The notes under the pieces were generated by a model, which saw nothing but the letters and a program-made list of their open reading frames with translations, had not been told where the DNA came from and did no database searches. The translations under genes were made by a program, and so were the position numbers. This document shows positions 1 to 64,000 of a stretch of DNA of 64,000 nt, piece by piece (the first letter of the stretch is position 1; each line of letters opens with the position of its first letter). Location: the NCBI GenBank assembly GCA_017471285.1, contig JAFUUZ010000054.1, positions 94,975-158,974 of the forward strand, in the 5' to 3' direction. Source of the stretch: Paludibacteraceae bacterium. GTDB taxonomy: Bacteria > Bacteroidota > Bacteroidia > Bacteroidales > Paludibacteraceae.

Positions 1-1
1 C

Positions 2-3000
2 AACGAGAACTTCGATGCAGTGACGACTGGTTCCGGTAATGTATTGCCGCTCTGCTGGAGCTATATCAATACCTCCACCAACTCGTCCTATAACTACTAT
101 CCGAAGGTATATGGGTATTCCGCGAACTCCGGTTCGAACTGTCTGCAGTTCTATTCCTATTATAGTTCTTCTACGGATTATGACCCCCGTGACCAGTATG
201 CGATCCTGCCTGAGTTCACCAGCGTAAGCGACAAGCGTATCAAACTCAACGCGCGTGCTTATTCTACCGGCTCTTACTATGACGCTACCTTCATTGTCGG
301 CGTGATGACTGATCCGGCTAATGCATCTACGTTCGTTCCGGTGGCTACGTTCACCCCGGCAACAACGAGCTATGAGCCCTTCGTGGCGTCTCTCAACAGC
401 TATACCGGCGAGGGCAAGTTCATCGCGATCAAGATGGCGGCGGCTTACTCGTCTACGGGTTCCTATTTCTACCGTAGTCTCTATATCGATGATATCATCG
501 TTGAGGACCTCCCGTCTTGTCTGGAGCCAAGCGGCTTGGTTGCTGAACTGACTCAAGGCAATGGCTCTGTCGCATCCCTCTCCTGGACCGCCGGTGCGGA
601 CGAAACCGCTTGGACGGTTGAGTACAGCGTCAATGCGGACTTCTCCGATGCTGTTTCTCAGAACGTAAGCGAGAACCCCTCGCTCAACCTCTCCGGTCTC
701 ACGCCCGAAACCGTTTATTACGCACGCGTCAAAGCGGTATGCGGCGAAGGTGACGAGAGCGTTTGGAGCGATGCTGTCTCCTTCAAACCGACGGATAAAT
801 TCTTGTTGCTGGTTAACGACGGTACTTCCACCGGCTCTTACGTTCCATTCTATGGATACTATGCTGACGGAGAAGAATCCCATAGCCAGTTCATCATTCC
901 GGCTTCGGATCTGGTGGCTCTCCAATGGGATACCATCACGCAGCTGACATTCTATACCAATACGGAGAGCGTGGATTGCGGCGATGACCGGTTTGAGGTA
1001 TATATGGCTGAGACGGAGGCTACTACGCTGTCCGGTTTGGATTGGACTTCGCTGACCAAGGTTAGAAACGCCGCTACGGTAACTATCAGCAACAACCAGA
1101 TGGTTATCACGCTGGATGCTCCCTTCCGCTATGAGGACGGCAATCTCCTCGTCGGCTTCAAGCAGACCTCCGGATCGACTTATACAACATCGTTCTCCTG
1201 GATAGGAAAAACGGCTACATATGGCAACTCGTATTATCATTACTATAATATGGATGATTCTTATGAGTCTGCTTACCAGTCCTCCTTCCTGCCGAAGATG
1301 CTGATTGAATATAAGCCGGGCGAAGCACCCGCATGTCTCAAGCCGACGGCTTTGGCAGCAGCGCTCACCGATGGTGACGGCACAGTAGCCGCATTGAGCT
1401 GGACAGCCGGTGCGGACGAGACCGCATGGGTGGTAGAATACAGCCGTAACGCGGACTTCTCCGATGCACTCTCCGAGAGCGTAAGCGAGACCCCGGCGCT
1501 CAACCTGACCAACCTGACCGCGGAGGCGACCTACTACGCTCGCGTGAAAGCGGTATGCGGCGAGGGTATCGAGAGCGATTGGAGCAATGCTGTCTCCTTC
1601 AAACCGACCAGCGCTGTCTCCTTCACGATCAACCGTGGTTCGGCTACAAATCAATATGTTCCGGTTTATGGCTACTACGTATATAATTTCTCACGCAGTC
1701 AGTTCATCATTCCGGCGGACTCGCTGGCAAGTATCCAATGGGCTACGATCAACAAACTGACCTTCCGCGCTACCCAAAGTAGTCTGACTTGGAATAATGC
1801 CAAGTTTGAGGTTTATATGGCTCCTGCTGCCGCAACCACCATCTCTGCCTTTGCAGACTGGAGTTCGATGACCAAAGTCATGGCGGAGGCGCATCTCGAA
1901 GTGGCTGACAACCAACTGGTAATCGCATTGGATGAACCTTACCTCTATGAAGGAGGTAACCTCTTAATCGGTATTTACCAGACTGTTAAGGGTGCGTATG
2001 GTACCAGTACTTGGTATGGTGTTACCGCTACCGGTGCTTCCATGGGTGGATATAGTTCCTCTGCAGGTGCGGATGGTTATCCTTCTCAGCAGAACTTCCT
2101 GCCGGAGCTTACCATCAGTTATGTACCGGGAGAAGAACCTACGTGCTATACGCCTGCCGGCCTTGTGCTCTCCAATATCACCTCCGATGGTGTGAAAGCC
2201 GTTTGGAACAGCGAGGATGGTGCACTATGGCAATATGCCGTAGCACTCGCTTCCGATCCTGCTCCCGAGAGCTTCACCGATATGGATACAAACGCTGTAG
2301 TCATAAGCGGCTTGGCAAACGATAATACCGACTACATCTTCTATCTACGCAAGAACTGCGGTGGGGAGGACGGTGTAAGTAAGGCAGTTTCGGCGAAATT
2401 CCATACGCTGCAAATGCCGGTGGCTGTTCCGTTCGCGGACGACTTTGAGGACGGGAACAAGTGGGTTCTCATCAACGGCGTTTGCACGAACGGATGGGCT
2501 TTAGGTGAAGCTGCACATGCCGGTGAGAGCGGACACGCTCTCTATATCTCCGAAGACGGAGGCGCATCCTATTCTTACGAAGGATATGCTTCAAGTGCTT
2601 ATTCGATGGTTTATGCAGAGAAAGCGTTTACCTTCGATGAAGGCAACTATATCTTCAGCTATGATTGGAAATGCCAGGGCTATATCAACTATGGTACGCC
2701 GTACGATTTCCTGCGCGTGGCACTCGTTCCTGTTTCAGTAGAATTGGCAGCTTCTTCCGCTTCCTATTCGTATGCTCCTACAGGATTCACGTATAATACC
2801 CTGCCTGCCGGCTGGATCGCCCTTGATGGCGGCGCAGCCCTCAACGGATCTGCCGCATGGCAAAGCCAGGCAACCGAAGAGTTGGCTATCCCTGCCGGTA
2901 CATACAAAGTGGTATTCGCTTGGAGAAATGCTACTTCCAATTACTCAGGATCCGATCCTGCGGCTGTAGATAACTTCAGCATTGCCAAGGTGGCTTGTGC

Positions 3001-6000
3001 TGCTCCGACGGCTGTAACGGCGGGCGAGCTGACCGCTACTACGGCTGCTATCTCGTGGATAGCTGATCCGGAGCAGACGGCTTGGCAGATCGCTTATGAC
3101 ACGATCGCTACAAACCAGCCGGATACACTCCTGTCGCTGGCTAACATAGCGGACAACCCGCATACGCTCAGTCTGCTGGAGCCCGAGCATACCTATTATG
3201 TATATGTACGCGCGAACTGCGACGAGGATGTCAATAGCGCATGGGCGAACGGTACATTCCGTACGGCAAGCCTCTGCCAGACACCGGATGCCCTCGCTGC
3301 TGCTAACATCGGGCTGACTTCCGCTGAGATCAGCTGGAATACCTATGGCCAGACCGGCTTCAACCTCCGCTATAAAGAGGTCGGCGCTGCTGACTGGACT
3401 ACGGTGGACAATGCGGCTGTTCCGCAGGCAATCGACGGTCTCACCCCGAGCACAAGTTACCAGGTACAGGTACAGGCCGCTTGCGAGGATGCGGACAGCT
3501 GGTCTGCGGCATTCACATTCAAGACCGCGTACGGCATTCCGTTCGAGGAGAAGTTCGCTACTTCTTCTGCTCCTGAAGACTGGAACCGCTATAGCGGTCT
3601 GCTGAGCGAAGTACAAGCCGGTACGGCACTCACATCCGGTACTGCTTGGAGCTTCGGTAGCCGCAACGGTATCTTCAATGGCAACCATGCATATGTCAAT
3701 ATTTATGGTTCGTCCAGCAATAAGTGGCTGGCTACTCCGGCGATCACCTTGACCGAAGCCGCACAGCTTTCCTTCGACCTGGCATTGACCAAGTATAATT
3801 CTTCTACGGCTGTAACGGCAGGTCAGCAAGATGATGACAAGTTCGTGGTTCTCATCTCTACCGACAACGGCGCTACCTGGACGGTGCTCCGTCAATGGGA
3901 TAACGCAGGCTCCGGGTTCGTTTACGACGAGATCACGAACAACGCTGCAGGCCAGGAGGTTATTATCAACCTCAGCGCTTATACCGGTCAGTCTGTGATC
4001 GTTGCCTTCTATGGCGAATCCACTGTTTCTGCGGATACAGGCGGTGACAATGATCTCCATATTGACAATGTACTGATCGACAAGATCCCGACTTGTCCGA
4101 AGCAGACGGGTCTGACGATCTCCGAAGTTTCCGCCCATACGGCTAAGCTCGCTTGGACGGCAGGCGCAGAGGAGCAGGATGCATGGCAGATCGCCCTCGA
4201 CACGATCGCGGGCTTCAACCCCGATACGCTCAGCTCGCTCATTGATGTAACGGAGAATCCGTTTGTACTGAGCGGTCTCCTGCCGCAGCACACCTATTAT
4301 GTATATGTACGCGCGAACTGCGGCGTGGAAGACGGCGTAAGCCGCTGGACGGATGTCAACTCCTTCCGCACGACCATCGCTTGTCCTGCTCCGACGGCTC
4401 TGGTAGCTGCCCTCACGCCGGGCAACGGCGCTGTCGCTACCCTCAACTGGACGGCAGGCGCAGTGGAGACCGACTGGATCGTAGAGTATAGTGTCAACGC
4501 CGACTTCTCGGATGCTGTCAGCGTTCCGGTGGCAGGTGATCCTGCGCTCGATCTGACCGCCCTGACGGCTGAGACTACCTACTACGCCCGCGTGAAAGCC
4601 GATTGCGGCGAACTCGACGGCGAGAGCCTCTGGAGCGCTTCGATCTCCTTCACCCCGACCGACCGCTACGAGCTCATGCTCAACGACGGAAGCACGACTA
4701 ATTCCTATGTTCCGGTATATGGCAACTATGCAGAGAATTACTCTTTGGGTCAGTTCATCGTTCCGGCGGCTCAACTCGAAGCCATCCTCTGGGATAGCAT
4801 TCAGGCACTGACCTTCTACGCTTCTAACGCAAATGTTAGCTGGGGCGATGCTCAGTTTGAGGCATACGTGGCTGAGGTGGAAGAGACCGCCTTCGCTTCC
4901 GCTACGCTGAATGACTGGGAGGAGATGATTCTCGTCAAAGCGGCTGCAAGTCTCTCTGTGGCGGACGGCAAGATGGTTGTGACCTTCGATGAGCCTTACC
5001 AGTACGAAGGCGGTAACCTCATGATCGGTATCAAGGAGACTGTTTATGGTAGTTATTCAAATGTGAACTGGTACGGTGTATCGGCTTCCGGTGCTTCCGT
5101 AGGCGGTTACAAGAACAAGAATACAGGTGCTCTCACTATCGCGCAGCGTAACTTCCTGCCGAAGATGCTGATCACCTATGTTCCGGGCGTTGAGCCGGCA
5201 TGCAAGAAACCGACCGGTCTGGTTGTTTCTGACATCGCTGCCTTCTCCGCTATCGTAGCATGGGACGAGATAGAAGGTGCTGAATGGGAGTACGCGGTAC
5301 TGCCGGCTGCCGATCCGGCTCCGGAGTCCTTCGAACTCAGTACGTCCGCCCGCTCTGTAGTGCTTGACCAACTCTCCGAGAATACCGAATACGTATTCTA
5401 CCTGCGTCAGGCATGCGGTGAGGATGGTAACGGTGCTGTCGTTTCGATCGCCTTCGCTACGGATATCCAGAAAGCGGCAATTCCGTTCTATGAGGACTTC
5501 GAGACTCCGAACACCGGCTGGAAACTCGTTAACGGTGACCAACCGAACGCTTGGATGATCGGTGACGGTGCTGCTTCTACCGGTGAGAACGCACTCTATA
5601 TCTCCTCCGACGGAAGTGAGAATACCTACAACAAGGAGGCGCAATCCTCTGCCTTCGCATATATCCTGCTTGACTTCGACAAGGGCGGAAACTATCGTAT
5701 TTCCTACGAGTGGAAGGCGAACGGAGACTATGATCTGGAGGTAGGCGAGATCTATGACTTCCTGCGTGTGGTTCTTGTTCCTGCTTCTGTATCCTTCGAG
5801 GCGGGTGATGCCGACCTGCCTGCAGGCGCTATCGCGCTTGACGGCGGCGAGCAGCTCTACGGAGCAGAAGGATGGCGTAACTTCAGCGCGGAGCTGGAGA
5901 ATGTCAGTGCAGGTGTTTACAAACTGGTATTCGCTTGGTTCAACGATGATGCATACGGAGACGACACGCCTGCGGCTATCGACAATATCGCAGTCGTTCA

Positions 6001-6139
6001 CACCTCATACCCGACCGATATACAAAACGGTGCAGGTATAGAGAACCAAGCGGTTAAGTTCATCCGTGACAACCATGTTTATATCCTCCTCAACGGTAAT
6101 GTATATAACATCACCGGTCAGAAAATGGAGCTGAAGTAA
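2..6139 (+). CDS. Large secreted Fn3 / cleaved-adhesin-like protein, 5' end outside window
   Basis: The frame is open to the left edge: codons before the first in-frame GTG (20) read NENFDAV, typical of the start of a cleaved-adhesin (MAM-like) jelly roll, so the signal peptide lies outside the window. The visible 2046 residues hold four such jelly rolls (bases about 2-510, 2425-2990, 3532-4095, 5477-6000) mixed with Fn3 domains. Three copies of an Fn3 domain plus a beta module (key words YVPVYGYY, SQFIIPA, GGNLLIG) lie near 525-1325, 1329-2130 and 4382-5195. The last residues (KFIRDNHVYILLNG, YNITGQKMELK) form a C-terminal tag shared with the proteins ending at 29398 and 58858, which I infer to be a surface-sorting tail of type IX kind. 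No enzyme domain is visible. Likely an extracellular adhesin or scaffold. A hairpin terminator follows. Confidence 0.85.
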   Translation, partial: NENFDAVTTGSGNVLPLCWSYINTSTNSSYNYYPKVYGYSANSGSNCLQFYSYYSSSTDYDPRDQYAILPEFTSVSDKRIKLNARAYSTGSYYDATFIVGVMTDPANASTFVPVATFTPATTSYEPFVASLNSYTGEGKFIAIKMAAAYSSTGSYFYRSLYIDDIIVEDLPSCLEPSGLVAELTQGNGSVASLSWTAGADETAWTVEYSVNADFSDAVSQNVSENPSLNLSGLTPETVYYARVKAVCGEGDESVWSDAVSFKPTDKFLLLVNDGTSTGSYVPFYGYYADGEESHSQFIIPASDLVALQWDTITQLTFYTNTESVDCGDDRFEVYMAETEATTLSGLDWTSLTKVRNAATVTISNNQMVITLDAPFRYEDGNLLVGFKQTSGSTYTTSFSWIGKTATYGNSYYHYYNMDDSYESAYQSSFLPKMLIEYKPGEAPACLKPTALAAALTDGDGTVAALSWTAGADETAWVVEYSRNADFSDALSESVSETPALNLTNLTAEATYYARVKAVCGEGIESDWSNAVSFKPTSAVSFTINRGSATNQYVPVYGYYVYNFSRSQFIIPADSLASIQWATINKLTFRATQSSLTWNNAKFEVYMAPAAATTISAFADWSSMTKVMAEAHLEVADNQLVIALDEPYLYEGGNLLIGIYQTVKGAYGTSTWYGVTATGASMGGYSSSAGADGYPSQQNFLPELTISYVPGEEPTCYTPAGLVLSNITSDGVKAVWNSEDGALWQYAVALASDPAPESFTDMDTNAVVISGLANDNTDYIFYLRKNCGGEDGVSKAVSAKFHTLQMPVAVPFADDFEDGNKWVLINGVCTNGWALGEAAHAGESGHALYISEDGGASYSYEGYASSAYSMVYAEKAFTFDEGNYIFSYDWKCQGYINYGTPYDFLRVALVPVSVELAASSASYSYAPTGFTYNTLPAGWIALDGGAALNGSAAWQSQATEELAIPAGTYKVVFAWRNATSNYSGSDPAAVDNFSIAKVACAAPTAVTAGELTATTAAISWIADPEQTAWQIAYDTIATNQPDTLLSLANIADNPHTLSLLEPEHTYYVYVRANCDEDVNSAWANGTFRTASLCQTPDALAAANIGLTSAEISWNTYGQTGFNLRYKEVGAADWTTVDNAAVPQAIDGLTPSTSYQVQVQAACEDADSWSAAFTFKTAYGIPFEEKFATSSAPEDWNRYSGLLSEVQAGTALTSGTAWSFGSRNGIFNGNHAYVNIYGSSSNKWLATPAITLTEAAQLSFDLALTKYNSSTAVTAGQQDDDKFVVLISTDNGATWTVLRQWDNAGSGFVYDEITNNAAGQEVIINLSAYTGQSVIVAFYGESTVSADTGGDNDLHIDNVLIDKIPTCPKQTGLTISEVSAHTAKLAWTAGAEEQDAWQIALDTIAGFNPDTLSSLIDVTENPFVLSGLLPQHTYYVYVRANCGVEDGVSRWTDVNSFRTTIACPAPTALVAALTPGNGAVATLNWTAGAVETDWIVEYSVNADFSDAVSVPVAGDPALDLTALTAETTYYARVKADCGELDGESLWSASISFTPTDRYELMLNDGSTTNSYVPVYGNYAENYSLGQFIVPAAQLEAILWDSIQALTFYASNANVSWGDAQFEAYVAEVEETAFASATLNDWEEMILVKAAASLSVADGKMVVTFDEPYQYEGGNLMIGIKETVYGSYSNVNWYGVSASGASVGGYKNKNTGALTIAQRNFLPKMLITYVPGVEPACKKPTGLVVSDIAAFSAIVAWDEIEGAEWEYAVLPAADPAPESFELSTSARSVVLDQLSENTEYVFYLRQACGEDGNGAVVSIAFATDIQKAAIPFYEDFETPNTGWKLVNGDQPNAWMIGDGAASTGENALYISSDGSENTYNKEAQSSAFAYILLDFDKGGNYRISYEWKANGDYDLEVGEIYDFLRVVLVPASVSFEAGDADLPAGAIALDGGEQLYGAEGWRNFSAELENVSAGVYKLVFAWFNDDAYGDDTPAAIDNIAVVHTSYPTDIQNGAGIENQAVKFIRDNHVYILLNGNVYNITGQKMELK

Positions 6140-6148
6140 ACAACCCTC

Positions 6149-6180
6149 TCGTACATCGTACTTCCGTACGTCGTACATTC
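6149..6180. repeat. Short tandem repeat, TCGTAC type
   Basis: Four near-copies of CGTACNTCGTAC-like units lie just after the stop codon at 6139 and before the terminator. Same class as the other locus-specific short tandem repeats in this window. Confidence 0.7.
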
Positions 6181-6210
6181 AAAGAGAGCTGCCCCCGGGT
6201 AGCTCTCTTT
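6181..6210 (+). terminator. Hairpin terminator after the Fn3/adhesin gene
   Basis: A 14-bp stem (AAAGAGAGCTGCCC paired with GGGTAGCTCTCTTT, one G-T pair) closes a 2-nt loop. The end of the stem supplies the T-rich tail. Confidence 0.8.
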
Positions 6211-6215
6211 GTTTC

Positions 6216-6296
6216 TGGTTCCCCTGGTTCTTCCTAGTCCTCCTAGTCCTCCTAGTCCTCCTAGTTCCCCTGGTTCCCCTGGTCCTCCTGGTCCCT
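6216..6296. repeat. CTAG / CCTGGT short tandem repeat, 9-bp period
   Basis: Runs of TTCCCCTGG, then CCTAGTCCT repeated about four times, then back to CCTGGTTCC and CCTGGTCCT. The 9-bp period is clear. On the other strand it translates to a collagen-like GGLGGL run, which I do not accept as a gene. Confidence 0.85.
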
Positions 6297-6353
6297 CTTT
6301 TGCAACGATTATATTACAAAAAGTAGAAAAAATCGTAAAAAAGTAACAAAAAC

Positions 6354-6384
6354 TTGCGTATTTGAGATTTTTTTTGTAATTTTG
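6354..6384 (+). promoter_or_regulatory. Bacteroidetes promoter for the barrel/OmpA operon
   Basis: The -33 element TTG (6354-6356) is 20 bp from TAATTTTG (6377-6384), which matches TAnnTTTG. Transcription should begin near 6390, about 24 nt before the GTG start at 6414. Confidence 0.85.
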
Positions 6385-6413
6385 CCGCCCAAAATTGTTT
6401 ATTTGTAACAAAA

Positions 6414-7376
6414 GTGTCAAAAAAGGTCGGATTTATAGTATGTGCATTGGCATGGAGCCTGGGGATAAACGCTTATACGGCGCTGTCTCCTGAGACCTGC
6501 CATTTTATCTCGCTTCATGGCGACGCAGGCTATTCCGCCTTGCTGCATAATATGGCGGGTCAGCAGCCTTCTGCAGGTATGAATGCCAACCTCGGCGTGG
6601 ACTACCGCCTCTTCCATAACAACTTTATTTTCTCCGTCGGCATAGAGGGCATGTATGACCTCAATGTCAATAGGATGGACGAACTCGATTTTGTTATCCC
6701 GATGCGTGATACCGAGAGCCAGCTCTTCGACATGCACGTCCATGTGGACGAGTCCCGCGATCTGGCGCATATGGTGAACCTCAATATTCCTTTGCTCTTC
6801 GGCGGCGAATGGAACCGGTTCTATTTCATGGTAGGCCCGAAGATTTCGGTCAATCTCTACGGCGCTACCTCCTCCCAGGCGCAGATCACCACCTACGGCG
6901 AATATGAGAAATACTACGATGATTTCTACGACATGCCGAACCATCAGTTTGTCTCCGGCCGGTATATGGGGTCCGCTACCAAACCGATGAAGTGGAATTT
7001 CAATATCATGGCGCATCTGGAGATAGGCGGACGGGTGGGGCATATGTTCAAATACAAGCAGTTCCGCCTCAACCCCGACAAGGTACGCATGTATCTGGCG
7101 GCATACGCCGATTTCGGAATCCTCGATATCCATGTCAATAACGGCGGCGCGCCGATCTTCGAATACCGCGAGACGGAAAAGGGCGTTCAGTTCTACAGCC
7201 AGCCGCTGATGCTCAGCAGCCTTGCGGACGGAGCTGTCTTCCGCAACCTGAATGTGGGATTGAAGTTTACGGCGGCGTTCGAACTGCCCAAGAAAGGAAA
7301 ATCATATATTTACGATTATAAGAAATACGACCGCCCGCGTATCAGACGGGGAGGTAACCAAGGTATAAAATTCTAA
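6414..7376 (+). CDS. Outer-membrane beta-barrel protein
   Basis: 320 residues. The GTG start at 6414 is the only start upstream of a clear signal peptide (residues about 1-20, SKKVGFIVCALAWSLGINAY). The mature part has alternating hydrophobic and aromatic strands (FYFMVGPKISVNLYG, LRLNP-like turns) expected of a small outer-membrane barrel, and it lacks an OmpA peptidoglycan-binding domain. It is first in an operon with the OmpA-family gene that starts 4 nt after its stop; the two probably work together in the envelope, and the first half of that partner looks like a related barrel. The specific function is unknown. It could belong to the PorP/SprF-like or general outer-membrane barrel families; the sequence does not decide. 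Confidence 0.75.
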   Translation: MSKKVGFIVCALAWSLGINAYTALSPETCHFISLHGDAGYSALLHNMAGQQPSAGMNANLGVDYRLFHNNFIFSVGIEGMYDLNVNRMDELDFVIPMRDTESQLFDMHVHVDESRDLAHMVNLNIPLLFGGEWNRFYFMVGPKISVNLYGATSSQAQITTYGEYEKYYDDFYDMPNHQFVSGRYMGSATKPMKWNFNIMAHLEIGGRVGHMFKYKQFRLNPDKVRMYLAAYADFGILDIHVNNGGAPIFEYRETEKGVQFYSQPLMLSSLADGAVFRNLNVGLKFTAAFELPKKGKSYIYDYKKYDRPRIRRGGNQGIKF

Positions 7377-7380
7377 GCGT

Positions 7381-9609
7381 ATGAAACGAATCATCTGCAT
7401 ACTGTTAATGGCAATGGGTCTGGCTGCTGTCGCTCCGATGGCATCCATAGTGGATAACACTGTAGCTGCGGCTTATGCCGCGGACGCACGGGCTAAGGCT
7501 CAGGCGCAGCGGGAGAAAGAGAAAGCAAAGCGTCTCAAAGAGCGTGAGAAGGCGAAGGCGAAAGCCGCCAAGGAACGCGAGAAAGCAGCGGCGCAGAAGA
7601 AGAAAGAGCAGGCTAAGGCGGCTGCGCAGAAACAGAAAGCACGCGAGAAAGCCAAAGCACAGCAGGCGAAAGCCGCTTCTTCCAGAAAAGCAACGACAGC
7701 CAAAGCATCCAAACCTGCTTCACAACGACAGCCCGAATTGAGCGCGGCGGAGGAGAAAGAGCAGTATCTGGCACAGGTGGCGGCGATAGAGAAGAAGAAC
7801 AAACGAGTGCTCGCTTATCTCAACCGGGATATCTCTCACCGTCTCGGTTTCTGGGGCCAGGTAGGATACAGCAACCTCTTTACGTCCGGTATCAACTATG
7901 CTGCTCCGGCGGCGGAGGGATTGAACCCCGTGGGATTCCGGAACAAAGACAACGGCTTTGTGGGAGGAGGACTCGGTCTGGGCTACCAACTCCGTTACAA
8001 ACAGTTCCTTATGACCGTAGGCGCAGAGTTCAATTTCTATAACTCGGTCATGAGCCTCTCCAACTGGGAGAACGGCGAGTTTGCGCTCCAATACGGTATG
8101 CAGCCCTATGCCTCTACGATGATTTATCATTATGATTTCCGGAATCTGAATGACAAACTGATCGGCGGCTTCGTCCAGATACCTCTGCTCTTCGGTATGG
8201 AACTGAAGCAACTGCCGCTTTTCTGGCAGGCGGGTCTGAAAGCCGGCATCGGCGTGCTGGGACAATCGACTGTCGGAGGAATCCTCACTACTGCGATTGA
8301 GGATAAAGAGTTGATCGGAGGACTGACCGACATGTTCAACCATACGCTGGTGACGGACGAGGCGCTCAAACGGCCGGCTACGAAGGTGAACTTCGGCCTG
8401 AATCTGGCGGCTTCCGCGGAGGTGGGTGTCAACCTCGACCAATGGGTGAATGCGCTGCCCAAACTGAGAGTATCTCTCTTTGCCGACTACGGCTTCCTCA
8501 ATTCGCTGAGTTATAAGCCCGCGGACGGCGCGCAGGATATACCTGCTCAGATGCTGACGACCGCCAATCCGCTGGACTTCCCGACTAACTCGGCTCTCGC
8601 TACTTCCTCGGCGGCGGGGGCGAGCGTGAATCCGTTCCTCGTGGGAGTCAAACTGGCGGTATGGTTCGAACTGCCGCGCAAGCAACTGGTGGTTGGACCG
8701 ATGCCGCCGAAGCCGCTGCCGCGTCTGGGTGTCTATGCATATGATGAGGCGGGCGCTCCCCTGGGAGGCGCTTCCGTGGAGGTGACCGAACTGGCGTCGG
8801 ACAAGACGAAGCATAAGAACTCCAACAGGCAGGGCGTTGTCAAGGTCGGCCGTGTAGCCGAGGGCGAATACCGCGTGTCGGCTACCAAGAACGGCTATTT
8901 CCCCTCCGACACAGTCGTCTATACGGTGGAGGAATTCACGTATGACACCGTCAAACTGCGGATGGAGCGTATCCCCGCACCGATCGTCTATACGCTCTGT
9001 ATGAATATCTACGACGCGGAGACCAAGGAGCCGATAGAGGCTTCCGTCCGTCTCACTTCGATGAACGACACGGTAGCCCTTTATACCGCCCAGTCGTCGG
9101 ATGACGGCTTTATCGAGACACCGCTCACAGAGGGCGGCTATATAGCACGCCTCAGCGCGCAGGGATATATGCCGAAGGATGATACGCTCCATTTCGTACG
9201 CGATACCTTCGATCTATATATGCAGCATATCAAAGAGGGCATAAAGGTGAAGATAGAGAACCTCTTCTTCGCTACCAACAAGACCGTCATCCTTCCGCAA
9301 TCAGAGCAGGCGATGGCTGACCTGGCGAACTTCCTGCTGGAGAACCGGACCGTACATATCCATATCGTAGGTCATACCGATGCAGTAGGTACGGATGAAG
9401 CGAACCAGATCCTCTCCGAAGGCCGTGCCAACGCCGTCCGCAACGACCTGATCAAACGCGGGGTGGAGGCTGAGCGTATGACCGCCGAAGGCAAGGGCGA
9501 GAAAGAACCGGTGGCTGACAACGATACCGATGAGGGACGCCAGCTCAACCGCCGCGTAGAGTTCACTATCACCGATGTGGGTGACGAAGACATCCAACAG
9601 GTGTTCTGA
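7381..9609 (+). CDS. OmpA-family protein with Lys/Ala-rich stalk, barrel and regulatory-like domains
   Basis: 742 residues. A signal peptide (about 1-33) is followed by a very basic Lys/Ala/Gln/Arg-rich segment (about 35-115, repeats of EKAKAKAAKEREKA type) that should form a charged helix. Next come a beta-barrel region (about 150-450), two carboxypeptidase-regulatory-like beta domains (about 455-620, starting LPRLGVYAYDEAGAPLGGA and YTLCMNIYDAETKEPIEA) and a C-terminal OmpA domain (about 625-735) with the peptidoglycan-binding features GHTDAVGT, LSEGRANAV and NRRVEF. It likely ties the outer membrane to peptidoglycan. It is the second gene of the operon that starts at 6414. The next gene starts 52 nt downstream across a short tandem repeat. 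OmpA-type proteins beside large secreted proteins fit a surface-export or display role, which is inference. Confidence 0.88.
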   Translation: MKRIICILLMAMGLAAVAPMASIVDNTVAAAYAADARAKAQAQREKEKAKRLKEREKAKAKAAKEREKAAAQKKKEQAKAAAQKQKAREKAKAQQAKAASSRKATTAKASKPASQRQPELSAAEEKEQYLAQVAAIEKKNKRVLAYLNRDISHRLGFWGQVGYSNLFTSGINYAAPAAEGLNPVGFRNKDNGFVGGGLGLGYQLRYKQFLMTVGAEFNFYNSVMSLSNWENGEFALQYGMQPYASTMIYHYDFRNLNDKLIGGFVQIPLLFGMELKQLPLFWQAGLKAGIGVLGQSTVGGILTTAIEDKELIGGLTDMFNHTLVTDEALKRPATKVNFGLNLAASAEVGVNLDQWVNALPKLRVSLFADYGFLNSLSYKPADGAQDIPAQMLTTANPLDFPTNSALATSSAAGASVNPFLVGVKLAVWFELPRKQLVVGPMPPKPLPRLGVYAYDEAGAPLGGASVEVTELASDKTKHKNSNRQGVVKVGRVAEGEYRVSATKNGYFPSDTVVYTVEEFTYDTVKLRMERIPAPIVYTLCMNIYDAETKEPIEASVRLTSMNDTVALYTAQSSDDGFIETPLTEGGYIARLSAQGYMPKDDTLHFVRDTFDLYMQHIKEGIKVKIENLFFATNKTVILPQSEQAMADLANFLLENRTVHIHIVGHTDAVGTDEANQILSEGRANAVRNDLIKRGVEAERMTAEGKGEKEPVADNDTDEGRQLNRRVEFTITDVGDEDIQQVF

Positions 9610-9660
9610 CGAACGGAATGTCGTAATAACGCAATGTCGTAATAACGAAATAACGAAAAT
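9610..9660. repeat. Short tandem repeat, GTCGTAATAACG type
   Basis: AATGTCGTAATAACG occurs twice, followed by shortened AAATAACG copies. It fills the whole spacer between the OmpA gene and the next start codon. A related ACGTCATT repeat encodes the signal peptide of the gene at 34009. Confidence 0.75.
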
Positions 9661-9661
9661 T

Positions 9662-12600
9662 ATGAGGAAACTCCTCTTGACATATATCTCCTTGCTGCTT
9701 TGCGTTCTGGCTTGGGCGCAGAACGGTACATCGGTGGCTACCGATTTCCCGTACGAGTGCGGATTCGAGGAAAACGAGGACCTCTCGGCGTGGAACCTGA
9801 ATCCGAATACACCCACTGCGAAAGATAAGTGGATATTCGGCACTGCCGTGCATAGCGAGGGAAAGCGGTCGATGTATATATCCGCTTATGGGAATGACTG
9901 CAATTACGGCGGCAGTAAGAATGTTTCGGTTTCTTATCTGCGGTATAAATTCCCTACTGCCGCTAAAACCCAGAGTTATGAAGTCAGCTTTGACTGGAAG
10001 GGAGTGGGCGACTCCGCTACCTCCAAACTGTATGTGACGTATTGTCCTGAGAGTCGATTCCTGACTAGTCCTATAAATAACCCCTACCATATTGATACTG
10101 TTTTGTCCAATTCCTCCAATGGGCGTCTTTCCGGCGCAACAATTAATGTGTGTGAAGGGCTGGGCGATTCTGGCGAGAAATTTATTTGCGGCAGCGAGGC
10201 ATGGCAGAATATATCGTTCTCCCGTAAAGTGAGTGTCCGTAGCGATCTGTCTTCGGAGAACTTCGTTTTCGTCTTTATCTGGGTGAATGAGAACACGCAG
10301 GATTCACTCGGACGCACATCTATCGCTATTGATAATTTCCAGATCAATACGGCTTCTATCAGCAAACCGGCAAACCTGCAGGTGTACCCGCAATGCGAAG
10401 ATTCCTCGCTTCTGCTTACATGGGAGGCTACCGGAGCGACGGAGTTCGATCTGCAGTACCGCAAAGTAGGAGAGACAGAGTGGGGACACGGACGTACGGG
10501 TCTCACGGACGGCTCGGAGGGATTCTCGCAGGACGGCAGCCGTTACACCTATTCGCTCAAACCGATTCTGGAAGGCAGTTATGACATCCGTATCAGGAGT
10601 GCCTACTACGACGAGGTGGAGAATACGACAATGCATACCGGCTATGTCTATCAATCCATGATTCTTGTCTATTGTCCGGAAAACCACTGCGTCAACTATA
10701 TCAATCTGGATGCGCCGGGCGTGGTCTGCACTACCGGTTACTTCCCGGGGTACAATTCACCGGGCGACAATCCGTATATGACTGTCGGCAAGGTGGATTA
10801 CGGTCCCGATGCCGTGGAGAGCCGCCATACGCTGCATATCGATCCGGCAGAGGTGGATCCGCGAACCGACAGCCTTCTCCATACCGTCCCGAACGGCGCG
10901 CTGGCTTCGGTCCGCCTCGGTAACTGGAACTGGGGAGGAGAAGCGGAGTCGGTTACCTATACCATCCATGTCGATTCCTTCAGCCAGGGTATCCTCCTCG
11001 TACAGTATGCCGTTGTATTCGAGGACCCCGACCATGAGGACGAACCTACCTTCAATCTGGAGATACTGAAACCGGACGGTACGCCTTTCGAGGATAAATG
11101 CGGCCAGGAATCGTTCACATACAGCGATGCGGAGAATGACCCCGACCACTGGCATATTACGCGGAATGGCAATGTGGCGTGGAAAGACTGGACTACCGTC
11201 GGGGTGCCAATCATGGCTTATCACGGCCAGGATATCAAGGTACGCTTCACGACGATGGACTGCGGTTGGGGTGGACACTTCGGATATGCCTATTTCACGG
11301 TGGATTGCGCGAACGCGCATATCGAGACGGAGAACTGCGGTAGCGATGCGTATGTCTCCTGTGTGGCTCCGGAAGGATTTGATTATATGTGGTATAAAGA
11401 CGGCAATTATCTGGATACGGTAGGTACGGACAGGACCTTTATCGTGGAGGCTACCGGCGGTACATATACCTGCCGCGCTAGTTTCAAAGAACAGCCGGAT
11501 TGCTTCATCGAAATCAGTACGGTCTCGGACCCGCGGTTCCCCATACCGGAATATACCTATGAGCCGGTCTTCGGCGAATGCAGGAGCAAGCTGCAGTTCA
11601 ATAATACATCCCATGTGATGACGGTGAATCCCGACGGTACGGAGAAGCATTCGTCCGAGAAATGCAACGAGACCCGGTGGACTTTCCGCAGTCTGGTAAC
11701 GGGACGTTCGACGGTCACTACCAAATGGTCGCCGGAATATACCTGCCGGAATAACGGAGACACAGTAGAGGTAACCGCAACCTCGTATATCGGAGCGGAA
11801 AACACCTGCGACAGCACGCGCGTCGATACGATCATTACGCCGAATATCATCCCTGAGCCTACGGAGTTCCATTATACGAGTTGCTCGGAGGAACCTGTCC
11901 GGTTCAATGACCAGTGGTTTGATCAGGATACGATGTATGTCGGCCATTTTACCACATACGCGGGCTGCGACTCGGTTTCTACACTCTTCCTCAAGGTCTA
12001 TCCGAAGCCTCAGGACCAGTACCGGCATGACTCGATCTGTTCCGACCAGTCGCTGACGATAGCCGGAGTCAAATACACCCGGCCGCTCGATAACTACCAG
12101 ATCATGCTCAAGAACGAGAACGGCTGCGACAGCGCTGTCTATCTGACGCTGACGGTCAACGAGCGTCTCAAGGCGACGATCGACTCTGTACCGTACTCCT
12201 GTCTGGACGAGGGACAGATGTATATATGGATGGATATTACCGCCGGTGTATATGACAGTCTGGTCATCCGTTTCAATACGCCGCTCCTGCGGGATACCGT
12301 GATCTATGAGCAGGTGACGGGCATCGCGATTCCTTTTTCGGAGGATGTCCTGCCGGGCCATTATGCCGCTACCCTGACCTTCCACCAGTTCTGCTGCGGT
12401 ATCTATACCCAGACGAGAGGCTTCGATATACGTTACCCGAGCGCTATCGTGGAGCAGAAATGGAACGACGTACTGACGCTGCTCAGCCCCAAATACAACG
12501 GAGGATACGATTTCCTCTCCTTCCAATGGTATAAGAACGGCATGCCGATCTTCGGAGAGAACCATTCGTATCTCTACCAGCAGCTTGATTTCGACGCGGA

Positions 12601-12901
12601 GTATTACGTGGAACTCATGCGTCGGGACAGCGTGATAATGACTACCTGTCCGATCCGGCCTGTTTACCACGAGCAGCAGACGCCTTATCCAACGATCGTC
12701 CAGGCGGGGCAGCACATGCCGATGTATATGGATCATCCGGTTACGATATGGTATTATACCATCTCCGGACAGCTCTATTCCACGTTCGCCCTGCCGCAAG
12801 GCTATACCTCCCTCCCCACACCGGGACAGCCGGGCGCCTTTGTTATCAAATCCGTAAACTCCGAGGGCGAGACACAGGCCCAAGTAATGATAGTACAATA
12901 A
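9662..12901 (+). CDS. Large secreted protein with cleaved-adhesin and Ig-like modules (paralog 1)
   Basis: 1079 residues from the ATG at 9662, chosen because a signal peptide follows at once (MRKLLLTYISLLLCVLAWAQ); a longer frame would overlap the OmpA gene. Domains: MAM/cleaved-adhesin jelly roll (about 25-225), Fn3 (about 234-330), a module starting CVNYINLD (about 343-555, with ASVRLGNW), Ig/PKD-like repeats of GCDS type (about 560-835), an Ig-like module with KWNDVL and FQWYKNGMPI (about 930-1010), and a C-terminal region resembling a type IX sorting domain (WYYTISGQLY). It shares the CVNYINLD and WNDVL modules with the next gene, so the two look like a tandem duplication that has diverged. 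It lies in the operon that starts at 6414. Presumably a secreted surface adhesin or structural protein; no catalytic motif was seen. Confidence 0.82.
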   Translation: MRKLLLTYISLLLCVLAWAQNGTSVATDFPYECGFEENEDLSAWNLNPNTPTAKDKWIFGTAVHSEGKRSMYISAYGNDCNYGGSKNVSVSYLRYKFPTAAKTQSYEVSFDWKGVGDSATSKLYVTYCPESRFLTSPINNPYHIDTVLSNSSNGRLSGATINVCEGLGDSGEKFICGSEAWQNISFSRKVSVRSDLSSENFVFVFIWVNENTQDSLGRTSIAIDNFQINTASISKPANLQVYPQCEDSSLLLTWEATGATEFDLQYRKVGETEWGHGRTGLTDGSEGFSQDGSRYTYSLKPILEGSYDIRIRSAYYDEVENTTMHTGYVYQSMILVYCPENHCVNYINLDAPGVVCTTGYFPGYNSPGDNPYMTVGKVDYGPDAVESRHTLHIDPAEVDPRTDSLLHTVPNGALASVRLGNWNWGGEAESVTYTIHVDSFSQGILLVQYAVVFEDPDHEDEPTFNLEILKPDGTPFEDKCGQESFTYSDAENDPDHWHITRNGNVAWKDWTTVGVPIMAYHGQDIKVRFTTMDCGWGGHFGYAYFTVDCANAHIETENCGSDAYVSCVAPEGFDYMWYKDGNYLDTVGTDRTFIVEATGGTYTCRASFKEQPDCFIEISTVSDPRFPIPEYTYEPVFGECRSKLQFNNTSHVMTVNPDGTEKHSSEKCNETRWTFRSLVTGRSTVTTKWSPEYTCRNNGDTVEVTATSYIGAENTCDSTRVDTIITPNIIPEPTEFHYTSCSEEPVRFNDQWFDQDTMYVGHFTTYAGCDSVSTLFLKVYPKPQDQYRHDSICSDQSLTIAGVKYTRPLDNYQIMLKNENGCDSAVYLTLTVNERLKATIDSVPYSCLDEGQMYIWMDITAGVYDSLVIRFNTPLLRDTVIYEQVTGIAIPFSEDVLPGHYAATLTFHQFCCGIYTQTRGFDIRYPSAIVEQKWNDVLTLLSPKYNGGYDFLSFQWYKNGMPIFGENHSYLYQQLDFDAEYYVELMRRDSVIMTTCPIRPVYHEQQTPYPTIVQAGQHMPMYMDHPVTIWYYTISGQLYSTFALPQGYTSLPTPGQPGAFVIKSVNSEGETQAQVMIVQ

Positions 12902-12912
12902 ATTCAATCCTA

Positions 12913-15900
12913 ATGCGTATGAAGAGATTGGTTCAAATAATACTGGTGGCAGCGCTGGCAATGGCTGCTCCTGTACAAGCAGTAACGAAGTACACCTGTG
13001 ATTTTGAGTCGCAGGCTTCGCGTGACCGGTGGGTGCTGAACCCCGGAACAAACTACACGCTCAATAACCTGAAGAACAAATGGTATATCGGTGAGCCGGG
13101 GAATAACGACCGCAATGGTAGCTACGGTCTGTTTGTATCCGACGATAACGGCGCCTCGGCGCATTACACCAATGCCGGATGCTGGGTCTATGCTTATGAC
13201 ACGGTTTCTCTGGATCCATTGGCGGGAAACTATACCATTTATTTCGACTATTGCGTGATGGCGAATGTGGCGAGCAAGTTCGACGGACTGTATCTGCTCT
13301 GGGTTCCGGAGTCCGTCTCGCTCATGTCTATACCCACCTCTGACGGTAATATCCCGGATGAGTGCAAGCCTTATGTTATTCCGTTGCAACCCAATGCGAA
13401 CATGAATTACCTCAATGGTACTGCTACATGGAAGCAATGTGTAGCCCGCATACCGGGTTCCCAATGCGACGGTACCCCCCACCGTTTGGTCTTCGTTTGG
13501 ACGAACGGTTCCTTCCTGACGCAACAGCCGGGCGCCAAGGTGGATAATATCGTCATTACGGATGTGCCTCCTTGCGACGCGCCTACTAGCGTAGTCATTA
13601 CTCCGAACGGCACCACCGTCTCGGTCGAGTGGACTGGTACGGCGGATACATATGAGGTCAGCGCATATTCATACGACGGGCTGGCATGGGCAGGACCGAA
13701 GATCGTAACGGGCAACCAGACGAATTTCTCGAACCTGGCGATAGGGCAGACGGATTTTATCGTACGCGCTGTATGCGATGAGTATTCCTATAGTCTCAAG
13801 ACGATAGAATCCAAACTGATCTATTACCCCGACCAGCTTTGCGTGGACTATCTGAATCTCGACAACGCCGTTTGCTATATCTCTAATCCGGATAATTTCC
13901 CTTCCAACACGGATACCTATAATGATTTTATCCGGGTGCCTGCCGTTGACCGCGGAGCGTCAAGCATAGACAGCCGCCATGTGGTGCATTTCGACCGCAC
14001 GGAGACGGAGCCTCGTACAGGAGGGCTGGCGAAGACCATCCCCGACGGCGAACTGGCTTCCGTCCGGCTGGGTAACTGGGGCGTAGATGACGGCGGTGCG
14101 CGGATTGAGTTCTCCTTCCCCGTGGATACGATCAAATATCCGGTGCTGCTGCTCAAGTATATGCCTGTTCTGGAGGCGCCGACTCATCCTGACTACGAGA
14201 ACCCGCGTTTCATACTGGATATTCTGATCGGAGGTACATCTATCGGCAGGTGCGGTATGGCGGATTTCAATGCCAATAATGTGAAAGATGAGGCTGCATC
14301 CACCTATGATGATTTTGTTCTTACCCAGGCGGCTATTGCCCAAGGATGGCATAAAACCTCCAGCAAGGTAGCGCAGACCCATGACGACGTCATCTGGAAG
14401 GAATGGACCACCGTAGGTGTGAACCTCAAGAAACCGGAATATGCCGGTAAGATGCTTACGGCGCGCCTGACGACGTATGACTGTCCGTACCATTACCACG
14501 GAGGATATGCTTATTTCACCCTCGGCTGCTCCGACGGAAAGCTGAAAGGCATGAAGTGCGGCGAGATCAACCCGGAGTTCACGGCGCCGGACGGATTCGA
14601 GTACCGATGGGCGTATGCGTATAACGAGAAATACCGCCGTGCGAACGGCTCTCTGCCCGAGCAGTATGTCTTGGGACGCGGCCAGAATTTCAACGCCGGT
14701 TACCAGGATGACAGCCTCTACGTCGTGGATTGTATGTTCGTTCAGGACAGTACCTGTTTCTTCTCGCTATATGCATCTACGCTGGCTACAAACCCGGTCT
14801 CGGTGATCAAGAAGCCGCAAGTCCTTCGTCATTGCACCGGCGGGGTCTATAAGGTCAAACTGGATGCCTCGGATTCATGGGTGCAGGAGATAGACCACGT
14901 CACCCATGATACGCTGAGGAACAAGAATTATCATATCGAGTCATACGAATGGAATATCGAGGGTCTGCCTTACGGATGGTCGGATGAGGCGACTCCTACG
15001 TTCGATCTGCCGGCAGCAGGAGGCGTCTTCCCCATCTCGCTGCGTACCACATGCGGTACATGCGAGTCGATTGTTTACGACACCCTGCGCCTCGAACCTC
15101 TCGGACCTACCCATGAGACGCAGTCTATCGTCCTCTGCGACGAGGACCGCAAGGCGGGATATGTATGGGCGGAGAATACAAAAGTCGGAAGAGACACCAC
15201 GTACCGCACCTATGGTCTTGTGGATTCGGTTACCCTCTATAGTGAGGTGACCACCTGCGACAGTATCATCTATCTGGAGCTGAAAGAGCCGGTGCGTAAC
15301 TACCACGACACGATGCTGCTGCCGGAGAGCCTGCCGTTCACCTATATGGGACGCACCTACGGCAAGGACACCAAGACGATGGTGGATACCATCCCGATGC
15401 AGACCAACTGCGCTATTACCTATGTCCTGAATCTGGAGATCTACGAGTCGCTGATTGCTTCGATGCCTAATGCCGCTTACCAGCTCTGCGAGGGGGATCC
15501 TACGCTCACGCTCGTCTATGATATAGCCCGCGGACGAAGCCTGCGTTACAGCTATACTTTTGATAACCCGGCTCTCCCGTCCGAAGGTCCTGTTCATGGC
15601 CAGCAGCCGAAGGGACAGTATCAGATAGATATACCTGTCGATGCATCGCTGCGGCCGGATGTCTATACCGGTTCGTTGCTGCTCGTGGATTCGATGCCGG
15701 AGTTCAACGTGACGATTCCGTTCACGGTGTCGCTCCGCTATGCGTCGGATGTGATCACCCAGCGGTGGAATGATGTCCTGGCGATCCGCAATGCCGATTA
15801 TAACGGAGGCTATCAGTTTGATTCCGTACAATGGTATATCAACGGCATGCCTATCGAGGGAGCTACTGACTTCGTCTATTACACCGGCGGCAACGGCGTA

Positions 15901-16212
15901 CAACTGCGCTTCGGCGAGGAGTACCAGGCGCTGCTGATGAGGCGGGACGACGGTGTCAAGCAGTTCACCTGTCCGTTTATTCCGGCGGCTGTAGCAGCCG
16001 AAGTGAAGGATATGCCTTCGCTCGTGCCGCCGTCCGCTCCTCTGCAGATGAGGGGTAAGGGTACGGCGTACTGGTACGACATGCTCGGCAACCGTCATGG
16101 CGCACAGACGTATGACAACTCGGAGATCCGCACGCCTGCTGCCCAGGGATGCTATCTCTTGATACTGAATGAGGAGGACGCGCGTGCCGCGCATAGAATA
16201 TTAGTGAAATAG
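12913..16212 (+). CDS. Large secreted protein with cleaved-adhesin and Ig-like modules (paralog 2)
   Basis: 1099 residues. Start at ATG 12913 (or 12919) because the signal peptide MRMKRLVQIILVAALAMAAPVQA follows directly; the longer open frame runs into the previous gene. Order of parts: jelly roll (about 25-215, starting YTCDFESQ), Fn3-like (about 222-300), the CVDYLNLD module (about 310-545, with ASVRLGNW and WKEWTTVGV, both matched in the previous gene), Ig/PKD-like segments, the RWNDVL / VQWYINGMPI module (about 945-1030) and a C-terminal tail (YWYDMLGNRHG then GCYLLIL and ILVK) that fits a type IX type-A sorting domain. The start is 11 nt after the previous stop, so the genes are co-transcribed. 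The convergent neighbour ends 33 bp away, with a hairpin element between. Confidence 0.82.
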   Translation: MRMKRLVQIILVAALAMAAPVQAVTKYTCDFESQASRDRWVLNPGTNYTLNNLKNKWYIGEPGNNDRNGSYGLFVSDDNGASAHYTNAGCWVYAYDTVSLDPLAGNYTIYFDYCVMANVASKFDGLYLLWVPESVSLMSIPTSDGNIPDECKPYVIPLQPNANMNYLNGTATWKQCVARIPGSQCDGTPHRLVFVWTNGSFLTQQPGAKVDNIVITDVPPCDAPTSVVITPNGTTVSVEWTGTADTYEVSAYSYDGLAWAGPKIVTGNQTNFSNLAIGQTDFIVRAVCDEYSYSLKTIESKLIYYPDQLCVDYLNLDNAVCYISNPDNFPSNTDTYNDFIRVPAVDRGASSIDSRHVVHFDRTETEPRTGGLAKTIPDGELASVRLGNWGVDDGGARIEFSFPVDTIKYPVLLLKYMPVLEAPTHPDYENPRFILDILIGGTSIGRCGMADFNANNVKDEAASTYDDFVLTQAAIAQGWHKTSSKVAQTHDDVIWKEWTTVGVNLKKPEYAGKMLTARLTTYDCPYHYHGGYAYFTLGCSDGKLKGMKCGEINPEFTAPDGFEYRWAYAYNEKYRRANGSLPEQYVLGRGQNFNAGYQDDSLYVVDCMFVQDSTCFFSLYASTLATNPVSVIKKPQVLRHCTGGVYKVKLDASDSWVQEIDHVTHDTLRNKNYHIESYEWNIEGLPYGWSDEATPTFDLPAAGGVFPISLRTTCGTCESIVYDTLRLEPLGPTHETQSIVLCDEDRKAGYVWAENTKVGRDTTYRTYGLVDSVTLYSEVTTCDSIIYLELKEPVRNYHDTMLLPESLPFTYMGRTYGKDTKTMVDTIPMQTNCAITYVLNLEIYESLIASMPNAAYQLCEGDPTLTLVYDIARGRSLRYSYTFDNPALPSEGPVHGQQPKGQYQIDIPVDASLRPDVYTGSLLLVDSMPEFNVTIPFTVSLRYASDVITQRWNDVLAIRNADYNGGYQFDSVQWYINGMPIEGATDFVYYTGGNGVQLRFGEEYQALLMRRDDGVKQFTCPFIPAAVAAEVKDMPSLVPPSAPLQMRGKGTAYWYDMLGNRHGAQTYDNSEIRTPAAQGCYLLILNEEDARAAHRILVK

Positions 16213-16245
16213 TCTCCTCCCCTCCATGGGGAGGTCGGGTGAGGC
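16213..16245. repeat. Hairpin plus GTCGGGTGAGG element (copy A)
   Basis: The palindrome CCTCCCC...GGGGAGG is followed by TCGGGTGAGG. It fills the gap between two convergent genes. A second copy with a different stem and the same tail (TCGGGGTGAGG) is at 17612-17641, inside the coding region of the minus-strand gene. A related element interrupts pepD at 53682-53716. Confidence 0.75.
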
Positions 16246-17706
16246 TTAGTCCTTCGGACTCCAGAAGAAGTCGGTTAGCCATCTCGGCAGCCGGCTTTTT
16301 TTCGGTCCATCATTAGGCGACGCAGTCGCATCATTAAGCTGCGTAGCAGCATCATTGGCAAGCTTGCTTGCATCATTCCCATATAGCGCCCTCTGCAGCC
16401 GGTCTTTGCCCGCGCCGAAACGGACACCTACTGCTGCCTGTACTTTCCAGTTCCAGTTGCTGAGTTTGATATAGTTGTCGTTAGCAGTCCAGCCGGAGCG
16501 GAAGCGTATGTTCTCCGCTGTTGCCCAGGCATTCAGATGCACCCATTTGTTGATCTCCCAGCTCACTGCTGCGCGCATGTTACCCGTCACATGCACCGGA
16601 TAAGACGGATTGAGATTGTACATCGGGTCGTCCGGCAGACCTTCCGCTATGCTGTCCGGCAGATAGAAAGACGCTAAATTGACCGTGTAGGTCACTAACA
16701 TAGCGGCTGCGGAGGCGTGCAAGACTACTTTGCCTTTGTTGGGGGTATAGTTGATGCCGTAGCCTATACCTACTGCTATCTGACGCGTACGGATGGCGGT
16801 CAGGTTGGACATCAGCAGCGGTAGCAGAGGCACGTTGTTGTCTGTGTATCGCAGTGTGTCTTTCAACTGCACCTGACTGGATGTATATGCCAGATGAAGC
16901 AGAAACGAACCCGCTGTCTGTTTCTGTATATACGATTGTTTGACGGCTGCCTGGTGGGAGTAATGACGCGCGTTCAGCGCATACCATATGTTCAGGCTCG
17001 CATTGGTGATGGTAACCTTATCTTTGCCGAAATCCCAACTCTGCTGGTCGCCAAATTGCAAGTTCGTGTGGATATTGGTGCTGGTATGGATACCGAAATC
17101 GATGCCGATGAACTTGCTCCCGAACGAGAAAGAGAGACGTTGTGCGTAGGCATGGATAGCGTCCCAACTGTAGCCGAAACCGAACCCGCGGTAGCCGGCG
17201 TAGAAACCCAGATCGACGGAAGGAGTCGTCTTGTTCAGCAGCGTAACGGTCTGAACGCTATTGTCCAGCGCCTCGGAGAAGGATGTCAGGTTGGAGTTGA
17301 CGCCAATCATGCCGTTGGTGTAGGCTATCCGCCAGCTGTGTTCCGGCAGACCGATATACGAAGTGTCTATCCCCCGCTGGAGATACCGGTCCACCCAGTT
17401 GCCGGTGCGGTAGAAGAACAGCAGCGCCTTGTTCGGCTTCTTCTCCGGCTTGGCAGGCTTGTCCGTTTCTAGTTTACCTAGTGTATCTAGTTTACCTAGT
17501 GTGTATAGTGTATCTGGTTCGCCCGGTGTTTCCTGTTTTGCCGGTGTATCCGGCTTAGCCGGCTGTCCAAGTGTATCCGGTATGTCCGGTGTAGCCGGGG
17601 CAAGCTGTTCCCCCTCTCCTGAGGAGAGGGTCGGGGTGAGGTTATTCCCTAACGCCCAAACGCTTACCGCCGCCAGTAATGCTACTATGAAGTATAACCG
17701 TTTCAT
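16246..17706 (-). CDS. Outer-membrane barrel protein, DUF4421-like
   Basis: 486 residues. The signal peptide (MKRLYFIVALLAAVSVWA) is followed by a Pro/Asp/Thr-rich linker (about 22-95) that is largely made of repeat DNA: a hairpin element encodes NLTPTLSSGEGEQL, and CTAG-rich repeats encode DTLGKLDTLGKLE. A barrel follows (about 105-430) with WVDRYLQRGIDTSYIGLPEHSWRI, GYRGFGFGYSW and the closing WNWKVQAAVGVRFG, which resembles the DUF4421 family from memory. The last 45 residues contain an NDA repeat encoded by a 21-bp palindrome array (16308-16377). The promoter is at 17869-17899, about 155 nt upstream, behind another repeat element. Function unknown; the envelope location is well supported, the family name less so. 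Confidence 0.7.
   Translation of the reverse strand: MKRLYFIVALLAAVSVWALGNNLTPTLSSGEGEQLAPATPDIPDTLGQPAKPDTPAKQETPGEPDTLYTLGKLDTLGKLETDKPAKPEKKPNKALLFFYRTGNWVDRYLQRGIDTSYIGLPEHSWRIAYTNGMIGVNSNLTSFSEALDNSVQTVTLLNKTTPSVDLGFYAGYRGFGFGYSWDAIHAYAQRLSFSFGSKFIGIDFGIHTSTNIHTNLQFGDQQSWDFGKDKVTITNASLNIWYALNARHYSHQAAVKQSYIQKQTAGSFLLHLAYTSSQVQLKDTLRYTDNNVPLLPLLMSNLTAIRTRQIAVGIGYGINYTPNKGKVVLHASAAAMLVTYTVNLASFYLPDSIAEGLPDDPMYNLNPSYPVHVTGNMRAAVSWEINKWVHLNAWATAENIRFRSGWTANDNYIKLSNWNWKVQAAVGVRFGAGKDRLQRALYGNDASKLANDAATQLNDATASPNDGPKKSRLPRWLTDFFWSPKD
16308..16377. repeat. Array of CATCATT words and mini-hairpins, exact 21-bp period
   Basis: CATCATT occurs at 16308, 16329, 16350 and 16371. Between the copies lie three different palindromes: GCGAC-GCA-GTCGC, GCTGC-GTA-GCAGC and GCAAGC-TT-GCTTGC. 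The 21-bp step keeps the reading frame of the host gene. Confidence 0.9.
17469..17530. repeat. CTAG short tandem repeat inside coding sequence
   Basis: TAGTTTACC and TAGTGTATC units alternate with a 9-bp period and encode DTLGKLDTLGKLE in the linker of the DUF4421-like protein. The same type continues at 17718-17746, outside the gene. Confidence 0.8.
17612..17641. repeat. Hairpin plus GTCGGGGTGAGG element (copy B), in frame
   Basis: CCCTCTCC-TGA-GGAGAGGG followed by TCGGGGTGAGG. It lies in frame just after the signal-peptide codons of the minus-strand barrel gene. Confidence 0.8.
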
Positions 17707-17745
17707 GTTTGTCCGGATTCTCTAGTTAGTCTAGTTTATCTATTT

Positions 17746-17852
17746 GGGGCCCCCGGAGTAAACCAAGCCCTCTGGGCTGTTTGCTATGGGGAGAGCGGAG
17801 GCAGGAGTTGCCTTGTCAATTTAGCGGAGCGGTATTGACCGCCGCAATCTCC
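17746..17852. repeat. GGGGCCCCCGG-type palindromic element (copy 1)
   Basis: Starts ATTTGGGGCCCCCGG, contains AGCCC-TCT-GGGCT, then TGGGGAGAGCGG, and ends with a TAGCGGAGCGG...GACCGCCGC palindrome. It sits in the untranslated leader of the minus-strand gene. Copy 2 at 42058-42175 has the same position relative to potA. Confidence 0.7.
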
Positions 17853-17868
17853 TTGCCGAACGCGAGTG

Positions 17869-17899
17869 CAAAATTACTACTTTTTTCGCAAATACGCAA
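17869..17899 (-). promoter_or_regulatory. Bacteroidetes promoter, minus strand
   Basis: Reading the minus strand, TTG (17899-17897) is 20 bp from TAATTTTG (17876-17869). It drives the gene that starts at 17706. Confidence 0.82.
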
Positions 17900-17929
17900 A
17901 TTATTTTGCACGCAAGCATGATTTGTCCG

Positions 17930-18130
17930 GTCGATAACCACTCACCACCGACTCGGCAACGCGACCATCACGGGATCACCCTAGGACGACGTCGGCCTCA
18001 CGTCTGCCCCACGCCGGCATAATATCTGCTGAATAACATAATTATGGCTGTTTTGCAAACTGAATATAGCAGAAATGGCGAAAATTCGTCAAAAAGTGTT
18101 GATTTTTACACACACGTGTCGTAGAAATGT
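17930..18130. other. Spacer with a GC-rich block and no visible gene
   Basis: Bases about 17935-18020 are much richer in G and C than both flanks, with no long frame and no tRNA or rRNA signature on either strand. Bases 18021-18130 are AT-rich. I see no further structure. Confidence 0.5.
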
Positions 18131-18132
18131 TG

Positions 18133-18140
18133 TAATTTTG
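18133..18140 (+). promoter_or_regulatory. Possible second promoter box
   Basis: TAATTTTG followed by CACCC matches the -7 box, but there is no TTG at the expected distance. A 6-bp hairpin (18212-18229, AGCCCT / AGGGCT) follows. If used, it would give a leader or small RNA of about 200 nt ahead of the toxin gene. Confidence 0.35.
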
Positions 18141-18312
18141 CACCCAGTTTTATATTTATATAAATAGAAAAGCCCACAAGTCCATTTATTATTAGGAAAT
18201 ACACAATATATAGCCCTTGTCTCAGGGCTCAAAAACCGAGGCAAACGATCTTTGACATATTGTACTTCTATTGAGAAAATGCATTTTTTTCAACGAAAAA
18301 GTGGAGAAAAGC

Positions 18313-18343
18313 TTGCGTATGTGAAAAATTTGTTGTAATTTTG
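18313..18343 (+). promoter_or_regulatory. Bacteroidetes promoter for the toxin-antitoxin pair
   Basis: TTG (18313-18315), 20 bp, then TAATTTTG (18336-18343). The start codon at 18371 is about 20 nt past the predicted transcription start. Confidence 0.85.
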
Positions 18344-18370
18344 CAGCAGATTTCAAAAGAAAGCAAGTTT

Positions 18371-18736
18371 ATGATAGCCACATTAGCTGAAATACAGAAG
18401 TTCTTAAACGATTTTCACCAGAAAGTAGAGGTGTTCGACATCTTCTTTATGGATGACCGAGAGAAGAACTTAAGTGCCATTGACGATTTGGGCATTATCC
18501 GTGGTGTGCGTAAGGAGGTAATTAAATCACTTACTGTGGATGATTATTCCGAAGGACCCATTAAGAACATTCTCAATGCTTGGGGCGACTTATGGGTATT
18601 CGGGAAAGATGTGGAAGGCAAGGAAGTGTATATCAAAATCAGTTACGGTATGCCTAACCGTCGAGCCATCTGTATCTCATTCCATTTGGCTGAATATCCA
18701 ATGAATTATCCGTATAAGAAAGGAGGTAAATCATGA
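18371..18736 (+). CDS. MqsR-like toxin
   Basis: 121 residues from ATG 18371; a longer frame from TTG 18341 would begin inside the promoter box, so I reject it. The second half follows the MqsR fold order: LGIIRGVRKEVIKSLTVDDY, then LWVFGKDVEGKEVYIKISYG, then AICISFHLAE, matching helix and beta strands of MqsR/YgiU ribosome-dependent mRNA interferases. At 121 residues it is somewhat longer than E. coli MqsR (98), with an extra N-terminal helix and a YPYKKGGKS tail. Its stop overlaps the next start (ATGA), and that gene encodes an MqsA-like antitoxin; this order and coupling support the assignment. The island is more AT-rich than its flanks, which suggests acquisition. Family-level call from remembered motifs. 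Confidence 0.65.
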   Translation: MIATLAEIQKFLNDFHQKVEVFDIFFMDDREKNLSAIDDLGIIRGVRKEVIKSLTVDDYSEGPIKNILNAWGDLWVFGKDVEGKEVYIKISYGMPNRRAICISFHLAEYPMNYPYKKGGKS

Positions 18737-19278
18737 TGAAACAAGTAATAGATAGTCCTTTTAGCGAGGGGAAAGCGCACCTGCAACGTCAGATGAAAAC
18801 CATGGAGTATCGCGGTGAAATGTACACCTATGAGCATGTCAATTATCGATGTGATGAAACAGGGTTGGAATTCACCACCGACGATATGGATTTTGATAAC
18901 CTTGAGCGGGTTTATGTGCAGTATCGCGCGAAATATAATATCCCTTCACCTGCAGAGTTGACGCAAATGCGAGAGCGATATGGGTTGTCGGCAATTAAGA
19001 TGGCGCAGATTCTTGGATTGGGAGTGAATCAGTATTCCAAGTATGAGCAAGGTGAGATGCCGAGTGAGTCTATTGGTAAGATGCTACGTTCTATCCAGAC
19101 ACCGGCAGTGTTTATGGAGTATATTGGGGATGCCAAGAACCAATTCAGTGAAGAGGAATACAAAAAGATATGTGCGAAAGTGCAGAAGTCGTTCTTGAAG
19201 ATTATCAAGTCGAAGCCTGACTTGTCCTGGTACTGGGAATTGTTTTCTCCGCGTGCATTAGGTCGCGTAGCTTTGTAG
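18733..19278 (+). CDS. MqsA-like antitoxin with Xre-type HTH
   Basis: 181 residues. AGGAGG (18721-18726) precedes the ATG by 6 nt, one of the few strong Shine-Dalgarno sites here, and the ATG overlaps the toxin stop. The N-terminal part (about 1-65) has one clear Cys (YRCDETGLEF), so the classic four-Cys zinc site of MqsA is not complete. The HTH lies at about 73-125: LTQMRERYGLSAIKMAQILGL then YSKYEQGEMPS and IGKMLRSIQTP, the MqsA/YgiT pattern. The tail (about 130-181) is unassigned. It should neutralise the upstream toxin and repress their shared promoter. A related alternative is a general Xre-family antitoxin. Confidence 0.68.
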   Translation: MMKQVIDSPFSEGKAHLQRQMKTMEYRGEMYTYEHVNYRCDETGLEFTTDDMDFDNLERVYVQYRAKYNIPSPAELTQMRERYGLSAIKMAQILGLGVNQYSKYEQGEMPSESIGKMLRSIQTPAVFMEYIGDAKNQFSEEEYKKICAKVQKSFLKIIKSKPDLSWYWELFSPRALGRVAL

Positions 19279-19304
19279 CACTTGCATGACATCATTTTCT
19301 CAGT

Positions 19305-19330
19305 AGGAGCAACGGTTTTCCGTCGCTCCT
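19305..19330 (+). terminator. Hairpin after the toxin-antitoxin pair
   Basis: An 11-bp stem with one mismatch (AGGAGCAACGG / CCGTCGCTCCT) and a TTTT loop, 27 nt after the antitoxin stop. The T tail is weak (ATTTGTG). Confidence 0.55.
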
Positions 19331-19411
19331 ATTTGTGTATGGAGGTACATGATTGTCAATACTTTTTGTTAATACCCAAATAAGACTTTTGTAAGGGTTT
19401 AGTAACATTAC

Positions 19412-19471
19412 CGTCGGATCCCATCCGACACCCAAAAAACATCGTCCATTACGTCGGATCCCATCCGACAC
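19412..19471. repeat. Two copies of a perfect palindrome spaced 40 bp
   Basis: GTCGGAT-CCC-ATCCGAC occurs at 19413-19429 and 19453-19469, each followed by ACACC and preceded by TTAC(C). Both are 3-nt-loop mini-hairpins. They end 34 bp before the start of the giant surface protein, so they could also be operators. Confidence 0.85.
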
Positions 19472-19504
19472 CAACAATAGAATAACATAAAAACACAAAA
19501 TATC

Positions 19505-22500
19505 ATGACACACTTTAACTTAAATCGAATGCTGCAGGGATGCAGCGCGTTTATCCAAACGATGGCCGGCAATCGAGCGGCACGGAACGATGCAAAAAGG
19601 GTCAATAACCACGTATTGCCCCTTACTTGCCTCTTACTTGCCTCCTCGTTGCGCCTTACTTGCCCCTTACAACTCCGTCGCATTGCGCTTATCTTGTGCG
19701 TTTTAGTGCTGAGTGTTGGACAGATATGGGCGGTAGATCCTCCTGCTGCGAATTTTACAGTTACTCCAACATTGGTGTCTGGCGCAACATATGAAGCTAC
19801 AGGACTGTCTATTGCTGGATCCGATAAAGGATTATGGGTTGAGGTACCATCTGCCTCTGCAGAAGGATTCATAAGCATTTATGGTGATAATAATGCGGAT
19901 AGGTACTATTACATATATGGCTCTAATGGAACGGTAAAGGATACAGGACGAGGGATAAAAATGGTTAAAACTGTATATGCGCCGCCTGTATATTTTTCTC
20001 CGAGCGATATCTATACTACTGGCGGCAAATATTATCTTGTTTTTTATACTACAAATGACTTCAAAGCAAGCAAAGTGCAGTATACCCTTTGTTCTAAGAC
20101 GAAAGTTACAACATCCAGTTTCTATCCTTTGTACGCAAACACAAGTAAGACAGCTGCTCAGTTAAAATCGGCAGCTGGATTTCCTGCGAATATAGTATTG
20201 AATATTGATGCCGTTGGAAATTCAAATTCTCATTCTAGTACGGTAGAGACTCCTCATGATTTCAAATCTAATATTAGTACAGCAACCACCTACTATTACA
20301 TAACTCCTAATGCCGTTACTCAAAATATATTCCTTGGTATGTTAGCGAATGTTAAATCTATTCGTTTGTACGGAGACGGAAAAGGGGGAGGTAGAACTTT
20401 TTATATCACAGTAACTAAAGTGTCTGGGGATGGTTCTCCAATGACAGTCTCCAATATCACGACAACGAATACAGCAACTATTAAAGAATGGTCAACAGGA
20501 GACTTAACTGCTTTGACGGGATATGACGCAGATACTTATTACACATATACTATTACTTATGGAGGTAATGATGCGCGTCTTTGGGGAATATATGTAGAAG
20601 CAGGTGCAGCTTCCGGCTGTTCGTCATATTCTTTCCATTATGGCAATGATGGAGCACCGGCGGCAGAGTGGACAACGGAGTGCTTCGTTGCGAAAGGTGA
20701 TGATCATGAGATGCAGATAGAGGATTTTACGATACCTTCAAAGACTCATTTCTATGTAGGCAAGAACGGCTCATTTAGTGGCACGTCCGGCAATGCATCT
20801 GATGCCAACTCTGTAACATCACTCTGGTCTGCTATGTATTTCGCTACATCAATCGGTGATGGAACAGGTACTCGTCCTATGGTAGGTCAAGCAACAGGTG
20901 CTACCGGAACAATTCGTATTTACGATAACTCTACGTGGAATAACAAACAGGCCGCATTCATTCCTGATGGGTACAAACTGAAAGTAGGCAGTACGGAATA
21001 TGCAATGGCAGTTCATGGTGGCAACGAGTACCGTTCGGATATTGTGGAGATGAGTAGTTCTAATGCCCGTGACCTTGTTAGTGTTGGTATAACGAATAAT
21101 TCTGGTAATTATGTAGGTACGGCTAACTCGGAGGGAATGCAGCATATCTTCTTAAATACAGGCGGTACGACCTATTGGAGCAAAGACGGCGTAAATAATT
21201 TCGGATTGTATGATATAACTAATAGTCGTTTTGCTTGCCTGATGACCAAAGTTCCGGGAGAGGACTATTTGTATGAAGGATGGGTGCCGGAAAATTGCAC
21301 AAAGGTAATCTTTGTGCGCTTAAAGAGCTCTACACTTGCTTGGGGAGATGGTAATAGTAATGTACATAATAAAACAGGGGATTTAAGTTTACTTGCCGAT
21401 AACAACTTGTTTACTATCAGTAGTTGGTCCGATGGTTCTTGGTCTGCATACGAGAAGAAAGGTAAGTTCCGCATGAATGCAGACTGGACGGACAAGAACT
21501 GGTACGTACGTTTCTATCCGTACCACGTTCTTCATTATGATGCCAACGGTGGCACTGGAGAACCGGCAGATCAATCGGTTGCTGCAGATGCAAGTCCTTG
21601 TCAATTGACCGTTTCTTCGACAGAGCCGACAAGAACGGATTATGTTTTCCAAGGATGGAATCCGACGAAAGCGACAGCAGATGCAGGTACCATAGATGGT
21701 GCTTGGGATCCGGGCGATACACATACTATGACCGGCGATGTGACGCTCTATGCTGTATGGGAGGCATGTAGCGGACCAACAATCAGCGCTAATGATCGAA
21801 CCGGCATTGTAGATGGAGCGCATGAGGTAGGAGATGAATTGGGAACAGCTTCTGTAACAGCTACCGCTGGAAACGGAGGGACATTGAGTTATAAATGGTA
21901 TTATTATGATGATAGCCCCGGCAAGCCGGTAGATCCCAATGATTATACTGCTGCGCCTGGGACAAATAATCAGGCGACATACCAGATTCCAAGTAGCTCA
22001 ACATGTACCGCTCGTCACTATTTCTGCGTAGTTAGCGAAGAAGGATGCTCAACAACAGTGGAGGGTATACCAACCGGTGCTTTGACATTGACGGAGCCGG
22101 TTGACCCATGTTCCGAGCCGGCGGAAGTGACAAACGAGATTGCACGTTTCTTCGTACCGTGCGGATTGAGTAATGCAACAAGTGGAGATCCATCTGCGTG
22201 GGAAGTAACTCAAGATGCTTCAACCGAAGACAATACATTTACTACAAACGACTTCGGTGGAAGCGGTACTAATTGGTATAGAAATGAGACATCTGGACTT
22301 ATTTATGGAAAACTGACTGGTAATAGCGGTTATATACAACTGAAGCTTAAGTCCGGTAGTTTCCAGGCTGGTGATGTGGTAACTGCATATTTCAATGCGA
22401 ATAATGGTACCAAAACAGGATTAAAATTGAAATCAACAGAAGGAAATGGAAATGAACCTTCTGCAACAGCGAAAGAAGTAGAAACAAGTAGTACTTATAC

Positions 22501-25500
22501 ACTTGTTGCTGCTGATATTGAAACAGATGGTTCGATAAAACTCTTCCGTGCAGGGTCAGCAACATATGTCAACCGTATTATCGTGACACGTGCGCCGGTT
22601 GCAGCAAGTGTCACAGCGACATTGTTGACACCGGCATACATGCCGACAGGAGCATCGGGTGTGCAGATTGGCGTAGAGATAACAGGCGCCAGCACGGGGT
22701 GGAAATATAGAGTAAAGAATGGCTCCGATGGTTATGAGGGTCCGGATAACACGGCCTATACCACAACCACCTGGACGATGACTTCCACTATAGGTGCGGG
22801 TGCAAATACTTATGTAGTGGAGTTGTACGACGGAACAGGTACAAAACAAGCGACCTCCAATACAATCACAGTGACCGGCGAGACAACGTATCCTGTGACT
22901 ATTACAGCCGGAGCAAACGGAACGGTTAGTCCCAGTGGAGTCGTTCAAGCCAACGGAAGCCATATCAAGCCGGAAATAACTGCAACGCCGAATACCGGTT
23001 ATCGCTTCGTTAACTGGACATTAAGTAACAGCAACGCAACGCTGGCAGACGCATCCTCTGCAACAACTACGATTACCAATGCTATAGGTGCTTGTGAGAT
23101 TACTGCTAATTTCGCAGCGGCAACTCTGACAGCTATCGAAGCGAATACGCTGTATCAAGCCCAAGACATGGCGAATGTAACATTTACCACAAATACTTGG
23201 TTCGCAGGGCTTTCAACCAATAACAAGTTCAAGACATACGGAGATGGCACCTCAACTTCTGCGAAAGGAACGAGCATCAGTTCGACCAGTATTTCTGACG
23301 ATATAGGTTCAGAAAGCTTTACTTCTAAACTCTATATAATGGAGGCTGACAATACGTCAAGCAGTTCTGACCCGACGAAGGGTGCGATAGAGTTTATTAC
23401 TCCTTCCACGGCAGGTACATTGTATATATATCTTGAACAAAATGATAGCAAATTGTCGATCAAGAAAAAAGGAGCAAGTTCATCTACCTCTCTCTCCGGG
23501 GGCAACTACAAGAAAATAAATGTAGAAGCAAATACACACTACTTCATCAATGGTAGTGACACCAAACGTGGCTTATATGGTATCAAGTTTATTCCTGCCG
23601 CTACCTACACCGTGACATATAATGGTAGTAGTGCAGGTGGTGGTACTGTGCCGGTAGATGCAAGCAGTCCTTACACCAGCGGTTCGACGGTAACTGTATT
23701 GGGCAATACAGGTTCGTTGACTCGCACTATATCCGATGATGCAGCAACTTTCTACGGATGGAACACGAACAGCAATATGTATGGAGGTACGCATTATAAT
23801 GCCGGAGAGACATTCACTATGCCGTCCAGCGATGTTACTCTGTATGCCGTTTGGGGATATACCATAACATGGAATCTAAATGATGGCGATTGGGTGGACT
23901 ACACCGCACCGACGTATTATATTTACGGTCAGGGATTGACTTTACCTACAGAAGCCAAGATTAGCAAATCCGGTTATACCTTTGATCATTGGGAACTGGC
24001 TTATAACAACTCTACCATTACTGCCATCGCAGACGATGCAACCGGCAACGTTACCCTGAATGCTATATGGACGGCGGCTGCTTCTTCGTACAGCGTGACG
24101 TATAATGGTAACGACAATACAGGCGGTTCTGTTCCGACGGATGCTACTTCGTACAGTGCCGGTGATATTGTTACCGTGAAGGGCAATACCGGCAGTCTTG
24201 TTAAGACCGGTCAGACTTTCCTCGGCTGGAGCACAAGCGCAACAGCCAGCAGCGGTACGTTCTACCCCGCAGGGTACAAGTTCGAAATGCCCGCAAGCAA
24301 CGTAACGCTCTATGCCGTTTGGGGAAGTGCAGCGGAGGAAAAGTACTATTATGGTAGTATATCAATTACTGCAAGTGCGCTTACTCCCGGATCTACAGGA
24401 GGACATAAAGGGTTCTTTACAAGTAATAGTGGTGTAATAGCCTCAAGTAATGCCATCTCATTGAGTAATACACCCTCTGAAACAAAGTACTATTACGAGT
24501 CCAGCACTTTAACTCACACAGAGTTGAATAAATCCTCTAATTGGAATGCCTCATCTACGGCGAAGAGAACAATACGTGCTTTTAAGTTTGCGAGTGGAAC
24601 TACATACACTTTAGCGTTAGGATCGAAAGTCGCCACATCCATCATGTTTTATGGTAAGTGTGGAAGCAAAAGTAAAACCATGACAGTAGGAGACCAAGAG
24701 TATGAATCGCCTTCTACAAAAGAAACGTTCTTCTCTCATGAATTCACAAAATCCGGAAACTTTACCGGCAATGTAGCCATTACACAAAATGGCGATTTCT
24801 ATGGCATATTGGTAATAACCATTTCTACCGGTGCTGCATCTAATTTCACCGTTTCCTTCAATATGAACGGTCACGGCAGTGCGATAGATGCCATTGCCAA
24901 TGTGCCGTCCGGCAGCATGATAGGCGAGCCTATCCCAGATCCTACGGCAGTAGATTGGGAATTTGGCGGATGGCATAACGAAGCAGGATGCACCAGCGCC
25001 TTTGATTTCGCTAACACCACTATTACTGCTGATAAGACCCTCTATGCCAAGTGGACGAATTGTGCTCCGACGGTAACGACTCAGCCTGTAGCGGCATCAT
25101 ATGCCCAGAACGCTACTGCCACTGCTTTAACTGTAGCAGCGAACGACAACGGCGGCGGTGAGTTGCATTATCAATGGTGGGTGAAAGAGAACGATTTGGA
25201 CGAAGAGACCGGTTCGGCTATTCCGGGCGAGACCGGCACAAGCTTCACGCCGAGCACGGAGCTTTTAGGAACGAGTTATTACTACTGTGTAGTTTCCAAT
25301 GACTGCGGTAATGTGTTCTCCAACACCGCGGGAATCACCATCACGGATGCTCGTCCGAATCCGAAAGCTGTGTGGGATGTAGCTGTGCCGACCCATGGAG
25401 GTAAGGGCTTCTCGTTCTCCGTAGAGGTGAATAAGAACGACGACTCTAACTGGGATGGAACGCTGACCGCAGACATGCTGAGCGTTTCCAGCGAGGCGGT

Positions 25501-28500
25501 ATTAGGCACCGTGACGGTTGATAATACGACCAAGACCATCAGAGGTACTTACGGCGTGAAAGGTTCGGCTACCAGCCCGGTGACCTTCTATCTGCTGCTG
25601 CCCGCCACGGCTTCGCAAGCCGCCGCTCGTCTGGATCATGACCAATCGTTCACTGAGTGCGTAGGCGGAAGCGGCGATTCATATGACATCCGTGTACGGA
25701 AGACAACAACCAAAGACGGTAATTATTACCATTGGGCAAATACGGATGGTTGGATATCACAGAAAATAGCCAGTTCTTTCAGTAGTGAGAAAGCTTCCAC
25801 CAAGATGGGCGAATCAGAACAGTTCGATTCCATCTATAACACTAACGCACAATACGTATGGGTGCGCACGTACCATGCGAACATAAATAAGGTACGTATA
25901 TATGCGGATTTCCGTGCCAACGACATGACGGTCAGCAACGTATATAAACATACCGACTATTTCTCCGAGGCAAGCAAATATATCGTTGGTTACACGGCGG
26001 TTTATAACGATGATTCAGATGCTGCTAATCTCGGCGATGCAGCGCAAGGATATGTAGATATTACGTTAGAAGAACCGATGAATGCCAACGATATAGTGCT
26101 TGTGAAGTTTAATGACGCGAAGGTTCGTACATTAGGTGCCGTATTGACAGAGGGTCGTTCGGGCGGTTCGTTGGAGACCTCTCTGGTATGGAGCAATAGC
26201 CAGGATAATGGTGCGACTCTGGAGAAACGTGAGGATGCTGTGGACTTTACGATCACTGCCAACCGCGGCGGAACATATTCGGACAACGCGAACGCCTCTC
26301 TGGGTACTATCAGTTACAGCAGTAGCAATACCTCGGTAGCTACCGTCAATGCGGCTACAGGACAAGTGACGATAGCTGATAACATCGATTTCGGCAGTAC
26401 GGATTACAAGACGACGACCATCACCGCCACGCTGGCTGCCAGCGGATGCTACAAGCGGTGCGTCCTGACGTATGTGCTGCAAGTCAACAAGTACGTATGT
26501 ACGGAAGCCGTAGGTACGGTTAGTATCCAGACCGACAACGGTTGTTCCGGAAAGGTATTGGCGGTTAGCGGCTACGAAGCGGGTGCTGCGATACAGTGGT
26601 ACAAAGACGGTGAGGTGATACCGAGCGCAACAAACGCGACCACCTACAATGCCACCGAAGGCGGTACATACTACGTAGTAACGCATGGAGAATGCGATGC
26701 CGTATCCAACGAGATCAAAATCTCCTTCGGTACCGCTACGGCAACGAAGATAGTCGATGAGTGGTACGTGAAGAACGGTCGCCGTACGCCGGATATAGCG
26801 CTGGTACAAACGGAGAATGCTACATCGTTTACCGTCACCAGCGGAGGTTCGCCTATAGACAATATCGGTGGGTGTAAGTTCTATCTCGGTACGGACGGTA
26901 TCATCTACCTGAAGGGTCAGCAAGATGACGGCACCGAGCCTAGCGGTCTGACGGCAGGAGAAGAGACAATCACAATCACCGCTTCGGCATGTGAGGCTGC
27001 TTCTGGGTTGGATATAGTCATTCATAAACAAGAACAACGCGGAGATGGAAAGCCGGAGATAGCCTTCGTGGTAGATGGTACGTTGCGCAAGGATGGCGGT
27101 ACAGCCACATCCGTTCTTGCCTCCAAGACAAGTGAAAGACCTATATGGACGTTCCTGAGCACATACTATTCATTGACCGGCTGTAATGCTTATTGGTCTG
27201 TCAATAGCAAGGAGTTGCGGCAGTACTACTCGCAGTTCGATGCTATCCTTATCACGGACGACCCGAATACCTCTACTGAAGGAACAGGCGGTGTGTCGTA
27301 TGTTAAAGCATTCGGTACGATGGTGGATGTGCGTCCTGTGCTGACCATGGAGGCATACGTAGGTAAATTCAAAGACGGCGGATGGCATGTCTATAATGCT
27401 ACGCCGAGTTCGCCGAACCCACGCCAAGTGGAGATGAAACTGGAGTGCAAGAACCATGATATCTTCGTCGGTCTGAATCCTTCCACGATGGATAATGTCC
27501 GTACGGAGACCATCAATGGCGATGAATATTGGTTCGTAACGATGGTGGATACAACCCAGTCTCCATACCATAACACCAAAGATGACTACGAGGCGCTGCC
27601 GGCTCTGCAAGGTTTCGACAAGACCAAGTTCAGCAACATGCTCGGAGTAGGTACTATCAAGAATGATGAGTTGCAGGCAGGCGTGGAACGCCAGGAAGAA
27701 CCGGCGGCACGTATGATGATTCTCGGTATTCAGAATAACGCTATGGCGGCTCTGACCACTGAAGGCAAGATGGTAGTGAAGAACGCGCTCGATTATCTGT
27801 TGAAGACGGATATGGAGGACGTGAACGACTGCGCAAACTACTTCCTCGGTACTACCAATAACCAATGGAACGTAGCCTCTAACTGGTCTCGTAACGAGGT
27901 GCCTGATTTTGAGACGCGCGCACGCATACTGCGTCCGGTAGTAGTGCCGAATGACTATTCCGCCCGCGTAGCCCGCGTGGATATTGCATCCGATGGACCG
28001 AGTAAGAAACTGAGCGGCGCAGAATGTACAGGATCGCTGACGATCTCTCAACTGGGTGCACTGGTTGTAAGCGGTAAAGTAAGCCGCGTACACGCACCTT
28101 ACTACGGCGTCAACGACCTGATGCCGACCGAGGTAAGTGATGTGGCTATCCTCTCCGGTACCGGCGGTAACGGTACGCTGATCATGGATGATGCTTCCGG
28201 CGAGAACAAAGCTTACGTCCAGATGTACAGCAAGGCGGTGAAAGGTAGCCCGACGACATGGCAGTACATCGGTATCCCGCATAGCGATGTGGGTAATGCG
28301 ATGGATAATTATTACGACAGCTGGCTATACAGTTGGAATCCATCTAATGGATGGGAAGTAGTGCTGCGTGGTGCTGCCGTAACGCCTTGGACAGGCTATT
28401 GCATCACCTATCCGACATTCGGACATAAATATGAGATGACAGGTACACTGGTGGCTACGGCTGATGTAGATATAGACGTACCGGCTAACTCTTACCAGAT

Positions 28501-29398
28501 TATCGGTAACAGTTGGGTAGCGCCGATCCAGATTGCTAACTTTGAAGACGAAGACTTCGGTGATATACCTAAGACGGTGTACTTCTTCAACACCGGTAGC
28601 GATACTGGCGGTAGCGGAGCGGTCTCCGGGAACGCCACCGGTGAAACGCGCTGGGCTGCAGGCACCTATGTGGCTGTACCTATTCACATGGCGGAATATA
28701 CCGGCGAGGATAAGATCATACCTTCTATGCAAGGATTCTATGTAGCCAACACCGGTTCTGCCGGGACGCTCCATCTGGATTACGATAAACTGGTTCGTCA
28801 GCACGGCGTATCCAATTATATCCAAGGTCAGATGCACGCTCCGAGAAGAATAGCCAAAGGATCCAATGATCCGGTTATGCTGAAGATGATCGTCCGCGGC
28901 AGCCGTTACGACGACAGGCTGATTGTGGCGGAGCGCGAGGACTTCACGAAGGGTCATGACGACGGATGGGACGGTGCAAAATGGGATGGTAGTACCATCT
29001 CCCCGACGATCTGGAGCCAGAACGACGAAGGCGGTGTGGAGTCCGTAACGGCTACACCGGATATGGAAGGTACGATCATCGGATTCCGGGCCGGTGAGGA
29101 CAACGAATATACATTCCATTTCGAGTACGACGATATGGCTGAGCCGCTGTTCTTGCTGGATATGGACGAACGGATGTATGTACGTATTCTGAACGATGTT
29201 ACTTATACCTTCACCTGCGCAGACAAGGGCGAACATAACCGCTTCCTGCTCACGCGCAAGGCTCCGGGAATACCTACCGGATGTGAACCGATAGACGGCG
29301 GAGGAGGACCGAAGGCAATGAAGTTCATCAAGGATAACAAACTGTATATCCTGCTCAACGGCGTATTGTATGACGCAACAGGCAAGGTGGTTGAATAA
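19505..29398 (+). CDS. Giant secreted InlB-repeat surface protein (3297 aa)
   Basis: Single open frame from ATG 19505. The first about 40 residues are unusual and partly encoded by CTTACTTGCC repeats; the real signal peptide appears to be about residues 58-78 (RRIALILCVLVLSVGQIWA), so initiation may occur later. Parts: carbohydrate-binding-like module (about 545-650, FLNTGGTTYWSK, WGDGNSNVHNKTG, resembling starch-binding CBMs), InlB/Flg_new repeats (about 675-745, 1367-1450, 1452-1525, 1529-1608, 1780-1850; words YDANGG, GYTFDHWE, VTLYAVW), a divergent InlB repeat (about 1128-1210), Ig-like domains (about 755-855, 1853-1945, 2332-2405), a Rossmann-like stretch (about 2515-2700) and a WNVASNWS module (about 2779-2880). 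It ends KFIKDNKLYILLNG...ATGKVVE, the shared C-terminal tag. Its first half is more AT-rich than the second. Likely adhesin or glycan-binding scaffold. Confidence 0.85.
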   Translation: MTHFNLNRMLQGCSAFIQTMAGNRAARNDAKRVNNHVLPLTCLLLASSLRLTCPLQLRRIALILCVLVLSVGQIWAVDPPAANFTVTPTLVSGATYEATGLSIAGSDKGLWVEVPSASAEGFISIYGDNNADRYYYIYGSNGTVKDTGRGIKMVKTVYAPPVYFSPSDIYTTGGKYYLVFYTTNDFKASKVQYTLCSKTKVTTSSFYPLYANTSKTAAQLKSAAGFPANIVLNIDAVGNSNSHSSTVETPHDFKSNISTATTYYYITPNAVTQNIFLGMLANVKSIRLYGDGKGGGRTFYITVTKVSGDGSPMTVSNITTTNTATIKEWSTGDLTALTGYDADTYYTYTITYGGNDARLWGIYVEAGAASGCSSYSFHYGNDGAPAAEWTTECFVAKGDDHEMQIEDFTIPSKTHFYVGKNGSFSGTSGNASDANSVTSLWSAMYFATSIGDGTGTRPMVGQATGATGTIRIYDNSTWNNKQAAFIPDGYKLKVGSTEYAMAVHGGNEYRSDIVEMSSSNARDLVSVGITNNSGNYVGTANSEGMQHIFLNTGGTTYWSKDGVNNFGLYDITNSRFACLMTKVPGEDYLYEGWVPENCTKVIFVRLKSSTLAWGDGNSNVHNKTGDLSLLADNNLFTISSWSDGSWSAYEKKGKFRMNADWTDKNWYVRFYPYHVLHYDANGGTGEPADQSVAADASPCQLTVSSTEPTRTDYVFQGWNPTKATADAGTIDGAWDPGDTHTMTGDVTLYAVWEACSGPTISANDRTGIVDGAHEVGDELGTASVTATAGNGGTLSYKWYYYDDSPGKPVDPNDYTAAPGTNNQATYQIPSSSTCTARHYFCVVSEEGCSTTVEGIPTGALTLTEPVDPCSEPAEVTNEIARFFVPCGLSNATSGDPSAWEVTQDASTEDNTFTTNDFGGSGTNWYRNETSGLIYGKLTGNSGYIQLKLKSGSFQAGDVVTAYFNANNGTKTGLKLKSTEGNGNEPSATAKEVETSSTYTLVAADIETDGSIKLFRAGSATYVNRIIVTRAPVAASVTATLLTPAYMPTGASGVQIGVEITGASTGWKYRVKNGSDGYEGPDNTAYTTTTWTMTSTIGAGANTYVVELYDGTGTKQATSNTITVTGETTYPVTITAGANGTVSPSGVVQANGSHIKPEITATPNTGYRFVNWTLSNSNATLADASSATTTITNAIGACEITANFAAATLTAIEANTLYQAQDMANVTFTTNTWFAGLSTNNKFKTYGDGTSTSAKGTSISSTSISDDIGSESFTSKLYIMEADNTSSSSDPTKGAIEFITPSTAGTLYIYLEQNDSKLSIKKKGASSSTSLSGGNYKKINVEANTHYFINGSDTKRGLYGIKFIPAATYTVTYNGSSAGGGTVPVDASSPYTSGSTVTVLGNTGSLTRTISDDAATFYGWNTNSNMYGGTHYNAGETFTMPSSDVTLYAVWGYTITWNLNDGDWVDYTAPTYYIYGQGLTLPTEAKISKSGYTFDHWELAYNNSTITAIADDATGNVTLNAIWTAAASSYSVTYNGNDNTGGSVPTDATSYSAGDIVTVKGNTGSLVKTGQTFLGWSTSATASSGTFYPAGYKFEMPASNVTLYAVWGSAAEEKYYYGSISITASALTPGSTGGHKGFFTSNSGVIASSNAISLSNTPSETKYYYESSTLTHTELNKSSNWNASSTAKRTIRAFKFASGTTYTLALGSKVATSIMFYGKCGSKSKTMTVGDQEYESPSTKETFFSHEFTKSGNFTGNVAITQNGDFYGILVITISTGAASNFTVSFNMNGHGSAIDAIANVPSGSMIGEPIPDPTAVDWEFGGWHNEAGCTSAFDFANTTITADKTLYAKWTNCAPTVTTQPVAASYAQNATATALTVAANDNGGGELHYQWWVKENDLDEETGSAIPGETGTSFTPSTELLGTSYYYCVVSNDCGNVFSNTAGITITDARPNPKAVWDVAVPTHGGKGFSFSVEVNKNDDSNWDGTLTADMLSVSSEAVLGTVTVDNTTKTIRGTYGVKGSATSPVTFYLLLPATASQAAARLDHDQSFTECVGGSGDSYDIRVRKTTTKDGNYYHWANTDGWISQKIASSFSSEKASTKMGESEQFDSIYNTNAQYVWVRTYHANINKVRIYADFRANDMTVSNVYKHTDYFSEASKYIVGYTAVYNDDSDAANLGDAAQGYVDITLEEPMNANDIVLVKFNDAKVRTLGAVLTEGRSGGSLETSLVWSNSQDNGATLEKREDAVDFTITANRGGTYSDNANASLGTISYSSSNTSVATVNAATGQVTIADNIDFGSTDYKTTTITATLAASGCYKRCVLTYVLQVNKYVCTEAVGTVSIQTDNGCSGKVLAVSGYEAGAAIQWYKDGEVIPSATNATTYNATEGGTYYVVTHGECDAVSNEIKISFGTATATKIVDEWYVKNGRRTPDIALVQTENATSFTVTSGGSPIDNIGGCKFYLGTDGIIYLKGQQDDGTEPSGLTAGEETITITASACEAASGLDIVIHKQEQRGDGKPEIAFVVDGTLRKDGGTATSVLASKTSERPIWTFLSTYYSLTGCNAYWSVNSKELRQYYSQFDAILITDDPNTSTEGTGGVSYVKAFGTMVDVRPVLTMEAYVGKFKDGGWHVYNATPSSPNPRQVEMKLECKNHDIFVGLNPSTMDNVRTETINGDEYWFVTMVDTTQSPYHNTKDDYEALPALQGFDKTKFSNMLGVGTIKNDELQAGVERQEEPAARMMILGIQNNAMAALTTEGKMVVKNALDYLLKTDMEDVNDCANYFLGTTNNQWNVASNWSRNEVPDFETRARILRPVVVPNDYSARVARVDIASDGPSKKLSGAECTGSLTISQLGALVVSGKVSRVHAPYYGVNDLMPTEVSDVAILSGTGGNGTLIMDDASGENKAYVQMYSKAVKGSPTTWQYIGIPHSDVGNAMDNYYDSWLYSWNPSNGWEVVLRGAAVTPWTGYCITYPTFGHKYEMTGTLVATADVDIDVPANSYQIIGNSWVAPIQIANFEDEDFGDIPKTVYFFNTGSDTGGSGAVSGNATGETRWAAGTYVAVPIHMAEYTGEDKIIPSMQGFYVANTGSAGTLHLDYDKLVRQHGVSNYIQGQMHAPRRIAKGSNDPVMLKMIVRGSRYDDRLIVAEREDFTKGHDDGWDGAKWDGSTISPTIWSQNDEGGVESVTATPDMEGTIIGFRAGEDNEYTFHFEYDDMAEPLFLLDMDERMYVRILNDVTYTFTCADKGEHNRFLLTRKAPGIPTGCEPIDGGGGPKAMKFIKDNKLYILLNGVLYDATGKVVE
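19618..19680. repeat. Short tandem repeat, CTTACTTGCC type, in the N-terminal codons
   Basis: Copies of CTTACTTGCC, interspersed with CTCGTTGCG, encode LPLTCLLLASSLRLTCPL ahead of the signal peptide of the giant protein. Confidence 0.75.
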
Positions 29399-29432
29399 TA
29401 GTTTAGAGTTGAATGTTTAGAGTTTAGAGAAA
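29399..29432. repeat. Short tandem repeat, GTTTAGAGT type
   Basis: GTTTAGAGT appears three times with a GAAT interruption, between the giant gene and the next start. Confidence 0.75.
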
Positions 29433-29444
29433 GGAGAAACTATT

Positions 29445-29891
29445 ATGAAAGACACAAAGATATTGGTAATTGCTTATTGCTTATTGGTTATCGGGTTGCT
29501 TTGGACGCTTGGCGTAGCGCAGGCTTCGGCGGTGAACTACCAAACGAAGTACAAAGGGACGATGTACAATGTACAAAGTACCGCTTCCTATGGTGCTGCC
29601 GCCCCGGCTGCTACTTTCCAATCCACCAGCGCCTATGCCGCGCCAGAATGGACGGAGGAATCCACCCTCAACAGCGACGGAACGGTCAACGAACGCCATT
29701 ACATAAGCGGACCTCGCCGCTTAGGAGATGGACCCACTGCTCCCACTCCAGGTGGTAGCACTCAGCCGGGTACCCCGGGTAATCCGGAAGACGAGAACCA
29801 GCAGCCCCTCGGCGATACTCTGATCCCGCTGATGCTTTGCATGTGCGCGTACGCGATATATAAGGTCTCGCGCCGCCGCAAAGAGGCGTGA
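29445..29891 (+). CDS. Small secreted protein with C-terminal membrane anchor
   Basis: 148 residues; AAGGAG (29431-29436) precedes ATG 29445 by 8 nt. The signal peptide (about 5-28, ILVIAYCLLVIGLLWTLG) is encoded by a TTGCTTATTG tandem repeat, and a TACAAAGT-type repeat follows at residues about 36-45. The middle is Ala, Thr and Pro rich (GDGPTAPTPGGSTQPGTPG). The end has PLGD, a hydrophobic segment (about 124-141, TLIPLMLCMCAYAIYKV) and SRRRKEA. This motif, membrane segment and basic tail look like a three-part sorting or anchoring signal; that is inference from shape only. I do not recognise a family. It follows the giant protein by 46 nt and may be co-expressed with it. Confidence 0.7.
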   Translation: MKDTKILVIAYCLLVIGLLWTLGVAQASAVNYQTKYKGTMYNVQSTASYGAAAPAATFQSTSAYAAPEWTEESTLNSDGTVNERHYISGPRRLGDGPTAPTPGGSTQPGTPGNPEDENQQPLGDTLIPLMLCMCAYAIYKVSRRRKEA

Positions 29892-29925
29892 GCTAGGATC
29901 CTAGAACCCTAGTATCCTAGACAAA
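29891..29925. repeat. CTAG short tandem repeat
   Basis: CTAGGATC, CTAGAACC, CTAGTATC, CTAG. It lies between the small anchored protein and the four-helix-bundle gene; a longer run of the same type lies after that gene. Confidence 0.85.
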
Positions 29926-29936
29926 TAATACCAACT

Positions 29937-30497
29937 ATGGCAAAACTTAATGATGGCGGCTTCTTGGAAGCCAATGGGGATTATAGAGATCTGATCTTTT
30001 ACAAAAAGACCAAGATTCTCTTTGATATGACCTATTGGTACAAGGACCGCTATCTGGAGCGAGGAGACAGGACACAAGACCAGATGCAGCAAGCCGCTCG
30101 TAGCGGAAAACAGAATATCGCCGAAGGTTCCGAAGACGGCTTGACGAGCATGGAGATGCAACTGAAACTGGTTAACGTGGCGCGTGGTAGTTTGATAGAG
30201 TTGCGCGAAGATTATGAAGACCAACTCATGGTGCATCGCCTCAAGCAATGGAACCAAACCCATCCTCGCTACAATGCCATGGTCAATTATTGCTATCGCC
30301 ATCATGAGCTCGCTGACTATCAGAAATACTATGAGCAATGGAGCATAGAGGAGTTCTGCAATGTCGCTCTTACGCTTATCCACCAAGCAGACAGAGGCAT
30401 GTGGACATGGATCAAGAAGAAGGAGGCGCAGTTCTTGGAAGAGGGCGGCATACGCGAGAAGATGTCCTCCGCGCGCAAAAAACAAAGGGGTTACTAG
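29937..30497 (+). CDS. Four-helix-bundle suffix-domain protein (S23/IVP-related)
   Basis: 186 residues from ATG 29937. The core has the four-helix-bundle pattern of the 23S-IVP/S23-related family: TKILFDMTYWYKDRYL, then QMQQAARSGKQNIAEGSEDG, then MEMQLKLVNVARGSLIELRED, plus the extra C-terminal part typical of the suffix-domain version (WSIEEFCNVALTLIHQADRG). No signal peptide, so cytoplasmic. Members of this fold include the Avd accessory protein of diversity-generating retroelements, but no reverse transcriptase or template repeat is seen here. The gene is bracketed on both sides by CTAG-rich tandem repeats (29891-29925 and 30496-30539). Biological role not known. Confidence 0.8.
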   Translation: MAKLNDGGFLEANGDYRDLIFYKKTKILFDMTYWYKDRYLERGDRTQDQMQQAARSGKQNIAEGSEDGLTSMEMQLKLVNVARGSLIELREDYEDQLMVHRLKQWNQTHPRYNAMVNYCYRHHELADYQKYYEQWSIEEFCNVALTLIHQADRGMWTWIKKKEAQFLEEGGIREKMSSARKKQRGY

Positions 30498-30539
30498 AAT
30501 CCTAGGATCCTAGGACCCTAGTATACTAGTATCCTAGTT
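30496..30539. repeat. CTAG short tandem repeat
   Basis: Six CTAG units spaced 7 to 10 bp (CTAGAATC, CTAGGATC, CTAGGACC, CTAGTATA, CTAGTATC, CTAG) directly after the four-helix-bundle gene. Confidence 0.88.
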
Positions 30540-30543
30540 AATG

Positions 30544-30573
30544 AAAGAGCCTGTCAGCGTTGACAGGCTCTTT
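30544..30573. terminator. Bidirectional hairpin terminator overlapping a gene end
   Basis: A 13-bp perfect stem (AAAGAGCCTGTCA and its complement) with a GCGT loop. It overlaps the last codons and stop of the minus-strand GH105 gene, so its stem encodes the final residues of that protein. Confidence 0.8.
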
Positions 30574-32038
30574 CGTATTCTACGGCTGCCATGAGATAGG
30601 CGCCGAGGACTTTGCCTTCCGTATTGTCCTGGATCGGCACATCCTTGCCGATCAGGTAATACGCTGCCGTGCCGTTGCGGTCGTGGCTCAGCCCCGCTGA
30701 CTGGCAAGAACCCGTGATTGTCAGTATCTCCTTGGTACTTGGTATTTCGTCACTTGGTACTTGGCGCACGAAGGTGCGTTGGATGCCCTCGAAGCCTCGC
30801 TTGCCTGCTTCGGCGTGGTCGATCAAGCCGAGGCGCGAGCCTTTGAGCAGAGCCGCGGTGATGAGACACGAGGCGGAGGACTCCAGGTAGTTGCACCGGG
30901 TACCGCCGGCTTCCACATTGGTGTACTTAGCCGAACCGGTATCGTCCACGCCCTGCGTAGCACATTTCTCCGGACCATAGGCTAAGAGCTGGTACCAACA
31001 TCCTGTTTCGGGATCCTGACGGGCTACAAGACCGTCAGCTAAGGCTTGCAGATACTCCCGCATCTGGTCGAAGTTTGCCGCCTGCGGCAGCTCCTTCGTA
31101 CATTGTCCGTCGTCACTTAGTCCTTTCATATAGGCTTCCAATACATCCACCAACGCGAGGATATACCATCCAGCCGCGCGTCCCCAAGACTCTTCGGAAT
31201 GATAAACCGGTGGTAATTGAGAATTGAGAAGTGAGAATTGAGATTTATACGCATGTCCGGCTTCGTATATTGCCTTGCCGTTCTTATTGGTCGTCACATC
31301 GGTGAAGAGGACATGATACAGAAGCTGCTTCTCTTCGTCCCATAGATAGGGCCATGAGACCTCGAACTGGGTATAGACATCGTTCCATCCGAGTCCCGTT
31401 CCCTCGCATGCACCCACCTCCAGCAGTTGCGCCAGCAGCGCGGGACCCATGTACGCCCCGTCGCACCACATCTGACCCCAATAGGATTTCTCGGGGTTGT
31501 CCGTAGCCTTGTGCATCCATCCGCCGTTCGGCAGCGAGTACTTGGCTTTATGCTCCGCCAGCCCTTCAGCGGCGCGGTGCATCTGCTCCATATAGTAAGC
31601 CGCCTTCTCGGGGTTCTCGAACCGTCCGCCCGGCTTGGCTCCTTCGTAGAGCCCAAGGAACACCTTGGCGCAGTTGAGGTCGTCGAGGATACCGCCTCTC
31701 ACAAGACGGTCCAGCTCGGCTTGGTCCAGACTGTCCGCCCATTGGGCGAGACCTATGTACCACGCGTCCGCCCAGGCGGAGTCCTGATAGTACTGCCATA
31801 CATCGAGGATACCTTTCGCCACCACGCCGGGGACGTAGTCCCATGTAGCGGCGGTCTCGGGAACGGTCACGCCGTTGGTGGAGTTGGCGTTCGGGAAACC
31901 GACACAGTTGTCCTTGTTGTACCACGCGCTCATGCGCGCGTTGATCATCTGCTCCGAATAGCGGACGGGCTGCGGCTTGGTGCAAGCAGCGAGGAGAATC
32001 CCCGCTGCCGCCATCACTATGATATGAGTTGTTTTCAT
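30554..32038 (-). CDS. GH105 family glycoside hydrolase lipoprotein (unsaturated rhamnogalacturonyl hydrolase-like)
   Basis: 494 residues. A lipoprotein signal (MKTTHIIVMAAAGILLAAC) is followed by an alpha/alpha-barrel with family motifs: WDYVPGVVAKGILDVW, MWCDGAYMGP (Asp expected to be catalytic by comparison with YteR), ESWGRAAGW, NYLESSAS and EGKVLGAYLMAA. Such enzymes remove an unsaturated uronic residue from pectin-derived or similar oligosaccharides in the periplasm. Two segments look foreign: KSQFSLLNSQLP (DNA 31209-31247, TTGAGAA repeat) and QVPSDEIPSTKE (DNA 30726-30762, ACCAAGT repeat), both in frame and at likely surface loops. The first lies directly ahead of the conserved ESWGRAAGW motif. 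It stands alone, followed by the terminator, and is separated from the upstream barrel gene by CTAG repeats. Confidence 0.85.
   Translation of the reverse strand: MKTTHIIVMAAAGILLAACTKPQPVRYSEQMINARMSAWYNKDNCVGFPNANSTNGVTVPETAATWDYVPGVVAKGILDVWQYYQDSAWADAWYIGLAQWADSLDQAELDRLVRGGILDDLNCAKVFLGLYEGAKPGGRFENPEKAAYYMEQMHRAAEGLAEHKAKYSLPNGGWMHKATDNPEKSYWGQMWCDGAYMGPALLAQLLEVGACEGTGLGWNDVYTQFEVSWPYLWDEEKQLLYHVLFTDVTTNKNGKAIYEAGHAYKSQFSLLNSQLPPVYHSEESWGRAAGWYILALVDVLEAYMKGLSDDGQCTKELPQAANFDQMREYLQALADGLVARQDPETGCWYQLLAYGPEKCATQGVDDTGSAKYTNVEAGGTRCNYLESSASCLITAALLKGSRLGLIDHAEAGKRGFEGIQRTFVRQVPSDEIPSTKEILTITGSCQSAGLSHDRNGTAAYYLIGKDVPIQDNTEGKVLGAYLMAAVEYERACQR
30726..30762. repeat. In-frame short tandem repeat in GH105, ACCAAGT type
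   Basis: Minus-strand copies of ACCAAGTGAC, AAATACCAAG and TACCAAGG encode QVPSDEIPSTKE. Confidence 0.75.
31209..31247. repeat. In-frame short tandem repeat in GH105, AATTGAGA type
   Basis: AATTGAGA, AGTGAGA, AATTGAGA units; on the minus strand they encode SQFSLLNSQLP. Confidence 0.82.
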
Positions 32039-32048
32039 TTGTCTATTT

Positions 32049-32098
32049 ATTGGATACTAGGGTCCTAGGATACTAGAGTCCCTAGGATCCTAGAACCT
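32049..32098. repeat. CTAG short tandem repeat
   Basis: GATACTAGG, GTCCTAG, GATACTAG, AGTCCCTAG, GATCCTAG units between the barrel gene end and the GH105 start. Confidence 0.85.
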
Positions 32099-34009
32099 AA
32101 AGGTTACTCCCATGAGGCAGTTGATGCCCTGCGAGCGGTAGCCGTAGTAAATCTCGTTCTTCCGGTGCAACCAGTTGTTGAGTTGGAAGAAGATCACAAG
32201 GTTCGGCTTCGGTTCCGGGGAAAGTTTACTTCCATCCTTCGTCCTTTCACCTTTCACCTTTCCTCCTACCCACATGTTATATGCCGCACCGAGGTTGAGG
32301 TCCACCGTCGGCTTCAGGACATGCACGCCATCCGTAGCCAGCGCCAGACGGCTGCCGGTAAAATGGTTGTCCGAATAAACGGACCAGTGCTTGTCTATCT
32401 TGCCGTCGATACGCAGGTCAATCTTCCATGCCGCGCGGTCATAGACAGCCTTGGAGGTGTTGCCCAGCAGGTCGGTCAGTTCCGTACACGGCGCGTTGTA
32501 CTGGTATCCGTTCGCCTCATGGCGCATAGCGGACCAGAAGAAATAGTCGCCGTTGAGGTTGATACGCACGATGTCGCGGTAGTGGTAGTTGATCTGACCT
32601 CCTACCTTGCCGCGGCTGTAGTCGCTGTAGGTGTAGCTGAAATCACCTGCCGCCAGGGGCACGTCGAGCACACCGGGCTGGTAGATAGCATTGTCGGAGA
32701 CGGCAATGAGCGTCATGGTGTTCAGTTGCACCATATAGCCGCCATGGAGCTCAAAGAGCAGGTCTCTGTGCGGGCGGATATGAAATCCTAACTCGCCGTC
32801 CACCGGTGTATGGGATGCCGGGTGCTGGGAGATGATACCGGCGTGGATCACGCGGTAACGGTTCGACTCCATGAAGCCTTGCAGAGTACCCGTCGCATGG
32901 TAGCCCATGATATCCGCATAGAGTGTGAGCCACTGTTTGGCGATCTGCGCCTCCATGTTGATATGCGGCGAGGGAGCAAAAGTGATATTGTCCGTAGCCG
33001 ACAGGCTGTTCTTGCCGCGCCCGATATTCATATCCAGGTTCACGCCCAAATGGATCCGGAACCGCTTGCCTTCATACGCATAATACGGCTCGATACGGAA
33101 ATTATGGCGGGCGTTATAGAAATTGGCCGGTATGGTGGCTGCCAGGTTTCCGCTCAGTTGCAGGAAGTTGTTCTGCATATACACCTGCGCTCCCACATGG
33201 TGCGCCTCGCTATGCCAGTCGAAATCGGCATGCGTACGGAGCTGGTGCTCGCTCACCGCATTAGGTTTGGCGAACAGCATATACCCCGTCTGCACGCGGT
33301 ACTGCACGTCGTTCTTGGCGTTCGCCTTCACGCCCACATACGCCTCGGCGGTCCAGAGCGATGTCTTGTCCCGGTCCGTCAGCGGTGCGCGGTTGGCATA
33401 CGCCGTCTTGTTCTTCTCCCACATGCTGAAACCGCCTCCGGGCGCTGCGGCTGAACCCGCGTAGTCGTACCAATGGCCGTACTTATGATAGTATATATTC
33501 CCGCCGTTGACGCCGAAATAGAGGTTGCAGGAAGAGAACGTATGCGTGAACGTAAGCCCCAACTTGGTGCGGCTCAACGCATCGATACCCCATTGCGCCT
33601 TATGGTGCGCATACACATCCAGAATCGATTTCTTGCCGTCGTCCAGACGATAGCCGAAATCAAACAAGGTGTTCGGGTGACCGATCGCGCCGCGGATATA
33701 ACCATGGTACTTGTGTCCCTCCGCAAAGCGCGTGGGTTGCGACAGCAGCGGATGGAAACCGGTGCCGGGAGTGACCTCCGCCGTATATTCCGAATACTCG
33801 ATAGGTGCAGGTTCCATCTCCACCTCCACTACCGCCGGCTTCGTGGATACTTTGCCTGCCGACTGGATCACCGGCTGGAAATCCCGCTCTACCGTCACGG
33901 ACCTGTTCAGCGCGCTGTCGCTCTGGGCAAAGGTAAGGGCGAATGGCGAAAGGGCAAATATCGTAATGACGTAATGACGTAATGACGTGATTAATAAATT
34001 ATTCTTCAT
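32090..34009 (-). CDS. Outer-membrane beta-barrel protein, partner of the TPR protein
   Basis: 639 residues. The signal peptide (MKNNLLITSLRHYVITIFALSPFALTFA) is encoded by ACGTCATT and GCGAATGGCG-type tandem repeats (33927-33992). The N-terminal mature part RSVTVERDFQPVIQSAGKVSTKP is a short periplasmic stretch seen in Bacteroidetes barrel proteins encoded next to large TPR proteins; the rest is strand-rich and ends INCLMGVTFRF with a terminal Phe, as expected for BAM-assembled barrels. It lacks a TonB plug, so I do not call it a TonB-dependent transporter. Its ATG overlaps the stop of the TPR gene by 11 nt, meaning tight coupling. A GGTGAAAG-type repeat (32233-32272) adds GGKVKGERTKDGSK in a loop. 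Transport role possible but unproven. Confidence 0.75.
   Translation of the reverse strand: MKNNLLITSLRHYVITIFALSPFALTFAQSDSALNRSVTVERDFQPVIQSAGKVSTKPAVVEVEMEPAPIEYSEYTAEVTPGTGFHPLLSQPTRFAEGHKYHGYIRGAIGHPNTLFDFGYRLDDGKKSILDVYAHHKAQWGIDALSRTKLGLTFTHTFSSCNLYFGVNGGNIYYHKYGHWYDYAGSAAAPGGGFSMWEKNKTAYANRAPLTDRDKTSLWTAEAYVGVKANAKNDVQYRVQTGYMLFAKPNAVSEHQLRTHADFDWHSEAHHVGAQVYMQNNFLQLSGNLAATIPANFYNARHNFRIEPYYAYEGKRFRIHLGVNLDMNIGRGKNSLSATDNITFAPSPHINMEAQIAKQWLTLYADIMGYHATGTLQGFMESNRYRVIHAGIISQHPASHTPVDGELGFHIRPHRDLLFELHGGYMVQLNTMTLIAVSDNAIYQPGVLDVPLAAGDFSYTYSDYSRGKVGGQINYHYRDIVRINLNGDYFFWSAMRHEANGYQYNAPCTELTDLLGNTSKAVYDRAAWKIDLRIDGKIDKHWSVYSDNHFTGSRLALATDGVHVLKPTVDLNLGAAYNMWVGGKVKGERTKDGSKLSPEPKPNLVIFFQLNNWLHRKNEIYYGYRSQGINCLMGVTFRF
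32233..32272. repeat. In-frame short tandem repeat, GGTGAAA type
   Basis: CCTTTCACC, TTTCACC, TTTCCTCC units; on the minus strand they encode GGKVKGERTKDG inside the barrel gene. Confidence 0.75.
33927..33992. repeat. Short tandem repeats encoding a signal peptide
   Basis: Two runs: GTAATGAC three times, then GGGCAAA / GGCGAA units. Together they encode most of the signal peptide of the barrel protein starting at 34009. Confidence 0.82.
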
Positions 34010-36926
34010 CTTCTGCCTCCTCCTTTTCTACGGGTTGTTCGATCTTGTCCAGTTCGGCGAGTCGTGCGCTGATGAGCGCAGGGATATCGTCGTCTTTCAC
34101 CAAATAGTTCTGTTGCAGGACGAGCAGATACTGCCTTGCCTGGAAATACTCGCCGCGGCTGCGGTTGATATCGCTCAGGAGCACCAATGCGCGCGCCAGC
34201 CAGTATTGCTGCTGGGTGTTCATCTGGGTGAACTCCATCACCTGGGCTTCCGCGTTCTCCATGTCTCCGGCTTCGTAATAACTCTGCGCCAGCAGGTACT
34301 TGGACTCCGCGCCTTGCGCCGTACGCACTTCCTTGGCTAATGCCCGCAGGTCCGGCTGGGCTTTGCTCCATTGGCGGAGAGCGATATAGGCTTTCGCTCT
34401 GCCGTACATCGCTTCAGCCTCGGTCTCGTCGCTTACCGGCGTGTCGCTCAGCAGTTGCTCTGCAACGTCGATAGCCGCCTGGTGGCGGCCCAGTTGCTGC
34501 GAGCAGCGCAGGATACCCAGACGGGCGATAGTGGTGTTCTCGCGGGTGGAAGCAAGGGCATGCATGCGGTAGAATCCGTCCAGCGCACCTTTCCAGTCGC
34601 CTTTGTCATAGCATATCTCCGCTACGCGCATGGCTGCCTCTTCCTGATACGGGTTGGCGTTCATCTCCGCCAGCACCGAATACTGACCCAGCGCCTCCGT
34701 CGTCTTGCCCAGACGGTAATACGAATCCGCCAGATAATAGCGCGCGGTAGTGCAGTAGCGTCCGCCGGCGCAGTACTGTGTGATATAGTTGCTCAGACTC
34801 ACCGTCGCCTTCTGGTACGCCGCTTGCATATACTGCATCTCGGCGGCTGCATACAGCAGCGAATCCTCTGCTGTGGTGACGTTCATGTTCATCTTCGCCA
34901 GGTTCTTCGAGTACGCCAGATATTCATCCACATTGCCGCTCTCGATATACAGTGCCTGAAGGGCGTCCAGAGCGGTGTAGGCCTCTTCCGTAGCCGGATA
35001 TTTCTCTATCGTCTGGCGGTAGGCGGCTATAGCCTGGTCGTTCTGCCCCAGGTTACGGAAGAGCATGGCGCGCTCCAATGAAGCCTTACGGGCCAGCGTG
35101 GAGTGGGGATAACCGCCCAGCAGCTGCTCGTAGGTGATGATAGCGCTCCGCTCGTCCTCTTGCTGCAACTGGGCACGCGCGATCTCATACACGCCGTCGT
35201 CCGCATAGTCGGATTTGGGATAGCGTTTCACCAGGTCGCGCAGCACACTGATCTTCTCGCTGTATTTATGCTGCAAGCCGAGGGCATAGCCTTTCTGGAA
35301 TAGCGCATAGTCCGTTCCGGCAGCCTGCAGGTTCGCTACCTGCGAGTAATAAGAGATAGCCTGCGGGAACTGGCGGGCATTGAAATAGCAGTCACCTATG
35401 CGGTTGAGTGCGTCCGCGTAAGTAGGCTCGGTAGCCAGAGCCGCATCGATATACATGGAGAAAGCGTTCTGCGCCTTGTTATACTGCTTCTGCGAGAAGA
35501 AGGCATAACCTTGCAGATATCGCGCAATGGAGTAGTTCGCCGATCCTTTGACGCCGGGACGGCTGAAGAAGGTGTTGAGGTCCGACTCGCAGGCGGTGTA
35601 GTTGCGCAGACGGTAGTTCGCCTCCGCACGCACATAATAAGCCTCCGTCGTGTATTCCGAACTCTCCGCGTCATGCTTGATCAATTCCGTCATCCAGTCC
35701 ACAGACTGCTGCATCTTGCCTTGCAGGAAATTGTCAGCGCCTAACTGGTAGCGCAGATATTGCTTGGTCTGCAGCATCTTCGGCGTAGGCGAAGGGATCG
35801 AGTCCAGCGTCTGGATGGCGGCGGCGTAGTTCTTGCTCTGCATCAGCGCATCCGAGAGCAACTGGTATATCCGTCCTTCGTATTTGGAATCCGGGTATTG
35901 AGACAGAAAATCATTGAATGCCCGTACGGACTCGCCCAGGGCGCTTGAACTCTGGTAGGTGCAGAGCGTGTAGTTGTACGCCGCCTCTTCCGCTACGGCA
36001 GGAGTGATCTTGTACCCCGCTGCGGCCTGGTACGACAACTTCGCCTGCTCCGGCTGGCCGAGTTGCACATAGGCGTTGCCCAGCGTCAGACAGGCGGCCT
36101 CCGAGATGGAGTCGCGCTCCTGTTTGACCTGCTTGAGCGATCCCACGGCGGCTTCATACTGTCCCAACCGGTACTGAGCCGTTCCGAGCATGAACATGTC
36201 ATTCCGCAACGGCTCCTCTTTGTTCTCCGCAGCCGATTTCTGGTAGATGTTCAGGTGCTCCACCGCGCTGTTGTAGTCCTTCTTGAGAAAACTCATCTCG
36301 CCCAGTATGCGGTGCAGCTCGCCGTTATTCAGGTTCTCCGGATGTTCGCGAAGCAGTGCGGTGGCTCTCGACTCCGCCTCTTCGTAATCACCCGTCGCGT
36401 AGTATATCTGCGTCAGGTAATAAGGGACGGTCTTGGCGTACTGAGGGTCGTCCTCCAGAGACTTCAGGGCAGGAAGCGCCTTCTCATACCGCTCCAGCTT
36501 GTACATGCAGTAGGCGTAGTAATAGGTGCCGCGGGTCGTATAACGGCTGTTCCCCTTGCCCAACTGGCTGAAATAGATAGAGGCACGCTGGTACTCCTGC
36601 ATCATCAGATAGGCATATCCGCGGTAAAAAGCGTAGTCTGTCTGATGATCGCGGCTCAAAGCCTTCGGATCTACCGGCTCCAGTATCTTCAACCCTTGTT
36701 TGTAATGCCCTTTCTCTACCTGTAGCACACCCTGCATGAAATGCACCTCGTCCTGAAACGTGGTGTACGGGTACGCCTGCAGATAGCTCTTGAGGTCGCG
36801 CTGAAGCATCTTGTCACGTCCGTCGAAACGCTCGGCTAACGCGTTATAGCGCGTCTCCATCTCCGTCGTCTGGGCGGAGAGAGGGGCAAAAAAGAATACA
36901 GAGAACAGAATACAGAGTACAGACAT
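33999..36926 (-). CDS. Large periplasmic TPR protein
   Basis: 975 residues from ATG 36926, selected because MSVLCILFSVFFFAPLSAQ is a good signal peptide; the longer frame from 37010 starts inside the upstream potD gene and reads through repeat DNA. The rest is helical tetratricopeptide repeats throughout (for example YAFYRGYAYLMMQEYQRASIYFSQLGKG, ALNRIGDCYFNARQFPQAISYYSQV, AIAAYRQTIEKYPATEEAY), ending in an acidic tail (EEAEDEE). TPR proteins of this size bind other proteins; the tight overlap with the barrel gene suggests that they form an outer-membrane complex. The 56-nt upstream spacer is made of repeat DNA. Possibly part of the pot operon transcript, since no promoter is evident in between. 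Confidence 0.82.
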   Translation of the reverse strand: MSVLCILFSVFFFAPLSAQTTEMETRYNALAERFDGRDKMLQRDLKSYLQAYPYTTFQDEVHFMQGVLQVEKGHYKQGLKILEPVDPKALSRDHQTDYAFYRGYAYLMMQEYQRASIYFSQLGKGNSRYTTRGTYYYAYCMYKLERYEKALPALKSLEDDPQYAKTVPYYLTQIYYATGDYEEAESRATALLREHPENLNNGELHRILGEMSFLKKDYNSAVEHLNIYQKSAAENKEEPLRNDMFMLGTAQYRLGQYEAAVGSLKQVKQERDSISEAACLTLGNAYVQLGQPEQAKLSYQAAAGYKITPAVAEEAAYNYTLCTYQSSSALGESVRAFNDFLSQYPDSKYEGRIYQLLSDALMQSKNYAAAIQTLDSIPSPTPKMLQTKQYLRYQLGADNFLQGKMQQSVDWMTELIKHDAESSEYTTEAYYVRAEANYRLRNYTACESDLNTFFSRPGVKGSANYSIARYLQGYAFFSQKQYNKAQNAFSMYIDAALATEPTYADALNRIGDCYFNARQFPQAISYYSQVANLQAAGTDYALFQKGYALGLQHKYSEKISVLRDLVKRYPKSDYADDGVYEIARAQLQQEDERSAIITYEQLLGGYPHSTLARKASLERAMLFRNLGQNDQAIAAYRQTIEKYPATEEAYTALDALQALYIESGNVDEYLAYSKNLAKMNMNVTTAEDSLLYAAAEMQYMQAAYQKATVSLSNYITQYCAGGRYCTTARYYLADSYYRLGKTTEALGQYSVLAEMNANPYQEEAAMRVAEICYDKGDWKGALDGFYRMHALASTRENTTIARLGILRCSQQLGRHQAAIDVAEQLLSDTPVSDETEAEAMYGRAKAYIALRQWSKAQPDLRALAKEVRTAQGAESKYLLAQSYYEAGDMENAEAQVMEFTQMNTQQQYWLARALVLLSDINRSRGEYFQARQYLLVLQQNYLVKDDDIPALISARLAELDKIEQPVEKEEAEDEE

Positions 36927-36980
36927 AATTAGTCTGTGTTCTGTCAGCGCAGTGGTCTGTATTCTGTCAGCGAAGCGGTC
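36890..36980. repeat. Mixed short tandem repeat and GCGAAGC mini-hairpin word
   Basis: AATACAGAG / AACAG units encode the TPR signal peptide, then TCTGTCAGCGCAGTGGTCTG and TCTGTCAGCGAAGCGGTCT follow upstream. CAGCGAAGCGGTC also occurs twice in pepD (53167, 53183) and at 56216. Confidence 0.85.
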
Positions 36981-36982
36981 TA

Positions 36983-38233
36983 TCATCGTGCTAATTTGAT
37001 TTCGTTCCACATCTCAAGCAGCATCTCTTGCGCATCGCCGGCGTCATGCATGAGCGCGCAGCGGTCGATGATGCTCTTGTCTGCATAGTAAACGGGGTTG
37101 AGGTGCAGGGCGTGCGGATCCAGCATTTCGCCGTCAACCTCGATAGGATCCTCGCCGAAGAAATACGAAGCATCTACGGTCTCGGGCCACTCCTCCTCGT
37201 CGTTCTGGTCTTCCAGCACTGTCGCTGCGGCAAGAGGACCGCCGGCGCAAGATACATAACCGATCTCGTCCATGTTAGCCAGCGCATTGTCAGCACGGCA
37301 CATATAGTCGATGAAATAGGTTGCGGCTTTCACATTCTTGGCATACTTCGGGATAACCCAGCCGTCGAACCATACGTTGGAACCCTCTTTCGGGACGATA
37401 TAATCCAGCATCACACCCATCTCGGCTGCCTCTTCGATGGCAAACTGCGCGTCGCCGGACCAGCTTAGGTTCAGCCATGCTTTGCCTTTCGTCATCTCTT
37501 CTTTTCCGAAATCAACCTCCCATCCGCATATCTGTCTCTTGGCTTGGAGAAGGATCTCTTTGACAGCGGCAACGCGCTCCGGGGTGATGTTGCGTACAAG
37601 CTCGTCGCGGTTGATTCTGCCTGCCTCGATATCATCCGAGAAAGCGTACAGTACCAATACCGAATAGACATCGCGGAATGCGTCTTTCATCAGGATGCGG
37701 TTCTCGAAATCCGGGTTCAGGATAGCGCTCCAGCTCTCCAGATCCTCGCTCTTCACATACTGCGGGTTGTAGATGAAGCCGGTCGTGCCCCACATATAAC
37801 CTACCGTGTAGTCGCTTACTTTGACATCGTTACTCGGTGCCATCTGCTGGAATTTCTCCGTTACGAACGGGGATATATTGTCGAAATACCAGATGCTGTC
37901 GGCGATCAGCTCCTTCCGGATCGGCAGGAGAAGGTCTTTCTTCAGCATGCGCTCGATGATATACTCCGACGGACAGAATACGTCGTAGTCCTCGTGACCT
38001 ACCTCGATCTTCGTCAATGCGGTCTCGTTGATGTCGAAGGTCTCATAGACCAGTTCTACCTTCTCGCCCGTTTGGTCGTAATACCACTGCTCGAAGTTCG
38101 TCTTGACGTCCTCGTCGATGTAGTCCGCCCAGTTGAGCACTTTGAGTTGATGTGCGCGGTTGGCGCCGCCGCAGGATACCATGATGAGGGACAAAGCCAC
38201 AAGGTACAAAGTACCAAAGAATGATTTTTTCAT
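36983..38233 (-). CDS. potD: Spermidine/putrescine-binding lipoprotein
   Basis: 416 residues from ATG 38233; an upstream in-frame ATG (38275) precedes a non-signal stretch and is rejected. Lipoprotein signal MKKSFFGTLYLVALSLIMVSC, then the PotD/PotF periplasmic-binding fold: LKVLNWADYIDEDV, YETFDINETALTKIE, YDVFCPSEYIIERM, GYMWGTTGFIYNP, WLNLSWSGDAQFAIEE and YVSCAGG. It should bind a polyamine in the periplasm and deliver it to PotB/PotC. It is the last of the four adjacent genes potA, potB, potC, potD. The signal codons are again a TACAAAGTACCAAAG repeat (38196-38215). The ligand (spermidine or putrescine) cannot be told from the sequence. Confidence 0.9.
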   Translation of the reverse strand: MKKSFFGTLYLVALSLIMVSCGGANRAHQLKVLNWADYIDEDVKTNFEQWYYDQTGEKVELVYETFDINETALTKIEVGHEDYDVFCPSEYIIERMLKKDLLLPIRKELIADSIWYFDNISPFVTEKFQQMAPSNDVKVSDYTVGYMWGTTGFIYNPQYVKSEDLESWSAILNPDFENRILMKDAFRDVYSVLVLYAFSDDIEAGRINRDELVRNITPERVAAVKEILLQAKRQICGWEVDFGKEEMTKGKAWLNLSWSGDAQFAIEEAAEMGVMLDYIVPKEGSNVWFDGWVIPKYAKNVKAATYFIDYMCRADNALANMDEIGYVSCAGGPLAAATVLEDQNDEEEWPETVDASYFFGEDPIEVDGEMLDPHALHLNPVYYADKSIIDRCALMHDAGDAQEMLLEMWNEIKLAR

Positions 38234-38277
38234 TGTAGTGTTAATTAATATGGTTGTTGTTATTGTTTTTTCCATAG

Positions 38278-38308
38278 TTGGCTAGACGACTAGTTTCCTA
38301 GTTCTTTC
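38278..38308. repeat. CTAG short tandem repeat
   Basis: GGCTAGACGA, CTAGTTTC, CTAGTTC between potC and potD; it overlaps the potC stop region. Confidence 0.65.
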
Positions 38309-39701
38309 TTTGTTTGGAATTACGGATATTGATATATATTAGTACGGTCAGCATGACCAGCAGGATAAGGGTGAATAACGGTCGCAACTCCGGAGTTAGA
38401 CCGCCTTTGCGGGCGTCCGAGTAGATGAAAGTGGAGAGCGTCTCCAGGCCGCCGCTGCCCTTGGTGAAGAAAGTCACGCCGAAATCATCGACAGACAGGG
38501 TCAGCGCGAGGATGAAACCGCTGATCATGCCCGGCCATAACTCCGGAAGCATCACCATACGGAGGGCTTGACCGGGAGTGGCACCCAGATCCAGAGCCGC
38601 CTCATATGTGTTGGGGTTCATACGGCTCAGACGCGGCAGAACGCTCAGTACCACATACGGCGTACAGAACACCACATGCGCGATACATACCGTCGCCAGA
38701 CCCTGGCTGAAACCCAGGGCTACGAACAGCAGGAAAAGCGAGATACCGGTGATGATATCCGGGTTGATCATCGGAACGGAGTTGAGGAACGACACCACCT
38801 TGCGTTGACGCGAGCGCATGTTATAGATTCCGATAGCAGCCAGCGTACCTAAGATAGTGGAGCTGACCGCGGCGATGAGCGCGATGATTACGGTGTACCA
38901 GATGGCGCTGTTGAGACCCGCGTCAGCCTGGCCTGTGAAGAGGTTAGCGTACAGGTCCAGCGAGAAGCCCGTCCAGTTACCGAGCACCTTGCTCTTGGTA
39001 AAGGAGAAGACGGCGATCAGGGCGATCGGCGCATAGAGAACGATCAGCAGCAGCCAGAGATACATCTGGGAGAAATAATGCCGCCTCAGACCCATGCGCT
39101 TGCGCCGGAGCGTCTCTTGCTCCACGGGCGTCAGTCCGCGCTCCTTGCGGCGCTCCGTGATGACGTAGCAGGCATAGGCTATACCGGCTGCCAACATCAG
39201 ACCCGCGAAGACAAACCATATCCAGCCGTGGCTGCGATGGCTCTCCGCCGTCTCATGAAGGTACGCCTCGAAAGTGTTCCGGCCGTTAGTCACCAGAACC
39301 CGCTGGTTGCGGTTCTTGGGCTCTTTCTTGCTCCGCCATACTGTCCATACTACCTCCTCGCTCTCGCTGTAGCAGAAGATACTGTCACCCCATGCGCTCA
39401 GATCCTCCTCACCCGGATGGGCGAAGATGAAATCCACCGTGTCGCGCCCTTCGTCGTATCGCAGTGGCTCGTATTTGCCGCCGTCGTAGAGGGAGATGTT
39501 CACTTTCTCGCCGGCATAGGATGCAGGGAAATTGTCAAGCAGTTCCACCTCTCCCGTCGCTGCCATACGCAGTTCATACGTCAGCTTCGATTGTGCGAAG
39601 CCCATCAGGCAGAAAAGCAGCCCGATCGAAATACCGATATACCGGCGTATCGAGATACCGGAATTCCTTCGTACCTCGTACATTTGTCCTTCGTACATCA
39701 T
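38298..39701 (-). CDS. potC: Polyamine ABC permease PotC with extra N-terminal domain
   Basis: 467 residues, against about 260 for ordinary PotC. Residues about 210-467 are the permease: six membrane segments and the EAA loop EAALDLGATPGQALRMVMLPE. The first about 200 residues are extra: a repeat-encoded start ([27 protein letters not shown]), a signal-like segment (GISIGLLFCLMGFAQS), a soluble beta-rich part (LTYELRMAATGEVELLDNFPASY ending near NTFEAYLHETAE), one membrane helix (about 165-190, WIWFVFAGLMLAAGIAYACY) and a basic linker. So a secreted or periplasmic domain appears fused to the permease. Its start overlaps the potB stop (ATGA). The overlap argues that the long form is real, unless translation restarts internally. 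Confidence 0.85.
   Translation of the reverse strand: MMYEGQMYEVRRNSGISIRRYIGISIGLLFCLMGFAQSKLTYELRMAATGEVELLDNFPASYAGEKVNISLYDGGKYEPLRYDEGRDTVDFIFAHPGEEDLSAWGDSIFCYSESEEVVWTVWRSKKEPKNRNQRVLVTNGRNTFEAYLHETAESHRSHGWIWFVFAGLMLAAGIAYACYVITERRKERGLTPVEQETLRRKRMGLRRHYFSQMYLWLLLIVLYAPIALIAVFSFTKSKVLGNWTGFSLDLYANLFTGQADAGLNSAIWYTVIIALIAAVSSTILGTLAAIGIYNMRSRQRKVVSFLNSVPMINPDIITGISLFLLFVALGFSQGLATVCIAHVVFCTPYVVLSVLPRLSRMNPNTYEAALDLGATPGQALRMVMLPELWPGMISGFILALTLSVDDFGVTFFTKGSGGLETLSTFIYSDARKGGLTPELRPLFTLILLVMLTVLIYINIRNSKQRKN
39655..39700. repeat. Short tandem repeats at the potC start
   Basis: Minus strand: GTACGAAGGACAAATGTACGA then GGTACGAAGG, followed by GGTATCTCGATACGCC / GGTATATCGGTATTTCG units. 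They encode the first about 25 residues of PotC. Confidence 0.75.
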
Positions 39702-40492
39702 ATCATTCCTCCTTTCTCTCCTTCGGAGTTGTTGTCGCCGAAGAACGACGTGAGACCGATGATGATCAGCAGTACCAGACTCAGAACGGCGCCGTAGTTA
39801 AGCAGGTCGGTCGTCGTGATATAGTCCTGGATGAGAGAACCGAACAGTTTGATGTTGTTATGCGTCAGCAGTTCGGCGATAGCGAAAGTGGAGACGGTAG
39901 GCATAAACACCATGACGATGCCGCTATAGACACCGGGCATCGACAGAGGAACGATGATCTTCCAGAAGCACGTCCAGCGGTTGGCACCCAGGTCCTGAGC
40001 CGCCTCTACAAGCGAGTTGTCCATCTTCTGAAGGGTGTTGTAAATCGGGTAGATCATAAACGGCAGGTAGTCGTAGCAAAGACCGAAGAGCAATGCTCCT
40101 TCGCCTAACGGCAGACCGCACATGTTGAATAACTCTACGGTCGCTACCGTACGCAGAAGGAAATTGATCCACATCGGCAGGATAAACAGCATCGCCATCA
40201 CTTTGGGCGTCCGGAAATCCTCCTGCGCCATGATATATGCCGCCGGATAGCCTATCAGCAGACAGATTGCCGTGTTGAAAACAGCTATCATCACCGAATA
40301 CAAAAACGTCTGGATCGCCTCGCTATGCGTGAAGAACTTCGCAAAATTGCGGATCGTGAAATGCCCGTCAATGTCGGTGAACGCATATACCGCTACCAAT
40401 ATCAGCGGCAGCACTACGAACAGCGCCATGAATAGCACATAGGGCCATGCCCACGTCCGACGGCTCGAAAATATCTGAATAACTCTACTCAT
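39698..40492 (-). CDS. potB: Polyamine ABC permease
   Basis: 264 residues, normal PotB length, with six hydrophobic segments and the EAA loop [25 protein letters not shown] that docks on the ATPase. Start ATG 40492 overlaps the end of potA by 8 nt; the stop overlaps the potC start by 4 nt. It forms the membrane channel with PotC. Confidence 0.92.
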
Positions 40493-41984
40493 TGCTTTCG
40501 ACTTTCGACTTAAGACTTTCGACTAAAATATCCTTCGGCTTGATTACAATACCCACGCGGTCGCCGTCGTCCCATACGTCGTTGGTGTTTACATACAGGT
40601 CGTGACCCTCGTCTGTACGGATGGTCAGGTGGTAGTGGTTGCCTTTGTAGAGGATGAAATGTACTTCGCCCGAAAGGGTCCCTTCTTCTTCGTAGTCCTG
40701 GAGGTCGATGGAGCGGAATGGAACGCGCACTTGCACTTTCTCGCCCGGCTCGAAACCTTCAAGCTGTTTGGGATCGACGTCCCATTCGGCGTCGATAAAA
40801 CGGACTTTGCCGTTCTTCGTCACTTCGCCTTCGAAATAGTTGTATATGTAGTGCTCTTTTTTGACGATCTGGATATCTTCGGGCTTGACGAGCATGCCTA
40901 CCTCCGTACCCGGCAGGAACTCATGGTAGTCCTGGATGAGGAACTCGTACCCGTCCGGCGTCAGTACGCGCATCTCGTAGTGTACGCCCTTGAAGATACA
41001 ACTCTGTACCGTGCCGTACCATTTGGTGAACTTCCCCTTCGGCACGCGATCCTCCTCGTCGAGGTCGGCCTGCGAAGCGGCATCGGGACCTTTGTCACTT
41101 TGTACCTTGTCACTTTGTACCTTCCAGAGGTAGATATCCTCCGGCCGGATGACTACATCTACCGGTTGGTTCTCGCCGAAACCGGTGTCGATACAGTCGA
41201 ATTCCTGTCCGATGAACTCAACCCGTTTGTCCCTAATCATCGTGCCCGAGAGGATATTGCTCTCGCCGATGAAATCCGCTACAAAGCAGTTCTGCGGCTC
41301 GTTGTATATGTCTGTCGGAGTACCGATCTGTTTGATTTTTCCTTCGTTCATCACTACTACGCGGTCGCTAAGCGTCAACGCTTCTTCCTGGTCGTGCGTC
41401 ACGTAGATAAAGGTGATTCCTAATTTCTCGTGCAGTTCCTTGAGTTCGATCTGCATGTCGTGCCGCATCTTCAGATCCAGAGCGCTCAGTGGCTCGTCCA
41501 GCAGCAGCACTTCCGGCTCGTTCACGATCGCGCGGGCTATCGCTACACGCTGTTGCTGACCGCCCGAAAGGGTGTCAACCTTGCGCTCTTCGTAGCCGGT
41601 CATGTTTGCCATCTTCAAAGCACGGCGCACTTTCTTCTTGATCGTCTCGGGATCCTCTTTCTTCAGTTTCAGACCGAAGGCTACGTTGTTAAACACATTC
41701 AGATGCGGGAATAGCGCATACTTCTGAAACACGGTGTTGACCGGCCTTTTGTAAGGAGGAGTCTTGGTCACATCTTCGCCTTTGAGAAGAATATCTCCGG
41801 ACGAAGCCACCTGAAAACCTGCGATACAACGCAAAAGGGTTGTCTTACCGCACCCCGAAGGGCCTAAGATGGTGACGAACTCGCCTTTCTTTACCTGAAG
41901 GCTTACATCGTCGAGGGCATACTTACCATCCTCGAACTGCTTCGAGACATGGTTCACCTCAATGATAAACGGGTTTTTACTCAT
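40485..41984 (-). CDS. potA: Polyamine ABC transporter ATP-binding protein
   Basis: 499 residues. ATPase domain with Walker [10 protein letters not shown] (about 42-50), Q-loop, signature LSGGQQQR, Walker [13 protein letters not shown] and the switch His in [10 protein letters not shown]. The rest is a long C-terminal regulatory part with more than one TOBE-like OB-fold (about 240-300 and 310-490), longer than in E. coli PotA (378). Two repeat-encoded pieces stand out: [12 protein letters not shown] (DNA 41088-41125, TACAAAGTGACA units) in the linker, and the very C-terminus [11 protein letters not shown] (DNA 40492-40530, TTTCGACT units). It energises polyamine uptake with PotB, PotC and PotD. 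Promoter at 42284-42314 with a leader of about 290 nt that contains a palindromic element. Confidence 0.92.
40492..40530. repeat. Short tandem repeat, TTTCGACT type, at the potA end
   Basis: GCTTTCGAC, TTTCGAC, TTAAGAC, TTTCGAC units encode the last residues of PotA and overlap the potB start. Confidence 0.8.
41088..41125. repeat. In-frame tandem repeat in potA
   Basis: TTTGTCACTTTGTACC followed by TTGTCACTTTGTACC, a 15-bp unit; the minus strand encodes [12 protein letters not shown]. Confidence 0.85.
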
Positions 41985-42057
41985 TTTTTTTCAAACTAGA
42001 TTGGATTACGATACTCTCGATCAATCATAAAATAATAATTTTGTTAAACATTTTTTT

Positions 42058-42175
42058 ATTGGGGTCCCCGATGTGTGCGTAGCACGCAGTGGGGAAAGCG
42101 TAGCACAAGGCGAGATTCATAGGAGCGGTTTCCGCGACTCGTAGCGAGCCTTAGTGTAAGCGCCGTACTCCGAAT
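42058..42175. repeat. GGGGTCCCCG-type palindromic element (copy 2)
   Basis: Starts ATTGGGGTCCCCG, then GTGC-GTA-GCAC (42075-42085), TGGGGAAAGCG, GCGG-TTT-CCGC (42125-42135) and CTCG-TAG-CGAG (42138-42148). Same outline as 17746-17852 with different stems; it lies in the potA leader. Confidence 0.7.
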
Positions 42176-42283
42176 AAATCATAAAAAATAATACTTTTGT
42201 TATACAATATCTTTGCGCGTGTACAACACCTAATATCTATGCGTGCACAGCACAAGCGTACGCATACGCGCACATTTCGGCTA

Positions 42284-42314
42284 CAAAAGTACAACAAAAA
42301 TTGCACATACACAA
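42284..42314 (-). promoter_or_regulatory. Bacteroidetes promoter for potABCD
   Basis: Minus strand: TTG (42314-42312), 20 bp, TACTTTTG (42291-42284). Confidence 0.82.
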
Positions 42315-42442
42315 GAATTTAATAACTTTTTTATTAAATTAATCGTTTTAGCGGCGCGAAATAAGACGTTTTTTAGCGTTTTTTGACAAAAATAGAATGT
42401 TTATTCTATATTATATGCCTAAATATAGCCTGCATGCATAAC

Positions 42443-42507
42443 GCGACCTCTGGTCGCAGCAATCGCGCTTGCGCGAAGCAATTATCAATCGGCACAGCCG
42501 AAGCAAT
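42443..42507. repeat. AGCAAT words alternating with mini-hairpins
   Basis: GCGACC-TCT-GGTCGC, AGCAAT, CGCGC-TT-GCGCG, AAGCAAT, TATCAATC, CGGC-ACA-GCCG, AAGCAAT. Same plan as the CATCATT array at 16308. Confidence 0.82.
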
Positions 42508-42534
42508 AAAAATCGCCCAGGAAAACGATTTTTC

Positions 42535-42565
42535 TTGCATATATGAAAAAAAAATAGTAATTTTG
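42535..42565 (+). promoter_or_regulatory. Bacteroidetes promoter
   Basis: TTG (42535-42537), 20 bp containing an A-tract, TAATTTTG (42558-42565), followed by CACCGCAAAAT. A nearly identical promoter lies at 44374-44404 and a similar one at 59201-59231. Confidence 0.85.
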
Positions 42566-42594
42566 CACCGCAAAATCATTAAACATAGAAATAT

Positions 42595-42661
42595 ATGCCT
42601 GAAATCAGTCGTTTTTATGGAGAAGGGGGAAGAGATTATTAACATTAAACCGCTTGACTGA
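42595..42661 (+). pseudogene. Remnant of a DUF4160 gene
   Basis: ATG 42595 opens with MPEISRFYG, the characteristic start of DUF4160 proteins, but reads only 15 codons to TAA (42640-42642). In another frame the DNA just before the next gene ends NIKPLD and TGA (42659-42661), which looks like a DUF4160 C-terminus. The middle of the gene therefore seems to be deleted, leaving a short out-of-frame fusion of both ends. The promoter and the partner gene are intact. The remnant start is clear; the remnant end is less certain. Confidence 0.6.
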
Positions 42662-42662
42662 T

Positions 42663-42908
42663 ATGGATTTGATTTGGATAAATAGTGCCAAGTATTTGGG
42701 CGATTACCGCTTGTCTCTTTCTTTTTCCAATGGAGAACAGCGTGTATTTGATGCGAAAGAGTTTATAGCGTCTCACCCTTTGTTCGCTTCACTTAAAGAC
42801 AAACAGTTATTCAGCCAATTTCAGTTAGATGGATGGACTGTCTCTTGGCTAGACGGTCGATTAGATATTGCTCCGGAGTATCTATATGAATCAGGAACTC
42901 CGGCATAA
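42663..42908 (+). CDS. DUF2442 protein
   Basis: 81 residues from ATG 42663, directly after the DUF4160 remnant. Pattern matches DUF2442: LIWINSAKYLGDYRLSLSFSNGEQRVFDAKEF, PLFASLKDKQLFSQFQLDGWTVSWLDGRLDIAPEYLYE. DUF2442 and DUF4160 genes are commonly adjacent and have been regarded as possible toxin-antitoxin-like pairs; the function is not established. Here the partner has been lost by deletion, so if DUF2442 is the antidote it is now an orphan. Cytoplasmic, no signal peptide. Confidence 0.8.
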   Translation: MDLIWINSAKYLGDYRLSLSFSNGEQRVFDAKEFIASHPLFASLKDKQLFSQFQLDGWTVSWLDGRLDIAPEYLYESGTPA

Positions 42909-42984
42909 TACGTCCCCCCTCACTGACGTTAAACAGGAGAAAATGGCAATATTACGATAAAAAACAATAATTCTGCATTTTTTA

Positions 42985-43016
42985 TTTGCACAAATAGAAA
43001 AAATGTACTATCTTTG
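42985..43016 (+). promoter_or_regulatory. Bacteroidetes promoter for the rod-like RNA or leader
   Basis: TTTG (42985-42988), 20 bp, TATCTTTG (43009-43016). Predicted start near 43021; the next gene begins 364 nt later. Confidence 0.8.
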
Positions 43017-43020
43017 CACC

Positions 43021-43240
43021 GTCATTTGAGAATGACCGCTGGCTCCGACAGCGTAAAAAAGCGGTGACATATTGATTTTATTCGCGTTTGCGATTTATTG
43101 GGCACTCTAGAATGTAGGAAGTTCAGAAGATATACCAATAATAAGTCACAAACGTCCATATTGTATATGGGCGTGACTTATCGGTATATGGGCAATTCCT
43201 ACAGCCTTAGAGTGGATAAGGAAGCGCTCATATTTTTTTG
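43021..43240 (+). ncRNA. Putative structured RNA with a 112-nt rod-like hairpin
   Basis: From 43103 to 43214 the sequence folds into one long rod of five stacked stems: 103-110 with 207-214, 113-120 with 196-203 (TGTAGGAA / TTCCTACA), 130-136 with 183-189 (ATATACC / GGTATAT), 142-149 with 173-180 (TAAGTCAC / GTGACTTA), and 154-161 with 165-172 closing a 3-nt loop (offsets from 43000). Internal loops separate the stems. A run of seven Ts at 43232-43238 could end the transcript. A promoter sits just upstream. The rod with internal bulges is reminiscent of 6S RNA, but I cannot confirm a family; it may instead be a long 5' leader of the gene at 43385. Confidence 0.6.
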
Positions 43241-43384
43241 TGTTTCTTTTCATATCTCGCAGACGGCTCCATAGAGAACCGTCACTCTCCAAACGGGGCA
43301 AGAGCAGCAAAGCCGAAAGAGCTGTAACTTAAGTCTTTATCTAAAAACCGATGCTCGATGGGATATAAGTGAGCAAAAGAAACA

Positions 43385-44092
43385 ATGAAAAAGCTATTAC
43401 TCATGGCTATGTTGGTTGTAGCAAGTCTTGTGGCTGCGCAAGATGTTATCATCACCAATGACTCTCGGAAAATTGATGCCCAAATCATTGAAGTGTCGCA
43501 GACAGAAGTTAAGTACAAGGAGAAAAGCAATCCGAATGGTCCTACTTTTGTTCTCAATACAAAGGACATCAACTCAATTATCTATGCCAATGGAAGTGTC
43601 AGCACATTTACACATACACAAACTAATCAAGCAGGAGCACAACAGTATGGCGGTTCTTATCAAGCAAATAGCCAATTACAGCCGGGTTCTTATATTACTA
43701 GAACAGGAAAAACATACTTCTATAATGGAAAGAGCATGAGCGAAACCGAGTATTTAGGGTTTGTCCAAAACAATTGTTTTGAGGCATGGCAGAGTTACCA
43801 GCAAGGACAGAAACTATGGAAAACCGGATGGACACTATTTGGAGTAGGAATGGGAAGTGTTGTATTGGGAGCAGCCTTTTGTTGGGCTCCCTACAGCGTT
43901 ATTTATTCATCAATTCTTATCGGTGCCGGAGGTGGTATGGTTATTGGTAGTGTGCCCTGTCTTGCAATCGGAAGCGTAAGAAAGAATAATTCTCATGAAA
44001 TATTCAATGAGCAATGTGCAAGACGTGCTGTGGCTCTGGAATTTGGTATCCAAGCATCACAGAATGGAATAGGTTTGGCTATGAAATTCTAA
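43385..44092 (+). CDS. Secreted or membrane protein of unknown function
   Basis: 235 residues. Signal peptide MKKLLLMAMLVVASLVAA, then a small beta domain (about 19-70, DVIITNDSRKIDAQIIEVSQTEVKYKE, FVLNTKDINSIIYANG) that I recall as common at the start of Bacteroidetes envelope proteins, a Gln/Ser/Tyr-rich linker (about 72-105), a short TGKTYFYNGKSMSETEYLGFV part and two hydrophobic segments (about 146-168 and 172-195, rich in Gly). The DNA is AT-rich compared with neighbours. Its own promoter is not obvious; it may be transcribed from 43009 through the structured RNA. Terminator follows. No function assigned. Confidence 0.72.
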   Translation: MKKLLLMAMLVVASLVAAQDVIITNDSRKIDAQIIEVSQTEVKYKEKSNPNGPTFVLNTKDINSIIYANGSVSTFTHTQTNQAGAQQYGGSYQANSQLQPGSYITRTGKTYFYNGKSMSETEYLGFVQNNCFEAWQSYQQGQKLWKTGWTLFGVGMGSVVLGAAFCWAPYSVIYSSILIGAGGGMVIGSVPCLAIGSVRKNNSHEIFNEQCARRAVALEFGIQASQNGIGLAMKF

Positions 44093-44117
44093 TCTAACAT
44101 AACACTAACTATTCTGC

Positions 44118-44144
44118 GCCCGAGCTAATCACTCGGGCTTTTTT
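44118..44144 (+). terminator. Hairpin terminator
   Basis: GCCCGAG / CTCGGGC stem with a 7-nt loop followed by TTTTTT. Confidence 0.88.
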
Positions 44145-44373
44145 ATGCACAAAAAAGAACGCACTTTACATTCCTACTTCCAACTTGTTCCCTTTTTAAA
44201 CGTTGTTCCCTTTTGTCGCATTATTGCGGCAACCACCTCTCTTCTCTCTCCCTTTCGGGTGCATTTTTGCGCCTCTCCCTCTCACTCTCACTCTCACCAA
44301 TATATCAGTGTGAGACTAATCCAATTTTTGGCGTCGTAAAATATACATTTTTTGTGTAAAAAAACGCGCGCAC
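44145..44373. other. Pyrimidine-rich spacer, no gene
   Basis: C and T rich, with CTCTCACTCTCACTCTCACC and CTCTCTCC runs near 44235-44300, a short tandem repeat. No credible frame on either strand. Confidence 0.6.
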
Positions 44374-44404
44374 TTGCATATATGAAAAAAAAATAGTAAT
44401 TTTG
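44374..44404 (+). promoter_or_regulatory. Bacteroidetes promoter of the miaA / glycogen synthase operon
   Basis: TTG (44374-44376), 20 bp, TAATTTTG (44397-44404), then CACGCAAAAT. About 30 bp around it are almost the same as the promoter at 42535-42565. Confidence 0.87.
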
Positions 44405-44425
44405 CACGCAAAATTGTGTGATATT

Positions 44426-44974
44426 ATGATTTACAGATTTACTTTTTCGTGTGAAGAAGGCTCTCAGGACTTCCGCCGCGTCTTTGAGGCGGACCCCGAT
44501 GCTACGTTTCTCGAACTGCATGAGGCGATCCTCAAGTCCGTGGACTATCCCGACGACCAGATGACTTCGTTCTTCCTTTGCAACGACGAGTGGGAGAAAG
44601 GCCAGGAGGTGACGCTCGTCGAGATGGATTCGAACTTCGAGTACGACAACATGGTGATGAACGAAACCCGTCTCTCTGACCTGATCGAGGAGCAGGGACA
44701 GCGTCTTATCTATGTCTTCGACCCGATGTTCGAACGCTATTTCTTCGGCTCACTCAAAGAGATCAAACCGGGTACGATGAACGGAGTGGAGTGCGTGGAG
44801 AGCAAAGGAAAAGCGCCGAAGCAACTCAAATCCGAAGATCCTTTGGCGGGTATAGGTTCCAAGGGTGGCAATGATCTGGATCTGGACGATGAGTTCCGCG
44901 ACGAACTGGACCTCGGAGACATTGACATGGAGGGCTTCCAGGACCTGTCCTTTGACGATGGAACAATGTTCTAA
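44426..44974 (+). CDS. Plasmid pRiA4b ORF-3-like family protein
   Basis: 182 residues from ATG 44426, about 16 nt after the predicted transcription start. Residues about 1-110 follow the pRiA4b ORF-3 pattern: FTFSCEEGSQDFRRVFEADPDATFLELHEAIL, MTSFFLCNDEWEKGQEV, TRLSDLIEEQGQRLIYVFDPM. The C-terminal third is very acidic (LDLDDEFRDELDLGDIDMEGF). Cytoplasmic; role unknown. It opens the operon, and the miaA start lies 17 nt inside its 3' end, so translation of the two is probably coupled. Confidence 0.82.
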   Translation: MIYRFTFSCEEGSQDFRRVFEADPDATFLELHEAILKSVDYPDDQMTSFFLCNDEWEKGQEVTLVEMDSNFEYDNMVMNETRLSDLIEEQGQRLIYVFDPMFERYFFGSLKEIKPGTMNGVECVESKGKAPKQLKSEDPLAGIGSKGGNDLDLDDEFRDELDLGDIDMEGFQDLSFDDGTMF

Positions 44975-45893
44975 AACCCTTCTCCTCATTCTCGGACCAA
45001 CCGGGGTGGGCAAAACGGAGCTGTCGCTTCGGGTGGCGGAGCATTACGGATGCCCGATACTGAACTGCGACAGCCGTCAGATCTATCGCTCCATCCCTAT
45101 CGGTACCGCTGCGCCTACGGAGGAAGAACAGGCGCGCGTGAAACATTATTTTGTGGCTACGCGCGATCTGGACCAGGACTACAACGCCGGACAGTACGAG
45201 AGGGACGCTATCGCCCTCATGGAGGAACTCTTCCGCACCTGCGACACGCTTGTCATGACCGGAGGTTCCATGCTCTACGCCGATGCCGTTTGCTATGGTT
45301 TGGATGATCTGCCTGCTGTGCCGGAAACGATTCGCCGGCAGGTGCACCAAGCCTATGAAACCCAAGGATTAGCATGGCTACAAAGCGAAGTGCAGCGCCT
45401 CGATCCGGATTATTGGAACGAAGTGGACCAACAGAATCCCGCAAGGTTGACCCATTGTGTGGAGTTATGCCTCACTACCGGTAAACCCTATTCCTCCCTT
45501 CGTACGGCTACTACTAAAATCCGCCCCTTCCGCATCCTCAAAATAGGACTGGAACGGCCGCGCGAAGAACTGTACGACCGTATCAACCGGCGGGTGGAGC
45601 AGATGATAGCGGACGGGCTGGTGGAAGAAGCAAGAAAGGTCTATCACCTGCGGCATCTCAACAGCCTGCAGACCGTTGGATACAGGGAACTGTTCGCCTG
45701 CTTCGACGGCGAATATGATCTGGCGAGAGCTATTGAACTGATACAGCAAAATACGCGTCATTATGCCAAAAGACAGATGACTTGGTTCCGGCGCGATAAA
45801 ACGATACATTGGCTGAATGCCGACAATGATTATGAAGAAAATATACATCTTATTGACGATCTGTTGCGCGCTGATAGCGTGCAAGAAAAATAA
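44958..45893 (+). CDS. miaA: tRNA dimethylallyltransferase
   Basis: 311 residues from ATG 44958, giving the usual MiaA length; earlier in-frame codons belong to the previous gene. P-loop GPTGVGKT (13-20), then LNCDSRQIYRSIPIGTAAPT, YNAGQYERDA, TGGSMLYADAVCYGLDDLP and the C-terminal YAKRQMTWFRRD. It adds dimethylallyl to A37 of tRNAs that read codons starting with U. Overlaps both neighbours (17 nt before, 62 nt after). Confidence 0.95.
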   Translation: MEQCSKTLLLILGPTGVGKTELSLRVAEHYGCPILNCDSRQIYRSIPIGTAAPTEEEQARVKHYFVATRDLDQDYNAGQYERDAIALMEELFRTCDTLVMTGGSMLYADAVCYGLDDLPAVPETIRRQVHQAYETQGLAWLQSEVQRLDPDYWNEVDQQNPARLTHCVELCLTTGKPYSSLRTATTKIRPFRILKIGLERPREELYDRINRRVEQMIADGLVEEARKVYHLRHLNSLQTVGYRELFACFDGEYDLARAIELIQQNTRHYAKRQMTWFRRDKTIHWLNADNDYEENIHLIDDLLRADSVQEK

Positions 45894-46845
45894 TGTCGAT
45901 TTCTCCTTCAGCCCCGATAAGCCAAGGGCGGGGGAAACGGTTTATTTCTCGAACCTCTCTGATTCGGGCGAAGACTGGGAATGGACTTTCGGAGACGGTT
46001 CTACCTCTTCTCTCAAATCCCCCTCGCATGTATATAAGCGTCCCGGAGACTATGTGGTGGTGCTGAAGGTGGATAAGAAGAACGCCTGGACCAAAACGGC
46101 CAAAGTGACGGTCTATGACACGGTTCCTACCTTCGTTGCGAGCGATACTGTTTTCTATATCTATAAGGACTATACTTTCACAGCCAATGTCTATAACCCT
46201 TATAACTACGATGTAAATCTGGAATGGAATATAGAGGAACAGGACACCTTGGTTAAGTTCATCGATAAAGGCATCGTCTGTTATTTTACGCAACCGGAAG
46301 ACTCGGCGCTCATCAAACTGCGCATTATTCTCAATGGCGAAACAACGGATGTACAGAAGAAATTCTATATTCAGGACCGGAAAACCAATTCGCTCCTGCT
46401 CCGTACTGCCGATGCGGACTATCGTCAGCGTATCTTCGGAGAACGTGCAGAGCAATACAAAGTCGATCCTTCGGCTTCTGTCTTGCTGGAAGATGAGCAA
46501 GATACCGCTCAGACCTATAACGGCGCAGAGTTCAAACTGTCCGAACTCAAAACGATCTTCCCCGAGCTTCAGGGTTTCCGTATAGCGAGCAGAAAGATTT
46601 ACTACCGCGCAGAAGGACTTTGGGTGGCTAATATTGATGGCGCCAACCCTGTGCAGATCGATGATGCAGAGTGTTTTGCCATGACCATCGATACCAAAGA
46701 TAGCCGCATCTACTGGGCGAATGCCGATGGGGTTTGGTACATGCCTTTTGTAGGGTCGGATAACAACAAATTCGTTACTACTCCTACTTTGCTCAATACG
46801 CTGCAGAATGTAACCAAACTGGCTGCAGACAACGAACCAAAATAA
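45832..46845 (+). CDS. PKD-domain lipoprotein
   Basis: 337 residues from ATG 45832, chosen for the lipoprotein signal MKKIYILLTICCALIAC. A PKD domain lies at about 25-95 (SFSPDKPRAGETVYFSNLS, WEWTFGDGSTSS, HVYKRPGDYVVVLKV). The second half has a beta-propeller-like set of repeats (IASRKIYYRAEGLWVANIDG, DTKDSRIYWANADGVWYMPF). It overlaps miaA by 62 nt, so the two are co-transcribed. Probably anchored in the outer membrane or at the surface and binding a ligand; function not known. Confidence 0.85.
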   Translation: MKKIYILLTICCALIACKKNNVDFSFSPDKPRAGETVYFSNLSDSGEDWEWTFGDGSTSSLKSPSHVYKRPGDYVVVLKVDKKNAWTKTAKVTVYDTVPTFVASDTVFYIYKDYTFTANVYNPYNYDVNLEWNIEEQDTLVKFIDKGIVCYFTQPEDSALIKLRIILNGETTDVQKKFYIQDRKTNSLLLRTADADYRQRIFGERAEQYKVDPSASVLLEDEQDTAQTYNGAEFKLSELKTIFPELQGFRIASRKIYYRAEGLWVANIDGANPVQIDDAECFAMTIDTKDSRIYWANADGVWYMPFVGSDNNKFVTTPTLLNTLQNVTKLAADNEPK

Positions 46846-46854
46846 CTTCTGATA

Positions 46855-48447
46855 ATGACTAAGGATAAGCAACCCGATTATATTTTCGAAACCTCCTGGG
46901 AGGTTTGCAACCGCGTAGGCGGTATCTATGCCGTGCTATCCACACGTGCTGCATCGATGCAGGCGGAGCACCCGGATAAAGTGTTTTTCTTCGGCCCCGG
47001 TTTCGGAGCACATAGTGATATCTATTTCAAGGAAGACAAGTCCCTTCTCAAGAAATGGCTTTCTTCTTTCGACTTTGAGCAAAGCGGTCTTTCTTCTGTC
47101 CGTATAGGTCGCTGGAAAGTGCCGGGAGAGCCGATTGCTATTCTCTTGAAATTCGACAGCCTGTGGCAGCGGAAGGATGAGATATACGGATGGGCTTGGT
47201 CCAAATTCCGGGTCCAGAGCCACGCCGCTTATGGCGATTATGACGAGTCATGCCTCTTCGGTTACGCTGCCGGCATCGTCATGGAGAACCTCTATCATTA
47301 TCTAACCGGCGAAGCCCAAACAGCGAAGCGTTCAAACCGTCAAACCGTCAAACAGCAGGCGCAGCCTGCGGTCTGTATGCACGCCAATGAGTGGCAGACG
47401 GCGTTCGCTATCTTCTATCTGCAGGACCACTGCCCGGAGATAGCTACGCTCTTCACGACTCATGCCACCGGTATAGGACGGTCTATCGCCGGAAACGGAA
47501 AACCGCTGTATGACTATTTCGAGGGCTATAACGGAGATCAGATGGCGGAGGAACTGAACATGGTTTCCAAACACTCGGTCGAGAAACAAGCCGCGCACTG
47601 GGCGGATTGCTTCACTACCGTCAGTGATATCACGGCGCGTGAGTGTGCGCAATTACTCGATAAACCCGTTGATATCGTTACTCCAAACGGATTTGAACCT
47701 ACCTTTGTGCCAAAAGGCAAAGCCTTTGACCAGAAACGCAAAGAAGCACGCGAAGCGTTGCTACGCGTAGCAGGAGAGAAACTGGGCGGAGTAGTGCCGC
47801 AAAACGCATTGCTCGTCGCTATCTCTGGACGGCAGGAATGGAAAAACAAAGGTATCGATGTCTTTGCGGCGGCGCTGGACAAACTGGCGCAAAAGATATA
47901 TCATTCCGATCAGCCCGAGAAAGAAGTGGTGGCATTTGTGATGATTCCGTACCTCGACCGGGCGCCTGCCCGCAAAGGCAAAGTGTCTGCCGTCTTCGTA
48001 CCGTATTATCTGGATGGACACGACCCGCTTTTCGGTAAAACCTACTACGATCTGCTCATCGGAATGGATGTCACCGTTTTCCCGTCTTATTACGAACCTT
48101 GGGGTTACACACCGTTGGAGTCCTGCGCCTTCCATGTACCGACGATCACTACTTCGCTTGCAGGATTCGGAGCATGGGCTGCACAGCAAAAAGACCAATA
48201 TGGCGTAGTAGTGATCGAACGGAATGACTCCAATTTTGACCAGGTGGCGGAACAAATTGCTACAGATCTCCTGCGATTCGACCGTCTTTGCGGGGAAGAT
48301 AAAGCCCGCGCACGTCAAGAAGCGGCGGCGGTAGCGAAAAAAGCAGACTGGAAGCATTTCTTCAAGTACTACCGCAAAGCATATGAGATAGCACTGAAAA
48401 AAAGAGATAACAGAATAGAAGAACTTCAAAACCCACGTTTATTATGA
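46855..48447 (+). CDS. GT3-type glycogen synthase, with repeat-derived insertion
   Basis: 530 residues. The start FETSWEVCNRVGGIYAVLSTRA and later YGDYDESCLFGYAAG, FTTHATGIGRSIAGN, TVSDITARECAQLL, TPNGFEP and PSYYEPWGYTPLESCAF are the motifs of the eukaryote-like GT3 glycogen synthase used by many Bacteroidetes; the E-x7-E pair in YEPWGYTPLE is visible. It should build alpha-1,4-glucan from a nucleotide-glucose. Between the helix LYHYLTG and the conserved segment VCMHANEWQT lie about 22 residues (EAQTAKRSNRQTVKQQAQPA) encoded by mini-hairpins and a CAAACCGT repeat (47308-47376), right beside the active-site region. Stop overlaps the next start (ATGA). Confidence 0.88.
   Translation: MTKDKQPDYIFETSWEVCNRVGGIYAVLSTRAASMQAEHPDKVFFFGPGFGAHSDIYFKEDKSLLKKWLSSFDFEQSGLSSVRIGRWKVPGEPIAILLKFDSLWQRKDEIYGWAWSKFRVQSHAAYGDYDESCLFGYAAGIVMENLYHYLTGEAQTAKRSNRQTVKQQAQPAVCMHANEWQTAFAIFYLQDHCPEIATLFTTHATGIGRSIAGNGKPLYDYFEGYNGDQMAEELNMVSKHSVEKQAAHWADCFTTVSDITARECAQLLDKPVDIVTPNGFEPTFVPKGKAFDQKRKEAREALLRVAGEKLGGVVPQNALLVAISGRQEWKNKGIDVFAAALDKLAQKIYHSDQPEKEVVAFVMIPYLDRAPARKGKVSAVFVPYYLDGHDPLFGKTYYDLLIGMDVTVFPSYYEPWGYTPLESCAFHVPTITTSLAGFGAWAAQQKDQYGVVVIERNDSNFDQVAEQIATDLLRFDRLCGEDKARARQEAAAVAKKADWKHFFKYYRKAYEIALKKRDNRIEELQNPRLL
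47308..47376. repeat. Mini-hairpin and CAAACCGT insertion in glycogen synthase
   Basis: GGC-GAA-GCC, GC-GAA-GC, then TTCAAACCGTCAAACCGTCAAAC, then GCAGGC-GCA-GCCTGC and GGTCTG. In frame with the gene. Confidence 0.82.
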
Positions 48448-49332
48448 AAAATCTTCGGATGATAGCAGCCCTGCTGCTCCTTTCAACTTTCAACTATCCG
48501 GGCCTGTACCAATTTCCTGGTAGGAAAAGATGCTTCCGTGGATGGCAGTACAATGATATCCTATGCCGCTGACTCCTATGGCATGTTCGGCTTCCTGCAT
48601 TTCGCTCCTGCGCAGGACTGGCCAGAGGGCGCTATGCGGGAAGTGAAAGACTGGGATACAGGACGGCCGCAGGGATCGATCCCGCAAGTGGCACACACCT
48701 ATACGGTGGTGGGCAATATGAACGAGCACCAGGTGACGATTGGAGAGACTACATGGGGAGGACGCGAAGAACTGTGGGACACCGTCGGCATTGACTATGG
48801 ATCATTGATTTATATCGCTTTGGAGCGTTCCAAAACAGCCCGCGAGGCAATCGAGTGGTTCATCACTCTCGTCAACGAGTACGGCTATGCTTCGGAAGGC
48901 GAGTCTTTCTCTTTCGGTGACCCGAACGAAGTATGGATCATGGACCTCATTGGTAAAGGAAAAGGACAGAAAGGCGCCGTGTGGGTGGCTGTACGTATTC
49001 CGGATAATGCCATCGCCGCGCATGCCAACCAAGCGCGTATAAAGACACTGCCGCAAGGCAGAGCCAAGCTAACCAAGGAGCAGAAACGGCTGCAAAAGAA
49101 GCTGAACTGCGTCTGCAACGGCGACTGGATGTGGAGCAAGGACGTGATTTCTTTCGCCCGCGAAAAAGGCTTCTTCTCCGGAGCGGACAAGGATTTCTCT
49201 TTCCAGGCTGCATACAACCCGTTCGATTTCAGCGGATTCTATGCCTGCGAAGCACGCGTATGGGCGTTCTTTAATCATTTCAGCAATGATATGGACCGCT
49301 ATTTCGATTACGCTACCGGCAAACTTTATCGG

Positions 49333-49375
49333 GAGATGAAAGATGACAAAATGGTAAATGAAAAAATGGTAAATT
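49333..49375. repeat. In-frame short tandem repeat in the C69 gene, copy 1
   Basis: GATGACAAAATGGTAAATG and GAAAAAATGGTAAATT units encode DDKMVNEKMVN. The unit closely matches the repeat at 52520-52580. Confidence 0.85.
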
Positions 49376-49627
49376 ACGCCATGCCGCTTTGGATTATTCC
49401 GAACCGCAAACTGTCGGTGCAGGATATGAAGGAATGTATGCGCGATGAGTACAAGGGGACGCCGCTGGATATCACGCAGGGAGAGGCTGCAGGACCGTGG
49501 AACAGCAAACTCCGTTTCGGAGGTCTCGGATTCAAACTGACGGACGAAAACGACACGACCAAAACAACCCAATATTGGTACCAGCGTCCGACCGCTACCC
49601 AACAAACGGCATGGTCCTTCGTCGCAC

Positions 49628-49670
49628 AGATGAGAAATGACCAAATGGTAAATGGACAAATGCGAAAATG
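49628..49670. repeat. In-frame short tandem repeat in the C69 gene, copy 2
   Basis: ATGAGAAATGACCAAATGGT, AAATGGACAAATG and CGAAAATG encode MRNDQMVNGQMRK. Confidence 0.82.
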
Positions 49671-50185
49671 TTATGGTATCTTCTGGTTTGGTGTGGACGA
49701 CGCTGCCTGCTCATGCTACACACCGATGTACAGTTGCATCAACCATGTGCCGGAGTGTTTTGCCGAGGGTAACGGAGACAGCTATACCTTCTCGCCTACC
49801 TCGGCTTGGTGGACCTTCAATATGGTGGCCAACTGGGCATATACCAAATACAGCCGCATGTATCCCCATATACGCGAAGTGCAGCAGACATGGGATGATA
49901 AATTCAATACCCAGATTGCAGGCGTTGATGCGCAGGCTGCCGGACTGGACGAAGAGGAGGCGCGCGCGTTCCTTACTAATTATTCATGCGCACAGGCAGA
50001 GAACCTTGTAGCGGACTGGCAGCGTCTGTATATCTATCTCATTACGAAATTCATTGACGGACAGGAGCGTAAGGAAGAGAACGGGCAGTTCAAACGCAAC
50101 CCCTATGGCAATAGCTGCGGTCCGGAAAGACTTCACATGCCGGAATCTTATCTCCGTAAGATTGCTCCGGAAACCAACCACGAGT

Positions 50186-50213
50186 GATAAATCACAAACC
50201 ACAAATCACAAAT
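50186..50213. repeat. Short tandem repeat, CACAAAT type
   Basis: AAATCACAAACCACAAATCACAAAT between the C69 stop and the terminator. Confidence 0.75.
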
Positions 50214-50243
50214 AAAAATGCCTCTCGACCGAGAGGCATTTTT
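50214..50243. terminator. Bidirectional terminator
   Basis: Perfect palindrome with an AAAAATGCCTCTCG arm; A-run on one side and T-run on the other, between two convergent genes. Confidence 0.92.
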
Positions 50244-50244
50244 G

Positions 50245-51012
50245 TTAGAACCGGTAACTGAAACTGGCGAACCATCCCCATTCGGACATGTATTGTCCTT
50301 TGACGAGCGGATGTTTGACGAGGTTGTTCAGTCCGAAATCATAGCCGCCTTGCAGCCGGTAGCGGTCCCATTCTATTCCGCCTCCCACACCCCATTGGAT
50401 GTTCGCGCGGACCAACTCGTCTGTCATGCGGTCGTACGGAGAGGTCGGGATACCTTGACTATTCAGCCAGTTCTGCGTTCCTTCGCTCAGATGCAGCTGC
50501 ATATAGTCGTTCTCTGCCAGACCGATCTGCAGTTGGGGACCGGTAAAGACAAAGAGGTTCAGTTTCTTCCATACGGGGATGATGTAGTACAAGCGTACAG
50601 GAACGGTAAAATCATGCTCCAGAACGCGATGAGTGATGTATTCCGTCTGTACCGAGGGCGCATCCATCGATCGCCAGTGCTGCTCGTTAGTACCGTACAC
50701 CAGCGTATAAAGCAGACCGGTCTGAAGACCGAAATGCAGCGGCAGGTTGAACGTGAAAGTGGCGCCTACACGGACTCCGTTCAGAAACATACCTTGATAG
50801 GAGAGGTCCCGCGCACGCTGCTCATGCTGAGTAAAACCCGCCTCTATACGGTACTCCACGCTGAAACGGTATTGCTCGTGGTTCACCTCTTTGCGACTCG
50901 GATCAAAGAACGTGTTATCCTCGATCTGCATGGCCGGCTTGACTTTGTCGTCCGCCCAAAGTACACCCGCGAAAAGGCATAGAAAAACTAATATATATCC
51001 TGTTCTTTCCAT
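50245..51012 (-). CDS. Outer-membrane beta-barrel protein
   Basis: 255 residues. Signal peptide MERTGYILVFLCLFAGVLWA, then a small barrel of PorT/porin-like type: EYRIEAGFTQHEQRARDLSYQ, LHFGLQTGLLYTLVYG, VPVRLYYIIPVWKKLNLFVFTGPQLQIGL, YDFGLNNLVKH and the closing WGWFASFSYRF with terminal Phe. Promoter 51023-51053, with a leader of only a few nucleotides. Single-gene unit ended by the shared terminator. Role unknown. Confidence 0.78.
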   Translation of the reverse strand: MERTGYILVFLCLFAGVLWADDKVKPAMQIEDNTFFDPSRKEVNHEQYRFSVEYRIEAGFTQHEQRARDLSYQGMFLNGVRVGATFTFNLPLHFGLQTGLLYTLVYGTNEQHWRSMDAPSVQTEYITHRVLEHDFTVPVRLYYIIPVWKKLNLFVFTGPQLQIGLAENDYMQLHLSEGTQNWLNSQGIPTSPYDRMTDELVRANIQWGVGGGIEWDRYRLQGGYDFGLNNLVKHPLVKGQYMSEWGWFASFSYRF

Positions 51013-51022
51013 AAATCGGCTG

Positions 51023-51053
51023 CAAAGGTACTATTTTTTTATGAAATATTCAA
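51023..51053 (-). promoter_or_regulatory. Bacteroidetes promoter, minus strand
   Basis: Minus strand: TTG (51053-51051), 20 bp, TACCTTTG (51030-51023). The start codon at 51012 lies only a few nucleotides after the expected transcription start. Confidence 0.78.
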
Positions 51054-51087
51054 ATTTTTCAATTTTCATTTTTCAATTTTCATTTAT
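51049..51087. repeat. Short tandem repeat between divergent promoters, TTTTTCAATTTTCA type
   Basis: TTTTTCAATTTTCA occurs twice plus partial copies, placed exactly between the two divergent -7 boxes. Confidence 0.75.
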
Positions 51088-51093
51088 TTTTTG

Positions 51094-51101
51094 TACCTTT
51101 G
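51094..51101 (+). promoter_or_regulatory. -7 box for the MATE / pepD unit
   Basis: TACCTTTG followed by CACC. The -33 position falls in the TTTTTCAATTTTCA repeat and has no clear TTG. Confidence 0.6.
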
Positions 51102-51131
51102 CACCAAAATTATAAATAGCAGATCATAATT

Positions 51132-52529
51132 TTGAGTTTTGAAATACTAAAATCTTATATTCCTTATTACAAGCGCAACCTGAAAGTGGCGTTGCCTGTA
51201 ATGTTTACCCAACTGGGTGCGGCAATGGTCGGCTTGGCGGATAGCATCATGGTGGGGCATTACAGCACGGCGGACCTGGCGGCTGTCAGTTTCTCCAATG
51301 CGATCTTCTTTACCGTCATGGTCTTCGCCATGGGGGCGTTGATGGGGGTCACGCCGCTGGTGGGACATGTCCATGGACGGCTGGAGAAATTGTTGCAGCA
51401 AGGCACTACAGAAGAAGAGATCAACCATAAGCATGAGCAAATAACATCCTATCTGCTTAACGGACTGGTGTTTACGGCGATTATGTGTTTCTTCGCGCTG
51501 GTGTTGTTGGCTCCCTGTATTCCTTATCTGGACGCTTTCGGTCAGGAACCCGAGGTTATCGCGTGTGCGCGCCCGTACTATATTTTAATAGTACTGTCGA
51601 TCATCCCGTTCTTGCTCTTCTGTTTCTTCAAGCAATACCTGGAGGGACTCGGCAATACGATGGTCGCGATGGGAATTACCTTGGGATGCAATCTGCTGAA
51701 TATCTTGCTGAACTGGGTCTTTATCTTCGGCCATTGGGGTTTTGAGCCGATGGGTGCTGAAGGAGCAGGGTGGGCTACTCTCATCGCACGCTTCCTGATG
51801 CCGGTATGTTTCCTGGTGGCGATGATGGCGAAAGCCGACTGGAGGCGGTATCTCGTTTCTGCTCGCAGATGGCTGGTTACGCGCAGGGAAGTGGAGCACT
51901 TGTTGGCGATCGGCGCTCCTATAGGATTGCAGTCCTTTGCGGAAGCATTCCTCTTTACGGCTTCGTTCGTGATAGTAGGATGGATCAGTAAGGAAGCGCT
52001 GGCGGCGCACCATATAGCGAATCAGATGTGCGATCTGACGTTTATGTTGGCACAGGGTATCGGAGCCGCTACTACTATCCGTGTCTCGCACCAACTGGGG
52101 AAAGGGGACCTGAATGCCGTACGCATGGCGAGCCGTGCTTCCATCCATCTGTGCCTGCTGATGAACACCATCGGCGCGTCAATCATGTTCTTTTTCCGGT
52201 ATCAGATACCGTATATCTTCTCCGACGACCCGCAGGTGGCAGAGATTGCTTCTACGCTGCTGATCTTCGGCGCGTTGTTCCAATACGCGGACGGACTCCA
52301 GTGTATAGGAGCGGCAATGCTGCGTGGCATCCAGGATGTGCGCGTGCCGATGCGGATTGCGCTCTTTGCGTACATCGGTGTCGCCCTGCCTTTAGGGCTA
52401 TACTTGACTTTCCCTGCGGATCTCGGTGCCAAAGGTATGTGGATGGCTTTTGTAATAGCACTCGTTATTCCGGCTGTACTCTTCCATATACGGTTCCGTA
52501 GACAACTGAAGAAAATGACCAAATTGTAA
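51132..52529 (+). CDS. MATE family efflux transporter
   Basis: 465 residues with about 12 hydrophobic segments. TTG 51132 is the only start in frame before the conserved first helix (LKVALPVMFTQLGAAMVGLADSIMVGHYS, a MATE signature); an in-frame stop lies 15 nt upstream. The second half repeats the pattern (APIGLQSFAEAFLFTASFVIVGWISKEALAAHHIANQM). It exports cationic drugs or metabolites by Na+ or H+ antiport; the substrate cannot be judged. pepD follows after 8 to 38 nt. Confidence 0.93.
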   Translation: MSFEILKSYIPYYKRNLKVALPVMFTQLGAAMVGLADSIMVGHYSTADLAAVSFSNAIFFTVMVFAMGALMGVTPLVGHVHGRLEKLLQQGTTEEEINHKHEQITSYLLNGLVFTAIMCFFALVLLAPCIPYLDAFGQEPEVIACARPYYILIVLSIIPFLLFCFFKQYLEGLGNTMVAMGITLGCNLLNILLNWVFIFGHWGFEPMGAEGAGWATLIARFLMPVCFLVAMMAKADWRRYLVSARRWLVTRREVEHLLAIGAPIGLQSFAEAFLFTASFVIVGWISKEALAAHHIANQMCDLTFMLAQGIGAATTIRVSHQLGKGDLNAVRMASRASIHLCLLMNTIGASIMFFFRYQIPYIFSDDPQVAEIASTLLIFGALFQYADGLQCIGAAMLRGIQDVRVPMRIALFAYIGVALPLGLYLTFPADLGAKGMWMAFVIALVIPAVLFHIRFRRQLKKMTKL

Positions 52530-52580
52530 ATGATAAAATGGTAAATGATAAAATGGTAAATGACAAAATGACTAAATGTG
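52520..52580. repeat. Short tandem repeat, AAATGGTAAATGATA type, spanning the pepD start
   Basis: AAATGGTAAATGATA-like 15-bp units, two to three full copies plus decayed ones. They supply three alternative ATG starts (52538, 52553, 52568) 15 bp apart, all in frame. Similar units occur inside the C69 gene. Confidence 0.88.
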
Positions 52581-54094
52581 AAAATGTATTTGAGATCTTT
52601 TCTCAAATATGTCGTGTTCCCCGTCCTTCCAAACACGAAGAAAGGATCAGTCAGTGGTTGCAGGATTTTGCTGCATCACACGGCATAGAGTGTGTCACCG
52701 ACGAAGCGATGAACGTGATTATGCGCGTACCTGCTACGCCCGGTTATGAGGACCACGAAGGAATCATCCTTCAAGCCCATATGGATATGGTATGCGAGAA
52801 AAACGGCGATGTTGTCCATGATTTTATGACCGATCCGATAGAGACCTATGTGGATGGCGAGTGGCTCAAAGCCAAAGGAACCACCCTTGGCGCCGATAAC
52901 GGTATCGGAATCTCTATGGCGCTTGCTGCTATCACGGATCCGGAGCTGCAGCATCCGGCTATCGAGTGCCTCTTCACCGTCGATGAAGAGACCGGTCTCA
53001 CCGGTGCTATGAAACTGCAAGACGGTATGCTCAGGCATAAACGCCTCATCAACCTCGATTCGGAGGATGATGGCCAAATCTTCATCGGCTGCGCAGGAGG
53101 CATCGACACCCTCGCCAAAATGCACTATACCCCTATATCGCTCTGTCAGCCCAAAGGGCGGTCTGTCAGCGAAGCGGTCTGTCAGCGAAGCGGTCTGTCA
53201 GGCGAAGCCGGTCTAATAGCCATCCGACTTTCAGTCGGTGGCTTATTGGGTGGTCACTCCGGCGATGATATCAACAAAGGACGTGCGAACGCTAACCAGC
53301 TCATCGTCTGGTTCCTCGCGCGTATAATGCCGCAGACCGACCTGCAACTCGCATCCATCAACGGCGGCAACCTCCGCAACGCTATTGCACGCGAAGCGGA
53401 AGCGGTCATCGCTGTTCCTATGGCGTATAAAGAGCAGATCCGTATTGAATGGAACCATTTCGTGGCGCAGATGGAAGGTGTTTTTGGCGAAGTGGAGAAA
53501 GATATGCGGATGGAACTGGAGACATGCGACATGCCCGACTTTTTCATTCCGGCGGACAAGGCGTGCAGGCTCATCATGGCGCTTTGCGAGTGTCCGCATG
53601 GCATGATCGCTATGAGCCGCGACATCCCCGGACTCGTCGAGACTTCCACCAACCTTGCCTCCATCAAAATGTATGAAGACACCTCTCTCCCTTGTAGGGA
53701 GAGCCGGAGAGGGGTTGTCGAGGTCAATACGTCGCAAAGGTCTTCCGTCGAATCTTCCAAACACCACCTCAAATGGGTCGTGGAGCAGGCGCTCGCTATG
53801 GCGTGCGACGAGGTGACACACGGCGACGGATACCCCGGATGGGCGCCTAACCCCCATTCGCAACTCTTGGAGACGGTCAAAAAAGCATATATGGATCTGT
53901 ATCATTCAGAGCCGAAAGTGCTGGCTATACATGCCGGACTGGAGTGCGGACTCTTCCTGGAGAAATATCCGTACCTTGACATGGTGTCTATCGGACCGCA
54001 GATGTACGGAGTCCACTCGCCACAGGAGCGGCTCTCTATACCTTCTACGGAGAGGTGCTACGCATGGCTGTGCCAAGTGCTGAAAACGTTATAA
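52538..54094 (+). CDS. pepD: Aminoacyl-histidine dipeptidase (M20), with repeat-derived insertions
   Basis: 518 residues from the first ATG in the repeat (52568 would remove 10). M20 di-zinc residues are all visible: QAHMDMVCEKN, LGADNGIG, DEETGLTGA, LDSEDDG and HAGLECGLF; also GGHSGDDINKGRANANQL and TSQRSS. It hydrolyses dipeptides such as X-His in the cytoplasm. Two stretches have no counterpart in E. coli PepD as I recall it: about 25 residues (LCQPKGRSVSEAVCQRSGLSG) encoded by the GGTCTGTCA hairpin array at 53141-53249, between the first lobe and GGHSG, and about 12 residues (TSLPCRESRRGVV) encoded by a hairpin element at 53682-53716. The frame is kept through both. Confidence 0.92.
   Translation: MVNDKMVNDKMTKCENVFEIFSQICRVPRPSKHEERISQWLQDFAASHGIECVTDEAMNVIMRVPATPGYEDHEGIILQAHMDMVCEKNGDVVHDFMTDPIETYVDGEWLKAKGTTLGADNGIGISMALAAITDPELQHPAIECLFTVDEETGLTGAMKLQDGMLRHKRLINLDSEDDGQIFIGCAGGIDTLAKMHYTPISLCQPKGRSVSEAVCQRSGLSGEAGLIAIRLSVGGLLGGHSGDDINKGRANANQLIVWFLARIMPQTDLQLASINGGNLRNAIAREAEAVIAVPMAYKEQIRIEWNHFVAQMEGVFGEVEKDMRMELETCDMPDFFIPADKACRLIMALCECPHGMIAMSRDIPGLVETSTNLASIKMYEDTSLPCRESRRGVVEVNTSQRSSVESSKHHLKWVVEQALAMACDEVTHGDGYPGWAPNPHSQLLETVKKAYMDLYHSEPKVLAIHAGLECGLFLEKYPYLDMVSIGPQMYGVHSPQERLSIPSTERCYAWLCQVLKTL
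53141..53249. repeat. GGTCTGTCA word array with mini-hairpins inside pepD
   Basis: Word/hairpin order: CTCTGTCA, GCCC-AAA-GGGC, GGTCTGTCA, GC-GAA-GC, GGTCTGTCA, GC-GAA-GC, GGTCTGTCA, GGC-GAA-GCC, GGTCTAATA, then a longer palindrome containing CCGACT-TTC-AGTCGG. The last palindrome runs into conserved codons. Confidence 0.9.
53682..53716. repeat. Hairpin element in frame in pepD
   Basis: CTCTCCCT-TGT-AGGGAGAG followed by CCGGAGAGGGG. Resembles the elements at 16213 and 17612 (a G/C-rich hairpin with a G-rich tail). Confidence 0.82.
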
Positions 54095-54161
54095 GAGTTG
54101 TTTTTGTCCTTTTTTTGAGTTTTTTGTCCCGTTTTTCACTATCTTTATGAAAAAAAAGCAG

Positions 54162-54169
54162 TACTTTTG
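54162..54169 (+). promoter_or_regulatory. -7 box for the TPR/AraC gene
   Basis: GCAGTACTTTTGCACC, preceded by an A8 run; the same 16-mer precedes the gene at 56312. The -33 TTG is not clear. Confidence 0.65.
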
Positions 54170-54192
54170 CACCGTTTTTTGAAAAATGGAAC

Positions 54193-55833
54193 ATGATTGC
54201 TTATCTTCGTGACATAGTAGTTTCAGGAATGCTTTCGTTGAGCCTTTGTGTCTCGGCGCACCCTGTGGACTCATTATTGGATATCTTCGACCGCAATCCT
54301 TCGACGACGAACGCAGACGCGTTTTTCGCGTATCTCTATGAGCAGGAATTCACCGACCAGCCGCGGATGTACCGCAACGTGCCGAGGCCGCCTATGGATA
54401 CAGTCAAGGCGCTGGTGTGGTATTGGGCGGGAGAATGGTATTATGCCACGCAGGAATACCCCAAGGCGGAGCGCAACCTCACACGTGCGCTCGATCTGAT
54501 GCAGAATGCGGACAAGATCTCTTATTCCGACAATCTGGCGATGCTCGGTCTGGTCGAGATGAGGCAGTCCAAGTACGAAGAGGCGCTCTCTTACATGCAC
54601 CGCTGCTACGAACTCGATATGGAAACCGGAGACCCGGAACGCATCTGTTCATCCCTCAATACGATTGCAGGAACGTTTATGGCGGCGGGCAATCCGGCAG
54701 AGGGAATGAAATACGAGCTGCGCGCCATCGAGTATGCCAAGAAAGCCGGTTCGCCGGTGCGACTGGCGGTTGTCTATGGCATGGCAAGCGAGATAGAGCA
54801 TGCCCTGCAGGATGACGAGAAGGCGCTCTGCTACGCCGACAGCGCGTGTGTCATGGAGGCTACTACAGGCAACACCCGAAAGATGATGGTGCGCCGGGCG
54901 CAGAAAGCCTCCATCCTCAACGGCCTCAAGCGCTACGACGAGGCGGAGAAAATCCTGAGAGAGGTCATTCCTTTCTTCCGCGAGTCGGGCGACCAGCTCT
55001 CGCTCGCCATCTCGCTCAATAAGATGGGTATCGCTCTCCACGGGCTCGGGCGGTCAGAGGAGGCGCTGAAGTATCTGTACGAGGCAATCGACATTTGTCA
55101 GAAAATCGGCAACCTTGTTAATGAAGCGTACGCGCAGCGCGAGGTCTATGATATTCTCTTCCGCGACAATCCGGACGAGGCGCGATCGCATCTGGTGCGT
55201 TATCATCAGTTGAAAGACTCACTCTACAGTCAGGCTACCGCCGAGCAGATAGCGCGGTTCAACGCCGAGTTCAAACTCGGCGAGTATGCCGTCGAGAACA
55301 ACCGTCTCAAGCAGCGCGACAGGATTTTTGCGATTAGTGCTGTTGTCGTGGCGTTGCTCATTGCGCTTATGGTTTTCTTTGCGATAAGGTGGTACCGCAA
55401 GCGCCGGAACGAGATGGACGACCGCCTCAATACGCTCATGGCGGAGGTCAACCGCTTCCGGGCGCAAGAGACAATCCGGGGTGAGAATGAGAAAAAACTC
55501 TCTGACCCCGAGAGACGGTTCCTGGAGTCGGTCATGGCTACGACCACCGAGATGATGAAGACCGAGGCGGTCACGGTGGAGAAGATAGCAGAGAAACTCT
55601 TCATGACACCCAAGACTCTCAACCGCAGGGTGATGGAGCTCACCGGCATTTCCACCAAGCAGTACTTGCTGCTCATCCAGTTGGAGCAGTCCCGCCGTAT
55701 CTTGCGGCAGAAGCCCGAGGCGTCCATCCTCGATGTGGCGTTGCGCTGCGGCTTTGAGAACGCCAACACTTTCTCAGGCGCTTTCAAACGCATCTACAAC
55801 ATCTCCCCATCCGACTTCCGCAAACAGGCATAG
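54193..55833 (+). CDS. TPR membrane sensor with AraC-type DNA-binding domain
   Basis: 546 residues. Signal or membrane start (MIAYLRDIVVSGMLSLSLCVSA), TPR repeats in the periplasm (about 40-350, for example AEKILREVIPFFRESGDQLSLAISLNKMGIALHGLGRSEEA), one membrane helix (about 376-400, IFAISAVVVALLIALMVFFA), a short coiled segment, then an AraC HTH (about 455-546: EKIAEKLFMTPKTLNRRVMELTG, SILDVALRCGFENANTFSGAFKRIY). This matches one-protein transmembrane regulators of Bacteroidetes that sense outside signals and act on DNA directly. It and the secreted-protein gene downstream (56312) carry the same promoter 16-mer, so common control is possible. Confidence 0.85.
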   Translation: MIAYLRDIVVSGMLSLSLCVSAHPVDSLLDIFDRNPSTTNADAFFAYLYEQEFTDQPRMYRNVPRPPMDTVKALVWYWAGEWYYATQEYPKAERNLTRALDLMQNADKISYSDNLAMLGLVEMRQSKYEEALSYMHRCYELDMETGDPERICSSLNTIAGTFMAAGNPAEGMKYELRAIEYAKKAGSPVRLAVVYGMASEIEHALQDDEKALCYADSACVMEATTGNTRKMMVRRAQKASILNGLKRYDEAEKILREVIPFFRESGDQLSLAISLNKMGIALHGLGRSEEALKYLYEAIDICQKIGNLVNEAYAQREVYDILFRDNPDEARSHLVRYHQLKDSLYSQATAEQIARFNAEFKLGEYAVENNRLKQRDRIFAISAVVVALLIALMVFFAIRWYRKRRNEMDDRLNTLMAEVNRFRAQETIRGENEKKLSDPERRFLESVMATTTEMMKTEAVTVEKIAEKLFMTPKTLNRRVMELTGISTKQYLLLIQLEQSRRILRQKPEASILDVALRCGFENANTFSGAFKRIYNISPSDFRKQA

Positions 55834-55864
55834 CCTCTACCCTGTTTTACACTCGGCATACACG

Positions 55865-55918
55865 CCGGGCATTCACTCCTTCCCTGCTTTTCCGGGCATT
55901 CACTCCTTCCCTGCTTTT
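55865..55918. repeat. 27-bp direct repeat, two copies
   Basis: CCGGGCATTCACTCCTTCCC plus TGCTTTT at 55865-55891 is repeated at 55892-55918 with no spacer. The end of copy 2 forms the terminator stem. Confidence 0.9.
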
Positions 55919-55938
55919 CAGGGCAGGGGATTTTTTTT
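55909..55938 (+). terminator. Hairpin terminator
   Basis: CCCTGC / GCAGGG stem followed by GA and eight Ts. Confidence 0.78.
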
Positions 55939-56054
55939 GTATGATTTTCCTCCCCCAAGGGACTTGGTAAATGAAAAAACAGTCATTACCTTCATTTTGT
56001 CCGTTTTTCGGAATATTTGTCCGATTATTCATTATGGGTATGAAAAAAAAGCAG

Positions 56055-56062
56055 TACTTTTG
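56055..56062 (+). promoter_or_regulatory. -7 box for the Ig-like secreted protein
   Basis: TACTTTTG within GCAGTACTTTTGCACC. A leader of about 240 nt follows before ATG 56312. It contains a GGCGGA / TCCGCC hairpin (56080-56108), the word CAGCGAAGCGGTCTG (56216-56230) and ACTGAAC repeats. Confidence 0.7.
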
Positions 56063-56311
56063 CACCCGAAATATCCTTCCGGCGGAATGAGAGGAGTTCC
56101 CTCCGCCGAGGATGGACAATAGAAAATAACCGTTGTGATTTAGCCTTCAATCCCGACGGTCAAAGCTAACGCTATAGGAACGCAAAACCTCCCGGACCTT
56201 CCGGATTCCCCGGAACAGCGAAGCGGTCTGGAACTACTGAACACTGAAAAACTCTTTTATAATTAACCGAGGGGCAACCCTCACAATATTAACATTCAAA
56301 TCTCTAACATT

Positions 56312-58858
56312 ATGAGAAAAACATTTACTTTCAGCCGCTTGGCAGCACTCCTGCTGACGGCAATGCTGGCTCTCCCGTTGCAAACCTTTGCGGAAGACGT
56401 TGAGCTCAACTTGAAACAAGGAGAGATCTACAATGGCGACTGGGCAAAAAGGATCTTCAAAGGACCGAATGCAAGGCCTTTCTTACAATCAGGCAATGTT
56501 GACATTTTTCCGGTAGATTTGGGAACAGATGAGTTTAGCCACAACCAGTATAAGATGGGACCTATCTACTGTCTAATGAGTGAAGGAACATCTGTTATCA
56601 TGATCCAGCCGGAGACAGTGTATGATGAGGGGGGTAACGAAACAGATTGGCCTACTCACACCATTACCGTAAATGTTAGTGGTACATATGTAACAGTAGC
56701 TAATTCTTCAGATAATATTAGCTATCCTTTCCAACCGGATCCAGCAGTATTGCATGACCTTACCCTTGCTCCAGGAGCTTCTGCATACAATTGGATGAAA
56801 ATGATTTATGTAATGTATGCTGGTTATGCAGGTACACATGCTCCGGAGTATTTTATTCGTGAATGGAATGAAGTACCGGAAGAGTGCGTTACGATTACCT
56901 CCAGCGATCCGAATATAGTAGAAGTTTCAAACGGTCAGTTCATCGCTCGTGGAACAGATGGTCAGTCTGCAACAATTACCATGAGTTGCGCTCCGAGAGG
57001 AGAATACACGGAAGTACCCGAAGGTAGTGTTTCGTTTACGGTGAACATTGATGGTAGTGCAGCCGTAGAAAAGGATGATATCGACATGTATTTCCAGGAT
57101 TATGACAATAGCACGTATCAAAACGTTCGTATCTCAGAGTTTGAGATGATTATGGATGAGACGGGTTATTTCGAATCGCATACCATTGAGTTTAAATGGT
57201 CGTTACCGGGTGTACCTAATGTCACCTTCGCTTCCAGCGACGATGAATCGTTGGAGGTTGATGCAGAAGCTGATGCCATAGGAAATGATAGGTATTTAGT
57301 AAGTTTCTATCCACATAGTTATGGACATTTCACCGTTACGGCTACTTTTAATGGTGACGCGCAGTACAATCAGGCTACCGCTACGCTGGAGGTATATGTA
57401 ATTAATAGCAGATACTCTTTCGCTAAAGACTTGGTTTTCAAAGAGCAATCGGATCCTTCTTACTCTTACAATCCGTACAATGTGATAGTTGATCATTTAG
57501 AAATGACGGAAGGAGAAACTGTCAAGCTGCCAGAATTATGTCATAGATACGATCAGTACCGTGCTTCTCATACCCTCATCCCATCGCAGAGCACTGCCCG
57601 TGGTCACTTCGTTGCCCCGTGGGCTGATCCTTCATGTCATGATGTAGGATGTGCAGTAGATGTCGAGCATATCACAGCCGTTGCAGCAGGTAGAGATACG
57701 TTGGTAGTGAAATATCACTTCTACAGCGACGAACCTTTGGAGACTGTTAAGTTGCCTATCCGCATTTTGCCGTTGGTTCAACCGGTAGCTAATAACACTG
57801 AGACCTCTTTCGATTTTGCTTATACTACTCCGGGAGCTAATTCAGAGTTGATTTTCCAAACTACAGCTAACGACAAGGTCAATGATGGCAAATTGGAAAT
57901 CTCCACTACTCTGAATCCGTCGCAAGTAGAAACATTTATTGACCGCAATGCGGCCGGAACCCAAGCATGGTTGGATAACTTGCAGGGTGCACTGACCCTC
58001 AATTTGCCTGCCGGTCAAGGCACACTCTTTATAAATTGCTATGCAGACCCCAACTTCGTGTTCAAAGTGAAGATTCGTGGAAAAGCGGCTGTTACCATCG
58101 CGCAAACCAGTATGGGTACTGCTGAAGTGAACTTTGATTTGGAAGAACCGACAGCAGTCATCATCTATCTGACCGGTGCAGGCGGTTATAGTCCTGCGCC
58201 AAAACGCGCTCCGGCAGCAAAAGCTGAAAGTGCAAAAGGATATATCAAGTCTATCTCTATTGCTCCGAGAGCAGATATCGCAGCTAAACAAGACCCCGAC
58301 AACGCAGGTGTTTACTACTCTACCTTCTTTGACAGTTCGAGAAAGTTCACACTCCCTGCCGGAACAGAGGCATACGTGGCTACTATCAGCGGTGAGGACA
58401 TGATTATGAATAAGGTAGTTAACGGCGGTGAAGTGCTTCCGGCTAACACGCCTGTAATCCTCAAGTCCAACGTTGCTTCCTTATCGCTCACTCCGACCGA
58501 TGATGCAGCAGTTACCATAAGTGCAGAAAACGCCCTCCACGGTGTAGATGAAGCAACAGACGCTCCGGCTAACTGTTACGTACTCTCCGGTAAATCGGCT
58601 GATAACAGCGTCACCGGTGTAGGTTTCTATCAGTTCTCCGGCACGCTTGCGGCGCACAAGGCATATATCACCGTCAGCGGTGGAGTCGCTTATGCTCCGC
58701 GCAAACTCCGCTTCGTATTCAACAAAGAGAATACCGCTACAGGCATAGAAAATACATCCGCAAGCTTTGGCGGATCTGAGAAACGCCTCGAAAACGGTCA
58801 ACTCATCATTATTAAGGACGGTGTGCGTTACAATGCACAAGGTCAGATTGTAAAATAA
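56312..58858 (+). CDS. Secreted protein with bacterial Ig-like domains
   Basis: 848 residues. Signal peptide MRKTFTFSRLAALLLTAMLALPLQTFA; bacterial Ig-like (BIG-type) segments (about 180-250, SSDPNIVEVSNGQFIARGTDGQ; about 280-370, FASSDDESLEVDAEADA and HFTVTATFNGDAQYNQATATLEV); a beta region with KAESAKGYIKSISI; a C-terminal domain with YYSTFFDSSRKFTLPAGTEAYVA and LPANTPVILK; and the ending ENGQLIIIKDGVRYNAQGQIVK, a variant of the tag seen at 6139 and 29398. Presumably exported and held at the cell surface. A 45-codon gene follows after 20 nt. Function unknown. Confidence 0.82.
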   Translation: MRKTFTFSRLAALLLTAMLALPLQTFAEDVELNLKQGEIYNGDWAKRIFKGPNARPFLQSGNVDIFPVDLGTDEFSHNQYKMGPIYCLMSEGTSVIMIQPETVYDEGGNETDWPTHTITVNVSGTYVTVANSSDNISYPFQPDPAVLHDLTLAPGASAYNWMKMIYVMYAGYAGTHAPEYFIREWNEVPEECVTITSSDPNIVEVSNGQFIARGTDGQSATITMSCAPRGEYTEVPEGSVSFTVNIDGSAAVEKDDIDMYFQDYDNSTYQNVRISEFEMIMDETGYFESHTIEFKWSLPGVPNVTFASSDDESLEVDAEADAIGNDRYLVSFYPHSYGHFTVTATFNGDAQYNQATATLEVYVINSRYSFAKDLVFKEQSDPSYSYNPYNVIVDHLEMTEGETVKLPELCHRYDQYRASHTLIPSQSTARGHFVAPWADPSCHDVGCAVDVEHITAVAAGRDTLVVKYHFYSDEPLETVKLPIRILPLVQPVANNTETSFDFAYTTPGANSELIFQTTANDKVNDGKLEISTTLNPSQVETFIDRNAAGTQAWLDNLQGALTLNLPAGQGTLFINCYADPNFVFKVKIRGKAAVTIAQTSMGTAEVNFDLEEPTAVIIYLTGAGGYSPAPKRAPAAKAESAKGYIKSISIAPRADIAAKQDPDNAGVYYSTFFDSSRKFTLPAGTEAYVATISGEDMIMNKVVNGGEVLPANTPVILKSNVASLSLTPTDDAAVTISAENALHGVDEATDAPANCYVLSGKSADNSVTGVGFYQFSGTLAAHKAYITVSGGVAYAPRKLRFVFNKENTATGIENTSASFGGSEKRLENGQLIIIKDGVRYNAQGQIVK

Positions 58859-58878
58859 TTAATCAGGAGGACAAAACT

Positions 58879-59016
58879 ATGACTAAAAAATTCTATAATC
58901 AACCCGAAGTCAATGTAGCGCAAATCAATACAATGTCTATGATCTGCGTAAGTGGAACTGTTCCGGGAAGCGGAGCGAACAAACTCAACCCCCTTCCAAC
59001 CACAGAGCAGTGGTGA
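58879..59016 (+). CDS. 45-residue peptide gene
   Basis: Strong Shine-Dalgarno AGGAGG (58865-58870), 8 nt before ATG 58879; TGA at 59014-59016. The product starts MTKKFYNQPEVNVAQINTMS, continues MICVSGTVPGSGANK and ends LPTTEQW. No signal peptide or membrane segment. It has one Cys, a Gly/Ser-rich middle and a C-terminal Trp. Short proteins with a similar beginning (KKFYNQPEVxVxQ) are, as I recall, common and unnamed in Bacteroidales. It lies 20 nt after the Ig-like secreted protein, probably in one transcript that ends at the hairpin at 59086. It could be a peptide precursor, but no modifying enzyme is nearby. Confidence 0.7.
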   Translation: MTKKFYNQPEVNVAQINTMSMICVSGTVPGSGANKLNPLPTTEQW

Positions 59017-59085
59017 GAAACTGCCAAACCACAGGAAAAGTACTCACTTTTTACCGGTGGTAATACCAACCAACGTTAATCGGAA

Positions 59086-59116
59086 GCCGTCTCGCGTGAG
59101 CGAGGCGGTTTCTTTG
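59086..59116 (+). terminator. Hairpin terminator
   Basis: CCGTCTCGC / GCGAGGCGG stem (9 bp), GTGA loop, then TTTCTTTG. Confidence 0.85.
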
Positions 59117-59200
59117 TTCACTAAACGCACAAAGTATATGGTTTTGGCTTACTGAACGGTAGTTTCTCCGTTTTTCTGTCAAAATCATTACTAATAGGTA

Positions 59201-59231
59201 TTGCATATGTCGAAAAAAAGCAGTAATTTTG
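59201..59231 (+). promoter_or_regulatory. Bacteroidetes promoter for feoB
   Basis: TTG (59201-59203), 20 bp, TAATTTTG (59224-59231), then CACCGCAAAAT as at 42565. Confidence 0.87.
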
Positions 59232-59249
59232 CACCGCAAAATTTTTAAA

Positions 59250-59284
59250 CTGAATCCTGAACACTGAACACTGAATACTGAATG
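59250..59284. repeat. Short tandem repeat, CTGAACA type, containing the feoB start codon
   Basis: ACTGAATCCTGAACACTGAA, CACTGAATA, CTGAATG; the last unit supplies the ATG at 59282. Related ACTGAACACTGAA is at 56236-56250. Confidence 0.85.
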
Positions 59285-60955
59285 ACCAAAATCGCTGTCA
59301 TAGGACTTCCTTCAAGCGGCAAGTCGTCGCTCTCGCAGGCATTGCAAAACCTGGCGGACCAGGGGAAGAAAAAGATGCAGTTCGTAGAGGTACATAACCC
59401 CGACGAGTTGCACGGACACGCGTTTGACGTCGTGCTGCAGCTCGTTGACTCTACGCGGCTCGAGGAGTCACTGCTTCTTACGCCGCATATTATTGACGAG
59501 CAGGAGAAGATCGTAATTGCTATCGGGCGGTATGACCTCTTGCTGGCTACCGACCACTCTCTCGATATTCCTAAACTGCAACAGCTCATAGGTGTGCCTA
59601 CCTGCCGCCTCTCGGTGCGCAAGAACTATGGGTTGGACGAGTGTCTGGCTATCCTCTCGGAGGTGGCGGCAAAGCCGGTTTCTACCGCGCACCCGATTTA
59701 CCACTTGCGCGACCAGGGAGACGAGGATACATATATAGCCTACGTGCATGGTGTGCTCACGCAGACACTCACCCATGCCAAGGACGACGCCTATCAGACA
59801 CGGCTCGAGAAGATAGACAAAGTGCTCACCAACCCATGGCTCGGATTCCCTATCATGATGGCGGTGCTCTATTTCGTCTTCTGGTGTACCTTCACCCTCG
59901 GTGCTTATCCCCAAGACTGGATTGCCGCAGGCATTGATTGGCTCTGCAATATAGCCCATGACCATATGGTGGACGGATGGCTGTCAGGACTCCTCATCGA
60001 CGGAGTGCTCCAGGGAGTGGGGGCGGTACTCGCTTTCCTGCCGAATATCATCATCCTCTTCTTCTTTATCTCTCTTATGGAGGACAGCGGATATATGGCG
60101 CGTGAGGCGTATATCATGGATGCGGTCATGCACCGCATAGGGCTCCATGGACGCAGTTTCATCCCTATGCTGATGGGATTCGGTTGCAACGTACCGGCTA
60201 TCATGGCTGCGAAAGATATACAGAATCCCAAGGACAGGGTGCTTACGATGCTCATGGTGCCTTTCATGTCCTGCTCCGCACGCCTACCGGTCTATATGCT
60301 CTTTGTTGACACGTTCTTCCCGAGACACAAGGCACTCGTCATGATCTCGCTTTATGCGATAGGAGTGTGCCTCTCGGTTCTCTTTGCGCTCCTGATGAAA
60401 CATACCAGATGGTTCAGACAAGAAGCGGATGATACCGTCAACGAGTTGCCCGAGTTCAAACTCCCCAAACTACGTATAGCGGCTGCTCATATATGGGAGA
60501 AGGTGGCGGATTACCTCCAGAAGATATGTACCGTGATCATTTGGGCGTCTATTATCATTTGGGCGCTGGAATATTTCCCGAGCCAGGATATCAACGATCT
60601 GGAGAACTCCTATCTGGCTGCTATAGGCAAAGCTATCTCGCCTGTATTGGCTCCTTTGGGATTCGATTGGAAGATGTCCGTCTGCCTTCTTACAGGACTG
60701 CCGGCTAAGGAAGCTATCGTCTCCACGCTCGCCATCCTCTATGGCGGAGATATATCTGCTGCGGGATTTACCCCTCTTACGGCATTTTCTTTCCTCCTTT
60801 TTGTGCTGCTTTATTTCCCCTGTGTGGCTACTATCTTTACGCTCAGGAGAGAAGCAGGACGGGGATGGGCATGGTTTATGGTCGTACATAGTCTGGTTTT
60901 GGCATGGTTTGTGTCATTCGTAGTATATCAGATAGGATCCCTACTAGTGCCCTAA
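59282..60955 (+). CDS. feoB: Ferrous iron transporter FeoB with reduced G domain
   Basis: 557 residues against about 770 in E. coli. The membrane part is complete and typical: GAVLAFLPNIIILFFFISLMEDSGYMARE, LHGRSFIPMLMGFGCNVPAIMA, FMSCSARLPVY and LTGLPAKEAIVST. The cytoplasmic G domain (about 1-135) is shortened: the P-loop GLPSSGKSS is present, but the G3 motif (DLPG) is missing and the usual NxxD of G4 is replaced by IAIGRYDLL. GTP binding may therefore be weak or changed. No feoA gene is near. It should import Fe2+. A CTAG repeat and a metal-binding HMA protein follow, perhaps a related metal role. Confidence 0.9.
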   Translation: MTKIAVIGLPSSGKSSLSQALQNLADQGKKKMQFVEVHNPDELHGHAFDVVLQLVDSTRLEESLLLTPHIIDEQEKIVIAIGRYDLLLATDHSLDIPKLQQLIGVPTCRLSVRKNYGLDECLAILSEVAAKPVSTAHPIYHLRDQGDEDTYIAYVHGVLTQTLTHAKDDAYQTRLEKIDKVLTNPWLGFPIMMAVLYFVFWCTFTLGAYPQDWIAAGIDWLCNIAHDHMVDGWLSGLLIDGVLQGVGAVLAFLPNIIILFFFISLMEDSGYMAREAYIMDAVMHRIGLHGRSFIPMLMGFGCNVPAIMAAKDIQNPKDRVLTMLMVPFMSCSARLPVYMLFVDTFFPRHKALVMISLYAIGVCLSVLFALLMKHTRWFRQEADDTVNELPEFKLPKLRIAAAHIWEKVADYLQKICTVIIWASIIIWALEYFPSQDINDLENSYLAAIGKAISPVLAPLGFDWKMSVCLLTGLPAKEAIVSTLAILYGGDISAAGFTPLTAFSFLLFVLLYFPCVATIFTLRREAGRGWAWFMVVHSLVLAWFVSFVVYQIGSLLVP

Positions 60956-60979
60956 TGCCCTAGTATCCTAGTACCCTAG
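60942..60979. repeat. CTAG short tandem repeat
   Basis: CTACTAGTGCCCTAATGCCC, TAGTATC, CTAGTACC, CTAG. It overlaps the end of feoB and fills the spacer before the HMA gene. Confidence 0.85.
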
Positions 60980-60999
60980 AAAAAAAAAACTATACAATT

Positions 61000-61368
61000 A
61001 TGAAAAAATATCTGTTATTATTTGTCTGTATTCTCTGTTCTGTACTCTGTGCTCCCCTTTCGGCTAAGCAGAACAAACAGGTAGTCGTTCTTTCCTGCAA
61101 CATCCATTGCCAGGGCTGTATCGACAAGATCATGAAGAATATTGCTTTCGAGAAAGGCGTGAAAGACATCGCCTGTGATCTTGATACCAAGACGGTCACG
61201 GTCACGTACGACGCTAACAAAACGGACGTGCCGGCGCTCCTCGAAGCATTCAAGAAGATCAACAAACCCGCTACGGTAAAAGAAACGGAGCAGAAACAGA
61301 AAGAAACAGCGGCCGGAAAGCCGGAAGTTGTCACAGACGCTGACACAGGCGCCTCCACTCCTTATTAA
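61000..61368 (+). CDS. Periplasmic heavy-metal-associated (HMA) domain protein
   Basis: 122 residues. Signal peptide MKKYLLLFVCILCSVLCAPLSA, encoded in part by TCTGTATTCTCTGTTCTGTA-like repeats as in the TPR gene at 36926. An HMA domain (about 27-95) follows with VVVLSCNIHCQGCIDKIMKNIAFEKGVKDIACDL. The metal site is Cys37-x2-Cys40 with an extra Cys33, so CxxxCxxC. The tail is charged (VKETEQKQKETAAGK). Likely a secreted or periplasmic metal chaperone or sensor; copper and similar ions are usual ligands, but the nearby feoB could point to iron. Terminator at 61403. Confidence 0.85.
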   Translation: MKKYLLLFVCILCSVLCAPLSAKQNKQVVVLSCNIHCQGCIDKIMKNIAFEKGVKDIACDLDTKTVTVTYDANKTDVPALLEAFKKINKPATVKETEQKQKETAAGKPEVVTDADTGASTPY

Positions 61369-61402
61369 ATCACGCGCATACGCCTACGCGCATGCGCAAA
61401 AC

Positions 61403-61438
61403 AAAAAATAGACGCCCGTATGGACGTCTATTTTTTTT
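61403..61438. terminator. Bidirectional terminator
   Basis: AGACGCCC / GGACGTCT stem with one mismatch, A-run before and T8 after, between the HMA gene and gapA. Confidence 0.88.
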
Positions 61439-61442
61439 CCAG

Positions 61443-61476
61443 ACCCCTAGAACTCTAGGATACTAGTCCCCTAGTA
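61443..61476. repeat. CTAG short tandem repeat
   Basis: CCCTAGAACT, CTAGGATA, CTAGTCCC, CTAGTA directly after the gapA stop. Confidence 0.85.
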
Positions 61477-62544
61477 TTACTTGAGCTCTGCGAGGTATTT
61501 GATAGTACGTACCATCTGGCTGGTGTAGCTGTTCTCGTTGTCGTACCAGCTTACAACCTGTACCTGATAGGTGTCCTCGTCGATTTTGGCTACCATGGTC
61601 TGGGTAGCATCGAAGAGAGAACCGAACTTCATACCGATTACATCGCTCGATACGATCTCATCCTCGGTGTAACCGAAGGACTCGGTCTGAGCAGCCTTCA
61701 TAGCGGCATTGATACCCTCTTTGGTGATGTCTTTACCCTTAACAACGGCTACCAGGATAGTGGTAGAACCGGTAGGAGTCGGTTCGCGCTGTGCGGAACC
61801 GATCAGTTTGCCGTTCAGCTCAGGAATAACGAGACCGATAGCCTTAGCTGCACCGGTGCTGTTCGGAACGATGTTCTGCGCACCCGCACGGCTACGACGG
61901 AGGTCACCCTTGCGTTGCGGACCGTCGAGAATCATCTGGTCGCCGGTATAAGCGTGGATGGTGCTCATAATACCGCTCTGGATAGGAGCGTATTTGTGAA
62001 GCGCTGCTGCCATAGGAGCCAAGCAGTTGGTCGTACAAGAAGCTGCGGAGATAACTTTGTCTGCCGGAGTCAGGGTCTTGTGGTTTACGTTGTAAACGAT
62101 GGTAGGAAGGTCGTTACCTGCAGGAGCAGAGATAACTACTTTCTTTGCGCCGGCCTGGATATGAGCCTCTGCTTTAGCTTTGGAGGTATAGAATCCGGTG
62201 CACTCGAGTACTACATCGATGCCCAGCTCGCCCCAAGGCAGCTCAGCTGCGTTCGGCTTAGCGTAGATAGTGATCTCCTTGCCGTCAACAGTGATCGAAC
62301 CAGGAGTAACAACGGTCTTACCGTCCTCTGCGAGAACAGCATCCTTGTAACTTACAGTGTGCTTGCCCTCACCGAACTTACCTGCGAAACCACCCTGTGC
62401 GGTATCGTATTTCAGAAGGTGAGCCAACATTTTCGGGCTGGTCAGGTCGTTGATAGCAACAACCTCATAGCCCTCTGCCTCAAACATCTGACGGAATGCC
62501 AGACGACCAATGCGGCCGAAGCCGTTAATAGCTACTTTTGTCAT
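61477..62544 (-). CDS. gapA: Glyceraldehyde-3-phosphate dehydrogenase
   Basis: 355 residues. NAD fold [14 protein letters not shown], Asp33 (AINDLTS) as in NAD-preferring enzymes, catalytic Cys170 in SCTTNCLAP, phosphate-site residues in [10 protein letters not shown] and the C-terminal [14 protein letters not shown]. About 20 residues longer than E. coli GapA, with extra around [13 protein letters not shown] and the end. Glycolysis and gluconeogenesis. Single-gene unit with its own promoter at 62608-62638. Confidence 0.96.
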
Positions 62545-62607
62545 AGTTGTAGAATAATTTAAATTATTTGTGTATTAATTGTGTTAGCCTGTTTCGCTTT
62601 TGCTCTG

Positions 62608-62638
62608 CAAAAGTACTGCTTTTTTGTTGTTTGTGCAA
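62608..62638 (-). promoter_or_regulatory. Bacteroidetes promoter for gapA
   Basis: Minus strand: TTG (62638-62636), 20 bp with AAAAAAGCAG, TACTTTTG (62615-62608). Confidence 0.87.
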
Positions 62639-62697
62639 ATAAATCGTCCAAAAATCTTGTTTTTGTTATTTCTGTTTGTCAAAAAGCCCCTTTGCGG

Positions 62698-63111
62698 CTA
62701 CTTGCGGCCGAAGTCTGCAGGAATCTCGCCCCAGGCTTTGGTATCCCATTTGTAGATGGGTGTCGTCCATGTGTTGTCGTGCAGCCACATCTCGGCTTTG
62801 CGTACCATCAGAAACAGGTCCTGGTTGGATGCGTTCCATTCTATCTTGGTCTTGCAACGCTTCTGGCGGACCCATGCCAGCGCGGTCACGCTATCCGTAT
62901 AGATCACCCAGTTCAAGTTGTATTTCTTGATATACGCCAGACCGAGTACAAGCGCAAGAAACTCTCCGATGTTGTTCGTCCCTTGTACAAAAGGTCCCCG
63001 ATGGAACACTTCTGTACCGGTATCCGCGATAACCCCGCGGAACTCCATTACTCCGGGATTTCCGGAACAGGCAGCATCTACCGCCAACGCGGGTAATATA
63101 GGCTTACTCAT
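62698..63111 (-). CDS. Ribonuclease HI family protein
   Basis: 137 residues from ATG 63111, which overlaps the stop of the upstream gene (ATGAGTAA); a TTG 6 nt earlier is less likely. Catalytic acids in the usual order: Asp12 (LAVDAACSGNPG), Glu50 (GTNNIGEFLALV), Asp73 (VIYTDSVTA) and Asp133 (GEIPADFGRK). It removes RNA from RNA-DNA hybrids. Shorter than E. coli RnhA (155), lacking the basic protrusion in part. Confidence 0.9.
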   Translation of the reverse strand: MSKPILPALAVDAACSGNPGVMEFRGVIADTGTEVFHRGPFVQGTNNIGEFLALVLGLAYIKKYNLNWVIYTDSVTALAWVRQKRCKTKIEWNASNQDLFLMVRKAEMWLHDNTWTTPIYKWDTKAWGEIPADFGRK

Positions 63112-64000
63112 AAACAATGATTTTGCGGGTTTGGATGTGGTCTACCTCTATCGTCTGGACGATTTGCACGTGTGGTCCGACTCGGTATGTGCGGATCACT
63201 TGTGCAGGAGCGGTAGTAGGAGCAGCATCAGCGCTACGCGGCACGTCGTCAAACACCATCGGACAAGTATATAGTGTCTTGCCGTCGGAGGTCGTCAAGC
63301 GGCAGTAGAAGAGGGTGGGCTCACCGCTCATGCCCTCAGGACGATAGAGGTATTGCTGATTCTCGTTCGCTATTGCCGTGCCGTCTGCATACCATTGATA
63401 GTCGGTATATAAGTGGTCATGGTTGTCAATAAAGAGAACATCCGTCCATTTGCTGTACATCTGTCCCGAGAGAGCGATAGTGAAGCGGAAAGAGGCGGTC
63501 GTCTCGCATTGACCTTCCCCGGCGGTTATGTTCGCCGTATATTCACCGCTCTCCATCGTCGTAGGCGTGAATACGATGTCTGTACCGTCCGCAATACCGG
63601 CATAGTGAACGCCGTCTAACTCGATGTCGTAGCTGTCCGGTGCGCCGTGTGTCACGGTAATAGGTATGCGTACCTCGCCCGCGTTGTCGCATGTCATTGC
63701 AACAGTACCGATAGAGATCCGGGGAGTGGCATTGACGGTGAGCAGAAGCGTGTCATAGACATTGGCAGGATTCGTGATTGTATCTATACCCACAGGGCGG
63801 CTGTAGGTCATGCCTTTCCATGTATAGGTCTCTCCCTCGCAGATAGTAGCTTCGTCTTTGTCGCAGCTGATACGTGTAGGCGGCGTGAGAGCGTCGGTGC
63901 TTTGGATGGCGCAGGTGGGAGCGTCCGTATAAACGACCGTGATATACTGTGCCGCGCCACCTATGTTATGGAGCGTCAGCGTTGTTGTGGTCGTCGTTCC
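63104..64000 (-). CDS. C-terminal part of a large secreted protein, 5' end outside window
   Basis: The frame is open to the right edge; the first in-frame Met at 63811 is not the start, since upstream codons continue a normal secreted-protein sequence (AAQYITVVYTDAPTC, SCDKDEATICEGETYTWKG). The visible 298 residues include PKD/Ig-like repeats with ICEGETYTW and a module KWTDVLFIDNHDHLYTDYQWYADGTAI that matches the WNDVL module near the C-termini of the proteins ending at 12901 and 16212. It ends TRKIIVYE, with a short tail rather than a full sorting domain. Overlaps the RNase HI start by 8 nt, so the two genes are coupled. Confidence 0.78.
   Translation of the reverse strand, partial: GTTTTTTLTLHNIGGAAQYITVVYTDAPTCAIQSTDALTPPTRISCDKDEATICEGETYTWKGMTYSRPVGIDTITNPANVYDTLLLTVNATPRISIGTVAMTCDNAGEVRIPITVTHGAPDSYDIELDGVHYAGIADGTDIVFTPTTMESGEYTANITAGEGQCETTASFRFTIALSGQMYSKWTDVLFIDNHDHLYTDYQWYADGTAIANENQQYLYRPEGMSGEPTLFYCRLTTSDGKTLYTCPMVFDDVPRSADAAPTTAPAQVIRTYRVGPHVQIVQTIEVDHIQTRKIIVYE

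Follow-up and report, generated by a model that had tools for sequence, protein, structure and literature searches.

The DNA analyzed here, referred to throughout as the window, is a stretch of 64,000 nucleotides from a metagenome-derived genome (1.55 Mb, 54.7% complete), and its nearest named relatives are metagenome-assembled Paludibacteraceae or Bacteroidales genomes from rumen and gut. It contains a DUF4421 gene (16246-17706), a glycogen synthase-like gene, and a PepD-like M20 peptidase gene, together with small palindromes, repeated words, and longer structured elements (Table 1). A preliminary description had proposed one hairpin-making or hairpin-copying mechanism for the palindromes at all loci. 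The hairpins that it cited are real, and their strings were confirmed in the window exactly or within a few bases of where it had placed them, although one more array, near 36900-36980, had been overlooked. However, they are several different things, with REP-like elements, structured elements of about 120 nt, linker words, a CTCTCC element, and arrays without change among the loci, and one mechanism for all of them is unsupported.

Table 1 Repeats, hairpins, and associated genes in the window, with the basis of each assignment
Feature	Position	Strand	Basis
CATCATT words with three variable hairpins, 21-nt spacing	16308..16377	-	Sequence; identical in G061
CCCTCTCC-TGA-GGAGAGGG hairpin inside DUF4421 gene	17612..17630		Sequence; retained in G061, one base differing
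Family B structured element, copy 1 (variable hairpin at 17766)	17744..17868	+	Dispersed; absent in G061; covariation
Family A REP-like palindrome GTCGGAT-CCC-ATCCGAC	19413..19429	+	Sequence match, genus-wide pattern search
Family A REP-like palindrome, CGTCCATTAC just before	19453..19469	+	Sequence match, genus-wide pattern search
GAATACAGAG words with GGTCTGTCA/GCGNAGC array	36900..36980	-	Minus-strand genes 33999-37010, 36983-38275
Second GGGGTCCCC element (hairpins 42075-42148)	42060..42165	+	Dispersed; absent in G061
Three hairpins joined by AGCAAT, in spacer	42443..42507	+	Sequence
Glycogen synthase-like gene	46855..48447	+	Sequence match
Hairpin words, glycogen synthase linker	47304..47370	+	Relatives' loci
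AAATGGTAAATGA words spanning PepD start	52512..52580	+	Sequence reading
PepD-like M20 peptidase gene	52538..54094	+	Peptidase M20 family match
PepD linker 1, GGTCTGTCA and GCGAAGC words	53140..53222	+	Sequence and relatives' loci
CCGACT-TTC-AGTCGG hairpin, conserved strand after linker 1	53224..53238	+	Sequence and relatives' loci
PepD linker 2, CTCTCCC hairpin; GGTCTGTCA word here in G061	53683..53714	+	G061 comparison
CAGCGAAGCGGTCTG word in spacer	56214..56232	+	Kept in G061

Perfect hairpins with a stem of at least 5 bp and a 3-nt loop number 98 in the window, compared with 62.5 ± 6.9 in 30 dinucleotide shuffles. The shuffled control thus reveals an excess, but not one that is specific for loops of three, because loops of 4 nt (110 versus 65.4), 13 nt (98 versus 62.0), and 2 nt (96 versus 63.3) are equally enriched; loop-3 specificity for the whole window was therefore ruled out, and the general rule of 3-nt loops that had been suggested is not supported. 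Two of the cited hairpins themselves have 2-nt loops (GCAAGC-TT-GCTTGC and TCGCGC-TT-GCGCGA). GCGAAGC is known as an unusually stable DNA mini-hairpin, as the preliminary description noted. With stems of only 2 bp (GCGAAGC) or 3 bp (CCCAAAGGG), some of the cited hairpins are too small to be judged singly. In a 353-kb sample of the source genome, stems of at least 7 bp occur 46 times with 3-nt loops and 62 times with 4-nt loops, versus 23.7 and 24.7 in six local shuffles, whereas order-level outgroups gave 39 versus 44.8 and 65 versus 42.3 (about 1.5-fold). Across this sample and 0.86 Mb of partly redundant sequence from relatives, short perfect hairpins are in excess at most loop lengths, and less so in the outgroups, implying a clade-level surplus of short perfect palindromes across many loop lengths. 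Triloops of the type C(GNA)G on stems of at least 5 bp are enriched about three-fold (16 versus 5.5 shuffled in the source genome; 40 versus 14.7 in an ingroup set in which some contigs are present twice; 7 versus 4.0 in the outgroup), whereas the reversed-type control C(ANG)G is not enriched in the source genome (3 versus 4.2).

Intrastrand template switching is a mechanism that makes hairpins, and it could produce perfect short ones de novo. The clade-level surplus is consistent with this, as is the conserved coding strand beside the PepD linker, which bears different hairpins in different species. However, we consider template switching quite improbable, since the excess spans a wide range of loop lengths and most classes of linker word are heptamer-like and contain no hairpin. 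The striking features are the words and the general palindrome excess rather than a loop of three. The common flanking words, which had been reported to join the hairpins within a locus, proved a stronger signal than the hairpins themselves: 11 of 38 genomes carry the complex 16-nt word TGTCAGCGNAGCGGTCTG, at 91 places altogether, and its reversed control gave no match.

Tandem 7-nt units occur at many loci, as in heptameric repeats, with STRR and small dispersed repeats as further known repeats for comparison. Exact 8-mers recur at a distance of 7 nt 85-151 times per 100 kb, compared with 9.6 in order-level outgroups (9-16 times as often), with further peaks at 14, 15, 21, and 11 nt; the two ingroup rows of this count and the ingroup of the hairpin-excess count overlap in some genomes (e.g., L056 and L079). 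The closest relative found, UBA3653 (locus L076, genome G061), has 92% identity over 11.6 kb and was for that reason the first genome checked for gains and losses. Presence or absence of whole features, proposed earlier as a check between relatives, was indeed observed, in that the two elements at 17744-17868 and 42060-42165 are both missing at the same sites in G061, and units of 7, 14, and 22 nt have been gained and lost. Collinear blocks, leaving out 1-5965, 10038-11791, 17746-28216, and 41989-44318, contain 23 indels that are 9 nt or longer, 14 of them coding and nine non-coding according to our choice of ORFs. While 12 of the 14 coding indels are net multiples of 3 and the other two lie in one linker and sum to -6, only one of the nine non-coding indels is a multiple of 3. 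The hairpin arrays at 47308, 53149, and 53685 all lie within gene linkers and in frame, and the array at 16308-16377 is in frame within the DUF4421 gene, close to its 3′ end, so the in-frame occurrence noted before stands.

The PepD gene illustrates how the words change. Linker 1 carries GGTCTGTCA-GCGAAGC in the window and an AAATGGT word in G061, and linker 2 has its CTCTCCC hairpin where G061 has an array of the GGTCTGTCA word. The PepD linker was read in 81 species, and a gene tree was built without the linker from 79 of these loci (L151 and L155 were dropped). Sixty-one of the 79 species carry a word that falls into one of 17 classes, which are hand-written patterns set after looking, a point against the explanation that we prefer below; of the 18 unclassed species, four belong to the ingroup clade and 14 to outer branches. 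Mapping the classes onto the tree required 41 changes, compared with a mean of 44.4 (38-48) in 300 label shuffles, and there is therefore hardly any phylogenetic signal in the PepD words. Nineteen close pairs whose words differ were picked from the tree, some having a species in common; their mean flank identity is.91,.90, and.92 upstream (far to near) and.82,.90, and.85 downstream (near to far), so that identity is maintained apart from a drop to.82 in the first 60 nt downstream.

Such a pattern might arise if homologous recombination between species, initiated in the conserved flanks, brought in ready-made linkers. The near-absence of phylogenetic signal, the fall in identity just downstream of the linker, and the blocks of raised divergence from G061 around the PepD gene are consistent with such exchange. 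However, identity does not drop upstream, and recombination leaves both the origin of the words and their recurrence within a genome unexplained, which makes it doubtful as an explanation. This recurrence was quantified in 66 species (the source genome, 13 outgroup loci, and L151 were left out): 10-mers of a PepD linker appear in the flanks of its own locus at 4.95 per 10 kb and in those of other species at 1.56, the former value lying above all 10,000 permutations (maximum 3.56). It is zero in 28 of the 66 species within the roughly 10 kb available and exceeds the mean of the others in only 29 of the 66, both of which weigh against the explanation given below. Local slippage and drift, by which every linker would grow its own tandem word with no copying between loci, could account for the dominant 7-nt spacing and for the unit gains and losses relative to G061. 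They do not account for the wide dispersal of the complex word TGTCAGCGNAGCGGTCTG, nor for linker words recurring more in their own genome than in others, and we regard slippage by itself as unlikely.

We consider it likely, mechanistic steps included, that the loci are copies of several very short dispersed repeat families within one rumen and gut Paludibacteraceae genus. Short words, some of which fold into tiny hairpins, occupy flexible linkers of ordinary genes as well as intergenic gaps. The repeats are dispersed, are present or absent at given sites, show compensation and frame keeping, differ in their words between species at one site, and include hairpins associated with RAYT-like genes. 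Linker words would be born by slippage, mostly as 7-nt units, and could then be overwritten by short stretches copied ectopically from other arrays of the genome or through recombination with other species, selection requiring only the reading frame and the tolerance of the linker. For the words, we favor slippage plus ectopic copying; that no enzyme is tied to them and that most are heptamer-like and lack a hairpin counts against our explanation. Related species often differ in the word at a given spot, which points to a fast and continual process of rewriting. A dedicated process, possibly the single-strand activity of an HUH transposase, might instead rewrite tolerated linkers with interchangeable words from a genus-wide repertoire, giving nearly every pair of close species different words at a given linker, but we think such a process rather unlikely. 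The Y1 transposase was rejected as a universal driver, since Pfam alone gave matches in only 16 of 38 genomes (E ≤ 0.001; 12 of 38 above the cut-off), and although a profile built from 15 RAYT-like proteins matched in all 18 genomes searched, the linker words are tied to none. As far as stated, the compared genomes are metagenome assemblies, and this counts against our explanation.

The two palindromes at 19413 and 19453 are members of family A, in which a GTCC[N]TT word and a few bases are followed by GTCGGAT-NNN-ATCCGAC. When the loop was left free, exact matches to the stem numbered 67, spread over 18 of the 38 genus genomes searched, including the source genome, in which these two are the sole exact copies, and the reversed control gave none. 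A looser pattern (the word plus GGATNNNATCC) matched in 72 of 121 genomes, and its single match in the reversed control speaks against our explanation. Variant sites were taken from 16 regions (18 sites), picked for unusual stems among the listed matches of the looser pattern; at least three complementary outer pairs are present in 9 of 18 (stem of at least 7 bp; chance 1/64 each) and at least one in 14 of 18 (stem of at least 5 bp), and family A stems therefore vary with compensation. The loop can be any of many triplets. The earlier statement that loop length is kept while stems vary is correct inside family A; further hairpins linked to RAYT genes have stems of 8 bp and loops of 4 nt. In the same way, stem change with the hairpin kept applies to part of the loci, namely family A and family B (see below), and not to the array at 16308-16377, which does not differ in G061. 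The foot is mostly TTAC, TTAG, TTGC, or similar, with CGTC about 6 nt away; a GTAG or GTGG tetranucleotide is absent from the family A hairpins read, which we count against our explanation. By eye, some copies lie shortly before start codons.

Family A is associated with genes for RAYT-like HUH transposases. In one relative, at L246/L328, of which L246 emerged from a Y1 transposase search, four family A copies directly follow the 3′ end of such a gene (330 aa at L246), and a related hairpin is found within it, in frame at L246; similar hairpins accompany RAYT-like genes at L332, L333, and other loci. The HxH and Y..NP.R motifs are invariant across 15 RAYT-like sequences. The NCBIfam RAYT model NF047646 scored three of the proteins at 28.5, 38.8, and 41.8 bits, below its cut-off of 80, another point against our explanation; with PF01797 the same three reached 20.1, 25.3, and 22.8 bits, one of them above the cut-off of 23. 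Hairpins with a stem of at least 7 bp and a loop of 3 or 4 nt are present in the RAYT ORF at 25 of 30 loci read (38 hairpins in 32.4 kb), compared with 18 of 120 control frames (20 hairpins in 133.4 kb), the controls being open frames of 300-450 aa from all six frames, some perhaps non-genes. The rates are 1.17 and 0.15 per kb, a difference of about eight times, and 21 of the 38 internal hairpins lie between +353 and +503; like the paired species, the RAYT genes are not mutually independent draws. Taken together, this association suggests that family A is probably moved by RAYT activity, through cutting and joining of single strands. Two findings run counter to our explanation: internal and flanking hairpins have a common stem core in only 5 of the 16 RAYT loci having both, and no family A flank was found at the two RAYT-like genes identified in the source genome. 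No RAYT gene was seen among those genes of the window that were scanned.

The elements at 17744-17868 and 42060-42165 are larger (about 110-125 nt) and also dispersed. Twenty stretches with copies of family B were collected, and 22 relative copies were found; 16 of these, near-duplicates being left out, were aligned with window positions 17747-17872, and RNAalifold predicted for the 17 copies a fold of 31 pairs, 14 of which show two-sided compensation. Within this fold, the variable hairpin noted earlier at 17766 takes the inner position. We judge the element at 42060-42165, which was outside the covariation alignment, to be a distant relative of family B, its GGGGTCCCC start and layout being alike by eye. 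An Rfam identity for family B was considered and dropped: Rfam covariance models gave no gathering match in the window, a further scan of 10 loci with family B copies returned only a neighboring tRNA at E ≤ 0.5, and another search had sub-threshold hits only. The core AGCGNAGCGG, found both in the GGTCTGTCA word and in family B's conserved apical loop, may hint at a link between linker words and family B. Retention of the hairpins for a function, as RNA or as protein-binding sites, would fit the compensation in families A and B and the copies close to start codons. We nevertheless hold it to be very improbable, given the presence and absence between close relatives and how freely words are exchanged in coding linkers.

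In-frame palindromic DNA inside genes is known from the Rickettsia palindromic elements. Like these, palindromes here lie in frame inside genes; unlike them, the units are 7-21 nt long and many unrelated words occur per site. The Rickettsia elements are mentioned in the accessible part of PMC3733652, which describes CGTC-tagged REPs with CGTC at the foot, a stem of 8-9 bp, a loop of 4-5 nt, and a tail that is mostly CCA, and whose survey, in the same part, has no RAYT flanked by CGTC units. Family A likewise has CGTC near its palindrome and intragenic copies, but its stem of 7 bp, its loop of 3 nt, and the distance of the CGTC set it apart from that class, and at L246 a RAYT-like gene precedes its copies. 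This locus thus has a palindrome close to CGTC next to a RAYT-like gene, where that survey had no transposase for CGTC-tagged palindromes, the element types not being identical (PMC3733652). For Bacteroidetes, the portion of PMC6006769 available reports REP insertions inside the transposase gene in TnpAREP subclass 2.4 and atypical flanking hairpins in RAYT subclass 2.6. Family A resembles both in that its palindromes are short, dispersed, and situated around genes for HUH tyrosine transposases, and differs in having its own foot after GTCC[N]TT rather than GT[AG]G and in ORFs of 254-454 aa, which in most cases extend far past the Y1 domain. Because intragenic REPs in TnpAREP are already on record there, family A belongs to a known kind of element, with an unusual foot sequence. 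The linker words share their 7-nt period, many loci, and variable unit number with the heptameric tandem repeats known from cyanobacteria and elsewhere, as far as these are described in the accessible parts of PMC4692102 and PMC4679880, but are often in frame in housekeeping genes and differ in identity between close species. The latter source also offers a polymerase-contact idea for heptamers. A literature search, with most subscription journals outside its coverage, found no description of such repeats in Paludibacteraceae.

The most surprising result is that, across dozens of species, words are interchanged at a single linker. A housekeeping-enzyme linker in which close species differ by an entire repeated word, while the flanks stay largely intact, offers a natural assay for the spread of very short repeats. 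It also touches on two open questions: the reason for the dominance of 7-nt repeats in bacteria, and what is really moved by the RAYT-like proteins of Bacteroidetes, whose own genes contain hairpins. The glycogen synthase linker, read in 14 of 17 loci (L178, L180, and L191 are without anchor), has fillings that differ across the 14 relatives, from short ones (L184 and L192) to six repeats (L190). The array at 36900-36980 has a different word in G061, and the AGCAAT hairpins at 42443-42507 have no relative among the loci of relatives compared. In the source genome, the RAYT-like gene L241, which lacks family A flanks, lies after a putative restriction-modification methylase gene, judged from its sequence alone.

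The closest relative found (G061, UBA3653) is 92% identical to the window over 11.6 kb. At positions 56152 and 55906, G061 is longer than the window's own genome by tandem gain of 11-nt (CCGACGGTCAA) and ~27-nt units. BLAST blocks against the G061 stretch align both ends of the 3297-aa ORF region, while 19553-28216 has no match there. The CTAG-rich words at 6221, 17476, and 61440 are also not the same in the two genomes.

Features and their locations
Feature	Location	Context
Hairpins after the PepD linker	window 53224-53238; L092, L155; L078, L079, L082	linker read across species
ORF of 3297 aa	window 19505-29398	
CTAG-rich words	window 6221-6290, 17476-17523, 29893, 30500, 32063, 61440-61475	spacers and DUF4421 gene

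Directly 3' of the word-filled linker of the PepD-like peptidase gene, the coding strand carries hairpins that differ by species (CCGACTTTCAGTCGG, AAACTGAAAGTTT, and CTCGCAG..CTGCGAG), and template switching could be their source. The core AGCGNAGCGG is common to the GGTCTGTCA word of this linker (53149-53213) and the apical loop of family B (17744-17868).

Family B is a dispersed element of ~120 nt (window 17744-17868, L210, L237, and L255-L274), the fold of which covaries among aligned copies; it has no match in Rfam. A tRNA lies immediately downstream of the copy in L267, and the copies in L268, L273, and L274 are, as judged by eye, likewise placed upstream of a tRNA.

At L312 (genome G069), one gene resembling REP-associated tyrosine transposases (RAYT-like) is flanked by 17 hairpins, all no more than 700 nt away. 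Each has a 4-nt loop and belongs to the TTGTCCC..GGGACAA type, and the gene itself holds one more of this type in frame.
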